Assembly (NCBI RefSeq): GCF_009720245.1
Contig: NZ_WJSQ01000001.1
Span: 1 to 52,401, forward strand
Direction: 5' to 3'
DNA: 52,401 nucleotides
DNA from: Sphingomonas segetis
Lineage (GTDB): Bacteria; Pseudomonadota; Alphaproteobacteria; Sphingomonadales; Sphingomonadaceae
Shown here: positions 1-52,401 of the stretch, in pieces
Numbering within the stretch: position 1 is the stretch's first letter
How the letters are laid out: every line of letters begins with the position of its first letter
Translations under genes and position numbers: made by a program
The notes under the pieces: generated by a model
Database searches by the model: none
What the model was told of the DNA's origin: nothing
The model's input: only the letters and a program-made list of their open reading frames with translations

Positions 1-168
1 CTGCGGCGGCAGCTGGGCCTCCGGGCGGCCCCCGACACTCGCGCGCTCGAGATAGGCGCGCTGCATCTTGCGGTGCGCCTCGGCCACGCCGGGATCGGCG
101 GAACTCAGCGCCAGCTCCTGCTCCTCGGCGGCGCGGCGGGCGAAATAGATGCGGTCGTCGTCTGCCAT
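1..168 (-). CDS. Hypothetical protein, partial (C-terminus beyond the window)
   Basis: The reading frame opens at ATG (166-168) on the minus strand and stays open to the left edge, giving 56 visible residues that begin MADDDRIYFARRAAEEQELA. The stretch is rich in Ala, Glu and Arg and reads as a soluble helical segment with no signal peptide or membrane helix. I do not recognise a family. It lies 59 bp downstream of ppa on the same strand, so it could be the third gene of the crcB-ppa transcript. The 3' end is missing from the window. Confidence 0.55.
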   Translation of the reverse strand, partial: MADDDRIYFARRAAEEQELALSSADPGVAEAHRKMQRAYLERASVGGRPEAQLPPQ

Positions 169-227
169 GGCGCGCCTCCTGCAGGGAACGTCGACAGTAG
201 CAGAACAGCCGCGAAAAGTCTTGCGCC

Positions 228-776
228 TCAGGCCTGCCGGGCAGTCGCCACGGCCGTGGCCCGCGCGATCGCCTCGACCAGCGCGCGCCGCGCTTCGTCG
301 GCATCTCCCCAGCGGCCGACGCGCACCCACTTGTCCGGCTCCAGGTCCTTGTAGTGGGTAAAGAAGTGCTGGATCTGCTTCATCACGATCTCGGGCAGAT
401 CCTCGTGCCCGGCGACCTCGGAATAATAAGGGAAGGTCGAATCGACCGGGACGGCGATCAACTTCTCGTCCCCGCCGTGCTCGTCCTCGAGGAACAGCAC
501 ACCGATCGGGCGCGCCCGGACGACCGAGCCGGGAATGAACGGCGAACGCGCGACCACCAGCGCGTCGATCGGGTCGCCGTCGGGCGAGAGGGTGTGGGGG
601 ACGAAGCCGTAGTTGGCAGGGTAGCGCATCGGCGTGTGGAGGATGCGGTCGACGAACAGGGCGCCGGATTTCTTGTCGAACTCATATTTCACGGGCTCGC
701 CGCCGACCGGCACTTCGATGATGACGTTGATCGTGTTCGGCGGGTCGTCGCCGATCGGGATGAGGTCGATGTTCAT
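228..776 (-). CDS. ppa: Inorganic pyrophosphatase (family I)
   Basis: 182 aa, the usual length for bacterial family I soluble pyrophosphatase, which hydrolyses PPi to two phosphates in the cytoplasm and pulls biosynthetic reactions forward. Visible family features are the substrate-pocket Glu/Lys region (VPVGGEPVKYEFDKKSGALF), the RYPANYGFVPHTL segment, and the Asp-rich metal site DGDPIDALVVA. The start at 776 gives the canonical N-terminus MNIDLIPIGDDPP; a longer frame runs upstream but overlaps crcB. It follows crcB by 10 bp on the same strand. Because PPases are classic fluoride-sensitive enzymes, joint control with the fluoride exporter by the upstream riboswitch makes sense (inference). 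Confidence 0.95.
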   Translation of the reverse strand: MNIDLIPIGDDPPNTINVIIEVPVGGEPVKYEFDKKSGALFVDRILHTPMRYPANYGFVPHTLSPDGDPIDALVVARSPFIPGSVVRARPIGVLFLEDEHGGDEKLIAVPVDSTFPYYSEVAGHEDLPEIVMKQIQHFFTHYKDLEPDKWVRVGRWGDADEARRALVEAIARATAVATARQA

Positions 777-786
777 GGGCTTGTTC

Positions 787-1170
787 TCAGGGCAGCTGGC
801 CGCCGCTCCTAAACAGCGCCAGGCCAATGAACAATGCCGCGACGCCTGCCGCCGCGCTGCCCACGACATAGACGGCCGCCATTCCGTAGCTGTGGCGCTC
901 GACCAGCACCGCCGCGTCGAGCGAGAAGGTGGAGAAGGTCGTGAAGCCGCCGAGGATGCCGGTCGTGAGGAACAGCCGCAGGTGCTGAGGCACGCCGGCG
1001 CGATAGGCGAAGTAGCCGGCAAGCAGCCCCATCGCGAACGAGCCGGCGACGTTGACGATGAAGGTGCCGGACGGGAATCCGGGGCCGAACAGCTTCGCCG
1101 CGCCGATGTTGACGCCGTGGCGCATGGCTCCGCCGATGCCGGCGCCGAGAAATACGATCAAATACAGCAT
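787..1170 (-). CDS. crcB: Fluoride exporter CrcB/Fluc
   Basis: 127 aa with four predicted membrane helices and the Fluc signatures GAGIGGAMRHG, the FIVNVAGSFAMG Asn-helix, and GGFTTFSTFS. Fluc proteins work as dual-topology homodimers in the inner membrane and let F- leave the cell. The ATG start at 1170 lies just downstream of a predicted fluoride riboswitch on the same strand, which strongly supports the function. First gene of a tight crcB-ppa pair. Confidence 0.95.
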   Translation of the reverse strand: MLYLIVFLGAGIGGAMRHGVNIGAAKLFGPGFPSGTFIVNVAGSFAMGLLAGYFAYRAGVPQHLRLFLTTGILGGFTTFSTFSLDAAVLVERHSYGMAAVYVVGSAAAGVAALFIGLALFRSGGQLP

Positions 1171-1198
1171 AGACCTCCACCTGCAGCACGAGTGCGCC

Positions 1199-1250
1199 CG
1201 CAGGAGTCATCGGCCGGTCGGCGGTTAAAAGGGAGACCCCATTCCCTGCG
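1199..1250 (-). promoter_or_regulatory. Fluoride riboswitch (crcB motif)
   Basis: Read on the minus strand, the 5' UTR of crcB holds the conserved elements of the fluoride aptamer in order: GGGAATGGGGTCTCCC (the GGNGATGGNNTNCC-type helix), then TTTTAACCGCC, then GGCCGATGACTCCTGC. The last matches the consensus GCTGATGACTCCTAC, and its CTCCTGC end pairs with the 5' GCAGGG to close the outer stem. It ends about 28 nt before the crcB ATG, so control could act on the RBS or through an early terminator; I see no clear U-run. Position and motif agree with the gene it precedes. Confidence 0.9.
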
Positions 1251-1441
1251 GTCAGGTTAGCAGGCGAATGGTTACGGGCAAGCTACCTGGCGCAGGTTGG
1301 GATGATTTGCCGAACCTTGGTGCAGCTTCGCCACGTCCGGAGCGCCCCGCAACCAAGAAATGGCAGTTTCCCGGGCTTGGCACGCTTCATGAATAGAGTT
1401 GAGCAGGAGCCGCGAGGCGACTGAAAAAGGGACCAATCAAC

Positions 1442-1576
1442 ATGTCTGCATCATCCGCAAAGCGCACCATAATCGCCATTTCCGCTGCACTCACGCTGAG
1501 CGCCGCGACAATCGGCGCGACCGTCAGCCCTGCGCTGGCCGGCACTATCCAGTTCGCGAGTGTCGCACGTGGATAA
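1442..1576 (+). CDS. Small secreted or membrane-anchored hypothetical protein
   Basis: 44 aa, starting MSASSAKRTIIAISAALTLS, with an N-terminal positive patch, a hydrophobic core and a signal-peptidase-like ALAG end, then only about 11 residues. An RBS-like AAGGGA lies 8-13 bases upstream of the ATG. The stop (1574-1576) lies inside the next small ORF, suggesting coupled translation. No family recognised. The case rests on the RBS, the signal-peptide shape and the overlaps. Confidence 0.5.
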   Translation: MSASSAKRTIIAISAALTLSAATIGATVSPALAGTIQFASVARG

Positions 1577-1769
1577 GTTGGAAGCAGAGATGCCGACCGA
1601 TCTTCTCGCGAGCTTGCTGATGGAGCGGGCCAGCGTCCCCTCGCCGGCTCGCAAAGCGGACGGCCTGCCGGCGAAGATCCATGCGGTGATGGTGCTGACC
1701 GCCCTGTCGACCTTCGGGACGCTGGTTATGGGTTACCAGTTGCTTTTTTCTCATCAGTTGTTCGCATGA
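1560..1769 (+). CDS. Small single-helix membrane protein, unknown
   Basis: 69 aa from GTG at 1560, overlapping the 3' end of the preceding small gene by 17 bp; a later GTG (1569) or ATG (1590) is also possible. A polar N-terminal half (DKLEAEMPTDLLASLL) is followed by one membrane helix (about residues 42-62). The stop TGA at 1767-1769 overlaps the next ATG (ATGA). Such coupling argues for a real three-gene string. Function unknown. Confidence 0.5.
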   Translation: MSHVDKLEAEMPTDLLASLLMERASVPSPARKADGLPAKIHAVMVLTALSTFGTLVMGYQLLFSHQLFA

Positions 1770-1942
1770 CCGCGCCCGTCGCCGCGCCGAACCGCAAGCC
1801 GGAGCGGTATTCGACTGCCCACAAAGGGATCGCGATGTCGAAGTCGCTGAACAGACTTGCAGCCAACCCGTGGGCACTATCGTGCGCCAGCTTCCTGCTG
1901 ACGGCGATCCTCATCCGGTCGGATTGGATCAATCTCTTCTGA
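1766..1942 (+). CDS. Small membrane protein, unknown
   Basis: 58 aa, MTAPVAAPNRKPERYSTAHK at the N-terminus, then a basic patch and one C-terminal hydrophobic helix (about residues 36-51) ending RSDWINLF. It starts at an ATGA overlap with the previous small gene. No family recognised. Confidence 0.5.
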   Translation: MTAPVAAPNRKPERYSTAHKGIAMSKSLNRLAANPWALSCASFLLTAILIRSDWINLF

Positions 1943-2005
1943 GCGAAGAGCGAGCTCGATCTGCCAGGGTCTGAAATGGGTGGGACGCCGACGTCTGAAT
2001 TCAGC

Positions 2006-3787
2006 TCACCTCCGACCGAACAGTTTCTCGATTTCGCCGTGGCCGAGTTTCACCCAGGTCGGGCGGCCGTGGTTGCATTGGCCCGAGCGCGGGGTGATTT
2101 CCATTTCGCGCAGGAGGGCGTTCATTTCGGCGACCGAAAGGACCCGGCCGGCGCGGACCGAGCCGTGGCAGGCGATGGTCGCGGCGACGAGGTCGAGCTT
2201 GTCGCGAAGGCTGAGCGGGCCACCGAGGTCGGCGATCTCGCCGGCGAGGTCGGCGAGCAGGCCGGCAATGTCGGTTTTCCCGAGCGCAGCGGGCACCGAG
2301 CGAACCAGCATCGAGCTGGGTCCGAACCGCTCGGCCTCCAGGCCAAGCTCGGCGAGGTCGGCGGCGGCGCCCTCGAGACGGTCGCAATCGGGCTCTTCCA
2401 GCTCCACAACCTCGGGAATGAGGAGCGCCTGGCGAGCGACGGTCCCGCCGTCACGCGCCGAGCGCATGCGCTCGAGCACCAGCCGCTCGTGCGCGGCGTG
2501 CTGGTCGACGATCACGAGGCCGTCCTCGGCCTCGGCGACGATGTAGGTTGCGGCGACCTGGCCTCGGGCGACGCCGAGCGGGAATCTCGGGACGGGTTCG
2601 TCCGCAGCCTCGGCACGCGCGGCGGGGGGTTGGGTGAAAAGGCGGTGGTCTTCGGCCACGCCCGTCATTCCCGCGAACGCGGGAACCCAGTTTTCTTGTT
2701 TGGCTGGGTCCCCGCCTTCGCGGGGATGACGATTGAGGGCGGCATCGTAAATCGCGCCCGTCGTCCACATCACCGGAGCGGCGGCCTGCTCGCGGGCGGC
2801 GCTGCGTCCGCTCTCCTCGTCGAGCGCGTGGCGGAGACCGCCGACGATCAGCCCGCGCACCGCCGAAGGATCGCGGAAGCGGACCTCGGTCTTGGCCGGG
2901 TGGACGTTGACGTCGACCTCCTCGAGCGGGACCTCGAGGAACAAGGCCGCGATCGGGTGGCGGTCGCGGGCGATGAGGTCGCGGTAGGCGCCGCGCAACG
3001 CGCCGACCAGCAGTCGGTCCTTCACCGGCCGCGAGTTGACGAACAGGAACTGCCGGTCGGCGACGCCGCGGTTGAAAGTCGGAAGGCTGATCACACCCGT
3101 CAGCCGCATCCCCTCGCGGGCGCAATCGATGCCGATGCCGTGCCGCTCGAGCTCGTGCGTCAGGATCTCGGCAACGCGCGCCGGCGGCTCGGCGGGCGCG
3201 AGCGTAAGGATCCTCCGGCCGTCATGGTCGAGCGTGAAGCCGGCGTCGCTCCGCGCCATCGCCAGCCGCTTCACCGTATCGAGACAGGCGGCGTATTCGG
3301 CGCGTGGGCTGCGCAGGAACTTGCGGCGCGCCGGGACCTTGTCGAACAGCCCCTGGACCCGCACCCGCGTCCCCGGCGGGAGCGCAGCGGGCTCCTCTCC
3401 TGACGCCTGCCCGTGGTCGATCTCGATCCGCCACCCGTCCGAACCACGCGCGCGGCTCTCCAGAGTCAGACGCGACACGCTCGCGATCGACGGCAGCGCC
3501 TCGCCTCGGAAGCCGAAGCTCGTCACGCGGTCGATCGCGTCACCCGGGAGCTTCGAGGTCGCATGGCGCTCGAGCGCGAGGCGCATTTCGTCGGGCGCCA
3601 TGCCGCGGCCGTCGTCGGCCACTTCGATCTGCTCGAGCCCGCCGGCATGGAGCCGGACCGCGACCTGATTCGCCCCGGCGTCGAGTGAATTTTCCACCAG
3701 CTCCTTGAGCGCGCTCGCCGGGCGCTCGACGACCTCGCCCGCGGCGATACGATTGATGAGCTCGGCAGGCAGCCTTCTTATTGACAT
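2006..3787 (-). CDS. mutL: DNA mismatch repair protein MutL (endonuclease type)
   Basis: 593 aa. The N-terminal GHKL ATPase shows NRIAAGEVVERPASALKEL and ENSLDAG (about 11-37), DDGRGM, and TSFGFRGEALPSIASV. The C-terminal domain carries the endonuclease motif DQHAAHERLVLE (about residue 426) and GQCNHGRPTW (about 570), so it belongs to the nicking MutL class rather than the E. coli type. Start chosen at 3787 (MSIRRLPAELI); an ATG three codons upstream (3796) is possible. The linker holds an in-frame palindromic repeat insertion (2663-2731, about residues 353-375). Transcribed divergently from mreB. Confidence 0.96.
   Translation of the reverse strand: MSIRRLPAELINRIAAGEVVERPASALKELVENSLDAGANQVAVRLHAGGLEQIEVADDGRGMAPDEMRLALERHATSKLPGDAIDRVTSFGFRGEALPSIASVSRLTLESRARGSDGWRIEIDHGQASGEEPAALPPGTRVRVQGLFDKVPARRKFLRSPRAEYAACLDTVKRLAMARSDAGFTLDHDGRRILTLAPAEPPARVAEILTHELERHGIGIDCAREGMRLTGVISLPTFNRGVADRQFLFVNSRPVKDRLLVGALRGAYRDLIARDRHPIAALFLEVPLEEVDVNVHPAKTEVRFRDPSAVRGLIVGGLRHALDEESGRSAAREQAAAPVMWTTGAIYDAALNRHPREGGDPAKQENWVPAFAGMTGVAEDHRLFTQPPAARAEAADEPVPRFPLGVARGQVAATYIVAEAEDGLVIVDQHAAHERLVLERMRSARDGGTVARQALLIPEVVELEEPDCDRLEGAAADLAELGLEAERFGPSSMLVRSVPAALGKTDIAGLLADLAGEIADLGGPLSLRDKLDLVAATIACHGSVRAGRVLSVAEMNALLREMEITPRSGQCNHGRPTWVKLGHGEIEKLFGRR
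2663..2731 (-). repeat. In-frame REP-like palindromic element inside mutL
   Basis: 69 bp (23 codons) with inverted arms: GTCATTCCCGCGAACGCGGG on one side and CCCCGCCTTCGCGGGGATGA on the other. Read in the mutL frame it encodes a peptide beginning RHPREGGDP and ending VPAFAGMT, the well-known product of this proteobacterial dispersed repeat type. Its length is a multiple of three and it sits in the variable linker, so the gene stays open. No second copy noticed in the window. Confidence 0.85.
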
Positions 3788-4985
<1,198 letters not shown>

Positions 4986-4999
4986 CGGAGGGCTGAGCG

Positions 5000-5878
5000 G
5001 TGGCGACCGCGCGCCCCGGCTGGTCGCGTCGAGCCCAGTACGGGCTGTTCTTCAGCTTCCTGGCGGTGATCGCCGGGATCGTGATCGGCCTCATCCTTCT
5101 GGCGGTTTCGCTGATCGCGCCCAAGACGTTCGACGGGCTGCGCGGCGTCGCGCTCGACGTCACCGGGCCGGTCGCCACCGCGCTTCATGAAGTCAGCGTC
5201 ACGGCGCAGGGCCTCGTCACCGGCGCCGACGATTACTGGGACGCCGCCCGCCAGAACGGCGAGCTCAAGCGCGAGCGCAAGGCTATGCTTCAGCGGATGG
5301 TGGAGGCCAAGGCCATCCACCAGGAGAACCTCCAGCTAAAGGCCGCGCTGCAGCTGCGCCAGCGCGTCCGCGACACCGTCGCGACCGGGCGGATCGTCGG
5401 CTCCTCGTTCAACAGCCCGCGTCGGTTCGCGATCCTTTCGGCCGGATCGAGGGACGGAGTCGGAGAAGGCATGCCGGTGCGTTCGGCCAGCGGGCTCGTC
5501 GGGCGGATCGTCGATGTGGGCGACTTCGCCTCGCGCGTGCTCCTCGTCTCCGACCGGACGAGCATCGTCCCCGCCCGCCTGCTCCGCAACGGGATCCCGG
5601 TGATCGTGCAGGGGCGCGGCGACGGCACGGTCGAGATCCGCCCGCTCGAGGTCGGACGCAATCCGTTCCGGCCCGGCGACATCATCATCACATCAGGGAC
5701 CGGCGGCCTCTACCCGCCGTTGGTGCCCGTCGCCCGCGTGGTCACGCTGAAGGACGACGGCGGGATCGCGCTTCCGCTGTCCGATCCGGCGACCACCAGC
5801 TTTGCCATCGTCGAACCGGCATTCGAGCCGACCGCGATCGCCGCCGAGGCCGAGCCCGCGGCCGATACGGCGCCCTGA
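5000..5878 (+). CDS. mreC: Rod shape-determining protein MreC
   Basis: 292 aa. A short cytoplasmic N-terminus is followed by one membrane helix (about 14-42), a coiled-coil stretch (about 85-115, LKRERKAMLQRMVEAKA) and the periplasmic beta-domain with GRIVDVGDFASRVLLVSD. It links MreB to the periplasmic cell-wall synthases. GTG start, 14 bp after mreB; the stop overlaps the mreD start. Confidence 0.93.
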   Translation: MATARPGWSRRAQYGLFFSFLAVIAGIVIGLILLAVSLIAPKTFDGLRGVALDVTGPVATALHEVSVTAQGLVTGADDYWDAARQNGELKRERKAMLQRMVEAKAIHQENLQLKAALQLRQRVRDTVATGRIVGSSFNSPRRFAILSAGSRDGVGEGMPVRSASGLVGRIVDVGDFASRVLLVSDRTSIVPARLLRNGIPVIVQGRGDGTVEIRPLEVGRNPFRPGDIIITSGTGGLYPPLVPVARVVTLKDDGGIALPLSDPATTSFAIVEPAFEPTAIAAEAEPAADTAP

Positions 5879-6399
5879 TGGTCCGCGCGGCGCTTTCCTC
5901 GCCCAAGAGGTTTGGCCATGCGCCGCGCCCGCTGGCGCTGTTCGTGCCCGCCGCGACGGTGATTGCAGCCTCGCTCCTGTCGGCGCTCCCGATCGTCTCG
6001 ACGAGCGGCTGGTTCCCCGATTTCGGCTATCTCGCGCTGATTAGCTGGCGGCTCCTCCGGGCCGACCCGTGGCCCGCCTGGTGGGCGGCTCCGCTGGGGT
6101 TCGTCAACGACCTGTTCACGGGATATCCGATAGGCTTTTCAATAGCTTTGTGGAGTGCCACGATGCTGGCGCTCGATCTCGTCGACCGCCGCACCTTGTG
6201 GCGCGACTATTGGATCGAATGGATGGTTGCGGCGGTGCTGATCGCGCTCAACGAGTGGCTTCACTGGCGCGTGGCGCGGCTGATCGGCGCAGATATCCCC
6301 TTCTCGATGATGCTCCCGCAGCTGCTGATCTCGGTCTGCGCCTTCCCCTTGAGCGCCTGGGCCGTTTCGCGCGTCGACCGCTGGAGGCTCGGCCGATGA
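5878..6399 (+). CDS. mreD: Rod shape-determining protein MreD
   Basis: 173 aa, about five hydrophobic helices, with family-like stretches PDFGYLALISWRL and FVNDLFTGYPIG. Inner-membrane partner of MreC in the elongasome. The ATG at 5878 overlaps the mreC stop, and its own TGA (6397-6399) overlaps the mrdA start (ATGA), so translation is probably coupled. Confidence 0.9.
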   Translation: MVRAALSSPKRFGHAPRPLALFVPAATVIAASLLSALPIVSTSGWFPDFGYLALISWRLLRADPWPAWWAAPLGFVNDLFTGYPIGFSIALWSATMLALDLVDRRTLWRDYWIEWMVAAVLIALNEWLHWRVARLIGADIPFSMMLPQLLISVCAFPLSAWAVSRVDRWRLGR

Positions 6400-8285
6400 A
6401 GCCGATCCGGATCACCAGCACGCACCAGTCGATCACCTTTTCCCGCCGCATGATCGTGCTCGGCGGGGCGCAGGTCGCGGTCGGCGGATTGCTCATCGGC
6501 CGGCTCGGCTGGCTCGCCGTCGCGCAGAACGAGAAATACCAGCTGCTGAGCGAGAGCAACCGCGTCCAGCTGATCCCCGTACCGCCGCGGCGCGGCTGGA
6601 TGATCGACCGCTACGGCAAGCCGATCGCGATCAACCGGGCCAGCTTCCGCGTCGACATCATTCCGCAGCAGCTCGACAAGGGACGCGATATCGTTCCGGA
6701 GCTCGCCCGCCTGCTCCAGCTCGATGAGGAGGAAGTCGCCCGGATCAGGACCGAGCTTGCCGAATCACGGGGCTTCCAGCCGGTCCAGGTCGGCGAGAAT
6801 GTCACCTATGAGCAATATGCCGGCGTAACCGTCCGTCTTCCCGATCTACCGGGCGTCCAGGCGACGCGAGGCTATTCGCGTTACTATCCGGACGGCCCGG
6901 CCGTCGCTCACCTCGTCGGCTATGTCGGCAGCGCCAATGCCAAGGAATATGAGGCCGAGGACAAGAACCCGCTCCTCATCATCCCCGGCTTCAAGATCGG
7001 CAAGCAGGGTCTGGAAAAAACGCTCGAGCCCTATCTCCGCGGGACCCCCGGCGGCCAGCGCGTCGAGGTGACCGCCCGTGGCAGACTGGTCAAGGAGCTC
7101 GACCCCAAGCCCGACCGGAGCGGCGAAACCGTCCAGCTGACGATCGACGAAGGGCTGCAGCAATATGCCGCCCGCCGCATGGGCGATCAGTCGGGCGCCC
7201 TCGTTGCGGTCGATGTGACGAGCGGCGACGTGCTCGCCTATGTGTCGATGCCCGCCTTCGACCCCAACAGCTTCAGCGAGGGCATCGGCCGGACGGAATG
7301 GAAGATGCTGTCCGAGGACGATCACCTCCCGCTCCTCAACAAGGTGGCGCAGGGGCTCTACCCGTCAGGATCGACGATCAAGCCGGCTATGGCGCTCGCA
7401 TTCCTCAAGCAGGGGGTCGATCCCAAGCGGCGCGTGAACTGCCCGGGCGGCTACCAGATCGGGAACCGCTATTTCCGGTGCGACGCGGTCCACGGGCCGA
7501 TGGACATGCATTCTGCGGTGGAGCGCAGCTGCAACACCTATTTCTGGGCCACGGGCCTGATCACCGACCCCCAGGCGACGACCGACATGGTCAATTACCT
7601 CGGCTACGGCGAGGAATTCGACCTGCCCATCCCGACCCAGCGCTACGGCACTATGCCAAGCCCGGAATGGCTGGAAAAGAAATACCACCGCAAATGGCAG
7701 GGGTACGATACTGCCAATACGTCGATCGGCCAGGGATATGTGCTCATCAACCCGATACAGCTGGCGGTCATGCCGGGACGGCTGGCATCCGGAAAGCTGA
7801 TTCAGCCGCGGCTGCTGATGGGCAAGCCGCGAAAACCAATCCCGGCGCTCGACGTCGATCCGGAGCATCTGGAATTCGTGCGCAAGGCGATGGGGTCGGT
7901 CGTCAACGATCATGGCACCGCGGTGGGTTCGAAGCTGCCGCTCGACGGCATCCTGATGGCCGGCAAGACCGGAACCGCCCAGGTCTTCCGCCTTGGCGAG
8001 CGCGGCCACCAGTCGAATTGGGCATTGCGCGACCACGCGCTGTTCATCGCCTTCGCACCGGTCGACAAGCCGCGCTATGCCATCGGGTGCATCATCGAGC
8101 ATGGCGGGTTCGGAGCTTCCGCAGCGGCGCCGATCGTTCGCGATTCGATGACCTATCTGTTCGACAAGCAGAAGGCCTTCGCGGCGCTCGCTCCGCTGGA
8201 GGAGCAATGGGGCGGGACGCTGGCTGAGCGCAACGCTCGCCAGCTCGCCGATTTCAAGTCAGCCTCGCGCGCCACGCAGGCATGA
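6396..8285 (+). CDS. mrdA: Penicillin-binding protein 2 (elongasome transpeptidase)
   Basis: 629 aa. One N-terminal membrane helix (about 24-45), the PBP dimerisation domain (RGWMIDRYGKPIAINRASF), then the transpeptidase domain with the active-site SxxK motif STIK (Ser about 326), SCN (about 378) and KTG (about 524). It cross-links lateral-wall peptidoglycan in the periplasm together with RodA. Start at the ATGA overlap with mreD; a longer frame upstream is a shadow of mreD. Confidence 0.95.
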   Translation: MKPIRITSTHQSITFSRRMIVLGGAQVAVGGLLIGRLGWLAVAQNEKYQLLSESNRVQLIPVPPRRGWMIDRYGKPIAINRASFRVDIIPQQLDKGRDIVPELARLLQLDEEEVARIRTELAESRGFQPVQVGENVTYEQYAGVTVRLPDLPGVQATRGYSRYYPDGPAVAHLVGYVGSANAKEYEAEDKNPLLIIPGFKIGKQGLEKTLEPYLRGTPGGQRVEVTARGRLVKELDPKPDRSGETVQLTIDEGLQQYAARRMGDQSGALVAVDVTSGDVLAYVSMPAFDPNSFSEGIGRTEWKMLSEDDHLPLLNKVAQGLYPSGSTIKPAMALAFLKQGVDPKRRVNCPGGYQIGNRYFRCDAVHGPMDMHSAVERSCNTYFWATGLITDPQATTDMVNYLGYGEEFDLPIPTQRYGTMPSPEWLEKKYHRKWQGYDTANTSIGQGYVLINPIQLAVMPGRLASGKLIQPRLLMGKPRKPIPALDVDPEHLEFVRKAMGSVVNDHGTAVGSKLPLDGILMAGKTGTAQVFRLGERGHQSNWALRDHALFIAFAPVDKPRYAIGCIIEHGGFGASAAAPIVRDSMTYLFDKQKAFAALAPLEEQWGGTLAERNARQLADFKSASRATQA

Positions 8286-9397
8286 TCACCTCGGCGATCA
8301 TCCCGCGGCCGCTGGCGCGGCTGCCGTGGCGCTTGATCTTCCTCGTCGCCTCGATCGCCTCGTTTGGGCTCATCGTGCTCTATTCGGCCGCCGGCGGATC
8401 GGTGCAGCCCTGGGCGATCAAGCAGGGTGTCGTCTTCCTGTTCTTCCTCGGCGTCGCGGTCGGCATGTCGTGGATGAGCGAGGCGACCATCAAGTCGCTC
8501 GCCTTTCCGGTTTACGGCGTCACCCTGGTCATGCTCATCGGCGTCGAGGCGCTCGGCTTCGTCAGCAAGGGCGCGCAGCGCTGGCTCGACCTCGGGCCCG
8601 TCCGCCTGCAGCCGTCGGAATTCATGAAGCCGGCGATCGTGCTGACGCTGGCGCGCTTCTACGAGCTCGTGCCCGCCGCCGAGATCCGCAAGTGGCGCGC
8701 GATCTGGCCGGCCGCGGTGCTGCTCGGAGTCCCCGCCTTCCTGATCCTCGTCCAGCCCGACCTCGGCACCTGCATCATGGTCGTCCTGTGCGGCGTGACC
8801 GTGATGTTCCTTGCCGGACTGCCATGGTGGGTGTTCGCGGCGCCCGCGGGCATGATCGCGGTCGCGGCGCCGATCGCCTACCAGTTCATGCACGGCTACC
8901 AGAAGAAGCGCATCGACACTTTCCTCAATCCCGAAAGCGACCCGCTCGGCGCCGGCTATCACATCGCCCAGTCGAAGATCGCGATCGGCTCGGGGGGGAT
9001 CTGGGGCAAGGGCTTCCTCCACGGCAGCCAGAGCCACCTCGACTATCTGCCCGAGGGGCATACCGACTTCGTCTTCGCGACCATGGCGGAGGAATGGGGG
9101 TTCGCCGGCGGCGTCCTGCTGATCGCGGCTTTCGGGTTGGTGATCCGCTGGGGGATGAAGGTCAGCGCCAATTCGCGCACCCGCTTCGGCCAGCTCGCCG
9201 CGGCAGGGCTGTCGGCGACGATCTTCTTCTACGTGTCGATCAATCTCATGATGGTCATGGGCCTGGCGCCGGTGGTCGGCGTGCCGCTGCCGCTGGTCAG
9301 CTTCGGCGGCTCGGCGGTGATGACGGTGATGCTGTGCCTCGGGCTGCTGATGGCGCTGGAACGGCAGCAGCGCACCCGCTCAGGCCTGGCCGGATAG
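8282..9397 (+). CDS. rodA: Peptidoglycan glycosyltransferase RodA (SEDS family)
   Basis: 371 aa with about ten membrane helices and SEDS signatures: AQRWLDLGPVRLQPSEFMK, VQPDLGTCIMV, and PEGHTDFVFATMAEEWGF. It polymerises lipid II and pairs with PBP2. ATG at 8282 overlaps the mrdA stop (ATGA). Last gene of the operon. Confidence 0.95.
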   Translation: MITSAIIPRPLARLPWRLIFLVASIASFGLIVLYSAAGGSVQPWAIKQGVVFLFFLGVAVGMSWMSEATIKSLAFPVYGVTLVMLIGVEALGFVSKGAQRWLDLGPVRLQPSEFMKPAIVLTLARFYELVPAAEIRKWRAIWPAAVLLGVPAFLILVQPDLGTCIMVVLCGVTVMFLAGLPWWVFAAPAGMIAVAAPIAYQFMHGYQKKRIDTFLNPESDPLGAGYHIAQSKIAIGSGGIWGKGFLHGSQSHLDYLPEGHTDFVFATMAEEWGFAGGVLLIAAFGLVIRWGMKVSANSRTRFGQLAAAGLSATIFFYVSINLMMVMGLAPVVGVPLPLVSFGGSAVMTVMLCLGLLMALERQQRTRSGLAG

Positions 9398-9495
9398 TCT
9401 TGAAGCCGGGCGGTTGCGCCCCATTTAAGCGCATGCTACCGGCGCCGCCGCTCAAGGCGCGAATGGAGCCGCCGGAGCTTCCGCCTGACGGCAGT

Positions 9496-9571
<76 letters not shown>

Positions 9572-9577
<6 letters not shown>

Positions 9578-9890
9578 CTCTCGTGTTATCAGTAATTTGT
9601 GGTTTCGATGCCGTAACCATTCCCTACGTTTTGCCGTGCCTTGGGCTTCCTTTCATCTGAACGTAGGGGAAAACGTAGGGCGATTATTCGACGAGCAGAG
9701 TCGGTCCAGCGGTGAAGCGGCACTAGCCCCGCTGATGCCGTCAATCACACAGTCAGCGGGTCTAAGCATCACACCCCAGCAAGTATTGGGGAGAGCACTG
9801 GTCGAGGCGACCCCCCGGTGTTGCCTAAACATCCCGATCCGCACATCCTATCGCTGCTCGGTCGTGAAGGTGCGTTCGTGGGGGGCAGCG
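9572..9890. other. Left non-coding end of the mini-island
   Basis: About 320 bp without a convincing gene. It holds the left arm-like motifs: one inverted CCCTACGTT (9622-9630) and two direct AACGTAGGG. The open frame of the HEPN-like gene extends back through here, but the RBS and composition favour a start at 9891. Probably att arm DNA plus the cargo promoter. Confidence 0.5.
9622..9680. repeat. Left arm-type sites (AACGTAGGG motifs)
   Basis: Inverted CCCTACGTT at 9622-9630; direct AACGTAGGG at 9660-9668 and 9672-9680. The direct pair is 12 bp apart, the same spacing as the right-hand pair, and the two 21-bp blocks differ at one base. Symmetric placement just inside both att repeats is what integrase arm-binding sites look like. 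Confidence 0.65.
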
Positions 9891-10739
9891 ATGTCTAGCG
9901 CTGATGTTGATGTGGCCGATGCAGCGGAGAAGAACGACCGGGACATTCCGCCGCTACAAATGCCGAAGAAGCAGGAACTCTGCACCGTTCAGCTTCGCAG
10001 ATTTCTCAAACGGCATTTCAAGGTTTTCGATTTTTTCTTTTTCGGCCTGCACCTTGCGTCCAAGTCCGATGAAGCGCGGGCAAGGGCAGTCAAGGCGTTG
10101 GCGTCCGTCGATCCAGAACGGTATGCCGCCGATCTGAAGGCCATCGAAGAGGAGCCGTCCCCTACTCAGAAGAAACTCAACGAATTCGGTGACCTGCAAG
10201 GCGAAAACATTGTCATCCGAACGGTAGACAATTTCCTCAGCTATCTCTCCGAAATCATCCAGCAAGCGATCATCAAGCGTCCCGAGATTTTGCGCTCCGA
10301 GGAGACGATTAAGGTCGAAGATGTTCTAAGATTTTCTCGCTACTCCGACTTGATTGCATATCTCGTCGAGAGAAAGGTCAATGACCTAAGCTATTCGAAC
10401 ATAAAGGACGTTGAGCGGTTCGTTCGCAAGCGAACCGGCCTTCAAATGTTTGAGAACGATGAAGAGCGAACGCTGCTGATATTGGCTATCGAGATACGGA
10501 ATATCTACACGCACAACCGGAGGGTGGTTTCCGAAACGACGCTGCGCAAACTGCATGGCCTAAAATATGATTGGAAGCTTGAGAAGGGTAAGCACTTCGG
10601 GACGGGATACGATGAAATCGTCGTCCTTTCGAACAACCTGATCTTGGTCGCCCGTCGGCTCGATGAGTCATTCTCGAAGAAGTTCGGCATTCGGAGAAAG
10701 CGATACGGATCATACGATAAGTCGACGAAACGGCGTTGA
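9891..10739 (+). CDS. HEPN-like protein, candidate RNase effector
   Basis: 282 aa, soluble. The C-terminal half is all-helical in appearance and carries EIRNIYTHNRR (about residues 205-215), which fits the HEPN RNase signature R-N-x3-H (RX4H). It is preceded by an acidic helix (NDEERTLLILA), as in HEPN folds. The N-terminal third has a charged segment and a short aromatic stretch (KVFDFFFFGLHL, about 44-55). ATG at 9891 follows GGGGGG at proper spacing; the frame is open far upstream but through att-like DNA. It is 18 bp ahead of the membrane-protein gene, so an operon. HEPN proteins in mobile cassettes are often toxins or anti-phage effectors; here that is inference. Family assignment is by motif only. 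Confidence 0.6.
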   Translation: MSSADVDVADAAEKNDRDIPPLQMPKKQELCTVQLRRFLKRHFKVFDFFFFGLHLASKSDEARARAVKALASVDPERYAADLKAIEEEPSPTQKKLNEFGDLQGENIVIRTVDNFLSYLSEIIQQAIIKRPEILRSEETIKVEDVLRFSRYSDLIAYLVERKVNDLSYSNIKDVERFVRKRTGLQMFENDEERTLLILAIEIRNIYTHNRRVVSETTLRKLHGLKYDWKLEKGKHFGTGYDEIVVLSNNLILVARRLDESFSKKFGIRRKRYGSYDKSTKRR

Positions 10740-10757
10740 ACTATAGGGATCACGATT

Positions 10758-11402
10758 ATGGGGGTTCTGAGAAAGGCTTGGTCTGGGATCAGCCATGCTT
10801 TCACTCTGCAATCGTTGCTGCTGCTTCTGTTCCCAACGGGCATCGTCGTTGGGTTGGCCCTATGGCTGTCAACGCTCACTGCGATTGTGCGATTGTTTGC
10901 GCCGCTGTCCTACCTTCTGGTTGCGTTGCTCGCGATCATATTGGCGCTCGCCGTCGCCGTCGCACTCGTCAGTGTGGCCAAGCAACTGGGCTGGAAGCCG
11001 AACAGGCGACCGACACGGGCGAAGCTGCCGACCAGAGACGCGCCACTGCCGGATGTGGCGATGTATGTGGCACGGCAGTCTGCCTGGGGCATAGCAAACG
11101 TGGTCGGCAACACGCCCATGCAGATCATCCATAACGAACTGATGGATCGCATCTGCGAAGAAGAGTTGACGGTTTGGGGGCGGATTGGGCAGATGGCGAT
11201 CGACCGGATTAGCACGCACGATTTGCAGATTTCCCAGATGCATGCCGGTAACGGCACAATCACCCGAGGGGGTGAGTGGGGTGTCACCGTGTTCACCGAT
11301 GTCCAGCTGAACTGGAAGCAGGTTCGACGGACGTGGCCGAAGCCGTCTCGGTGGGATCGGCTCTTGACCGCCTTGAACGTAGGACCCGCGAAGAAAACGT
11401 AG
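10758..11402 (+). CDS. Two-helix membrane protein with cytoplasmic domain, unknown
   Basis: 214 aa. Two adjacent hydrophobic helices (about 18-43 and 49-76) are followed by a basic hinge (KPNRRPTRAK) and a polar domain of about 130 residues, likely cytoplasmic. No family recognised. It follows the HEPN-like gene by 18 bp and ends exactly inside a right-hand arm motif (the TAG is part of AACGTAGGG). It could be a membrane anchor, sensor or pore partner of the HEPN protein; which one cannot be told from sequence alone. Confidence 0.6.
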   Translation: MGVLRKAWSGISHAFTLQSLLLLLFPTGIVVGLALWLSTLTAIVRLFAPLSYLLVALLAIILALAVAVALVSVAKQLGWKPNRRPTRAKLPTRDAPLPDVAMYVARQSAWGIANVVGNTPMQIIHNELMDRICEEELTVWGRIGQMAIDRISTHDLQISQMHAGNGTITRGGEWGVTVFTDVQLNWKQVRRTWPKPSRWDRLLTALNVGPAKKT

Positions 11403-11416
11403 GGAAAAACGTAGGG
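11376..11416. repeat. Right arm-type sites (AACGTAGGG motifs)
   Basis: AACGTAGGA at 11376-11384 (one mismatch), AACGTAGGG at 11396-11404 and at 11408-11416. The last two are 12 bp apart, mirroring the left pair. The stop codon of the membrane-protein gene lies within the second motif. Confidence 0.65.
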
Positions 11417-11524
11417 AATTGCCATCTTTCCAGTCCCCTTAGGGCCCTTTATGTCCCTTCTCGCAATGCCAAATTATCCGCAGAAATCTCAGAAAACTGC
11501 TGATTTTTCTCCGATGGACAGGAA

Positions 11525-11576
11525 ACTCTTAATCAGCGGGTCCTAGGTTCGAGCCCTAGTGCGTCCACCATTTTTT
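11525..11576 (+). repeat. attR-like direct repeat (tRNA-Lys 3' half), copy 2
   Basis: Perfect 52-bp copy of 9526-9577. The 5' half of the tRNA is absent, so it is not a functional tRNA. It marks the right end of the mini-island and probably the left boundary of the larger island that follows. Confidence 0.92.
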
Positions 11577-11832
11577 TCAGATACTTGGCGAAAGTCTGAA
11601 ACGTGATCGTGGGGCCGAAGCAAGCACCACGGAAGCACGGAATATCGGTTTCGCACGGCCTGCATTGATTCGTGCGGAGCGGAAGCCTTGGAAAGCTCAC
11701 AACGGTCACTCATGACCAAAGCGTGAAAATGTCATGGGTACACCAGCGGGCAAATGTCTGCCTGCGTGAACCTTACCGGCAAGAACTCATTTTCTGAGGA
11801 ATTCGTCGGGCCATTCCGTATCAGCATAGCTT
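11577..11832. other. Intergenic, left end of the larger island
   Basis: About 255 bp with no convincing ORF, RNA or strong hairpin that I can see. It follows the second att copy and precedes the moeA-like remnant, so it is probably junction DNA. Confidence 0.4.
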
Positions 11833-11883
11833 ATGATCAGCTTCGATGAGGCGATTGAGCTCGTCGACGTCCTGGATTTCTAG
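11833..11883 (+). pseudogene. Possible moeA N-terminal remnant
   Basis: A 16-codon frame, MISFDEAIELVDVLDF then TAG, resembles the start of molybdopterin molybdotransferase MoeA (M-x-S/P-FDEAL...). It points at the 3' end of mobA and stops abruptly, as if the rest were deleted. A molybdenum-cofactor gene next to mobA in a nitrate-reductase island makes sense, but 16 residues could match by chance. Confidence 0.3.
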
Positions 11884-12458
11884 GTGATCCGCTTCTCTGC
11901 CTCGGCGAGATCGTCCGCGGAATTGATGTTGAAGAAGGGATCCTTCTGACCGGCGGCCCATTCGACCTCGATCGCGCCGACCAGCGCCGAAAAGCCCTTC
12001 AGCGACCGGCCTCCGCTCAAAACATAATCATCGACTTTCTCGAGCGTCGACGCGCGCCACAAGCCGCACACCGGATGCGCATGCCCGCCGCTGCTCGCGA
12101 TCGCGCAGCCGAAGTCCTCGATTGCGGCACGGAGACGGTCGAGCAGGTCGGGCGGCAGGAACGGCATGTCGGCGGGGATGGTGAGCAGGAAAGGATAGCC
12201 TTTGGTGCGGACAAACTTCAGGCCCGCTGCGAGTCCACCAAACGGCCCTTCGACGGCGTCGTCCTGGACAATCTCGGCATTCACCGATGGGGCCTGCGCG
12301 AAATCGCGGACCGCAACCGCAACGACGTTCGACCAGCATTGAGCGCGATCGAGTGCCCAGTTGATGAGCCGCCTTTTCCCGAGCTGGCGCAGCGGCTTTG
12401 CGCCGCCGATGCGCCGCCCCTCGCCGCCAGCGAGTATAACCACCGCAACGTCCGTCAC
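11880..12458 (-). CDS. mobA: Molybdenum cofactor guanylyltransferase MobA
   Basis: 192 aa, typical length. The nucleotidyltransferase loop LAGGEGRRIGGAKPL is near residue 8, the metal-binding TIPADMPFLP near the middle, and FFNINSADDL near the end. MobA attaches GMP to molybdopterin to form MGD, the cofactor of NarG. The GTG start at 12458 overlaps the stop of the upstream permease gene (GTGA); a longer frame would run into that gene. Confidence 0.9.
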   Translation of the reverse strand: MTDVAVVILAGGEGRRIGGAKPLRQLGKRRLINWALDRAQCWSNVVAVAVRDFAQAPSVNAEIVQDDAVEGPFGGLAAGLKFVRTKGYPFLLTIPADMPFLPPDLLDRLRAAIEDFGCAIASSGGHAHPVCGLWRASTLEKVDDYVLSGGRSLKGFSALVGAIEVEWAAGQKDPFFNINSADDLAEAEKRIT

Positions 12459-13195
12459 GTGAACAGCAACTTCGCGCCGGCCACCGCCAACACCGCTCCA
12501 AGCGTCCTCAGCAGCCATGGGCGGGGCAGCCGCTCGACGCCGAGCCAGGTTCCGAGCAGCGCGCCGGTGAAAACCGACCCCAGGAATATCGGGAGCTCAT
12601 GCGGCAGGCGACCGACCGACGCCGCGTTTCCCGCGAGACCGGCCGCCGAATTGAGTAAGATGAACGCGGCTACCACGCCGGAGGTGCGCCTCGGTTCTTC
12701 CCAGGCGTTGAGAATGACAAGGGGACTGAGGAAGATTCCGCCGCCGGTTCCAGTCAGCCCCGCCAACAAGCCGAGGACTCCCCCGGCAGGTAATGTGACC
12801 CAGTAGGACGGCGCGCGAACTTCGCGCTCGGCAAGGAACTTCGGCTGCCACAGGAGCCGCAGCGAGCCCAGCCAGAGCAAGATTCCGATCAGCGGTTTAT
12901 AATAGATTGCTGGCAAGTGGATTCCGCCACCGACGAACGCGGCCGGAAAGGCGGTCAGCGCGAAAGCTCCCAGCAGCTTCCAGTTGGTCAGCCCCCGGGT
13001 CCAGTACCGCCACGTGCCGAAGCCGGCGACGAGCAGATTCAGCGCCAGCGCCGTCGGCTTCATCGTCTCCGGCGCGACCGAGAACAGCGCCATCGCGGCG
13101 ATATAGGCCGACGCGCCGCCGTGGCCGACGGACGAGTAAAGCGTCGCGCCAAGTGCAAACAGCAGCGCCAATGCAAGAACTGTGGTCGAGTCCAT
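12455..13195 (-). CDS. TauE/SafE (TSUP) family membrane permease
   Basis: 246 aa with seven to eight membrane helices and two TSUP-type repeats (YSSVGHGGASAYIA and LAGLTGTGGGIFLSPLV). The family exports or imports sulfite, sulfoacetate or other small anions; the substrate here is unknown. It lies between the FNR-type regulator (46 bp) and mobA (GTGA overlap) on the same strand. TauE-like genes often sit in nitrate-reductase clusters, but the role is not settled. Confidence 0.85.
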   Translation of the reverse strand: MDSTTVLALALLFALGATLYSSVGHGGASAYIAAMALFSVAPETMKPTALALNLLVAGFGTWRYWTRGLTNWKLLGAFALTAFPAAFVGGGIHLPAIYYKPLIGILLWLGSLRLLWQPKFLAEREVRAPSYWVTLPAGGVLGLLAGLTGTGGGIFLSPLVILNAWEEPRRTSGVVAAFILLNSAAGLAGNAASVGRLPHELPIFLGSVFTGALLGTWLGVERLPRPWLLRTLGAVLAVAGAKLLFT

Positions 13196-13241
13196 GGCCG
13201 GTTCTAATGCGTTTGTTCCGTCGACGGAAAATGCTCGACGG

Positions 13242-13976
13242 TCAGGCCCCGGATGCAGCCAGTAGCTCGAGACGCCGAAGCTCGAGGATCTCGATCTGGT
13301 GGACCGAGCAGAGACGGATCAGGTGATCCCGCCGGAAGCTGGACAGGACCCGGCTCACCGTTTCCTTTGTCAGGCCGAGATAGTCGGCGATATCAGACCG
13401 GCTCATCGGCAACTGCACCATGGTGCCGACCGAGTCCGAAGTGCCGGCGGCCCGCCCGGCGAGGACGATGAGGAAGGTCGCGAGCCGCTCGATCGCCGTC
13501 TTACGCCCGAGAAGCATCATCTGCTGATGCGCCGAAGCGAGCTCGTGCGCGGCCATTCGATAGAGCTCACGCTCCATTGGCGAATGATCCTCGACGAAGC
13601 CGTCGAAACGGGTTCTTGGGAACCAGCACAATTGGGATGCCTCGACCGCCTCGGCGCTGAACACATGCTCGTCGTCCATGCTGATTCCCAGGAAATCTCC
13701 GGGGGAGACGAAACCGGCGACGTGACACCGGCCATCGGCGAGCAGGTTGTAAAGCTTCAGCGTGCCCGTGGTCAGGGTAAACACGCGCGAGACGGGATCG
13801 CCCTCGTGGAACAGCACCTGGCCGGAGCTGAGCCTGACCGTCCTTCCAAGACTCTTGAAACTGGTTAGGTCAGCGCAGTCCAGCACGCCGCAGACAGCCT
13901 TGTCCCGAACTTTACAGCCCGCGCACGGGTGGTCGGCGGGGAGATCTTCAAGATGACGTTTTGCAGGCGTAAGCAT
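13242..13976 (-). CDS. fnr: Crp/Fnr-family oxygen-responsive regulator (FnrN/FnrL type)
   Basis: 244 aa. The N-terminus has the cluster-binding Cys pattern C18-x2-C21-x7-C29, plus C34, with a central Cys at about 117 as the likely fourth ligand of an oxygen-labile [4Fe-4S]. A cyclic-nucleotide-type beta-roll follows, then an HTH whose recognition helix KETVSRVLSS carries the E..SR residues that read TTGAT half-sites. ATG at 13976 has GGAGAGGA upstream; a GTG 30 bp earlier is less likely. Matching TTGAT-N4-ATCAA-like boxes stand before narG, moaA/hemN and nrdJ/TDT, so it probably activates the island's genes when oxygen is low. Confidence 0.92.
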   Translation of the reverse strand: MLTPAKRHLEDLPADHPCAGCKVRDKAVCGVLDCADLTSFKSLGRTVRLSSGQVLFHEGDPVSRVFTLTTGTLKLYNLLADGRCHVAGFVSPGDFLGISMDDEHVFSAEAVEASQLCWFPRTRFDGFVEDHSPMERELYRMAAHELASAHQQMMLLGRKTAIERLATFLIVLAGRAAGTSDSVGTMVQLPMSRSDIADYLGLTKETVSRVLSSFRRDHLIRLCSVHQIEILELRRLELLAASGA

Positions 13977-14000
13977 GCGACCGTCCTCTCCGGTGACGTG

Positions 14001-14020
14001 GATCACCTGATAAGGTGATC
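14001..14020. promoter_or_regulatory. Perfect palindrome upstream of the fnr-type gene
   Basis: GATCACCT-GATA-AGGTGATC, 8-bp perfect arms, 25-44 bp upstream of the regulator's start and downstream of the preceding gene. It does not fit the FNR consensus. It could be an operator for another regulator or a small hairpin in the leader. Confidence 0.4.
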
Positions 14021-14048
14021 TGGCTCACTCCGGCATAAGGAGAGTCCC

Positions 14049-14411
14049 CTAGCTAGTGCTGACAGACGGGATTCCAGGTCTCTCTTCGTCTCTGCGGCGA
14101 TGGTGGTGATCGTGCGGCTCGTGCTGCTCGCAATGGTGATCGACGCGCGCGTGCATGATCGTCGAGATGAAGGCATAGCCGGGATCATCGGTGCGCTGGA
14201 TGTTGCCGACGACGGTCGTCCAGCTCTCGCCGTCCTCATAAGCCATGAACCTGCTGACGGTGTCGGCGACGAACCGCGGCAAGTCCATTCCCGCGCGTGC
14301 CGCTTCCGTCTGGAGCAACGGCGCAAACTCTGGTTCCCGGATGAAGACATCCTCGGGGAAGTCGCTTTGCGCCGTCATGGCCAGCTTGATGACTTTTCCG
14401 AGCAGCATCAT
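14049..14411 (-). CDS. Unknown protein of the nar operon with His-rich tail
   Basis: 120 aa. The N-terminal part MMLLGKVIKLAMTAQSDFPE is followed by a helical middle (FVADTVSRFMAYEDG) and a C-terminal HARVDHHCEQHEPHDHHHRR, dense in His and likely metal-binding. Its ATG overlaps the parvulin stop (ATGA), which argues that it is translated with the nar operon. I do not recognise a family. A metal or metallocentre chaperone is possible, not shown. Confidence 0.65.
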   Translation of the reverse strand: MMLLGKVIKLAMTAQSDFPEDVFIREPEFAPLLQTEAARAGMDLPRFVADTVSRFMAYEDGESWTTVVGNIQRTDDPGYAFISTIMHARVDHHCEQHEPHDHHHRRRDEERPGIPSVSTS

Positions 14412-15157
14412 TGCACCAGCGGGCTGTCGGCCGCGGCGAGCTCAATGCCTTGGATCGAGGCTCCGGCTGCCAGCAATTGAAGATATTGAGCAACCGCGCG
14501 GTGCTTCGAGGCGGTGCGAAGGCGGTTCTCAATCCAGGGCTTGGCCTGTTCCAGCGGCAGCTGCTTTGCAGCGACGCGGCGATCAAGGCGGACAAGGTGG
14601 AAACCGTGGCGCGATTCCACGACGCGCATCGAACCCACATCCATCGTAGCCATCGCCCGCTCGAGCTCCGGATTCGTATCGCCCTTCGTCACCTGACCAA
14701 GCGAGCCGCCCTGCTCTTTTGACGAGCAGGCCGAGTGCGCCTTCGCCAGTTCGCCGAACCGGCGCGGGTTGCGTCCGAGTTCCTCGTGAAGGACTTCGGC
14801 TTTGGCTCTCGCCTCGGCGCGAGCGGCTTCATCACCCTGGCGGGCCGGGAAGAAGATGTGGGCGGCCTCGTACAGCGGCGAGGTCATGAAGCGGAGCGTA
14901 TTGCGGCGGTAATAGCGCGCGATTTCTTCTTCCGTGGGCTCCGGGACGCGGATCTCCTGCTCGATCAGATTGGCGATGCGCTCGTCCTCGTTCGCGCCGG
15001 CGATTTCGCGCTGGCGAGTACGCTGAACGAGCAGCTCGCGGACGACGAGCGCGGTAGCGGCCTGCCGTTCGGCGTCATCCCGCGACCGGCTTGGATGGTG
15101 CTGCATCTCGCGACCGATTGCGTCCTGGTCGATCGCCACTCCGTTCACGCTGATCAT
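14408..15157 (-). CDS. Parvulin-type peptidyl-prolyl isomerase (NifM/PpiC-like)
   Basis: 249 aa. A helical N-terminal part (about 1-95) is followed by a parvulin domain with ARAKAEVLHEELGRNPRRF, the SACSSKEQGGSLGQVTKGD signature and HGFHLVRLDRR. No signal peptide, so cytoplasmic. Starts one base after the narI stop. Parvulins downstream of narI are known in several proteobacteria and are thought to help fold nitrate reductase. Its stop overlaps the next gene. Confidence 0.88.
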   Translation of the reverse strand: MISVNGVAIDQDAIGREMQHHPSRSRDDAERQAATALVVRELLVQRTRQREIAGANEDERIANLIEQEIRVPEPTEEEIARYYRRNTLRFMTSPLYEAAHIFFPARQGDEAARAEARAKAEVLHEELGRNPRRFGELAKAHSACSSKEQGGSLGQVTKGDTNPELERAMATMDVGSMRVVESRHGFHLVRLDRRVAAKQLPLEQAKPWIENRLRTASKHRAVAQYLQLLAAGASIQGIELAAADSPLVQ

Positions 15158-15158
15158 C

Positions 15159-15932
15159 TCAAGCCGCCTTTTTCCGGCGCACGGGTGCGGGGCTAAGAAC
15201 CGGCCGCGCGACATATGGCGGAAGGTCCTCATCGGCTTCCCGGGCGACCGCGCGGCGTTTGGTCCGAACCACCTGGTAACGGCGCGCGAGATAGCCGAGC
15301 GGAACGCTCCACACGTGCACCAGCCGGGTAAACGGGAAGATCAGGAAGATCGTGAAGCCGAGGAACATGTGCAGCTTGAAGACCAGCGGCACGCCCGCGA
15401 TCAGCTCCGGCTGCGGGTTCAGGACGACGATACCCTGAACATAATTCATGAATTGCACCATCATGTGCCCGTCCAGGTGGCCGAGGCTCAGCGGGATGGT
15501 TGCCATTCCGAGCGACAGCTGAGCGAACAGGAGCAAAAGCACGGCGATGTCGCTGACGCTCGAGGTCTTGCGGATCCGGCTGTCGAACAGACGGCGGTGG
15601 AGAAGCATCACCAGCCCGATGAAGCAAGCGGTGCCGCAGACGCCTCCGACGACGATCGCCATCATTTGCTTGAACGAGTGGCTTATGCCGAGGAACTCGA
15701 AAATGACGACAGGAGTCAAAAGGCCGACCGCATGGCCGCCCAAAATCCCGAGGATTCCGACGTGGAACAGGATCGAGCCCCACACGAGCTCCTTGCGGCG
15801 GAGGAACTGGCTCGACTTCGATTTCCAGCCGTACTGGTCAGTGTCGAACCGAACGAGGCTGCCGATAAGGAAAATCGAAAGCGCAATGTACGGGTAGACG
15901 CCGAACGCGGCGGTGTTGAGGGAATCCTGCAT
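15159..15932 (-). CDS. narI: Respiratory nitrate reductase gamma subunit (cytochrome b)
   Basis: 257 aa with five membrane helices. Haem-ligand histidines are visible in HVGILGILGGHAVGL (two His nine apart) and in the last helix (LHMFLGF...RLVH). NarI takes electrons from quinol in the inner membrane and passes them to NarH. Starts 2 bp after narJ. The C-terminal tail of about 40 residues is basic and longer than in E. coli. Confidence 0.95.
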   Translation of the reverse strand: MQDSLNTAAFGVYPYIALSIFLIGSLVRFDTDQYGWKSKSSQFLRRKELVWGSILFHVGILGILGGHAVGLLTPVVIFEFLGISHSFKQMMAIVVGGVCGTACFIGLVMLLHRRLFDSRIRKTSSVSDIAVLLLLFAQLSLGMATIPLSLGHLDGHMMVQFMNYVQGIVVLNPQPELIAGVPLVFKLHMFLGFTIFLIFPFTRLVHVWSVPLGYLARRYQVVRTKRRAVAREADEDLPPYVARPVLSPAPVRRKKAA

Positions 15933-15934
15933 TC

Positions 15935-16627
15935 CTACGCTCCCGCTCTCGCCAGTTGGGCCGCTCGACTGCGAACGGAGTCACCCGAATAGGAGCAATC
16001 CTTAAGCGCCGACCCGGCGGTGAAATCGACAGGGTCCTCGGCCCATTCGCGGTCGAGCTCCTGGAGGTCCTTCGGGTCCTCGGGCTCGCTGGCCAGGATC
16101 GCTTCCACTTCCGCATCATCGGCCTCACGGTGCGCGAGCGTTACCAGCGCTCCGAGCAGAGCGGCATAAGTAGAATGCCGCTCTTCCAGGCGGATTCTCA
16201 GCGCCTCGATAATCTCGATCGCGTCCGTCAGGTAGCGGCGCGCGTGGACTTCCGGAATCACGCTCAGGAATTCGAGAAAGAGAGGCAGATAGTCCGGCAT
16301 CTCGGCCGCATCCAGCTCGAACCCGTTCATCCGGTAGATCAGCGCAAGATTGACCATCGCCTGGCCGCGATCGCGACTCTCCCCATGGCTGTGCTCGTAA
16401 AGGTGGAGCGCCAGCCGCTTGGAGCGGTCGAACAGGCCGATCCAATATTCCTGCGCATCCATGATATCGCTCCGACGCAGCCGCTCGATGAAGACGTTCA
16501 CACCCTCCAGCTCAGCGGCCGGGATCGCCCGCTCCTCGCCGATCGCCTGCTCGACCTCGTCGAGCGCCGACTGAAGTTCGGGCGTCGGATAATCGAGCAG
16601 CGCTCCAAGCGCTTTCAGCGTAATCAT
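15935..16627 (-). CDS. narJ: Nitrate reductase assembly chaperone NarJ
   Basis: 230 aa, helical, with the TorD/NarJ-family segment YRMNGFELDAAEMPDYLPLF and an early LGALLDYPTPELQ. NarJ binds apo-NarG and helps insert the Mo cofactor; it is not part of the final enzyme. ATG overlaps the narH stop (ATGA), showing coupling. Confidence 0.94.
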   Translation of the reverse strand: MITLKALGALLDYPTPELQSALDEVEQAIGEERAIPAAELEGVNVFIERLRRSDIMDAQEYWIGLFDRSKRLALHLYEHSHGESRDRGQAMVNLALIYRMNGFELDAAEMPDYLPLFLEFLSVIPEVHARRYLTDAIEIIEALRIRLEERHSTYAALLGALVTLAHREADDAEVEAILASEPEDPKDLQELDREWAEDPVDFTAGSALKDCSYSGDSVRSRAAQLARAGA

Positions 16628-18165
16628 GCCGCCCTCTGCTTCTTGCCTGGGATCGGAACATGGCCCGGCTTCTTTGGCGAGCCGAAGAGGCTCGGTTCGG
16701 TCCGTCCGCCGCCGCTGCAGCCGTTGCCGAAGCTGAAGCCGCAGCCGCCGCGGATTTCGTGCGCGTTCTCGCTGACCTCGCGGTGCGAGGTCGGGATCAC
16801 GAACCGATCCTCGTAATCGGCGAGCGCGAGGTAACGGTACATTTCGTCGACCTGCGTTTGGCTGAGCCCGGCTTGATCCAGAACCGCCATGTTGGCGCGC
16901 CCGTCGACTTCGCGATCGCGCATGTGGATTCGCATCGCAAACATCTTCTTGAGCGCGTCGACGACGGGCTCTTCCTTGCCGGCAGTCAGCAGGTTGGCGA
17001 GATATTTCACAGGCACGCGGAGCTTGGCGATGTCCGGAATCTCGCCGTCGAAACCGATGTGGCCGCGTTCGGCGACATTCTGGATCGGCGACAGCGGCGG
17101 CACGTACCAGACCATCGGCAGGGTCCGGTACTCAGGGTGGAGCGGGAAGGCGATCTTCCACTCCATCGCCATCTTCCAGATCGGCGACAGCTTCGCCGCT
17201 TCCAACCAGTTATCGGCAATGCCGTCGAGCTTCGCCTGGGCGATCACTTCGGGGTCATTGGGATCGAGGAAGATCTCGAGCTGCTTTTCGTAAAGGTCCT
17301 GCTCGTCCTCTGTCGACGCAACCTCCTCGATGCGGTCGGCGTCGTAGAGTATGACCCCGAGATAGCGGATGCGCCCGACGCACGTTTCCGCGCAGACCGT
17401 CGGCAAGCCGGCTTCGACGCGGGGGTAGCAGAAGATGCACTTTTCGGCCTTCCCGCTTTTCCAGTTGTAGTAGATCTTCTTGTACGGGCAGCCGGAGATG
17501 CACATCCGCCAGCCGCGGCACTTGTCCTGGTCGATGAGGACGATCCCGTCCTCCTCGCGCTTGTAGATCGATCCTGACGGGCAGGCCGCGACGCAGGTCG
17601 GGTTGAGGCAGTGCTCGCACAGCCTCGGCAGATAGAACATGAAGGTCTTCTCGAACTGGCCGTAAACCTCCTTCTCGATGTCGGCGAAGTTCGAATCCTT
17701 CGACCGTTTCGAAAATTCACCGCCGAGGATTTCCTCCCAGTTCGGGCCCCATTGGATCTTCTCCATCCGCTCGTCCGTGATCAGCGAGCGCGGCCGCGCG
17801 GTCGGGAAGGTCTTCATCTCCGGCGCCGATTGCAGATGGTCGTAGTCGAAGGTGAAGGGCTCGTAATAATCGTCGATCTCCGGAAGGTCCGGATTGGCGA
17901 AGATGTTGGCCAACACCCGCCAGCGAGCGCCAATGCGCGGCTCGATCTTGCCGTCCTTCTTGCGCCGCCAGCCGCCGTTCCACTTCTTCTGGTTTTCCCA
18001 TTCCTTGGGGAAACCGATCCCGGGCTTGGTCTCGACGTTGTTGAACCAGGCGTATTCGACGCCTTCTCGGCTGGTCCACACGTTCTTGCAGGTGACCGAG
18101 CAGGTGTGACAGCCGATGCACTTGTCGAGGTTGAGGACCATGGCAACCTGAGCGCGAACTTTCAT
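16624..18165 (-). CDS. narH: Respiratory nitrate reductase beta subunit (Fe-S)
   Basis: 513 aa, normal length. Four Cys clusters are visible: CIGCHTCSVTCKNVW, CEHCLNPTCVAACPSG, CRGWRMCISGCPYKK (Trp in place of one Cys, the NarH [3Fe-4S] hallmark) and CIFCYPRVEAGLPTVCAETC. It relays electrons from NarI to NarG on the cytoplasmic side. ATG at 18165 follows GAGGAG; 13 bp separate it from narG. Confidence 0.96.
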   Translation of the reverse strand: MKVRAQVAMVLNLDKCIGCHTCSVTCKNVWTSREGVEYAWFNNVETKPGIGFPKEWENQKKWNGGWRRKKDGKIEPRIGARWRVLANIFANPDLPEIDDYYEPFTFDYDHLQSAPEMKTFPTARPRSLITDERMEKIQWGPNWEEILGGEFSKRSKDSNFADIEKEVYGQFEKTFMFYLPRLCEHCLNPTCVAACPSGSIYKREEDGIVLIDQDKCRGWRMCISGCPYKKIYYNWKSGKAEKCIFCYPRVEAGLPTVCAETCVGRIRYLGVILYDADRIEEVASTEDEQDLYEKQLEIFLDPNDPEVIAQAKLDGIADNWLEAAKLSPIWKMAMEWKIAFPLHPEYRTLPMVWYVPPLSPIQNVAERGHIGFDGEIPDIAKLRVPVKYLANLLTAGKEEPVVDALKKMFAMRIHMRDREVDGRANMAVLDQAGLSQTQVDEMYRYLALADYEDRFVIPTSHREVSENAHEIRGGCGFSFGNGCSGGGRTEPSLFGSPKKPGHVPIPGKKQRAA

Positions 18166-18178
18166 GACTCGATACTCC

Positions 18179-21100
18179 TCAGGCGGCCGCAACCGGCTCA
18201 GCCGGCTCGTCCATCCAGTCGACCTTGCTCATCTTGCGAAGCACCACGAACTCGTCACGGTTGGAGCCGACGGTTCCGTAGTAATTGAAGCCGTAGGCCT
18301 GGTGCGCGTAGCCGCCGATCATGTGCGTCGGCTTGACGATCGCGCGCGTCACGCTGTTGTGAATCCCGCCGCGCATGCCGGTGATCTCCGACCCCGGCAC
18401 GTTCACGATCTTTTCCTGAGCGTGATACATCATGCACATGCCGGACGGGACGCGCTGGCTCACCACGGCGCGGGCGTTCAGGGCGCCGTTGACGTTGAAT
18501 GCCTCGATCCAGTCATTGTCCTCGATCCCGACGCGTTTCGCGTCTTCCTCGCTGATCCACACGACCGGCCCGCCGCGATTGAGCGTGAGCATCATGAGAT
18601 TGTCGGAATAGGTCGAGTGGATGCCCCACTTCTGGTGGGGCGTAATGAAATTCAGCACCAACTCGCCATTGCCGTTGCCGCGCTTGCCCAGCACCGGCTC
18701 GATGGCCTTGGTGTCGATCGGCGGCTTGTAGGTGGTGAAGCCCTCGCCGAACGCGCGCATCCACGGGTGGTCCTGGTAAAGCTGCTGTCGACCGGTGAGG
18801 GTTCGCCACGGGATCAGCTCGTGAACGTTCGTCCAGCCAGCGTTGTAGCTGATCGTCTCGCTTTCGATCCCTGACCAGGTGGGTGAAGAGATGATCTTGC
18901 GCGGCTGCGCCTGGACGTCGCGAAAGCGAATCTTCTCGTCCTCGCGGGCACTCGCGAGATGCGCGTGCCCGCGACCGGTGAACTCCGATAACGCTTTCCA
19001 CGCCTTCACCGCGACTTCGCCGTTGGTCTCCGGCGCTAGGCTCAGGATCATTTCGCAGGCGTCGATGTCGGTGTCGATCTTAGGCCGTCCGTCTTCATCC
19101 TTGCCGTTCAGTGCGGCCAGGAAATCGACCTCATGGTCGGTGTTCCAGCTGATCCCCTTGCCGCCATTGCCGAGCTTCATGAGCAGCGGCCCGATCGAGG
19201 TGAAGCGCTTATAGGTCTCCGGATAGTCGCGCTCGACGGTCACGACTGCCGGCATCGTCTTGCCGGGCAGCGGGTCGCATTCGCCCTTCTTCCAGTCCTT
19301 GACGTCGAGCGGCTGGCCGAGCTCGCCGGGCGTGTCATGCTGCAGCGGGACGAGCACCACGTCGGTTTCTTTGCCAAGGTGGCCTTGGCAAACTTCCGAA
19401 AAGCTCTTCGCGATTCCCTTGAAGATCTCCCAGTCGCTGCGCGCGCCCCAAGCCGGGTCCACCGCTTTCGACAGCGGGTGGATGAACGGGTGCATGTCGG
19501 ACGTATTTAGGTCGTTCTTCTCGTACCAGGTGGCGGTGGGAAGGACGACGTCGGCATAGACCGCGGTCGTCGACATCCGGAAGTCGATCGCCACGAGCAG
19601 GTCGAGCTTCCCTTCCGGCGCTACGTCGTGGAACACGACTTCGTCCGGCCGCTGCCCGCCGTCTTCGCCCAGATCTTTCCCCTGTACGCCATGCTGCGTG
19701 CCGAGCAGGTGCTTAAGGAAATATTCGTGCCCCTTGCCGGACGAGCCGAGCAGGTTCGAGCGCCACACGAATAGATTGCGGGGGAAGTTCTTCGGATTGT
19801 CCGGGTCCTCGCAGCTCATTCGGAGCTTGCCGTTCTTGAGCTCGCGAGCGACCTTCGTAGCGGCGGCCTCGCCCTTCAGCTTGCGGCCGATGTCGAGCGG
19901 GTTGGTTTCGAGCTGCGGTGCCGATGGAAGCCAGCCCATGCGTTCCGCGCGAACATTGAAATCGATGAGCGTTCCCGAAACGTCGATGTCGCTGGTCGGC
20001 GATGCGATCTCATCGGTCGCCAGCTTCTCGTAGCGCCACTGGTCGGAGTGGGCATACCAGTAGCTGGTGCCATTCATGTGCCGCGGCGGCCGGTGCCAGT
20101 CGAGCGCGAATGCAAGGGGAGTCCAGCCGGTCTGCGGGCGAAGCTTCTCTTGCCCGACATAGTGCGACCAGCCGCCGCCCGACTGACCGACGCAGCCGCA
20201 GAACACCAGGAGATTGATGATCCCCCGGTAGGTCATGTCCATGTGGTACCAGTGGTTGAGACCGGCCCCGAGGATGACCATCGACTTACCGTTGGTCTTC
20301 TCGGCGTTGGTGGCGAAATCGCGCGCGGTGGCGATAATCTGGTCGCGCGGCACGCCGGTGATCCTCTCAGCCCAGGCCGGAGTGAACGGCACATCGTCGT
20401 CAAACGAGGCGGCGACATCGCCGCCGAGACCCTGGTCAACGCCGTAGTGCGCGATGATGAGATCGTGGGCGGTGGCCACCAACGCCTCGCCGTCCTGCAA
20501 CTTCAATCGCTTCACCGGCACGTTGCGGCGAAGAACGTCGCCGTGATCCGTACTTGTGAAATAGGGACTCTGCGGGCCTGAACCGAAATAGGGAAAGTCG
20601 ACGCCGACGATTGCTTCCCAACGGTCGGCGAGGCTCAGCGCCAGCTTGACCTCGCGGTCCTTACCGTCGCGCTCCTCGAGGTTCCACTTGCCCTTTTCGC
20701 CCCAGCGGAAGCCGATCGAGCCCAACGGAGTGACGATCTCGCCGCTGGTCTCGTCGATCGCAACGGTCTTCCATTCGGGATTGTTGGCCTCGTCGAGCGA
20801 ACCGTCGAAATCGGACGCGCGGACGAAGCGCTCGGGGACATAGCCGTCGCCGCGCTTCACCAACCGGACAAGCATCGGCATGTCGGAATATTTGCGGCAA
20901 TAATCGCGGAAATATTGGGCCTGCCGGTCGACGTGATATTCCTTGAGCACGACATGACCGAGCGCCATTGCAAGCGCGCTGTCGGTGCCCTGCTTGGGCG
21001 CCATCCACAGGTCGGCGAATTTTGACGCTTCGGAATAGTCGGGGCAGACCACGACCGACTTCGCGCCCTTGTAACGGACCTCGGTGTAGAAGTGCGCGTC

Positions 21101-21892
21101 GGGGGTGCGGGTCTGGGGGACGTTCGAGCCCCACAGCATCAGGAAAGTCGAATTGTACCAGTCGGCGCTTTCCGGAACGTCGGTTTGCTCGCCCCAGGTC
21201 TGCGGGCTGGACGGCGGAAGATCGCAATACCAGTCGTAGAAGCTGAGGCAGACTCCGCCGATCAGCGACAAATACCGTGCGCCGGCCGCGTAGCTGACCA
21301 TCGACATGGCCGGGATCGGCGAGAAGCCCGCGACACGGTCGGGCCCGTAGGTCTCCGTCGTATAGACGTTGGCGGCGGCGATGATCTCGTTCGCTTCGTC
21401 CCAGGTGACGCGGACGAAGCCGCCCATGCCGCGCGCCTTCTTGTAGCGGGCAGCATATTCCGGGGTTTCGACGATGGTCTTCCACGCTTCGACCGCGTCG
21501 GCGCTTTCCGCGCGCACGGTCCGCCACAGCTTGACCAGCTTCTTGCGGATCATCGGGTGCTTGACGCGGTTCGCGCTGTACAAATACCAGCTGTAGCTGG
21601 CGCCGCGCGCGCAGCCGCGCGGCTCATGGTTGGGAAGGCCCGGCCGGGTGCGAGGGTAATCGGTCTGCTGGGTTTCCCAAGTGACGATTCCGTCCTTGAC
21701 GTAGATCTTCCACGAGCAGCTTCCGGTGCAATTCACGCCGTGGGTCGAGCGGACGATCTTGTCGTGGCTCCAGCGGCCGCGATAGCCGTCCTCCCAGCTG
21801 CGGTCCTCGTTGGTGACGACCCCGTGGCCGTTCGAGAAGGTGCCTACGTTCTTCCTGAGGAACGTCAGCCGGTCGAGAAAGTGGCTCATCAA
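18179..21892 (-). CDS. narG: Respiratory nitrate reductase alpha subunit (Mo-bisMGD)
   Basis: 1,237 aa (1,236 if the second Met is used). N-terminal STHGVNCTGSCSWKIY holds the His/Cys ligands of the FS0 cluster, and the Asp ligand to Mo is expected in the YNSTFLMLWGSNVPQTRTPD segment. The molybdopterin-binding domains run to the end with GGGWSHYVGQEKLRPQTGW in the middle. It reduces nitrate to nitrite in the cytoplasm. An FNR-like box lies about 60 bp upstream. First gene of narGHJI-ppiC-unknown. Confidence 0.97.
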   Translation of the reverse strand: MMSHFLDRLTFLRKNVGTFSNGHGVVTNEDRSWEDGYRGRWSHDKIVRSTHGVNCTGSCSWKIYVKDGIVTWETQQTDYPRTRPGLPNHEPRGCARGASYSWYLYSANRVKHPMIRKKLVKLWRTVRAESADAVEAWKTIVETPEYAARYKKARGMGGFVRVTWDEANEIIAAANVYTTETYGPDRVAGFSPIPAMSMVSYAAGARYLSLIGGVCLSFYDWYCDLPPSSPQTWGEQTDVPESADWYNSTFLMLWGSNVPQTRTPDAHFYTEVRYKGAKSVVVCPDYSEASKFADLWMAPKQGTDSALAMALGHVVLKEYHVDRQAQYFRDYCRKYSDMPMLVRLVKRGDGYVPERFVRASDFDGSLDEANNPEWKTVAIDETSGEIVTPLGSIGFRWGEKGKWNLEERDGKDREVKLALSLADRWEAIVGVDFPYFGSGPQSPYFTSTDHGDVLRRNVPVKRLKLQDGEALVATAHDLIIAHYGVDQGLGGDVAASFDDDVPFTPAWAERITGVPRDQIIATARDFATNAEKTNGKSMVILGAGLNHWYHMDMTYRGIINLLVFCGCVGQSGGGWSHYVGQEKLRPQTGWTPLAFALDWHRPPRHMNGTSYWYAHSDQWRYEKLATDEIASPTSDIDVSGTLIDFNVRAERMGWLPSAPQLETNPLDIGRKLKGEAAATKVARELKNGKLRMSCEDPDNPKNFPRNLFVWRSNLLGSSGKGHEYFLKHLLGTQHGVQGKDLGEDGGQRPDEVVFHDVAPEGKLDLLVAIDFRMSTTAVYADVVLPTATWYEKNDLNTSDMHPFIHPLSKAVDPAWGARSDWEIFKGIAKSFSEVCQGHLGKETDVVLVPLQHDTPGELGQPLDVKDWKKGECDPLPGKTMPAVVTVERDYPETYKRFTSIGPLLMKLGNGGKGISWNTDHEVDFLAALNGKDEDGRPKIDTDIDACEMILSLAPETNGEVAVKAWKALSEFTGRGHAHLASAREDEKIRFRDVQAQPRKIISSPTWSGIESETISYNAGWTNVHELIPWRTLTGRQQLYQDHPWMRAFGEGFTTYKPPIDTKAIEPVLGKRGNGNGELVLNFITPHQKWGIHSTYSDNLMMLTLNRGGPVVWISEEDAKRVGIEDNDWIEAFNVNGALNARAVVSQRVPSGMCMMYHAQEKIVNVPGSEITGMRGGIHNSVTRAIVKPTHMIGGYAHQAYGFNYYGTVGSNRDEFVVLRKMSKVDWMDEPAEPVAAA

Positions 21893-21943
21893 AATCCCCG
21901 GAATGTGCCGCGCCGCCGTCGAACAAGTCGGTCGTGTCGGCCA

Positions 21944-21957
21944 TCGATTCAGATCAT
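21944..21957. promoter_or_regulatory. FNR-like box upstream of narG
   Basis: TCGATTCAGATCAT differs from TTGAT-N4-ATCAA at two bases. Its centre is about 61 bp upstream of the narG start, leaving room for a -41.5-type promoter and a short leader. A regulator with a matching recognition helix is encoded at 13242-13976. Confidence 0.5.
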
Positions 21958-22027
21958 GGTTCGCAATGCAGATGCGGTGGCCGCGGGAGAATACGGAATA
22001 TCCCTGATGCTCGCCGTGGCGGCGGCG

Positions 22028-23413
22028 CTATTCGGCTGCCACCACGCCAGCGTAGAGGTGCGGTCGGATCGCCTGCGTTGCGATACCTGCGGGCGCATGA
22101 GCTGGCGGCGGGCCCGCTCCCAACCCTTCCATTTCCGGCAGCTGAGGCAGGTTACGAAGCTGCGGGACCCTGCGCCGCTCCATGCGCCGGACGGCGAGGT
22201 GCATCCACAGCATCGCCCCGGAAACAAGGAGAAAGAGCAGCATGAAGCAGCTGGTCCACACCCCGGTCAGGTCGGCCATAGCGCCGAAGGCGATCGGAAG
22301 AGCAAAGCCGCCCAGTCCGCCGATCATTCCGACCAGACCTCCGACTGAACCGACGTTGTCGGGGTAATAAACGGGAATGTGCTTGTAGACCGCGGCCATT
22401 CCGAAGCTCATGAACAGGCCGAGGACGAAGGTCAGCACGGCGAACGGAGCGACGCCCATCGCAAGGGTGAACTCGATCGGACCATCGATTCCCTGAACGA
22501 CGTAGCGTGTGGTCGGATAGCTCAGCAGGAACGTCGTGATCATCGACACGCCGAAAGTCGCGTACATGATATTGCGCGCGCCGAACTTGTCCGAAAGCCA
22601 GCCCCCGACAGCCCGGAACACGCTTCCCGGCAGTGAATAAGCGGTGGCCAGGAAGCCGGCGGTCGCGACCGACAGCCCGTATGCGCCGATGTAATAGCGG
22701 GGCAGCCACAGCGCGAGCGCGACGAAGGCGCCGAACACGAAGGCATAATAGATCGCGAAGCGCCACACCTGCAGCTTCTTCAACGACTCCAGCTGAGTGG
22801 CGAGCGGGATCCTCGCCGCACCGCGCCGTTGGCTCGCAGCGATCGGATCGTCCCTGGTGAACAGGTAGAATGCGATTGCGACCGCGGCGAGCGCGACCGC
22901 CCATATTCGCGCGACCGTCACCCAGCCGAGCGCCACCATCACGAACGACGAGAAGTTCGTGATCGCCGAGCCGAACGTGCCCATCCCGAAGATTCCGAGC
23001 GCCGTTCCGGTCCGCTCCTTCGGAAACCAGCGCGCGACATAAGCGACGCCCGCGGCGAAGCTGCCCCCCGCCAAACCCATGACGAGAGCGGCGGCAAGGA
23101 ACTGCGGATAGGTGTGCGCGTACGACAGGCCGAATGCGGCCGCGGCGGCGATGGCCATAATTAGCGACATGACGATCCGACCGCCGAACCGGTCGGCGAG
23201 GATTCCGATGAAAAGGCGCGAGATCGACCCCGTGAGGATCGGCGTTCCGACGAGAAGCCCGAACTCCGTATCGGAGAGTCCCAGATCCTTCTGAATTTTG
23301 ATTCCGATGATCGAAAAGATCGTCCAGACGGCGAAGCAAGCAGTGAAAGCGACGGTGCTCGCGGCGAGTGCCCAGCGGCGCTGCCCTTCCGAAACGCCGG
23401 GATGCTCAACCAT
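22028..23413 (-). CDS. narK: Nitrate/nitrite transporter NarK (MFS, NNP family)
   Basis: 461 aa, twelve membrane helices, with NNP-type glycine-rich segments GLAGGSFAAGVAYVARWFP and VGGLVGMIGGLGGFALPIA, and nitrate-binding Arg candidates in SISRLFIG and SVFRAVGG. It brings nitrate to NarG and/or exports nitrite. Start chosen at 23413 (MVEHPGVSEG) because GGAG sits 7-10 bp upstream; an ATG four codons earlier is possible. A soluble C-terminal tail of about 40 residues follows the last helix. Divergent from the CMD-like gene. Confidence 0.94.
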   Translation of the reverse strand: MVEHPGVSEGQRRWALAASTVAFTACFAVWTIFSIIGIKIQKDLGLSDTEFGLLVGTPILTGSISRLFIGILADRFGGRIVMSLIMAIAAAAAFGLSYAHTYPQFLAAALVMGLAGGSFAAGVAYVARWFPKERTGTALGIFGMGTFGSAITNFSSFVMVALGWVTVARIWAVALAAVAIAFYLFTRDDPIAASQRRGAARIPLATQLESLKKLQVWRFAIYYAFVFGAFVALALWLPRYYIGAYGLSVATAGFLATAYSLPGSVFRAVGGWLSDKFGARNIMYATFGVSMITTFLLSYPTTRYVVQGIDGPIEFTLAMGVAPFAVLTFVLGLFMSFGMAAVYKHIPVYYPDNVGSVGGLVGMIGGLGGFALPIAFGAMADLTGVWTSCFMLLFLLVSGAMLWMHLAVRRMERRRVPQLRNLPQLPEMEGLGAGPPPAHAPAGIATQAIRPHLYAGVVAAE

Positions 23414-23531
23414 AGAATTCTCCATCTTTGATGCGCCGGATGAATCTTGCCGGCCGCAAATATGGTGGAGCGGTCAGATCGTTGATTTCGCGCGCCGTTA
23501 CGATCAGGAATTATACGGAGGAGAGAAGCGA

Positions 23532-23888
23532 ATGAGCGACCCCCGCGACATCAGCGACGCGCCGCAAGTCGAATTGCCCGGCACTGCAGGACAGGTAGCC
23601 AGGGACAATCCGGATCTCTGGCGCACATTCCAGGCGCTCGGCGAGCAAACAGGGAAGGCGGGCCCGCTCAACGAGCGCGAGCAGCGACTCGTCAATCTCG
23701 CGCTCGCGATCGGGGCGGACAGCGAGGGCGCCACTCATTCCCACTCGCGCCGCGGCGTCGCCGAAGGCCTCTCCGCTGAGGAGCTGGAGCATGTGGCATT
23801 CCTGGCGATCACCACGCTGGGCTGGCCGCGGGCAATCCGCGGCCTCACGTGGATACGGGATGTGGCGCGGCGAGGTGCGAAGAGCTGA
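23532..23888 (+). CDS. Carboxymuconolactone decarboxylase / AhpD-like protein
   Basis: 118 aa, all-alpha, with the CMD-family core LNEREQRLVNLALAIGADSE followed by ATHSHSRRGVAEGLSAEELE. AhpD members carry a CxxC in this place; here there are no cysteines at all in the protein, so a thiol peroxidase role is unlikely. Strong RBS GGAGGAGAGAAG. Divergent from narK with about 118 bp between. Confidence 0.85.
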   Translation: MSDPRDISDAPQVELPGTAGQVARDNPDLWRTFQALGEQTGKAGPLNEREQRLVNLALAIGADSEGATHSHSRRGVAEGLSAEELEHVAFLAITTLGWPRAIRGLTWIRDVARRGAKS

Positions 23889-23911
23889 AATCCAGCTGCA
23901 CCGTCCATAAA

Positions 23912-23945
23912 AGCCCCGGCCGAGCAAGATGGGGTGGCCGGGGCT
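23912..23945 (-). terminator. Hairpin terminator after moaA
   Basis: Perfect 10-bp stem AGCCCCGGCC / GGCCGGGGCT with a 14-nt loop, followed on the minus strand by TTTTATGG. It would end moaA transcription; on the plus strand there is no T-run after the stem, though the hairpin also follows the CMD-like gene. Confidence 0.6.
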
Positions 23946-24073
23946 TGATACGGGGGGTCGGGCGAGAATTCGTCCGACCTCGGTTGCAGTACCGAAAGGG
24001 GAGCGCTCGGCACTGAGGCATTGCTAGACGCATTCGAGGGCGCTGCGATGATCCAGATCAGATCGATCGCGGC

Positions 24074-25081
24074 CTAACCGCCAGTTACCGACATATGCCT
24101 TGCGACCGCCGGTTTCGGTTCCTGAATTCTGAACTGGTGCCCCTTGGGCTTTCCCGCGAGCAGCTGGCCGAGCGCGCGATCGACTGCCACAGCCCCGCCG
24201 CCGCGAAGTAAATCACGCAGCTCCACCTTTTGTTCGTGACCAAGGCAACCATAAACCGTGCCGGTCGCCGCAACGCGGATGCGGTTGCACCCGTCGCAGA
24301 AATTGTGCGTTAGCGGCGTGATCAGGCCGAGCCGAACGCCGAGCCCCTCGACCTCGAAATAGCGCGCCGGCCCGCCGGTGCGGGCAATGGACGGAACGAG
24401 CTCGAAGTCGCGTGTCAGCCGCTCGCGGACCTCGCTCAGCGGCAGGTAATGCTCGGTCCGGTCCTCTTCGACCTCACCCAAAGGCATGGTCTCTATCAGC
24501 GTCAGGTCGAAACCTCGCGAACCGCACCAGCGCAGCATCGGCGCGAACTCGTCATCGTTGAGGCCCCTGAGCGCGACCATATTGATCTTGATCTTGATCC
24601 CCGACTCGTCCGCGGCATCAATGCCGTCGAGAACCTGAATCAGGTCGCCTCGCCTCGTGATGTGCCGGAAGCGGTCAGGATCGCGGCTGTCGAGGCTGAC
24701 GTTGATCCGCCGAATACCCGCATCGAATAGCGGCTGCGCGTGATGCGCCAACTGCGTCCCGTTGGTGGTCATGGTGAGCTCGTCGAGGCCGCCGCCGATT
24801 CGTGCCCCAAGCGCAGAAACGAGCTGGTCGACGCCCTTGCGAACGAGCGGCTCGCCGCCGGTGAGCCGGATTCTTTTGACTCCGCGCGCAATGAAAATAT
24901 CGGCGAGCTCGACAATCTCCTCGAGGTTGAGCACATCGCTCTTCGGGAGGAAGGTCATACGCTCGGCCATGCAATAGCGGCAGCGGAGGTCGCAGCGGTC
25001 GGTGACCGACATGCGGACGTAAGTAATCCGCCGGCCAAAGCTGTCGATCATCGGATTGGAGGGATTCACGCTCGTTTCCAC
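24074..25081 (-). CDS. moaA: GTP 3',8-cyclase MoaA (radical SAM)
   Basis: 335 aa. Radical-SAM CxxxCxxC at C30, C34, C37 (DRCDLRCRYC), the LTGGEPLVRKG loop, and the second cluster CDGCNRIRVAATGTVYGC. It ends in the GG pair needed for MoaA catalysis. First step of molybdopterin synthesis from GTP. GTG at 25081 follows AAGAAGAGG; an internal ATG at 25051 lacks an RBS. Divergent from hemN with an FNR-like box between them. Confidence 0.95.
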   Translation of the reverse strand: METSVNPSNPMIDSFGRRITYVRMSVTDRCDLRCRYCMAERMTFLPKSDVLNLEEIVELADIFIARGVKRIRLTGGEPLVRKGVDQLVSALGARIGGGLDELTMTTNGTQLAHHAQPLFDAGIRRINVSLDSRDPDRFRHITRRGDLIQVLDGIDAADESGIKIKINMVALRGLNDDEFAPMLRWCGSRGFDLTLIETMPLGEVEEDRTEHYLPLSEVRERLTRDFELVPSIARTGGPARYFEVEGLGVRLGLITPLTHNFCDGCNRIRVAATGTVYGCLGHEQKVELRDLLRGGGAVAVDRALGQLLAGKPKGHQFRIQEPKPAVARHMSVTGG

Positions 25082-25125
25082 GCCTCTTCTTGCCTGGCGC
25101 TCTAGTCGCGCGGCGCCTTCAGACG

Positions 25126-25139
25126 GTGATTTAGATCAA
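25126..25139. promoter_or_regulatory. FNR-like box between moaA and hemN
   Basis: GTGATTTAGATCAA (reverse: TTGATCTAAATCAC), one base off TTGAT-N4-ATCAA. Centre is about 52 bp from the moaA start and 42 bp from the hemN start, so it could serve both directions. Confidence 0.7.
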
Positions 25140-25174
25140 CGAGAGGCCGCCTTCCATTCCGTAGCTTTACGGAG

Positions 25175-26488
25175 ATGATCCCTCCCGACACATTCGCCCG
25201 GTACGCCGCGATGCGCGTACCTCGCTATACGAGCTATCCCACCGCCCCCAACTTCTCCGCTGCCATCGATGGAACCGAATACCGGCGCTGGCTTCGGTCG
25301 CTTAACGGCGGTTCCACCGTCTCCGTTTACGTCCACATCCCTTTCTGCCGCGAGATGTGCTGGTATTGCGGGTGCCATACCACGGTCACGCGCCGGCAGC
25401 CGCCGGTGAGCCGCTACGTGGACTCTCTCGTCCGAGAAATCCGGCTCGTGTCCTCGGAGCTACGCTCGCAGCTGAAGATCGGGCATCTGCACTGGGGCGG
25501 CGGCTCACCGACCCTGCTTACACCTCGCGACGTCGGAAAGATCAGAGCGGCGCTGGCCGATGCCTTCCAGTTCGACCCCCTAGCGGAAAATGCCGTCGAG
25601 GTGGATCCGAGGACCCTGACAGAACCGCTCGCTCAGGCCTTCGGCCATGCCGGCGTGAATCGCGCCAGCCTCGGCGTTCAGAGCTTCGATGGAATCGTCC
25701 AGGCCGCCATCAACCGCATCCAAAGCTTTTCGACGACCGCTGCAGCGGTCGACATCCTCAGAAGCCAAGGCGTGCCGGGGATCAATTTCGACCTGATTTA
25801 CGGATTGCCGTTCCAGACGGTTGAATCCTGCCTCGACACCGTTGAGCAGGCGCTCAAGCTCCAACCGGATCGGTTTTCGGTGTTCGGCTACGCGCACGTT
25901 CCATCGTTCAAGCCTCACCAGCGCAAGATCGACGAGGCCGCTTTGCCCGACAACTCCGCGCGGCAGGCGCAGGCCACAGCGATTGCGCAAGCGTTGGTCG
26001 CCGCGGGCTACCGGCAGATCGGCCTCGACCACTTCGCGCTTCCCGGCGACAGTTTGGCGATCGCCGCCGGGCGCGGGCGGCTGCACCGCAATTTCCAGGG
26101 TTACACCACGGACCGCTGTCCGGACCTCATTGCATTCGGCGCCTCGGCGATCGGCCGGCTGCCGCAGGGGTTCGTGCAGAATGCGGCGAAAATCCCGGAT
26201 TACGAGCGGCGCATCGGCGACGGACGGCTGGCCACGGTGCGGGGCTGCCCGATTAACGACGAGGATAGCCGCCGAGCAGCGATCATCGAACAACTGATGT
26301 GCAACTTCCGCGCGCATCTCGGCACCGTCGACGTGGCTGTCGACCACCTGCAGGCCGACGGTCTGATCCGCCGCTCGGGAAGCTGGATCGAGGTGACGGA
26401 CGAGGGCCGTCCGCTGGTACGCGCGGTCGCGGCGGCTTTCGACACCTATTTGCCCTCGTCCAGCGCCGCGCACGTCGCGGCCGTCTAG
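25175..26488 (+). CDS. hemN: Oxygen-independent coproporphyrinogen III dehydrogenase
   Basis: 437 aa. Radical-SAM CxxxCxxC at C58, C62, C65 followed by GC (the CxxxCxxCxC form of HemN), with YTSYPTAPNF at the N-terminus and GGGSPTLLTP. It makes protoporphyrinogen IX without oxygen, supplying haem for NarI. It has the long HemN N-terminus and so is a true HemN rather than a HemW-type homologue. RBS ACGGAG just before ATG. Confidence 0.94.
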   Translation: MIPPDTFARYAAMRVPRYTSYPTAPNFSAAIDGTEYRRWLRSLNGGSTVSVYVHIPFCREMCWYCGCHTTVTRRQPPVSRYVDSLVREIRLVSSELRSQLKIGHLHWGGGSPTLLTPRDVGKIRAALADAFQFDPLAENAVEVDPRTLTEPLAQAFGHAGVNRASLGVQSFDGIVQAAINRIQSFSTTAAAVDILRSQGVPGINFDLIYGLPFQTVESCLDTVEQALKLQPDRFSVFGYAHVPSFKPHQRKIDEAALPDNSARQAQATAIAQALVAAGYRQIGLDHFALPGDSLAIAAGRGRLHRNFQGYTTDRCPDLIAFGASAIGRLPQGFVQNAAKIPDYERRIGDGRLATVRGCPINDEDSRRAAIIEQLMCNFRAHLGTVDVAVDHLQADGLIRRSGSWIEVTDEGRPLVRAVAAAFDTYLPSSSAAHVAAV

Positions 26489-26489
26489 C

Positions 26490-28700
26490 TCAGCCGCACT
26501 TCGAATAGCCGCACTCGAGGCAGTTGTTGCAGCCCTCAACCTTGACCAGCGCCGACGCCCCGCACTGCGGGCATTGCGGCATCGGCTTGGCGGAAGTCTC
26601 CCTTTCGAACGCCTCCGCCTCGACGGGCCTGTCGCCAACCCCGCTCAGATGCCGCTCGACGATGTCGCCGATCGCCGCGAGCAGCGACGGGACGTAGCGG
26701 CCTTGCATCCACGCGCCGCCGCGCGGGTCGAATACCGCCTTCAACTCCTCGGCTACGAACGCCACATCGGAGCTTCGCCGGAACACCGCGGAAACCATCC
26801 GGGTCAGCCCGAGAGTCCAGGCATAATGTTCCATGTTCTTGGAGTTGATGAACATCTCGAACGGGCGGCGCTGTCCGTCCTCCTCGATATCGTTGATGGT
26901 CACGTAAACCGCGTGCGGGCTCTCCGGCCATTTCAGCTTGTAGGTGGTGCCGTGAAGCTGCTCCGCTCTTGGCTCGAGCACCTCTTCCATTTTCTTAGGC
27001 TTGGTCTCACCGACGCTCAGCACCGATCCCGTCACCGCGTTGGGGCGATAGGTCGTCAGGCCCTTGCAGCCGAGATGGTAGCCTTCGATGTATACGTCGG
27101 CGAAGTCTTCGAAGCTGATGTCCTCGGGGCAGTTGACGGTTTTCGAGATCGAGCTGTCGATCAGCGCCTGCGCCGCCGCCTGCATCGTCAAATGATCGGA
27201 CGGCGACAGCGTCTGGGTGCTGACGAACAAATGCGGTGGTGGCACTGCATCGCCCTTGACCTGTCGCCAGACGCGCATTGCGTAGTCCTCGACCTTCTCC
27301 TCGCGCTTGGTGCCGTCCGGCTGCCGGATCTTACGGCTGTAGGAATATGCGAACACCGGCTCGATGCCCGACGAGACATTGCCGGCAAGCAGCGACGTCG
27401 TTCCGGTCGGAGCGATCGACGTGAGGCAGCCGTTGCGCAGGCCGTGCTCGGCGATGAGCGCGCGCGTCTCTTCGTCCAGCGACAAAAGGTTTGGCCGCTT
27501 GAGCATGGAGGCGTGGTAAAGCGGGAACGGCCCCTTTTCGGCCGCGAGCAGGGCGGAGGCACGATAGGCCTCGCGCTTGATCGTGGCGAGCCATTGCCGC
27601 GTCAGCGTAACCGCTTCGCCGCTACCGTAAGCGACTCCGCAGAACAGAAGCGCGTCGGCTAGCCCCGTGATCCCGAGGCCAAGCCGCCGCTTAGCTTTCG
27701 CTTCCGCCTCCTGCTCCGGCAAGGGATAGCGCGAGATGTCGATGACGTTATCGAGCATCCGCACCGCAGTGCGCGCGAGTTCGCCGAGCTGATCTTCGTC
27801 GAGGAAGGCGCTGTCTTCGAATGGCCGCTCGACAAGGGCCGCGAGATTGATCGAGCCGAGCAGGCAGGCGCCGTACGGAGGAAGCATCTGCTCACCGCAG
27901 GGATTGCTGGCGCTGATCGTCTCGCAATGCGCGAGGTTGTTCTGCGCGTTTACCCGGTCGACGAAGATCACGCCGGGCTCGGCGACGTCGTAAGTCGCGC
28001 GCATCAGCTTCTCCCAAAGCTCGCGGGCGCGCACGATGCGGGCGGTTTCGCCGCCGAACACCAATGGCCAGTCGGAATCGCTTCCGAGCGCCGACATGAA
28101 TGCATCGGTCACCAGCACCGACAGGTTGAAGTTGCGGAAGCGTGCGGGGTCGCGCTTGGCTTCAATGAAGGCCTCGATGTCTGGATGGTCTATCCGCAGG
28201 CACCCCATCATCGCGCCGCGCCGCTGGCCAGCCGAGTGGACGGTTCGGCACATCGAATCCCAGCAGTCCATGAATGTAAGCGGGCCGGACGCGTCGGCGG
28301 CAACGCCCTTGACCGGGCTTCCGCTCGGCCGGATCGTCGAGAAGTCCATTCCGACACCCCCGCCCTGCTGCATGGTCAAGGCCGCCTGCTTCAGGTGCTC
28401 GAAAATCCCGTCGAGGCTGTCCGGGATGGTTCCCATGACGAAGCAGTTGAACAGGGTGACCGCCCGGTCCGTGCCCGCGCCGGCGAGCACTCGGCCGGCC
28501 GGGATGAACCGGAAGTCCTGGATGGCCTCGCGAAAGCTCTGTTCCCATTTGCCTCGGATTTCCAGAGCTTCGGCGGCAGCGACGGCTCTCGCCACTCGCT
28601 CGGCGGTCGCGGCGAAGCTGTCATCGCCCGAGCCTTCGTCGGTCTTGAATCGGTATTTCGCGATCCAGATTTCTTCGGCCAGCGCCACGTCAAAACTCAT
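26490..28700 (-). CDS. nrdJ: Adenosylcobalamin-dependent (class II) ribonucleotide reductase
   Basis: 736 aa. Class II RNR signatures: FNCFVMGTIPDS, QQGGGVGMDFSTIRPSGSPV, SNPCGEQMLPPYGACLLGS with the active-site Cys/Glu, and APTGTTSLLAGNVSSGIEP. The C-terminus ends in a Cys-rich tail (CPQCGA...CNNCLECGYSKCG). It makes dNTPs without oxygen using B12. ATG at 28700 follows GGAGG. Converges on hemN with 1 bp between stops. A palindrome and an FNR-like box lie upstream. Confidence 0.95.
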   Translation of the reverse strand: MSFDVALAEEIWIAKYRFKTDEGSGDDSFAATAERVARAVAAAEALEIRGKWEQSFREAIQDFRFIPAGRVLAGAGTDRAVTLFNCFVMGTIPDSLDGIFEHLKQAALTMQQGGGVGMDFSTIRPSGSPVKGVAADASGPLTFMDCWDSMCRTVHSAGQRRGAMMGCLRIDHPDIEAFIEAKRDPARFRNFNLSVLVTDAFMSALGSDSDWPLVFGGETARIVRARELWEKLMRATYDVAEPGVIFVDRVNAQNNLAHCETISASNPCGEQMLPPYGACLLGSINLAALVERPFEDSAFLDEDQLGELARTAVRMLDNVIDISRYPLPEQEAEAKAKRRLGLGITGLADALLFCGVAYGSGEAVTLTRQWLATIKREAYRASALLAAEKGPFPLYHASMLKRPNLLSLDEETRALIAEHGLRNGCLTSIAPTGTTSLLAGNVSSGIEPVFAYSYSRKIRQPDGTKREEKVEDYAMRVWRQVKGDAVPPPHLFVSTQTLSPSDHLTMQAAAQALIDSSISKTVNCPEDISFEDFADVYIEGYHLGCKGLTTYRPNAVTGSVLSVGETKPKKMEEVLEPRAEQLHGTTYKLKWPESPHAVYVTINDIEEDGQRRPFEMFINSKNMEHYAWTLGLTRMVSAVFRRSSDVAFVAEELKAVFDPRGGAWMQGRYVPSLLAAIGDIVERHLSGVGDRPVEAEAFERETSAKPMPQCPQCGASALVKVEGCNNCLECGYSKCG

Positions 28701-28711
28701 GATTGCCTCCA

Positions 28712-28724
28712 CCACATATTGTGG
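28712..28724. promoter_or_regulatory. Possible NrdR-like palindrome upstream of nrdJ
   Basis: CCACATATTGTGG, a palindrome with 5-bp arms, directly upstream of the nrdJ RBS. It resembles NrdR boxes (CCACA/TGTGG halves) found before RNR genes, but only one clear copy is seen and its position would be within the leader. Confidence 0.35.
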
Positions 28725-28757
28725 GTTGTGGAGTATCCAATCACAAGATGTTCTCGA

Positions 28758-28771
28758 TTGATCCAGATCAT
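28758..28771. promoter_or_regulatory. FNR-like box between nrdJ and the TDT permease gene
   Basis: TTGATCCAGATCAT, one base off TTGAT-N4-ATCAA. Its centre lies 64 bp from the nrdJ start and 52 bp from the ATG chosen for the divergent permease, suiting control of both. Confidence 0.7.
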
Positions 28772-28816
28772 CGACGGAAAAAGATTGCGGCGCGAGCGTG
28801 CGCTCCGTTGTCGATC

Positions 28817-29914
28817 ATGCGCACCATCACGGCAGGAGTTCCGCCTGCCCGACCCTACTTGCTCGCGGCGATCGGTGCAGGCGCGGAAACGCTATTCCCG
28901 GGCTACTTCGCGCTCGTCATGGCGACTTCAGCGGTGTCCATCGCCAGCTTCCTGCTCGGACATTTGCTGGTCGCGCATGCGTTGGTCTATCTCAACTGGC
29001 TGTTCTACCTTTCGCTTTGGGCGCTGACGCTGGTGCGGCTCGTCCGCTTTCCGCGAAAAGTCGTCGACGATTTGTTCGATCACCAGCGGGCGCCGGGATT
29101 CTTCACTTTGGTCGCAGCGACCTGCATGCTTGCGACGCAGACGACCCTCGTTGCCGGCGGCCATGCGATCGGGACCTACCTTTGGTGGTTCGGTCTCTGC
29201 CTGTGGTTCGTGATCATGTATGCCTTCTTCACCGCGGTCACGATCCGGCTGCACAAACCGACCCTGGCCGCCGGAATCAATGGCGCCTGGCTGATCGCCG
29301 CGGTCGCGACGCAATCGATCGTCGTATCGCGCGGCGCCCTCGACGGGCTGAGCGCACCCAGCCCGCCAATCCAGTTCCTGTGCATCGCGATGTTTATGAT
29401 CGGGTGCATGCTCTACCTCGCGATCATCCCGCTCATTTTCTACCGGCTGACGTTCGTGCGGCTCGAGTTGCGCGATTTTTCGCCGCCCTACTGGATCAAC
29501 ATGGGGGCGGTCGCGATCACCACTCTCGCGGGAGCGACGCTGATCCTGCGAATCGGCCACTGGCCGGTGCTGGCCCCGATCGCCCCGTTCCTTCCGGGTT
29601 TTACCGTGTTCTTCTGGGCAGCATCGACTTGGTGGATTCCCTTGCTGATCGCGTTAATGGCCTGGCGCTATGTCATCCGCCGGGACGTGCCCAGCTACGA
29701 GCCGGCGTTGTGGGGAATGGTGTTCCCGCTGGGCATGTACACCACGGCAACGTTCCAGCTGTCGCGAGCTCTCGGCCTCGATTTCCTGGCCGGGGTCTCG
29801 CGAGGCTTCATCGTCTTCGCCCTTGCGGCTTGGCTCGCCGTCTTTCTCGGGTTGCTGCGGCACTTGTGGAAGTGCGCACAGCCGTTGCGCGCCGGGCGCT
29901 TGGCGCTCCGCTGA
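28817..29914 (+). CDS. TDT/TehA-family membrane permease
   Basis: 365 aa with ten hydrophobic helices and the opening PGYFALVMATSAVSIAS typical of the tellurite-resistance/dicarboxylate transporter (TDT) family. Family members move anions such as malate, sulfite or nitrate-like ions; the substrate here is unknown. ATG at 28817 chosen: the frame is open upstream but earlier starts would cover the FNR-like box. An anaerobic anion transporter is a reasonable guess. Confidence 0.82.
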   Translation: MRTITAGVPPARPYLLAAIGAGAETLFPGYFALVMATSAVSIASFLLGHLLVAHALVYLNWLFYLSLWALTLVRLVRFPRKVVDDLFDHQRAPGFFTLVAATCMLATQTTLVAGGHAIGTYLWWFGLCLWFVIMYAFFTAVTIRLHKPTLAAGINGAWLIAAVATQSIVVSRGALDGLSAPSPPIQFLCIAMFMIGCMLYLAIIPLIFYRLTFVRLELRDFSPPYWINMGAVAITTLAGATLILRIGHWPVLAPIAPFLPGFTVFFWAASTWWIPLLIALMAWRYVIRRDVPSYEPALWGMVFPLGMYTTATFQLSRALGLDFLAGVSRGFIVFALAAWLAVFLGLLRHLWKCAQPLRAGRLALR

Positions 29915-30047
29915 AGCCCTTCGGCTTTACGGATGTAGCCGGGATGGCGAACTCCGTAGTCAGAGGCATGGCCTGAAAATGCCAGCAGTCTTGGTTGTTT
30001 CGTCGAGTAAATAATTCCGGGGGGCGAGGCCCTCCGGGCGACGGTTT
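29915..30047. other. Convergent intergenic region
   Basis: 133 bp between the stops of the TDT gene and the rhodanese gene. A weak 5-bp hairpin AAGCC-CTTC-GGCTT overlaps and follows the TDT stop; nothing else is evident. Confidence 0.4.
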
Positions 30048-30425
30048 CTACTGCAATTCGCTTGGAAAGCCTGATTGAGCGGCGTCCTTGAAGCTTCCAA
30101 GGTTATAGACCTCAGCGTAGCCCATGTCCCTCAGGGTCTTGCCGGCAAGAGCCGATCGACCACCCGAGGCGCAATAGAGCACGACCGGCCGGTCCTTGCG
30201 GAACTCTGGGTCATGATAGCTGCAGTTCGGATCTGCACGAAACTCGAGCATTCCGCGCGACACGTTGACGGCACCTTTGAGTTTGCCCTGCTGCGCAAGC
30301 TCGGGAGCATCCCTAACATCGAGCAGGAGGGCATCCCTGCCGCTTATCAGCTCGTGCGCTTCCTCGGCAGTAACCTTCGGGACTTCGTCGTTCGCACTTG
30401 AGAGCATCTCTTGCAGTGAAGGCAT
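30048..30425 (-). CDS. Single-domain rhodanese-like sulfurtransferase
   Basis: 125 aa with one rhodanese domain and the catalytic loop LYCASGGRSALAG containing the active Cys. It moves sulfane sulfur in the cytoplasm; the physiological partner is unknown. ATG at 30425 follows GAGGAGGA. Terminal gene of a minus-strand row that starts at the UspA gene. Confidence 0.9.
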   Translation of the reverse strand: MPSLQEMLSSANDEVPKVTAEEAHELISGRDALLLDVRDAPELAQQGKLKGAVNVSRGMLEFRADPNCSYHDPEFRKDRPVVLYCASGGRSALAGKTLRDMGYAEVYNLGSFKDAAQSGFPSELQ

Positions 30426-30541
30426 TCTTGTCCTCCTCTCTCTCCTTCGCTTCGCCTGGTGCTCCTGGGTGACCGCGGGGGCCGCTTCAGCGCGCAGGCG
30501 TCGATCTTCACCAACCAATGGCGGGGCCGCGTCTCCAACCC

Positions 30542-31795
30542 TCAGATAAGTCCGGAATGCAAGAGTAGGCCCGCGACGACCGAAATGGCGAGCACTGCCG
30601 TGCTTGTTCCAAGGCCGACCATAGTCCAGCCGCTGGCCTTCCGAGCATAGATCCCGGCGACCAACATTTTGAGCAGCATGTTAGCGATGATGGTGCCGGC
30701 GATGGCAAGTGCCGCGAGATTTCGTTCAATCGCGTGGACGGGCAGCCCCGAGAGCGTGACGATCGCAGCGTCGACATCGAAGGTTCCAGTCACGAACAAC
30801 GAGGTGGCGATGCCCGATTGACCGAAGCCTTGTTGTGCCCATCGCGTTGCAAGTGCGCCTGCAGCAACGATGGCAGCGAAGCCGAACGCCGGAAGCAACT
30901 CGATCGGGTTTCGGGTGAGACGCACGTTTGCGCCCGCCTGACTGGGTGCGCGAAACCAGCCGATTACCGCCACGGCGAGGCCGAAAAGGGCGGCAGGTCC
31001 AATCACTGCAAGAAATGAGAGCAGTGTCGACGGCGAGAGGATCGCCACTAGCAGGATCACACGCAGATACATGACCGCCGACGCGATAAGGATTCCGGCC
31101 GAAAGCGGTCCCTCCTCACCAGCACCGAGGCGCTGGGCGAAGGAAGCAGTGACGGCGGTTGAGGAATACGCACCGCCGATGAGCGCAATCGCAAGGATGC
31201 CGCGCCGCTCGCCGATGGTGCGGTTCGCGATATATCCCAGGAATGAGAAGCTCGTAACGAGCACAATCACTAACCAGAGCTGGAACGGGTTCCAGGCATC
31301 GAGCGGGCCGACGGCTCGGTTCGGCAGGAATGGGAGAACGGCGGCGGCGATCACTGCGTATCGAGCGAATGCCTGCACATCCGTGGTGTTGAGGCGCGAT
31401 ACGAACTTGTGAGACTCGGTTCGCGTCGCCAGGATCAATGTCACTACCGCGGATGCAGCCACGCCAAGTGCCGCTTGCCCGGTTCCGACCAAAACGCCCA
31501 AAGACAGGGCGAGAAGCGCCGCAACGGCGCTGGTCACGTCCTTCCTCGCTCGATCACGGACGAAGCCGATGATCAGCAATGCCGACAGGGCGGCAACGAT
31601 AGCAGCTGTAACAAGCGGATGGACGACCTTACCGAGAATGCCCGCGAGCGCTCCGGCAATGCCCAACAGTGTGAATGTGCGGACACCCGCGACTCGACTT
31701 CCACTCTTCTCGCGACGCAGCCGCCAGCCGCGTTCAATGCCGATCATCAGGCCAACCGCGAGGCCGGCGCCAAGCTCCAAAGCTGGCGATGTCAA
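30542..31795 (-). CDS. MgtC/SapB N-terminal plus DUF4010 membrane protein
   Basis: 417 aa, about twelve membrane helices. The N-terminal 130 residues match MgtC/SapB (GLAVGLMIGIERGWRLR, then VRTFTLLGIAGALAGIL). The rest is DUF4010 (RYAVIAAAVLPFLPNR, IGGAYSSTAVTASFA). Its function is not well established; links to Mg2+ or general membrane stress exist for MgtC. GTG/ATG choice: the listed start gives a good N-terminus. Confidence 0.85.
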   Translation of the reverse strand: MTSPALELGAGLAVGLMIGIERGWRLRREKSGSRVAGVRTFTLLGIAGALAGILGKVVHPLVTAAIVAALSALLIIGFVRDRARKDVTSAVAALLALSLGVLVGTGQAALGVAASAVVTLILATRTESHKFVSRLNTTDVQAFARYAVIAAAVLPFLPNRAVGPLDAWNPFQLWLVIVLVTSFSFLGYIANRTIGERRGILAIALIGGAYSSTAVTASFAQRLGAGEEGPLSAGILIASAVMYLRVILLVAILSPSTLLSFLAVIGPAALFGLAVAVIGWFRAPSQAGANVRLTRNPIELLPAFGFAAIVAAGALATRWAQQGFGQSGIATSLFVTGTFDVDAAIVTLSGLPVHAIERNLAALAIAGTIIANMLLKMLVAGIYARKASGWTMVGLGTSTAVLAISVVAGLLLHSGLI

Positions 31796-31913
31796 ATGGG
31801 CATCCCCTCGAGCGTCGGGATATCAGTCTAGGGCCGCGCGCACGAGAGGCGCGGCAGCACCGGCGCCCGTGGCGTCGGCCACGAACCCGCGGCAGACGCA
31901 GCCGTCAGCGCCT

Positions 31914-32306
31914 CTACCCTGCCGATCGCCGTGTCCACGTTTGGCTCCTGCATACGAGTCCTCCCAGCTCACAACCCTTGACCCGCAATTCGTTTGCGCC
32001 GCGGAGCTCAATCGCCACCCTCACCATCCGATTTTGGTCGGGGAGAAACAGCCTGCCGCGCCATCGCCGCTCGGATGCCGGCACGAAACCCGACATCACG
32101 ACCGTCCCGTTGAGCTCGGCTGTGCCTCCGCGAGCTGCGTCGCTCTGCGCCTTGGGCGTGCTCCATATCACTGTGCCGCACAGGCCGGTCGGGCAATCGG
32201 CGATGCGGATGATCGCCGTCGCTCCCTTGTTAACCCACTCCCCGTGAATGTCGGCGGCAGTTGCGGCGCCTGTTTGGGAAAGCATCAGCAACATTGCAGC
32301 GATCAT
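31914..32306 (-). CDS. DUF2147-family secreted protein
   Basis: 130 aa after a signal peptide (MIAAMLLMLSQTGAATAADI). The mature part begins IHGEWVNKGATAIIRIADCP, with the DUF2147 motifs CGTVIW and RMVRVAIEL. Periplasmic, function unknown. ATG at 32306 overlaps the L,D-transpeptidase stop (ATGA); the longer open frame upstream is the transpeptidase shadow. Confidence 0.82.
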   Translation of the reverse strand: MIAAMLLMLSQTGAATAADIHGEWVNKGATAIIRIADCPTGLCGTVIWSTPKAQSDAARGGTAELNGTVVMSGFVPASERRWRGRLFLPDQNRMVRVAIELRGANELRVKGCELGGLVCRSQTWTRRSAG

Positions 32307-33253
32307 TGCTGCGGCCCTTCCAGGACGGTCACCGGCTTGACGCCGTTCGCGGCCACTGAATCGGAAGTCACGATGATCGTAGTGCCCGGCTCGATGATTC
32401 CGGCGACGGCGCGCCGGAAGTCGTCGGATGCGTGGAAGCGCGACCACTCGCTCTTCGCAATTTCATCACCGTCGCTTGGCTTTGCCGATAGCGCCATGCG
32501 GACCCAGTGCTGCCCCGCTGCATCGATATTCTTCAGTGCGTATGCCCATGTTCCCGTGACTGGCCCATCCACGCTCACCGGCGCCGACCCGATGACCAAT
32601 CCGTTCCTGATGACGATCGCGCGCCGGTCAGCGGTGCTAACGAGGATCGAAACCGGTCCGTCCGGGGCTTTTTCCGGTTTCCAGACGAAGCCGCTGTCGA
32701 GGCCCGTCGTCTCCGCGCCTTGCGACAAAATGCCAGGTGTTGGAGCTACTCGCGGCAGGCTCTGCTCATGGGTAATCACAACCGTCATGCCGATCTTCGT
32801 CTCACCATAGAGCAGCTTGGCAAACTCGGCCGGCAAACGAATGCAGCCGTGCGAGGCCGGATAGCCGGGAAGATTGCCCGCGTGCAGCGCGACGCCCCGC
32901 CAGGTGAGCCTCTGCATGTAAGGCATCGGCGCATTGTCGTAGAGCGACGAGTAATGCTCCACATGCTTCTGGAGAATTGTGAAAACGCCGGTCGGCGTGG
33001 CGTGCCCGGGACGGCCGGTCGAGACAGTCGATGCGGCGATTGGAACGCCGTTACGGAAAAGAACTGCGCGCTGGGTTCCGACATTGACGATGAGCAGCAT
33101 TGGGCCGCGGGGGGCCACTTCGGGAGCCCACACATACTGGCCGGCTTTCAACTGGGTGACCGCCTGCACGACGGAGCCGGATTCGAGATCGACCTCTTGC
33201 GCCGCGCACGGGGCAGCCGCGGCGAGCAGCATTGCGGAGAAGAGCATCTTCAT
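32303..33253 (-). CDS. Periplasmic L,D-transpeptidase (YkuD)
   Basis: 316 aa. Signal peptide (about 1-18), then the YkuD domain with the catalytic HAGNLPGYPASHGCIRLP signature (His, Ser-His-Gly-Cys). The C-terminal 120 residues form a second region beginning GPVSILVSTADRRAIVIRNG that looks like a degenerate repeat of the front part of the YkuD fold without the Cys. It makes 3-3 cross-links or anchors proteins to the wall. Confidence 0.9.
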   Translation of the reverse strand: MKMLFSAMLLAAAAPCAAQEVDLESGSVVQAVTQLKAGQYVWAPEVAPRGPMLLIVNVGTQRAVLFRNGVPIAASTVSTGRPGHATPTGVFTILQKHVEHYSSLYDNAPMPYMQRLTWRGVALHAGNLPGYPASHGCIRLPAEFAKLLYGETKIGMTVVITHEQSLPRVAPTPGILSQGAETTGLDSGFVWKPEKAPDGPVSILVSTADRRAIVIRNGLVIGSAPVSVDGPVTGTWAYALKNIDAAGQHWVRMALSAKPSDGDEIAKSEWSRFHASDDFRRAVAGIIEPGTTIIVTSDSVAANGVKPVTVLEGPQQ

Positions 33254-33352
33254 CGTGTCGCGGTTCCCATCACGAGCCCGATCGGAAGACTAAGCTGCCT
33301 GTGAGTGCGGCTCGTTACGCAATGCCCCGTAGGTATTTTTCAGGAACTTGCC

Positions 33353-34366
33353 CTATTGCACATCCGCCGCGGCGGGCTCCTGCACCCTGACTTCATGCAC
33401 TGGCCGGCCCGTGCGCTCGAATGCATCGATGTTCTCGATGGTCGTTGCCGCGATCTCCTGCAGCGCTTCGACCGTGAGAAAGCCTTGATGTCCGGTGATC
33501 AGCACATTGGAAAGGTGAAGCAGCCGCAAAAACTGTTCGTCCGCAATCGGCTCGCCGGAACGATCCTCGAAGAACAGATTGCCCTCGCCTTCATAGACAT
33601 CGATCGCGAGGCCGCCCAAGCGCCAAGCTTCAAGGGCTTCGACGACCGCCCGAGTGTCGATGACCGCCCCGCGACTGGTGTTGATGAGCAATGCTCCGGG
33701 CTTCATCCGCGCGAGCTCGCGGCGGCCAATCAGATGCCGCGTGCTGTCATCGAGCGGACAATGAAGGGTCACAATGTCCGACCGCTCCAGCAGTTCGTCG
33801 AGCTCGACGTAAGCGAGAATGCCGCGGCAATCCTCCCGCCGCACCGGATCACTCCCCAGGACGGTGCAACCAAAACCGCGGGCGATCCCCGCGGCGACCG
33901 ATCCAATGTTGCCGACGCCGACGATCCCGAAGGTCTTACGCGCAAGATCGAAGCCGATCAGTCCATCGAGCGAAAAGTTGCCCTGCCGGATGCGCTGGTA
34001 GGCGATGTGGACCTTGCGATTGAGGCTGAGCAGCAGCGCGAACGCATGCTCGGCCACCGCATTGGGCGAATAGGCGGGAACCCGCGCAATGGTGATGCCG
34101 TGGCCTCGAGCAGCCTTCAGGTCGACATTGTCGAAGCCTGCGCTGCGCAGCGCTATCAGTTCCACGCCCATGTGCGCGAACGCCATCATCGTCGTCGCGC
34201 TCGCCTGGTCGTTGGCGAACAGGCATAGAGCCGACGAGCCTTTCGCGAGCGCGGCGGTCGCGATCGTCAGGCGACAGTCCAGGTATCGCAGCTCGTGCCG
34301 ACCGCGGTTCGCGGCGTCGAGGAACTGCCGATCGTGTGGCTTGCTGCTGAAAACCGCGACCTTCAC
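33353..34366 (-). CDS. ldhA: D-lactate dehydrogenase-like 2-hydroxyacid dehydrogenase
   Basis: 337 aa. Rossmann loop GIVGVGNIGSVAAG, catalytic Arg in NTSRGAVIDT, Glu/Asp in the YEGEGNLFFEDRSGEPI stretch typical of fermentative LdhA, and catalytic His in ITGHQGFLT. It reduces pyruvate to D-lactate with NADH, regenerating NAD+ without oxygen. GTG at 34366, 11 bp after the UspA gene, so probably co-transcribed. Confidence 0.88.
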   Translation of the reverse strand: MKVAVFSSKPHDRQFLDAANRGRHELRYLDCRLTIATAALAKGSSALCLFANDQASATTMMAFAHMGVELIALRSAGFDNVDLKAARGHGITIARVPAYSPNAVAEHAFALLLSLNRKVHIAYQRIRQGNFSLDGLIGFDLARKTFGIVGVGNIGSVAAGIARGFGCTVLGSDPVRREDCRGILAYVELDELLERSDIVTLHCPLDDSTRHLIGRRELARMKPGALLINTSRGAVIDTRAVVEALEAWRLGGLAIDVYEGEGNLFFEDRSGEPIADEQFLRLLHLSNVLITGHQGFLTVEALQEIAATTIENIDAFERTGRPVHEVRVQEPAAADVQ

Positions 34367-34377
34367 CGCTGCATCCC

Positions 34378-35262
34378 CTACCGCGTGAGGAAAAGCGGCA
34401 CAGTGCACCTCTTGAGCAATGACCGGGTTACTCCTCCAAACAGGAACTCGCCCGCCCGGCTGTGACTGTAGCCGCCCATCACGATGTAACTCGCGCCATC
34501 GATCGCAGCCTGGTCGAGGATCTCCTGCTCCACTGTTTCCATGATGCGCGGTCGCTCCGACAATTCCGCATGAACTCCGTGCCGCGACAGATATTCGAGG
34601 CCAGCTGTTGACGGGAATTGCCGCTCCTTCGCCTCCTCGACGGCGACCAGCCGCACTTGCGAGGCGACTTTCAGCAGCGGGATCGCGGCGCGCAATGCGT
34701 TCGCGGCTTCGTGGCTGCCGTCCCAGGCGACGATTGCAGGCCCGAACGGATCGATCGCTGAAGCGTCGTCGCCGACGACAAGAAGCGGCGTCCCGAGGCT
34801 TTGCAGCAAGTTGCCGAGGAATGCGATCGAGGGTCCTCCGAACTCCCGCTCATGCGGCTGCCGGCCGGTGACAACCATGTCGGCGAGTGCGGCTCGGTGA
34901 ATGAGGTTCCGCATCAATTCGCCGGTCACATCTTCGTAACCCCAGCTGACGTCCTCGTTCGCGAGCTGCTGTTGCAGTTTCTCGCGCAGCTTCGCGGATT
35001 CGTCCTCCAGTACGGCCATGATCTGCGGGCTGACAAAAACGCTGAACGCGTCAGTGACCGTATATGCTTCGATGGGCGTGACATGCAGGAGATGGAGATG
35101 CGCCCCGAACGCCCTGGCGATCGACAGCGCAACTTCGATCCGGTTCCCCAGGCCGTCGTCATTATGAACATGGAAGAGGATCGTCTTGATCCCCGGCGGA
35201 GTCATTGCCGATTTCAGGATCGGCTTTGACGACTGCTCCATCACCGATTGGGCGCTTTGCAT
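34378..35262 (-). CDS. Universal stress protein with two UspA domains
   Basis: 294 aa. Two tandem UspA domains: the first begins IKTILFHVHNDDGLGNRIE, the second begins AIVAWDGSHEAANALRAA and ends with the ATP-loop-like VMGGYSHSRAGEFLFGGVT. ATG at 35262 follows AGGAG. Such proteins often belong to FNR-type regulons. First gene of the usp-ldhA pair. Confidence 0.9.
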   Translation of the reverse strand: MQSAQSVMEQSSKPILKSAMTPPGIKTILFHVHNDDGLGNRIEVALSIARAFGAHLHLLHVTPIEAYTVTDAFSVFVSPQIMAVLEDESAKLREKLQQQLANEDVSWGYEDVTGELMRNLIHRAALADMVVTGRQPHEREFGGPSIAFLGNLLQSLGTPLLVVGDDASAIDPFGPAIVAWDGSHEAANALRAAIPLLKVASQVRLVAVEEAKERQFPSTAGLEYLSRHGVHAELSERPRIMETVEQEILDQAAIDGASYIVMGGYSHSRAGEFLFGGVTRSLLKRCTVPLFLTR

Positions 35263-35401
35263 GTTCGTTCTCCTGCCATTGCTGGACCTTCGCCAGCGCG
35301 AATGCGATAATCGGCCATTCCGAGGGCCTGCGAGAATCAGGAGATTCACCTAAGGTCGCTGGAGGGAGCGGCTGGTATTTCGGGCGGAGCAGGAGATTCG
35401 G

Positions 35402-35911
35402 ATGGAACAGAAAGCCATCGATATTCTCGGGCAGCACCGCCTGATGGCGCTCGCGACCGTCCGGCCGGACGGATGGCCTCAGGCGACGATGGTCAGCTAT
35501 GCGAATGATGGGCTGCTCCTCTACTTCGTGATCTCACGCGGCAGTCAGAAGTTCGCCAATATCGAGAATGACGATCGCGTTTCGATCGTCATCGGCCAGG
35601 ACTTCCATGACCCCTCGACAATAACCGCGCTGTCGATTGCGGCGCACGCTTCCGAAATCAGGGACGCCGCGCAGCGCAAGGAGGCAATCCGCATGCTTCT
35701 CGAACGGCATCCGGGCCTGCGGAAGCTGGAGCGGCCGAAACCATCACATTCAGTTGTCATGCGCGCATATCCGGCGATCGTGACGATTCTCGATTATTCA
35801 AAAGGGTTTGGCCACGCTGACGTTCTCACAGTTTCGCCTGGCGGCGTCGCAATGACGCCCGCCCGCGATGACGACTGGGGGTTCGGTTCGGAGCTCAAGC
35901 CGATATCCTGA
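35402..35911 (+). CDS. Pyridoxamine 5'-phosphate oxidase (PPOX)-fold protein
   Basis: 169 aa. The split-barrel flavin-binding core is seen as LMALATVRPDGWPQATMVSY and LLLYFVISRGSQKFANIEND. The family binds FMN or F420 and includes small oxidoreductases of unknown substrate. Divergent from the UspA gene (139 bp). Last gene before the diverged tRNA repeat. Confidence 0.85.
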   Translation: MEQKAIDILGQHRLMALATVRPDGWPQATMVSYANDGLLLYFVISRGSQKFANIENDDRVSIVIGQDFHDPSTITALSIAAHASEIRDAAQRKEAIRMLLERHPGLRKLERPKPSHSVVMRAYPAIVTILDYSKGFGHADVLTVSPGGVAMTPARDDDWGFGSELKPIS

Positions 35912-36018
35912 CTCAAACGGTTCCGAGCACCGGTCCACAAGAACGGCGGCATGGACTTCGAGCGGCCCGAACTGCGCTCGGTACAATTAGCAGCGATGCG
36001 CTGCGATGTTCGAAGATA

Positions 36019-36069
36019 TGACTCTTAATCGGCAGGTCCCAGGTTCGAGCCCTAATGCGTCCACCATTT
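36019..36069 (+). repeat. Diverged tRNA-Lys 3' repeat, copy 3 (distal att)
   Basis: 51 bp matching the tRNA-Lys 3' part, from TGACTCTTAATC through CCACCATTT, with four substitutions. The upstream half of a tRNA is missing, so it is not a tRNA gene. Its distance (24.5 kb) and content in between suggest the far end of an older island. Confidence 0.85.
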
Positions 36070-36089
36070 CCTTCGGCTAGTCGGGCCGA

Positions 36090-36962
36090 GTGCGCGGCCA
36101 GTCTTTCAGCAATGTAGCGAAGCGCGCGGCGGCGCAGTTGCTTCGGCTTGTGCCCGGGTCGGCGGCGCTGCGGATCAAGCGCGATCTGCGGGACGGCGCC
36201 TGGCTCGCGGAGGCCGAGGCGGTCGTGGTTTCCTATCCCAAATCGGGCCGCACGTTCGTGCGGGCGATGCTCGCGCGGCTTTTCCAGCGGCGGTTCGGGC
36301 TCGACGAGCGCGGGCTGCTCGAATTTCCCTTGCTGAGGCGGGCGCCGGCCGCGGTGCCTCGGGTGCTGTTCACCCATGCCGGCGACGCGATGCGGCGCGC
36401 GGACGAAATCGACCTAGATCCGTCGCATTATGCCGGCAAGAAGGTCGTGCTGATCGCGCGCCATCCGGGCGACATCGCGGTGTCGCGCTACCACCATCTG
36501 AAGCACCGCAGCCGCGACAAGGCGCGGCAGCGGCTCGCGCGGCAGCCGCTCGACGGCTTCGTCTGGGCGGCGGAAGGCGGCATTCCCTCGATCGTCGCCT
36601 TCCTCAACCGGTTCGCTGCGCTGCCGGCTGTCACCGTGATCCGCTACGAAGATTTCCTCGCGCAGCCCGAACGCTCGCTTCGGATGCTTACCGATGCGCT
36701 TGGCCTTCGAGTGGACACCGAGGACATTGCCGACGCGGTCGACTTCGCGCGCTTGCCGAACCTCAGGGAACGCGAGCGCGAGGGCTATTTCACCTCGCCG
36801 CGGCTGCGCCGCGCCCACAGGGGGGACGAGCAGTCGGGCAAGGTGCGCAGAGGCACCAGCGGCGGCTATCGCGCGCAGCTCGACCCGGAGACGGCGGCGC
36901 GAATCGACGAATTCATCCGCGAGAAGCTCGATCCGCGGCTGGGCTATTCAACCGGGGGGTAG
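36090..36962 (+). CDS. Sulfotransferase-domain protein
   Basis: 290 aa. PAPS-binding 5' loop YPKSGRTFVRAML near residue 49 and the 3'-phosphate motif ARHPGDIAVSRYHHL near residue 128 mark a sulfotransferase of the sulfotransfer_1 type. It likely sulfates a carbohydrate or lipid. GTG at 36090. The 3' end overlaps the convergent GT2 gene by 15 bp. First gene outside the island. Confidence 0.82.
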   Translation: MRGQSFSNVAKRAAAQLLRLVPGSAALRIKRDLRDGAWLAEAEAVVVSYPKSGRTFVRAMLARLFQRRFGLDERGLLEFPLLRRAPAAVPRVLFTHAGDAMRRADEIDLDPSHYAGKKVVLIARHPGDIAVSRYHHLKHRSRDKARQRLARQPLDGFVWAAEGGIPSIVAFLNRFAALPAVTVIRYEDFLAQPERSLRMLTDALGLRVDTEDIADAVDFARLPNLREREREGYFTSPRLRRAHRGDEQSGKVRRGTSGGYRAQLDPETAARIDEFIREKLDPRLGYSTGG

Positions 36963-37838
36963 CGCCGGCCTCGGCCGCAACGCTTCCCAGCCGAGACGCC
37001 GGGCTTCGCGCCCACCGAATGCCTCCGCAAGGTTGCGGACATCTCTGGCGATGCCGGCCACATCGCCGCGCTTCAGACGCCGCCAGACGGACAGCCGCAG
37101 CGCGTACGCGAGGCCCGGCCGATACGCCCGGTTGCGAAGATATTCGGGGTGACGACGGACCAGCTCGATATTGGCCGGAATCATGTCGTCCTGCGCAGAG
37201 ATCGACCCGGCATCCCAATATTTGACCCACAGCACTTCATCCGTGGAGGCGCAGTTCGCCATCTCCGACACGCGGATCAGGAAGTCGAAGTCCTGGAGGC
37301 GCCGCAGAGTCTCGTCGAACAACCCGGCTTCGAGCGCGATCTCGCGCCTTACCGTGATCGCCGGGGTCGCTTTCCACAGCCGACGGGTGAACAGTGCCGA
37401 GCGGAATAGCTCGCGCTCGTCAATGACCGGGTTGCGGCGCACGACCTCAGCCTTGCGCGAACCGGGCGGCTGCACCTTGACGAAGCTATCGACGAGCAGG
37501 TCGAGCTTCGGCCGCCGTTCGAACTCGGCCGCGACCCGGGCAAGCTTGCTGGGCAAATAGCGATCGTCGCTGTCGAGGAAGGCGATCAGCGGCGCGCGGG
37601 CAGCCCGGATGCCCTCGTTGCGGGCGGCATTTCCGCCGCGATTGCGGTCGAGGTGGACGACGTGAATCCGTTCGTCGACGAACGACTCCGCGACCTCAGC
37701 GCTGCCATCTGTCGAGCCATCATCTACGACGATCAGCTCGAATTCCCGCAACTCCTGGTCGATCGCGCTGCGGATTGCGCGCGGCAGCACGTCGGCGCGA
37801 TTGTGCACCGGCAGGATGACCGAGACTGCGGGAGTCAC
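36948..37838 (-). CDS. Family 2 glycosyltransferase
   Basis: 296 aa. GT-A motifs SVILPVHNRADVLPRAIRSA, VVDDGSTDGS and the metal site FLDSDDRYLP are visible, with the acceptor-side RLQDFDFLIR. GTG at 37838 overlaps the asnB-like stop (GTGA). The longer open frame upstream is a shadow. Likely adds a sugar in a surface glycan. Confidence 0.88.
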   Translation of the reverse strand: MTPAVSVILPVHNRADVLPRAIRSAIDQELREFELIVVDDGSTDGSAEVAESFVDERIHVVHLDRNRGGNAARNEGIRAARAPLIAFLDSDDRYLPSKLARVAAEFERRPKLDLLVDSFVKVQPPGSRKAEVVRRNPVIDERELFRSALFTRRLWKATPAITVRREIALEAGLFDETLRRLQDFDFLIRVSEMANCASTDEVLWVKYWDAGSISAQDDMIPANIELVRRHPEYLRNRAYRPGLAYALRLSVWRRLKRGDVAGIARDVRNLAEAFGGREARRLGWEALRPRPALPPG

Positions 37839-39769
37839 GGCGCGACTGCGGCTACCGGCGGCTCGACGAGCGACGGTGCGCGCTGCTGGTGCCACCAGCA
37901 GCCGAACATCGCGATCGCGTAGAGGATCCGGCCATGGTCGGCCGCGCCCCGGCGATGCTCTTCGAACAGCTGTTCGACGCCGCGCGCGTCGAGGAAGCCG
38001 AGTTCGTCCACGCCCGACGACTGCCACGCCTCGCGCGCGAAATCGCTGAACCCGCCCATGAACCAATCGGCGAAAGGAAGCTGGAATCCGATCTTCGGCT
38101 GCGCCAAAGCGCCTCGCGGCAGCCACGGCTCGACTGCGCGGCGGAGCACATGTTTGCCGGTGCTGCCCTTCAGCTTGAGGCCCGCGGGGATGGTCAGCGC
38201 CCATTCCACCAGCCGGTGCGACAGGAACGGCACGCGTGCCTCGAGCGAATGCGCCATGCTCGACCGGTCGAGCCGCTGGCACAGCGACGCCGGAAGATGG
38301 ACCGTGAGGTCGCCGAGCATGAACTCCTCGAGGTCGGAAAGCGGGGGCCGTTGCGCCGGCGGAAAGGTGTCACGCGCGCGCTGCCCGAAGCTGTCGCGCG
38401 GCTCATGCCGGTCGAAGAAGTCGCGGTTGTAAATCCGCTTGCGGATATCGGGCGTGGTAATGAAGACGGCCGCAAAGAAACGCTCGTAGCCGTCGCCGAG
38501 CCGCGCGCCCTCGACGAACTGGCGCGCGAGCTGGCGGCCGTAGTTCCACTTGCGCCACGGCAGCTCGGGCAAGGCGTCGACCAGGGCCCCTGCCCCCACG
38601 GCTTCGACAAGCGGCTTCCAGCGGGCCATCCGCTGCGCCCAGCGCTGGCGGTTGTAGCCGAGGAACACCTCGTCCCCGCCCTCGCCGCACAGCACGACCT
38701 TCACATGCTCGGCCGCGGTGCGCGACAAATACCACAGCGGCACCGCGGAGGTGGCGGCGGTGGGCTCGTCGAAGGCTGCCTGAACGGCGGGAAGCACGTC
38801 CGCCGCGGTCTGCGGCTTCATCGGCAGCACGACGTGCTCGATGCCGAGATGCTGCGCGATGCGCGCGGCCGCGGCGGTTTCGTCGCGCGGGGATCCGGGA
38901 AAGCCGACGGTGAACGCCTTGAACGGTGTGGAGGAGGTCCTCGCCATCGCCGCGGCGATCGCCGAGGAATCGATGCCGCCCGAAAGGAAGGCGCCGACCG
39001 GCACGTCGGACAGCATGTGCTTGCCGACGCTGTCGAGCAGCCGCCTGCGCGTCTCCTCGATCCAGTCGCTTTCGGAGACGCCGGTCCCGACCTCAATTCG
39101 GGGCTGCCAGAAACGCGTGGTTTCCGCCCACCCTTTCAGGCCCATCCGGAGCAGATGTCCCGGGTCGAGGGGGCGCACCTGCCTGAAAATGGTCCGCGGC
39201 GGGAGGGTGTGGCCGAAGCAGAAGAAGTCGTCGACGCCCTCCGGATCGACGTCGAAGCGATGATCTGAAAGGTCCCGGAGCGCGGAGATTTCCGAGGCGA
39301 AGGCGAGGCCGCCGTTCTGCTCGGTCACGAAGAGCGGCTTGATGCCGATTGGATCGCGCGCGAGCGTCAGGCTCTTGTCGAGCTTGTCCCAGATGGCGAC
39401 CGCGTACATGCCCTCGAGCCGGATCCACGCCTCGTCGCCCCAGCGGAGCCACGCGGCCAGGATCGTTTCGGTATCACTATGATCGGTCTGGAAGGCGTAG
39501 GCGCCCTCTAGCTGGCGGCGAAGCTCGGGGTGATTGAAAATCTCACCGTTGAAGACGATCGCGTACCGCCCGTCGGGGCTGAAGATCGGCTGCCGGCCGC
39601 CTGCGACGTCGATGATGCTGAGGCGGCGCATCCCGAACCCGAAGTCGCCGTCGGTAAAATACCCGGCATCGTCAGGACCGCGGTGGCGCAAGCGGTCGCA
39701 GGCGGCGACGAGCGCGCGCTTCGGCACCGGCTTGCCGCCGCGCCTGTACCATCCGGCAATTCCGCACAT
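37835..39769 (-). CDS. asnB: Asparagine synthase-like glutamine amidotransferase
   Basis: 644 aa. N-terminal nucleophile Cys2 (MCGIAGWYRRGG), glutaminase motifs RHRGPDDAG and FNGEIFNHPELR, then the ATP-PPase domain with FLSGGIDSSAIAAAMART. Homologues in polysaccharide clusters amidate sugars or peptides rather than making asparagine; with GT2, sulfotransferase and ELM1-like neighbours that is likely here too. The start is only 24 bp from the divergent gene. Confidence 0.88.
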   Translation of the reverse strand: MCGIAGWYRRGGKPVPKRALVAACDRLRHRGPDDAGYFTDGDFGFGMRRLSIIDVAGGRQPIFSPDGRYAIVFNGEIFNHPELRRQLEGAYAFQTDHSDTETILAAWLRWGDEAWIRLEGMYAVAIWDKLDKSLTLARDPIGIKPLFVTEQNGGLAFASEISALRDLSDHRFDVDPEGVDDFFCFGHTLPPRTIFRQVRPLDPGHLLRMGLKGWAETTRFWQPRIEVGTGVSESDWIEETRRRLLDSVGKHMLSDVPVGAFLSGGIDSSAIAAAMARTSSTPFKAFTVGFPGSPRDETAAAARIAQHLGIEHVVLPMKPQTAADVLPAVQAAFDEPTAATSAVPLWYLSRTAAEHVKVVLCGEGGDEVFLGYNRQRWAQRMARWKPLVEAVGAGALVDALPELPWRKWNYGRQLARQFVEGARLGDGYERFFAAVFITTPDIRKRIYNRDFFDRHEPRDSFGQRARDTFPPAQRPPLSDLEEFMLGDLTVHLPASLCQRLDRSSMAHSLEARVPFLSHRLVEWALTIPAGLKLKGSTGKHVLRRAVEPWLPRGALAQPKIGFQLPFADWFMGGFSDFAREAWQSSGVDELGFLDARGVEQLFEEHRRGAADHGRILYAIAMFGCWWHQQRAPSLVEPPVAAVAP

Positions 39770-39793
39770 TGGTCTTTCCTGGCCTGGACCCTA

Positions 39794-40867
39794 ATGGCTA
39801 CGGTGGGCATGAACGACAAGACAGAGCGAAAGATGCGCGTGTGGGCGCTGCTGGGGCCGCACCGCGGCGACAACAACCAGGTGCTCGCGCTCGCCGAGGC
39901 GCTCGGCCTGCCGTTCGAGGAGAAGTGGCTTCGCTTCAACCAGCTGAGGCGGCTGCAGCCGGCGTTGCTCGGTGCGACGCTCAGGAGTGTCGCGGCAGGT
40001 TCGCGAGCGCAACTCGAGGGCGAGCCGCCGGACCTGACGATCTCGACCGGGCATCGCAGCGTTCCCGTGATGCGCGCGCTGCGGAAACGCTCCGGCGGCA
40101 AGATGCGCGCGGTGCATCTCGGATATCCGCGGATTTCGCCGAGATATTTCGACCTTGTCGTGCCAACACCCGAATATCCGGTGCCGGACGCGCCCAATGT
40201 CGTTCGCATCCCGTTCGCACTCAGTCCTCTCACGAAGACGCCTGTGGAGCCTGATGAACTCACCGCGCTGACCGCCCTGCCCCGCCCTCGCCGGCTGTTC
40301 GTCCTCGGCGGACCGACGCTCTACTGGGAACTGCCGCAGGCGCAGATGCTCGGCGCGCTTCGCCGGCTGCTCGAAATCGCTGAGCGCGGCGGCGGCTCCG
40401 TGCTCGCCATCGGAAGCCCGCGGACGCCGCAGCGCTTGCTGAACGCCGTCGCCGAAATGCTGGGGCGAGCGAGCGTGCCGGCATTCATCGCGCCGCGCGA
40501 GGGGCCGCCCTCCTATCGGGCGATGATCGAGGCGGCGGACCAGATCCACGTCACCGCCGACAGCGTCGCGATGGTCGCCGACGCGGTAAACACTCGGAAG
40601 CCGGTGGGCATCGTTCCGATCGCGAAGAGCCGGCTCGGGTGCATCGCCATGGCGGCTGCCGACCGCGTTCGCCCGGGCAAGCGACTTCATCCGCGCGACC
40701 TGCGCTTCTTCTGGGCCTCGCTCGAAGAACACGGGTTCGGCGGCTCCGTCGACGTGCCGCTGGCGAGCGAGCCGCCCGATTTCACCGCCGAGATCGTCGC
40801 GCGAGTCAGGCGGCTTTTGGAGCTTCCGCCCGAGCCGGCCAGAGCTGCCCGCGATAGCGATCGATGA
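39794..40867 (+). CDS. ELM1/GtrOC1-like glycosyltransferase-fold protein
   Basis: 357 aa. The mitochondrial-fission ELM1 family (DUF1022) pattern is visible: RVWALLGPHRGDNNQVLALA at the front, RPRRLFVLGGPTLYWEL in the middle and ADQIHVTADSVAMVADAV near the end, a GT-B-like donor region. Function in bacteria is poorly known; surface-sugar transfer is suggested. Start could be 39794 or the Met at 39809. The 3' end overlaps the convergent next gene by 62 bp. Confidence 0.82.
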   Translation: MATVGMNDKTERKMRVWALLGPHRGDNNQVLALAEALGLPFEEKWLRFNQLRRLQPALLGATLRSVAAGSRAQLEGEPPDLTISTGHRSVPVMRALRKRSGGKMRAVHLGYPRISPRYFDLVVPTPEYPVPDAPNVVRIPFALSPLTKTPVEPDELTALTALPRPRRLFVLGGPTLYWELPQAQMLGALRRLLEIAERGGGSVLAIGSPRTPQRLLNAVAEMLGRASVPAFIAPREGPPSYRAMIEAADQIHVTADSVAMVADAVNTRKPVGIVPIAKSRLGCIAMAAADRVRPGKRLHPRDLRFFWASLEEHGFGGSVDVPLASEPPDFTAEIVARVRRLLELPPEPARAARDSDR

Positions 40868-41705
40868 GCGCTTCCGAATCCCTCCGGATGTGCCCAAGCC
40901 GGACTTCCTTCCGAACCTGATCCGTGGTCACCGCACCCGCATCCACCGCATCCGCCAACAGCGCGTAGAAATAGGCTTCCTGATTGCGGTCGGGGTGGCG
41001 CGTGTAATTGGGTGCGAGCTTTCGGACGATCGGCAGCGCGAAGTTGAGCAGGCCGCGCTCGCGGAACGTGAAATCGATCGGGAGCCCGGTTTTCCACGGC
41101 TGAGTCCGGCGCTTCGTATTGTGGAGCAGCTTCGTTGCGGGCGTCAGGGTGTCGAAGTGATTCCACTCGGGCTCGAGCAGCCCGATCGCGTCGAGATTTT
41201 CGCGCTGGAGGTTGATCCAGTCGAGATAGTCGACCTCGTGCGCCCACAGCGCCTCCAGGTCGGCGGCAAAGCGCCAATGCTCGAGCCCCGAATTGTCGAG
41301 CAGCATGACCGAGGTCGCGAGCGGGTCGGTGATCTTGTGGTAGCCGGGCCGCGGCCTGCACCAGATCGCCTTGCCCTCGAGGTCGCGGCCGAACAGCTCG
41401 GCGACGTCACCGACCGCGAACACGTCCGGGTCGGTGACAAGCGCCAGCCCCTCGTAGCCGAGCAGTCCGGGAATTGCGAAGCGCACCGGCGTGAACGACT
41501 GAAGGTCATCCGGGTCCCATTCGCGCACGTGCCCGCCGCGGAGCAGCGTATGCCCGCGCTCCTGAAGCTCGGGGAAGTCGCTGGCATTGACGATCCGGAC
41601 GTCGAACGCATCCGGGGTGCGGCTGTTGCGGCGGAAGCTGTGCGCCGAAACCAGCGCGCCCAGCATCTGCTTGTCGTTGGTGTGGATGACGACGGTCGGC
41701 TTCAT
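40806..41705 (-). CDS. GT8-like glycosyltransferase, putative
   Basis: 299 aa. Fold and motif order resemble nucleotide-sugar transferases with a DxD (LALVTDPDVFAVGD) after an opening TVVIHTNDKQMLGALVSAHS. No signal peptide. Its specificity is unknown. It overlaps the 3' end of the ELM1-like gene, tail to tail. Confidence 0.65.
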   Translation of the reverse strand: MKPTVVIHTNDKQMLGALVSAHSFRRNSRTPDAFDVRIVNASDFPELQERGHTLLRGGHVREWDPDDLQSFTPVRFAIPGLLGYEGLALVTDPDVFAVGDVAELFGRDLEGKAIWCRPRPGYHKITDPLATSVMLLDNSGLEHWRFAADLEALWAHEVDYLDWINLQRENLDAIGLLEPEWNHFDTLTPATKLLHNTKRRTQPWKTGLPIDFTFRERGLLNFALPIVRKLAPNYTRHPDRNQEAYFYALLADAVDAGAVTTDQVRKEVRLGHIRRDSEALIDRYRGQLWPARAEAPKAA

Positions 41706-41748
41706 GGCAGCCCTTATCTAGGGTCGGAACCGAGCGGCGCAAAGGCGG

Positions 41749-43263
41749 TCAGTGCGCGCCCTCCATGCTCTGGACGCGAACCATGGCGAGTGCGGCAGCG
41801 ATCATCACGAGCGCCGCGGCGAGCATGGTCCAGATCGGCTCGTCGGGGAAAAAGGCCTTCATGATCGATCCCATGATGGTCGCGACCAGCAGCTGCGGCA
41901 CGACTATGAAGATGTTGAAGAGCCCCATGTAGATGCCGAGCTTGCGCTGCGGCAGGCTGCTGGCGAGGATCGCGTAAGGCATGGCGAGGATCGACGCCCA
42001 GGCGATGCCGATCCCGATCTCGGAGACGACAAGCATCTGCGGATCCCTGATCACCAGGAAGCTCGCATAGCCGGCCGCGCCGCACAGCAGGCACAAGATG
42101 TGAGTCCGCGCCTTGCCGATCGAGCGGGCGAGCCAGGGCAGCAGCGCGAGCGCGGCGATCGCGGCGACGCCGTTGTAGACGGCGAAAAGGACTCCGACCC
42201 AATTGCCGGCGTCCTGATATCCGGCGCTTGCCGGATCGGGAGACAAATAGAAGTTGCGCGCAACCACGGGCGTCGTGTTGATCCACATGATGAACAGTGC
42301 GGACCAGCTGAAGAACTGGGCGACTGCGAGCCGTTTCATGATGTCGGGCATGCCCGAGAAATCGCCGACGATGTTCGCGAGCATGTTCGAGGCGCGGCCC
42401 TGCCGGGCGAGCACGATGCCCGCGGCGTTCGCGACCCCGTAGGCGATCAGCAGGCCGCCGAGCAGGTAGACTTCCTTCTCGAGCCGCCATCCGGTCACCG
42501 CGAAGACGATGCAGATGCCGAGCGCAATCCACAGCACGCTGGTGCCGAAGCTGCGGTTGGCAAGCGCCTGAATGGTTTGCTGTTCGGACGCTGGCGCGCC
42601 GTCACTGAACGAAGACATTTCCTCGGGCGAATATTCGCGGGTGCTGACGACCGTCCAAAGGACCGCGAGGAACAGCGCCGCGCCGCCAAACCAGAAACTG
42701 TAACGGACCGTGTCGGGAATGCCGCCGATGCCTCCCGTGTTCGACGCGCCCAGTCGATCGAGAACCCACGGGAAGATCGAACCGACGACCGCGCCCGCGC
42801 CGATGAAGGCCGTCTGCACCGCATAGCCGGCCGTATGCTGATCCTTGCGCAGCATGTCGCCGACGAACGCCCGGAACGGCTCCATCGAGATGTTGAGGCT
42901 GGCGTCGAGCATCCACAGCAGGATCGCGGCCATGAACAGTGTCGAGGACAGCGGCATCAGGACGAGCGAAAGGGCCGCAAGGATCGCGCCGGCGAGGAAA
43001 TAGGGCCGTCGTCGTCCGAAGCGGCCGAGCCAGGTGCGGTCGGACATGTGGCCGATGATCGGCTGGACGAGCAGCCCGGTGAGCGGCGCCGCGATCCACA
43101 ATGCCGGCAGGTCGTCGAGGCTCGATCCCAGCGACTGGAAAATGCGGCTCATGTTGGCGGTCTGGAGTGCGAAGCCGACCTGGATGCCGAGGAAGCCGAA
43201 GGAGATATTCCACAAGGCGCCGGCCGACTTGCGCGGCTTCTCGATGGCTTCAGGCCGGTTCAT
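41749..43263 (-). CDS. MFS sugar transporter (maltose/sucrose type)
   Basis: 504 aa, twelve membrane helices. SLC45-like opening GFLGIQVGFALQTANMSRIF, then PIIGHMSDRTWLGRFGRRRP. The middle loop is large and acidic (SPEEMSSFSDG). Likely carries maltose or other alpha-glucosides across the inner membrane in a sphingomonad glucan locus. ATG at 43263 overlaps the AraC stop (ATGA). The longer open frame upstream is a shadow of the AraC gene. Confidence 0.88.
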   Translation of the reverse strand: MNRPEAIEKPRKSAGALWNISFGFLGIQVGFALQTANMSRIFQSLGSSLDDLPALWIAAPLTGLLVQPIIGHMSDRTWLGRFGRRRPYFLAGAILAALSLVLMPLSSTLFMAAILLWMLDASLNISMEPFRAFVGDMLRKDQHTAGYAVQTAFIGAGAVVGSIFPWVLDRLGASNTGGIGGIPDTVRYSFWFGGAALFLAVLWTVVSTREYSPEEMSSFSDGAPASEQQTIQALANRSFGTSVLWIALGICIVFAVTGWRLEKEVYLLGGLLIAYGVANAAGIVLARQGRASNMLANIVGDFSGMPDIMKRLAVAQFFSWSALFIMWINTTPVVARNFYLSPDPASAGYQDAGNWVGVLFAVYNGVAAIAALALLPWLARSIGKARTHILCLLCGAAGYASFLVIRDPQMLVVSEIGIGIAWASILAMPYAILASSLPQRKLGIYMGLFNIFIVVPQLLVATIMGSIMKAFFPDEPIWTMLAAALVMIAAALAMVRVQSMEGAH

Positions 43264-44129
43264 TCGATTCCCCTCCCCTGGCCCGCGCGGGCACGAGCGC
43301 TCGCCCGATAGGCTCTCGGCGTCATACCGAAGCGCTCGCGGAAACGCGCGGTGAAATGTGCAGGGCTGGAGAAGCCCACGTTGAATGCAATCTCGGAAAT
43401 CTCCGCTCCGCTTCCGACCAACCTGCGCGCCGCGAGGTGAAGCCGGTGGATGCGCGAATAGTCGCTGAACGTCATGCCGAAGAGCTGACGAAAGCGCCGC
43501 GAAAAGTAAGTCGGGGAGAGGCGGCAAAGGGTCGCTGCCGATTCCAGACTGAGCGGCTCGGAAGGCATGGTGCGCAAGCGCTCCAGAGCCGGCAGCAAGC
43601 GTTCCGAGCGCGCTGGCGCATCCGAACATGCGACAGGCACACTCGGCTCTGCTTCGGCGACGGCCAGCAGCAGAAGTTCGATGATCCGCTCCACTGCCGT
43701 GTTGGAAGTTTCCGAACTCACGGCATCGACGAGCCATTCGCCCAGCATCGCGATACGGCCGCGGCTTCGACGATCCGGCACGGCGCAGAACGGCCGCGCG
43801 AGCGCCGACAGGTCGGCGGACAAGCCGAGGCTCTCGACGATGTAGGGATCGATCTGGACGAGCAGCCAATCCATCGCGCCGCGTTCCAGCGCGTAATCGT
43901 GATGGCGCATGGACGGAACGAAGACGATCGACCGGTCGTGGAGCCGGTGGCGGTATCCGTCCGCCGCGAATTCGCCGCGCACCCGACCGAACAGGACCAG
44001 CTCCGCGACGTCGTGGAAGTGCATGAAGCTGCCGATCCGGGACGCGTCGGGAGCCACTGTCACGCGCTCCGCGATCACGGAAGCGCCGACCGGAAGCTCA
44101 ACCGGTTCGCAGATTGGACGCAGCACCAT
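43260..44129 (-). CDS. AraC-family transcriptional regulator
   Basis: 289 aa. N-terminal cupin-like sensing domain (FMHFHDVAELVLFGRVRGE) and a C-terminal double HTH (LESAATLCRLSPTYFSRRFR; EISEIAFNVGFSSPAHFTAR). Divergent from the PhyH gene (139 bp), overlapping the MFS gene at ATGA. Likely controls uptake genes in response to a sugar. Confidence 0.9.
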   Translation of the reverse strand: MVLRPICEPVELPVGASVIAERVTVAPDASRIGSFMHFHDVAELVLFGRVRGEFAADGYRHRLHDRSIVFVPSMRHHDYALERGAMDWLLVQIDPYIVESLGLSADLSALARPFCAVPDRRSRGRIAMLGEWLVDAVSSETSNTAVERIIELLLLAVAEAEPSVPVACSDAPARSERLLPALERLRTMPSEPLSLESAATLCRLSPTYFSRRFRQLFGMTFSDYSRIHRLHLAARRLVGSGAEISEIAFNVGFSSPAHFTARFRERFGMTPRAYRASARARAGQGRGIE

Positions 44130-44268
44130 CCAGCAAGACCGTTATAGTTTCCGCTACAGGAGGCAAGTGCGCCCGAAGGGCAATCACCACAACTTCAGGA
44201 TAGTTTATGACAATTCCGCAACAGTTGGCGGGACTGACGCAGCGCAGGCTCGGCTCTATGCTGTCGGG

Positions 44269-45156
44269 ATGGCGACGTTGCTCCGGACTGCTCCGCTCGC
44301 GGGCGAGCTCGAAGATTGCGGGTTCATCCGCCTGCCTGGCGTGTTCGACGCGAAGTTCATGGATTCGCTCCTGCTCCGCGCACATGCGACGCTGTTTCGC
44401 GAGAGCGGTGACGCGCGCGATGCCGTGAAATCGAACGGCTCGCTGATCCACCTGGCCGACAATCCCGAATATGCGGACGTGATCGCGTCTCCAGCTTTGC
44501 TCGAGCGGCTTCGCTTGTGCGGCGCGACCGACCCCCGGTTCACAGGGGGATTCCTGATCTCCAAGCCGGGCGGCGGCCCGCCGCTGTTCTGGCACCAGGA
44601 TTGGTGGGGCTGGGACGACGACAGCGCGTACCAGCCGCGCGGGCATCAATGGTTCGCGATGATCTACCTTACCGACACGAGCATCGAAAACGGGTGCCTG
44701 AGACTAATCCCTGGAAGCCACCGCAGGGACCATCCGCTGCACCACCTCGACACGGCCCATTCCGAAGGGATGCAGGCGTTCAAAGACCCGTCGAACCCGG
44801 CTTATGCCGATCATCCGGACCAGGTAGCGGTGCCGGTTCGCGCCGGCGACGTCCTCATCGGCGATGCGCGCCTCATCCACGGAGCGTTCGCGAACCGTAC
44901 CGGCGAAGAGCGGCCCCTGCTGACCTTGTGGTTCATGCCGCATTGGAGTTCCATGCCTCCAGAAATGCGAGCGCTTGCCTACAAGGGTTTCATGCGCGGC
45001 GACGATATTCCGGCGAGCGCGGCGCATCCACGCACATTCCTCGACTGGCCCGAGCCATTGAAGCAGCGGATCGCGCAGCTGCTCCCGCCGGACGATGGCG
45101 GAGTTCCGCCATTGCGCTGGAACCGCATTCCCGACTTCGCGCGGCTGCAAGCGTGA
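44269..45156 (+). CDS. Phytanoyl-CoA dioxygenase (PhyH)-family protein
   Basis: 295 aa. The Fe(II)/2-oxoglutarate facial triad is visible: HQDWWGW (H-x-D) and the distal His in LIHGAFANR with a downstream Arg in RPLLTLWFMP. The substrate is unknown. The start at 44269 is the first good ATG in frame; the frame is open further upstream and no clear RBS decides. The stop overlaps the amylase GTG (GTGA), so it is co-translated with a glycoside hydrolase, an unusual partnership. Confidence 0.82.
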   Translation: MATLLRTAPLAGELEDCGFIRLPGVFDAKFMDSLLLRAHATLFRESGDARDAVKSNGSLIHLADNPEYADVIASPALLERLRLCGATDPRFTGGFLISKPGGGPPLFWHQDWWGWDDDSAYQPRGHQWFAMIYLTDTSIENGCLRLIPGSHRRDHPLHHLDTAHSEGMQAFKDPSNPAYADHPDQVAVPVRAGDVLIGDARLIHGAFANRTGEERPLLTLWFMPHWSSMPPEMRALAYKGFMRGDDIPASAAHPRTFLDWPEPLKQRIAQLLPPDDGGVPPLRWNRIPDFARLQA

Positions 45157-46694
45157 AGCCTCTGATGGCTATTATCTTGGGGGCCTCCCTGCTGGCCCCC
45201 AGTGCGGGCGCGGCGGCAAGGGCGGTCGCCCCCACCGCTGCCGCCGCGCCCGCACGACTTGAGGAGGAGACTTTCTACCACATCTTCACGCGCTCGATGC
45301 GCGACAGCAACGGCGACGGCGAAGGCGACCTGAGGGGCATCGAGCAGAGTCTGCCGTACCTTCAGCGGCTGGGGGTGACGTCCATCCTGCTGACCCCACT
45401 CTACCCCTCGCCCTTCTATCACAATTATTTCGCGAGCAGCTTCGAAGGAGTGGACCCCGAATTCGGGACGATGGACGATTATCGAAGCCTTGTCGCGGCG
45501 ATCCACGGGCGCGGCATGAAGCTCTACCTCGACCAGGAGTTCCAGTACGTCGCCTACGACCACCCGTGGTTCAAATCGGCGCTCGGAAACCCGCAATCGC
45601 CGTACAGCGACTTCTTCATCTTCAGCGGCCCGAACAACTCGAAGCCGGAATCGGCGGTGTTCGGGATCACCATCGCGCCGCGCTTTCCCGGCGCGGAGAC
45701 CGGCATCACCACCCTGAATCTCAAATCGCCCAAACTCAGGGCCTGGGCCACGAGCTATTTGCTGAGCTGGGTCGATCCGAACGGCGACGGCGATTTTTCC
45801 GACGGCGTCGATGGATTCCGGATCGACCATATGATGGACGATCTCGACAACAAGCACATCCTCACCGGCCTGTTCGACGGTTTCTGGAAGCCGGTCTTCG
45901 CCACGCTCAAGGCACGCAACCCGAAGCTGCACCTGATCGCCGAACAATGGGACTGGGGCGACGGCGGCGATTTCCTGCGGCGCGGCGGGGTCGACGCGGC
46001 ATTCGCTTTCCCGCTCACCAGCGCAATCCGCAGCTTCGACAAGGCCAAGATCGTCAAGGCGATCGAGCAGCTCGACAAGGCCATTCCGGCTGGCAAGACC
46101 GAACTGGTCTTCGTCGAAAATCACGACATGGCGCGGATCGCGTCGGATCCCGGAATCACGGCCGAAAAGCTGCGCACCGCTGCGACGCTGATGACGTTGC
46201 TGGCAGGAACACCGTCCATCTATTACGGGCAGGAGCTTGGAATGAGCGGGACGCCGCGCGAGATTCGGTCCGACGAACGCGAGATCGGCATGCGCGAAGC
46301 GTTCGAGTGGGACGCCAGGGTCGAAGCTCCGCACGCCGCCATCTGGTATAAAGGCCCAAAGAATTACTGGACCGAGCGCTTCGCCAGGGACAACGACGGC
46401 GTTTCCGTCGCCGAGCAAGATGCCGACCCCGGCTCGCTCCTCAATCACTATCGGCGCCTGCTGAAGCTCCGCGCGTCGGATTCGGCGTTCCGCTCCGGAA
46501 CGCAGCGTGTGATCCCGACCAACGGCAAGCTCCTGATCGTCGAACGAGCGGATGGCGGCGAGAAAGCGCTGATTATCGCCAATCTGTCCGGCGAGGCAGC
46601 AGAATATCTCGTTTCCGGCCGCGATCTGCTCTCCGGCTCGCGCATCGACGGCGTACAACTGCAGCCGTATCAGGCGGCGGTCATCCGGCCCTAG
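45153..46694 (+). CDS. Secreted alpha-amylase-family (GH13) glycosidase
   Basis: 513 aa with a signal peptide (about 1-30). GH13 barrel regions: region II DGFRIDHMMDD (nucleophile Asp), region III IAEQWDWGD (acid Glu), region IV FVENHDMARI (Asp). Region I is odd: LYLDQEFQYVAYDHPWF has Gln-Tyr where most GH13 enzymes have Asn-His. The C-terminal beta domain ends at the stop. GTG at 45153 overlaps the PhyH stop. Likely periplasmic, releasing glucose or maltose from oligosaccharides. Confidence 0.88.
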   Translation: MKPLMAIILGASLLAPSAGAAARAVAPTAAAAPARLEEETFYHIFTRSMRDSNGDGEGDLRGIEQSLPYLQRLGVTSILLTPLYPSPFYHNYFASSFEGVDPEFGTMDDYRSLVAAIHGRGMKLYLDQEFQYVAYDHPWFKSALGNPQSPYSDFFIFSGPNNSKPESAVFGITIAPRFPGAETGITTLNLKSPKLRAWATSYLLSWVDPNGDGDFSDGVDGFRIDHMMDDLDNKHILTGLFDGFWKPVFATLKARNPKLHLIAEQWDWGDGGDFLRRGGVDAAFAFPLTSAIRSFDKAKIVKAIEQLDKAIPAGKTELVFVENHDMARIASDPGITAEKLRTAATLMTLLAGTPSIYYGQELGMSGTPREIRSDEREIGMREAFEWDARVEAPHAAIWYKGPKNYWTERFARDNDGVSVAEQDADPGSLLNHYRRLLKLRASDSAFRSGTQRVIPTNGKLLIVERADGGEKALIIANLSGEAAEYLVSGRDLLSGSRIDGVQLQPYQAAVIRP

Positions 46695-46760
46695 ACAGGT
46701 GACTGCGCTGGTATAGGTTCGTTCCGTTCTGGCCGCGGCTGCGGCGGGGGAGCGCCGCGG

Positions 46761-48389
46761 ATGAGCCTTTCGGCAATCGATCTCATTGTCGTCATCGCCT
46801 ATGCGATCGGCATCTTCAGCCTTGCCCAGTGGGTCTCGCGCGAAAAGGCGGGACATACCAAGGACACGTCCGACTACTTCCTCGCATCGAAGAACCTGCC
46901 ATGGTGGGCGATCGGGTCGTCGCTGATCGCGGCCAACATCTCGGCCGAGCAGATCGTCGGCATGTCCGGGTCGGGTTATGCAATCGGGCTCGCGATTGCC
47001 TCCTACGAGTGGATGGCCGCGGCGACGCTCCTAATCGTCGGCAAGTTCTTTTTGCCGATTTTCCTCAAGAACCACATCTACACGATGCCGCAGTTCCTCG
47101 AGCGGCGGTACGGCGGGCTGATCCGCACCTTGATGGCGATCTTCTGGCTCGCCCTCTACATCTTCGTCAACCTGACCTCGATCATCTGGCTCGGCTCGAT
47201 CGCGGTGAACAAGGTTGCTGGCGTCGACCAGGATGTCGCCCTCGTCATGCTCGGCGCGTTCGCCTTGCTCTATCAGCTGCGCGGGGGCCTGAAGGCGGTC
47301 GCGCTGACCGATATCGTCCAGGTGACCCTGCTCGTGCTCGGCGGCCTCGTCGTCGCCTTCCTGACGCTGACGGAGATCGGCGGCGGCGACCTGTTCGCCG
47401 GCTTCCACAGGCTGGTGACGGCCGCGCCCGACCACTTCCACATGATCCTGGAGAAGGACGATCCGCACTACATCGATTTGCCCGGCCTTTCAGTGCTGCT
47501 CGGCGGGATGTGGATCGCCAACATCGCTTACTGGGGCTTCAACCAGTACATCATCCAGCGTGCGCTCGCGGCGAAGAGCCTCGATGAAGCGCAGAAGGGC
47601 GTGATCTTCGCCGCTTACCTCAAGCTCATCATGCCGCTGATCATCGTGCTTCCGGGCATCGCCGCGGTGGTGCTCGCCCCCGACCTCGCCAAGCCCGACC
47701 AGGCCTATCCGACGATGATGCGGCTGCTTCCGCCGGGCCTGCTCGGGCTCGTGTTCGCAGCGCTGATTGCGGCGATCGTCGCTTCGACCGCGTCCAAGAT
47801 CAACTCGATCGCGACCATCTTCACGCTCGACGTCTATGCCAAGCGCCGCCACGAGCGCACCCGCGCCGAGGACGATTGCGGGAAAAGCAAAAGCGAGGAA
47901 AAGCACCTCGTCCTCGTCGGGCGGATCACCGCGGTGACCGCGATCGTCATCGCGATCCTCGCCGCGCGGCCGCTGCTCGGAAGCTCGGAACAGGCGTTCC
48001 AGTTCATCCAGGAATTCACCGGCTTCTTCACACCGGGGATTACGGTGATCTTCCTGCTCGGCCTGTTCTGGAAGCGCGCCAACGAAGCCGGCGCGATCGT
48101 CGCGGCTGTCACCTCCGTCGTGCTGTCGACGATCATGAAATACACGTTGCCCGCCGCCGCGTTGCCGCAGGGCGTCAACGATTATCTGACGCCGTTCATC
48201 AACCGCATGGGGGTCGTGTTTCTCGTCTCGCTGTCGCTCGCGGTGATCGTCAGCCTCGCCACCCGGCAGCGCGAGGGCGCCGACACCATCGACACCGCCG
48301 ACGTCCGCTACCGCACCAGCGCCGGCTTCAACGTCGGAGCGCTCGGCGTCATCCTGATCCTGATCGCCCTGTACGCGACCTGGTGGTGA
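46761..48389 (+). CDS. Sodium/sugar symporter (SSS, SGLT-type)
   Basis: 542 aa with about fourteen membrane helices. SSS signatures SLIAANISAEQIVGMSGSGY, YWGFNQYIIQRALAAKSLDE and VFAALIAAIVASTASKINSI are the SGLT/vSGLT type for glucose or galactose. It would import the monosaccharide released by GH13. RBS GGGGGAG upstream of ATG 46761. Confidence 0.92.
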   Translation: MSLSAIDLIVVIAYAIGIFSLAQWVSREKAGHTKDTSDYFLASKNLPWWAIGSSLIAANISAEQIVGMSGSGYAIGLAIASYEWMAAATLLIVGKFFLPIFLKNHIYTMPQFLERRYGGLIRTLMAIFWLALYIFVNLTSIIWLGSIAVNKVAGVDQDVALVMLGAFALLYQLRGGLKAVALTDIVQVTLLVLGGLVVAFLTLTEIGGGDLFAGFHRLVTAAPDHFHMILEKDDPHYIDLPGLSVLLGGMWIANIAYWGFNQYIIQRALAAKSLDEAQKGVIFAAYLKLIMPLIIVLPGIAAVVLAPDLAKPDQAYPTMMRLLPPGLLGLVFAALIAAIVASTASKINSIATIFTLDVYAKRRHERTRAEDDCGKSKSEEKHLVLVGRITAVTAIVIAILAARPLLGSSEQAFQFIQEFTGFFTPGITVIFLLGLFWKRANEAGAIVAAVTSVVLSTIMKYTLPAAALPQGVNDYLTPFINRMGVVFLVSLSLAVIVSLATRQREGADTIDTADVRYRTSAGFNVGALGVILILIALYATWW

Positions 48390-49409
48390 TTAAAGGACGC
48401 TGGACTCCCGCACGGTCAGCCTGACCGGGAGCACCTGGTCCTTGGCGGCGCCGATTTCGATCGACTGGACAAGCGTGTCGATCAGCGCCTCGGCGGCGCG
48501 GCGAGCGTCCTGGGTGACGGTCGTCAGCGGCGGGCTGGCGAGGCTCGCGGCGGGAATGTCGTCGAAGCCGACGACCGCCGTCTCGGGGACGCTGCGGCCA
48601 GCCTGCTGAAGCGCGTGCATGGCGCCGATCGCGGCGATGTCGCTAGCCGCGAAAATCGCGTCGAAATCGGCATTGGCGCCAATCAGCTGCGCGGCCGCTG
48701 CCCGTCCATCGCCTTCGCTTGGCGCCGCATCGGCGCGAAGCTGCTCGTCGGGCTGCAGTCCGGCCGCACGGAGCGCCCTCGAATATCCGCGCCACCGCTC
48801 CTGCACTTCGGGGAAGCCCGGGCCGCCGGTGCCGATAAACGCGATCCGCCGCCGGCCCTGTCGAAGCAGATGCGTCGTCGCTTCGAACCCGCCCTGCTCG
48901 TTGTCAGACGAGACGGTCGCGCCGATCTCGCCTTCGGCCGCCGAGCCCCAGCGCACGAAATGGGTGCCGCGCTCGACCAGTTTCTCGAGCCTCGGCCGGT
49001 GCTGGAGATAGTCGCCGTAGCCGAGCAGGATGATTCCGTCGGCCTTGCGGCTGTCCTCATAATCCACGTGCCAGTCCGACGACAGCTGCTGGAAGGAGAT
49101 CAGCAAATCATAGCCGCGGTCGGCGCAGCGGCGAACCATCGGCCCCAGGAGCGACAGGTAGAAGGGGTTGATCTCGCTATGGTCGGGCAGTTCCTCGAAG
49201 AACAGCAAAGCGAGCGTCTTCGCCTGCTGCCGGCGCAGCCCCGAGGCGTTCTTGTCGACCTTGTAATTGAGCTGTTCGGCCGCGGCGAGTACGCGCCGGC
49301 GCGTTGCCTCGCTGACCGACGGATTGCCGGAGAGCGCGCGCGAAACAGTGGGCTGCGAAACCCCCGCGATCGCCGCAATGTCGAAGGAGGTCGGCCGCCT
49401 CTGCGTCAT
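48390..49409 (-). CDS. LacI-family transcriptional repressor
   Basis: 339 aa. HTH at the front ([20 protein letters not shown], hinge [13 protein letters not shown]), then a periplasmic-binding-type sensor domain with [20 protein letters not shown] and [20 protein letters not shown]. Converges on the SSS gene with no gap and is divergent from the TonB receptor. It probably represses the receptor until sugar arrives. Confidence 0.93.
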
Positions 49410-49434
49410 CGTGCGGCGAGTCTTAACGTGCTGA

Positions 49435-49442
49435 ATACGTAT
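49435..49442. promoter_or_regulatory. Possible LacI-type operator (ATACGTAT)
   Basis: Palindrome ATACGTAT in the context GAATACGTATGTAT, with the central CG expected of LacI-family operators. It lies in the 158-bp divergent region between the LacI regulator and the TonB receptor. Confidence 0.4.
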
Positions 49443-49567
49443 GTATAGCGGCCCCTGCCGTTCCGCTTCCGAAATCCTCTGATACTCTCATCCTTGGGAG
49501 AGGGGTCCTCGTACCCCTTTAGAACTGTGCCCGGCTCGCGCAGCCGGATCGAAGGGGGACAGGTTTC

Positions 49568-52401
49568 ATGATCAGCACGACTTCGCGTTGGCGGTTCGCG
49601 GCGGCGGTGAGCCCGCTCGCGCTGATGATTGCCGCAACGCCGGCCTTCGCGCAGGACACGACGGATGACGCCCAGCCGGTCATTACCGGAGAGGCGACCG
49701 CGGCGCAGCCGGAAACCCCGCCGCCGAGCGACACCGCAGCCAACGCGGAGAACAGCGATCAGCCACAGGCGCAGTCGAGCGCCATCGTCGTCACCGGCTT
49801 CCGTGCGTCGTTGCGCAGCTCGACCGCAAAGAAGAAGAACTCCGAAACGGTGGTCGAATCGGTCACCGCCGAAGACATTGGCAAGCTGCCGGACAACAGC
49901 ATCGCCGAATCGATCGCCCGCCTTCCCGGCCTCGCCGCACAGCGCAACAACGGTCGCGCGCAGATCATCTCCATCCGCGGCTTCGGCCCCGATTTCTCGA
50001 CCACGACCCTGAACGGGCGCCAGCAGACCACCACCAACGACAGCCGCGCCGTCGAATTCGACCAGTATCCGGCGGAAATTCTCGCCGGCGTCGATATCTA
50101 CAAAACCGCCGAGGCCGACCACACCGCGGGCGGGCTTGTCGGAAGCATCGACCTGAGGACGATCCGTCCGCTGGATTACGGTCAGCGCGTCCTCGCCGTC
50201 GGCATCCGCGGTGCTTACGTCGATCAGAAGCTGCTCCCGAAATCGAAGGACAAGGGTGGCCGCGTGTTCGCCACCTTTGTCGACCAGTTCGCCGACGACC
50301 GCGTCGGCCTCGCTCTCTCGGCGGCCTATACCAACGAGCCGTACCAGACTCGCGACTGGAACGCCTGGGGTTACTCCGATTATCCGAGCGGCAACCAGGG
50401 CATGTACGGCGTGAAGACCTGGTTCGAGACTGACCAGCTCAAGCGCTTCGGCGGCACCGCCACCCTGCAGGGGCGCCTCAGCGACAATGTGACGATGACG
50501 CTCGACGGCTTCTACTCGCACTTCGTCGACGACATCGATCAGAAGGGTCTCGAAATGCCCTTCAAGTTCAGCCCGTTCAACCAGGTGCTCGATGAGACGT
50601 CGTCGGACGGCATCGTCACCTCGGCGACCCTGCAGGGACTGCCGCTGGTCGAGAATTATGCGACCGACAAGAAGGCCGACCAATATGCGCTCGGCTGGAA
50701 CACCTTGTGGGATGGCCACAACGGCTGGCGGGCGCTGGCGGACCTCAGCTGGTCAAGAACCGACCGGACGGAGCATCGCATCGAAACGACCGCGGGCGTC
50801 ATGTACGGGCGCAACCAGCCGACGGACGTTGGTTGCCTACTGGTGAATGGGTGCGCCACCGTTTCCTTTACGAACACCGATCACGGACCCGAATATGTCA
50901 GCAATTTCAATGCCGCCAACCCGGCGCTGGTGCTGACCGACGTCGAGGGCTGGTCAGGCGGCAGCTTCGTCCAGGCGGGATACGACAAGGTCCGCTCGAG
51001 CAAGGACGACCTCAAGGAAGCGCGCGGCGAGATCGAACGCGAGATCGGCACCTTCCTCAAGTCCATCAAGGTTGGCGTCGATTACACCGACCGCGCCAAG
51101 ACCCTGGGGCAGGTCGAAGGCTTCCTGGCACCGCCAGTCGGACAGGTCCAGGCGGCCATTCCGACGAGCATTTTGGAGCCGACGTTCACGCTCGACCGCG
51201 GATTCGGCCCGATCCTTTCCTGGGATCCGCGCGCAGTCGAACGAGAGGGTATCCTCCGTTTCATCGACAACACCCAGCCGAACTCCGGCTACGATGTGAC
51301 CGAGAAGGTCTGGACTCCGTATGTCATGGCGTCGCTCGACAGCCAGCTTGGCGCCGCGAGGCTGACCGGCAACGTCGGCTTTCAGGCCGTCCACACGGAT
51401 CTGACGTCGACCAGCCTCGCATTTCCCGAGGCAAAGGACGATTACTGGATGTGGCTGCCGAGCGTGAACCTCAACTTGCGCTGGGACAACGGCTGGGTGG
51501 TGCGCTTCGCCGCGGCGAAGCAATATATGAGGCCGCGGCTTACCGACCTCAATAACGCAATCAGCTTTCATTACGATTCGACGCTCGACATCTACAACGG
51601 CAGCGGGGGCAATCCCTTCCTTCGCCCGTTCCAGGCGAAAGCCGTCGATCTCAACCTGGAGAAATATTTCGGGTCGAAGGGCTACGTCGCGCTGCAGACC
51701 TTCTACAAGCACATCGATACCTACATCGCCGGCGGCATCGACGAGAATTTCGATTATTCGCAGTTCCCCCCGCCGCCCAACGAACCCGTCCCGCCGACCG
51801 CCATTGGCCGATTCAGCGGCAATGTGAACACGCACGGCGGGCATATGTACGGCGCCGAGCTTGCCGGCACGCTGCCGTTCGACATCTTCTCGCCGTCGCT
51901 CGACGGGTTCGGACTTACCGGCGGCGCTGGGTACACCAAGACCAGCATCACCGATTTCAACGGCAACAAGAGCGTCATTCCTGGCTATTCGAAGTGGGTC
52001 GCCAATCTCACCGCCTTCTACGAGAAGTACGGCTTCAGTGTTCGCGGGAGCATGCGCTATCGCTCGAAGTTCCAGGGTGACTTCGTGCTGTTCAGCGGCG
52101 GGCTCGACCGCCAGTTCGTGCTGTCGGAGACGATTTTCGACGCGCAGGTCGGATACGACTTCCCGACGACTTCGCGCCTGGCGGGACTGTCCGTTTACGT
52201 TCAGGGCCAGAACCTGACGGACGAACGGCAGGCGACGATCGCACTGGCCGACAATCCCAATTCATGGCTCAAGTATCAGACTTACGGCCGCCGGTTCCTT
52301 GCAGGCGCAACCTATAAGTTCGGCCAACGCGCTGCGCCTCCGCCGCCTCCACCCCCGCCACCGCCGCCGCCGCCGCCGCCCGTCGCGACGCAGACCTGCG
52401 C
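49568..52401 (+). CDS. TonB-dependent receptor, partial, with poly-Pro C-terminal extension
   Basis: 944 codons visible, 3' end beyond the window. Signal peptide (about 1-28, cleaved after TPAFA), Pro/Gln-rich linker, TonB-box region with SSAIVVTGFRASLRSS, plug domain (LPDNSIAESIARLPGLAAQR, TTTLNGRQQ) and a long beta-barrel ending RRFLAGATYKFGQ. Normally such receptors stop at this terminal Phe. Here the frame continues with AA, fifteen prolines and VATQTC, resembling the linker of OmpA-like proteins. RBS GGGGGA. Likely takes up maltooligosaccharides across the outer membrane, judged from its neighbours. Confidence 0.9.
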   Translation, partial: MISTTSRWRFAAAVSPLALMIAATPAFAQDTTDDAQPVITGEATAAQPETPPPSDTAANAENSDQPQAQSSAIVVTGFRASLRSSTAKKKNSETVVESVTAEDIGKLPDNSIAESIARLPGLAAQRNNGRAQIISIRGFGPDFSTTTLNGRQQTTTNDSRAVEFDQYPAEILAGVDIYKTAEADHTAGGLVGSIDLRTIRPLDYGQRVLAVGIRGAYVDQKLLPKSKDKGGRVFATFVDQFADDRVGLALSAAYTNEPYQTRDWNAWGYSDYPSGNQGMYGVKTWFETDQLKRFGGTATLQGRLSDNVTMTLDGFYSHFVDDIDQKGLEMPFKFSPFNQVLDETSSDGIVTSATLQGLPLVENYATDKKADQYALGWNTLWDGHNGWRALADLSWSRTDRTEHRIETTAGVMYGRNQPTDVGCLLVNGCATVSFTNTDHGPEYVSNFNAANPALVLTDVEGWSGGSFVQAGYDKVRSSKDDLKEARGEIEREIGTFLKSIKVGVDYTDRAKTLGQVEGFLAPPVGQVQAAIPTSILEPTFTLDRGFGPILSWDPRAVEREGILRFIDNTQPNSGYDVTEKVWTPYVMASLDSQLGAARLTGNVGFQAVHTDLTSTSLAFPEAKDDYWMWLPSVNLNLRWDNGWVVRFAAAKQYMRPRLTDLNNAISFHYDSTLDIYNGSGGNPFLRPFQAKAVDLNLEKYFGSKGYVALQTFYKHIDTYIAGGIDENFDYSQFPPPPNEPVPPTAIGRFSGNVNTHGGHMYGAELAGTLPFDIFSPSLDGFGLTGGAGYTKTSITDFNGNKSVIPGYSKWVANLTAFYEKYGFSVRGSMRYRSKFQGDFVLFSGGLDRQFVLSETIFDAQVGYDFPTTSRLAGLSVYVQGQNLTDERQATIALADNPNSWLKYQTYGRRFLAGATYKFGQRAAPPPPPPPPPPPPPPPVATQTC

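Follow-up and report, generated by a model that had tools for sequence, protein, structure and literature searches.

The window analysed here is a stretch of 52,401 nucleotides from Sphingomonas segetis (contig NZ_WJSQ01000001.1). ARAGORN calls a single tRNA gene in it, tRNA-Lys(CTT) at 9496-9571 on the forward strand, which we take as the attachment gene. The stretch from its anticodon loop onwards, comprising the 3′ part of the gene, is the core of a repeat found three times. The left flank is formed by rodA (8282-9397, forward strand), which adjoins tRNA-Lys in most congeneric loci inspected, the tRNA gene being present at 25 of 30 rodA loci. To the right follow a mini-island (9575-11524) and a second, unaltered repeat of the tRNA 3′ end (11525-11573, forward strand), which is both the right end of the mini-island and the left end of a larger segment, the older nar island (11574-36018). 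A diverged third copy (36019-36069, forward strand) forms the distal boundary of this island. The right flank (36070-39769), for which homologous flanks occur in the relatives G041, G056 and G024, encodes a sulfotransferase (36090-36962), a glycosyltransferase (36948-38282) and an asparagine synthase (37835-39769).

The older nar island was annotated with Pfam and NCBIfam. It carries mobA, tauE, an FNR-like regulator gene, ppiC, narI, narJ, narH, narG and a narK-like gene, followed by a CMD-like gene, moaA, hemN, nrdJ and genes for a SLAC1-family channel and a rhodanese, and finally by MgtC/DUF4010, L,D-transpeptidase, D-2-hydroxyacid dehydrogenase, Usp and PNPOx-like genes. The narIJHG genes (15159-21892, reverse strand) match TIGR00351, TIGR00684, TIGR01660 and TIGR01580, each over its cut-off. 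The nrdJ gene (26490-28715, reverse strand; TIGR02504, over cut-off) encodes an adenosylcobalamin-dependent (class II) ribonucleotide reductase. The channel gene lies at 28703-29914 on the forward strand (Pfam); a 392-residue frame at 28798-29976 that overlaps it belongs to no family and was dropped as a gene. A preliminary description of this DNA had stated that the interval encloses nearly all the anaerobic genes and nothing else. The first part agrees with the enclosed narIJHG, moaA, hemN, class II reductase and mobA-, narK- and FNR-like genes, but the second was too strict, as L,D-transpeptidase, MgtC/DUF4010, PNPOx-like, rhodanese, SLAC1-family, TauE, PpiC and carboxymuconolactone-decarboxylase-family genes lie inside too.

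The GC content of the older island is 0.627, compared with 0.668 and 0.653 in the flanks and 0.54 in the mini-island. From 12 to 36 kb the values are even (0.615-0.649); at the 36019 boundary they step from 0.615 to 0.674 and return to 0.62-0.64 from 44 kb onward, and the GC content of some right-flank portions is as low as that of the island itself. Neither an integrase nor a convincing remnant of one was found in the window by Pfam analysis of the scanned ORFs or by tblastn with three integrases, and no relaxase or transfer gene family was recognised among the ORFs scanned with Pfam.

A repeat search listed at its top a family with copies at 9505, 11504 and 36000. The 51-mer 9524-9574, representing the tRNA-Lys 3′ end, was scored for mismatches at every position of the window on both strands, and gave 0 at 9524, 2 at 11523 and 4 at 36019. 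Both mismatches at 11523 fall within the first two bases of the 51-mer, so that the 49 bp from 11525 are identical to the tRNA gene. The copy at 36019 differs by four transitions (A>G, G>A, T>C and G>A). The perfect repeats around the mini-island and the 51-bp match with four changes, both reported previously, were thus confirmed. With four changes, and with a single tRNA called in the window, the third repeat might be taken for a coincidental similarity or a degenerate tRNA gene. We regard this as practically negligible: the next-best sites have 25 mismatches on the forward and 26 on the reverse strand, none of 300 shuffles of the 51-mer fell below 20 mismatches anywhere in the window, and the 5′ half of the tRNA gene is missing from both extra copies. 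Furthermore, the core also occupies this junction in G041, whose homology to the right flank of the window begins at 36022, the first base of the core, and extends outward over 3,060 bp at 77% identity. This supports the view that the copy at 36019 behaves as a displaced original tRNA 3′ end would.

The mini-island contains two ORFs (380 and 214 residues) and no integrase was found in it. Its ORFs have no significant match in Pfam, PHROG or PADLOC (a TraQ match of the 214-residue ORF, with E 0.73, is not significant), and a plasmid search returned no match to it. Sites of the motif AACGTAGGG lie close to both of its ends (9622-9680 and 11396-11416). As candidate arm-type sites they were followed as a lead to the integrase of the mini-island, and led to no tyrosine integrase. 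The paired arrangement AACGTAGGG-N1-8-AACGTAGGG occurs in the window alone among 71 congeneric genomes. Among 249 genomes of the family one more was found (G212), where an unrelated ORF has the pair at its end and a transposase-like ORF lies upstream; the reversed control also occurs once (G159). In 11 viral stretches the pair lies in or beside other ORFs, which for L272 and L277 are the same proline-repeat gene. No tyrosine integrase was recognised by eye beside these viral pairs in the first 150 residues of each ORF, and tblastn with the three integrases gave no match in the 11 stretches. One of them, L280, has a serine-recombinase-like ORF near the pair.

The tRNA 3′ end occurs two or three times in 16 of the 71 genomes of the genus, the window included, against none for a reversed-pattern control; the tRNA-Lys locus is an insertion hotspot. 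Nineteen distinct copies lack the 5′ side of the tRNA. In most of those displayed, the match starts at CTCTTAATC and the preceding bases differ; TGA is kept in one copy each in the window (36019), G026 and G070. A flank motif located directly to the right of 11573 accompanies 14 of the 78 distinct tRNA 3′-end copies compared (those flanked by 30 bp or more and made up only of bases that the search pattern allowed), the motif having been picked after inspection of the flanks. Its presence to the right of the 11525 copy is what is expected if the older element starts there.

The closest parallel is provided by G020. Its tRNA-Lys (C3:192457) and a repeat (C3:153935) enclose a nar block with the same gene order as the window, and a tyrosine integrase gene (Arm-DNA-bind_3 and Phage_integrase domains) starts about 150 bp inside the distal repeat. 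Among the matches listed, G026 (34% identity) and G044 (79% over 80 residues, at a contig end) have relatives of this integrase that start about 140 bp inward of a distal repeat, and in the IMG/VR contigs L285, L287 and L288 such relatives begin about 140-240 bp from exact core copies (30-37% identity). An integrase of the G020 type may have been responsible for the insertion in the window.

Since the assembly comprises 328 contigs, the order of genes and repeats in the window rests on one contig. Misjoins in assemblies favour repeats, and in such a draft genome the contig could have been wrongly joined at the 45-51 bp repeats. Comparable junctions in G041, in G020 (8 contigs) and in the single-contig genomes G026 and G051 make such an artefact very unlikely. 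This explanation and the others weighed here overlap, and their probabilities do not sum to one.

The preliminary description predicted that, in relatives without nar genes, the region should collapse from tRNA-Lys to the sulfotransferase gene. Such an exact empty site occurs in no genome examined. In G056, which lacks a narG candidate, the tRNA is joined to the next gene of the right-flank cluster, the glycosyltransferase gene, at a distance of at most 50 bp, and the sulfotransferase gene is absent. In G024, 14.6 kb of other genes separate tRNA-Lys from the sulfotransferase gene, and no distal tRNA 3′-end copy is present at up to 12 mismatches. For the sulfotransferase gene itself no relative was found in a genome-contig search. 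The genes downstream of tRNA-Lys vary widely among genomes (47 of 48 regions compared; G037, with no tRNA in its stretch, was left out). The right-flank cluster of the window is not the usual neighbour of tRNA-Lys in the genus, and may thus itself be an earlier arrival.

A further genome, G003, also carries the nar block at the tRNA-Lys locus. Its left copy is diverged, differing at 10 of 48 positions, and the 96.3 kb examined contain no right copy within 17 mismatches. Nar genes at this locus without a boundary repeat had been named as evidence against an island, and G003 comes partway to such a case, the right copy being missing and the diverged left copy remaining. In both the window and G003 the block starts at mobA beside a repeat copy. 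Outside mobA the two left junctions align poorly, with about 250 bp extra in the window, so a common left junction is suggested rather than proven by the sequences.

Across the genus, narG is found in 13 of 71 genomes. The block lies at the tRNA-Lys locus, in the same orientation, in three of them (window, G020 and G003); in the other ten, narG is elsewhere, at least 86 kb from rodA on the same contig. The surroundings were compared in 11 of the 13 (narG is split or partial in G013 and G035), and in eight genomes with the block elsewhere no repeat-like site with 17 or fewer mismatches is present within 50-67 kb around it. The block is hence not dependent on the tRNA-Lys site. Trees were built from the same 11 nar genomes (ten for tauE), with partial sequences for nrdJ of G003 and G030, moaA of G040, and tauE of G009 and G040. 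The window groups with G003 for nrdJ, moaA and tauE (support 0.975, 0.960 and 0.996), with G020 and G026 for rodA (0.993), and with G051 for both narG and narH (1.000). The narG identity to G051 is 88%, the best 80 of 592 matching contig stretches reach 68-75%, and the best of 173 plasmid NarG records reaches 74%. The trees show that the nar block is a mosaic and has moved horizontally. The shared locus and orientation in three of the 13 nar genomes would also fit a nar block that stood next to tRNA-Lys in a clade ancestor and has since disappeared from most descendants, the repeats marking later small insertions only. This is improbable given the conflict of the block-gene trees with rodA, the joined site without nar in G056, whose rodA is 89% identical to that of the window, and the position of the diverged copy beyond nar and not before it.

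The repeat at 36019 could instead be the scar of an unrelated element at the hotspot, the nar block having come from a locus already resident in the chromosome or through homologous recombination, so that the 24.5 kb was never one mobile unit. The repeat-less blocks at other chromosomal places in eight genomes and the different nearest relatives of narGH and the other block genes point this way. So does the 30-36 kb portion: next to nar in the relatives examined, the only counterparts of its genes are a YkuD-like gene (G026) and a weakly matching D-2-hydroxyacid dehydrogenase (G009 and G012). Against it stand the repeat-bounded, integrase-bearing interval around the G020 block at the same tRNA, the mobA starts beside repeat copies and the even GC content; we consider this explanation possible but doubtful.

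We favour, with a probability of roughly 0.7, an older integrase-less nar island and a younger integrase-less mini-island arranged head to tail at one tRNA-Lys(CTT) gene. This reading builds on what the sequences show: how the repeats are ordered and have diverged, where the right flank sharply begins, the hotspot, and a relative whose nar island at the same tRNA still bears an integrase. In the proposed history, an element with the anaerobic-respiration block would have recombined with the 3′ half of the tRNA gene, the crossover lying in or beside the anticodon loop. The tRNA would have received a new 3′ half, and the original one would have been displaced together with its flank to 36019, where, no longer needed, it could drift by four transitions. 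After loss of the integrase from the nar element, a 2-kb integrase-less element would have inserted at this site again, shifting the end that belonged to the older island to 11525. The older island as first proposed is supported in good part, by its repeats, the G041 junction, the flank motif, the hotspot and the G020 parallel. The 24.5 kb may have arrived together, but its entry in one event is not shown, because narGH and the rest of the block differ in their nearest relatives. Likewise, the later insertion of the mini-island, giving a tandem composite, agrees with the unchanged near copy (11525) and the drifted far copy (36019), but its movement by an integrase acting from elsewhere is only inferred.

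The window segment has the insertion at the tRNA 3′ part and the direct repeat at the far end that characterise tRNA-borne genomic islands of the tyrosine-integrase type; the integrase gene at one end is present in the G020 island and was not found in the window. It is consequently an integrase-less remnant or a non-autonomous member rather than a complete island. Among the ORFs scanned, it resembles a cis-mobilizable element (CIME), with att sites at both ends and no integration or transfer genes, and lacks the relaxase and transfer genes, recognisable by Pfam, of an integrative and conjugative (ICE) or integrative and mobilizable element (IME).

Related arrangements are known. In Dehalococcoides (PMC3146451), tandem ssrA islands, including the vinyl chloride respiration island, likewise place respiration genes downstream of an RNA gene with direct repeats of its 3′ end; 15 lack an integration module and have been proposed to be possibly cis-mobilizable, with growth by accretion. 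That system uses tmRNA and a serine recombinase for organohalide respiration, whereas here we find tRNA-Lys, a tyrosine integrase (in relatives), nitrate respiration and only two islands. Sphingopyxis granuli TFA carries a similar narGHJI cluster, accompanied by a transporter gene and a regulator of the FtrB-like type. The other strains of Sphingopyxis in that comparison lack the cluster, whose acquisition has been suggested; the available part of the report (PMC4741004) gives no tRNA boundary for it. The nitrate respiration conjugative element (NCE) of Thermus thermophilus is reported to combine nitrate respiration with its own oxygen-responsive regulation in a mobile region; it belongs to another phylum and is called conjugative, whereas scanning of ORFs here revealed no recognisable transfer gene. 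Similarly, CGI48 of Shewanella putrefaciens is described as a composite island at a tRNA gene (tRNA-Trp), but one island carries another there, in contrast to the head-to-tail order here.

The island is of a known kind, and the nitrate-respiration tandem at tRNA-Lys is a new example. As a tentative generalisation, the nitrate-respiration module might circulate in the genus in the form of exchangeable cassettes that share one tRNA-Lys(CTT) landing site: brought by tyrosine-integrase islands, left as att-bounded segments once the integrase is lost, exchanging the narGHJI core with other lineages, and re-mobilised by later same-site elements, including integrase-less mini-islands with their own arm-type sites. 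The case combines a defined landing site with an integrase-bearing relative, a near relative in which the site is joined, and a repeat whose drift places two insertions in order. It also shows that island boundaries can be recovered even after loss of the recombinase, and the locus offers a concrete case of the gain of nitrate respiration in a mostly nar-less genus.

The window contains a single tRNA gene, tRNA-Lys(CTT) (9496-9571). Of its 3′ part, which runs from the anticodon stem through CCA and slightly beyond, the same strand carries two more copies: one unchanged at 11525-11573, the other with four transitions at 36019-36069. Both copies lack the 5′ half of the gene. The diverged piece with four changes, reported in the preliminary description, was borne out: when the 51-mer core (9524-9574) was compared with both strands of the window, the fourth-best site had 25 mismatches in 51, and 300 shuffles of the 51-mer always gave 20 or more.

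Across the genus, rodA was present in 69 of the 71 genomes (window included), and a degenerate core pattern allowing up to three mismatches matched 67. Two or three core copies were found in 16 of the 71, the window among them, and in none with the reversed control pattern; the extra copies in G029, G041, G044 and G055 lie on other contigs or far from the tRNA. The 5′ side of the tRNA is missing from 19 distinct copies. Most of those displayed start to match at CTCTTAATC and vary in the preceding bases, which places the putative crossover at or adjoining the anticodon loop; TGA before this start is retained in the window's 36019 copy and in one copy each of G026 and G070. Further rows of three tRNA-Lys 3′-end copies were seen in G051 (stretches L060, L131) and G026 (L067, L130), and no nar gene matches were found between these rows.

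The interval between the two window copies (11574-36018) carries mobA, tauE, an FNR-like regulator, ppiC, narIJHG, narK, moaA, hemN, nrdJ and further genes. Scores above the curated cut-offs were obtained for NarG, NarH, NarJ, NarI, MoaA, HemN and NrdJ, and scores below them for MobA, NarK and the FNR-like regulator. The repeats had been said to enclose nearly all anaerobic genes and nothing else, which overstates the case: the interval also holds genes for an L,D-transpeptidase, MgtC/DUF4010 and a PNPOx-like protein, among others. A tblastn search of the window with three integrases found no integrase trace (best match E 0.012, within moaA).

Among the 71 genomes, narG was detected in 13 (E <= 1e-200). 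It lies close to the rodA-tRNA-Lys locus in three of them (window, G020, G003) and at least 86 kb from rodA in the other ten. Split or partial narG matches in G035 and G013 (L042, L043, L044) suggest decay or assembly errors. G020 harbors the row mobA-tauE-FNR-ppiC-narIJHG-narK-moaA-hemN-nrdJ between its tRNA (C3:192457) and a distal core copy (C3:153935), an interval of 38.5 kb, and about 150 bp inside that copy begins an integrase that combines an Arm-DNA-bind_3 and a Phage_integrase domain. Related integrases adjoin distal core copies in G026 and G044 and exact core copies on three IMG/VR contigs. The viral contig IMGVR_UViG_3300010375_000003 (62,991 bases) has the exact core in both fetched stretches (L284, L289), as would be expected of a prophage at the same site.

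The cargo itself most likely has a mixed history. Of 11 nar genomes compared, nine (G002, G009, G012, G020, G026, G029, G030, G040, G051) have two genes ahead of the block on the mobA side, moaC- and moeA-like as named by eye; in the window and G003 the block starts at mobA, adjoining a core copy, which in G003 has 10 mismatches in 48, mainly toward its 5′ end. The window pairs with G003 in the nrdJ, moaA and tauE trees, with G051 in those of narG and narH, and groups with G020 and G026 in the rodA tree. Against G051 its narG reaches 88% identity and its rodA 67%; narG identity to the nine remaining genomes of the comparison is 69-70%. Since these trees and identities disagree, the nar block has most likely moved between lineages, with at least one exchange of the nar core. 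This speaks in favour of mobility, and against the block having come in whole in one event.

On the right, genes downstream of tRNA-Lys vary widely among 47 regions compared, with conserved sets common to about ten genomes at most. The glycosyltransferase-asparagine synthase cluster (36948-39769) was seen among these regions, apart from the window, only in G024 and G056, and because it is rare there, the right flank may itself be an earlier arrival. The cluster also occurs on a separate 3,180-base contig of G041, where a partial asparagine synthase, glycosyltransferase and sulfotransferase are followed by a core copy; the match to the window covers 3,060 bp at 77%, starting at 36022, the first core base. 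Genomes without nar genes had been predicted to collapse from tRNA-Lys to the sulfotransferase gene (36090-36962). G056 (83% complete), which has no narG candidate, does join its tRNA core, after 17 bp, to sequence matching the window from 36961 onward; thus the content of 9575-36960, to which the sulfotransferase gene belongs, is absent there. At this junction (L062) none lies between tRNA-Lys and the glycosyltransferase, and a 71% copy is found near another contig's end. In G024 (no narG at E <= 1e-200), 14.6 kb of other genes separate tRNA-Lys from a sulfotransferase gene carrying one stop codon; this stretch (L052) has no distal repeat and includes, by eye, aldolase-like sugar-metabolism enzymes.

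The mini-island (9575-11524) has a low GC content (0.54) and two ORFs (380 and 214 aa), for which neither an integrase nor a significant family match was found. Exact AACGTAGGG sites number five against 0.08 expected, all close to its two ends, and paired sites lie at 9622-9680 and 11396-11416, one set per end. The exact pair is unique to the mini-island among the 71 genomes. These may be integrase arm sites, and the mini-island would then look like an integrase-less element retaining them. The 380-aa protein (9597-10739) contains R-N-I-Y-T-H, which by eye fits the HEPN nuclease motif; defence cargo is only a guess, as a search found no family match for this protein.

The newest element at a tRNA site normally lies nearest the tRNA, and a 3′ end that has been displaced can accumulate changes freely. 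The far copy (36019) has four changes relative to the tRNA core and the near copy (11525) none, but divergence by itself is weak evidence of order, because all four changes would fall in the far copy with probability 1/16 under equal drift rates and times. To the right of 11573, the bases TTTTTTTCAGATACTTGGCG conform to the motif TCA-N2-6-ACTT(A/G), which is absent beside the 36019 copy. This motif was picked after the flanks had been viewed, so its count is descriptive: of 78 core copies, 14 have it no more than 32 bp away (8/59 tRNA copies, 6/19 distal copies), versus a shuffled-flank mean of 0.3 and maximum of 3 (500 shuffles). Read as a putative end of integrated elements, it supports the insertion order independently of copy divergence.

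The best supported reading is that site-specific insertion took place twice in succession at tRNA-Lys and that the older element is now without its integrase. A recombinase is presumed for either insertion in the window's lineage.

This mechanism would resemble that of the tandem islands at ssrA in Dehalococcoides (PMC3146451), of which those without an integration module are proposed to be possibly cis-mobilizable. Nitrate respiration is reported as a probably acquired trait in Sphingopyxis granuli TFA (PMC4741004) and as mobile in Thermus. In a search of open-access literature on nar islands at tRNA genes and on tandem accretion, the titles and abstract openings mentioned no sphingomonad with a nar island at tRNA-Lys. 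Within that coverage, tandem islands at an RNA gene and probably acquired or mobile nitrate respiration are already known, and the tRNA-Lys nar example appears to be new.
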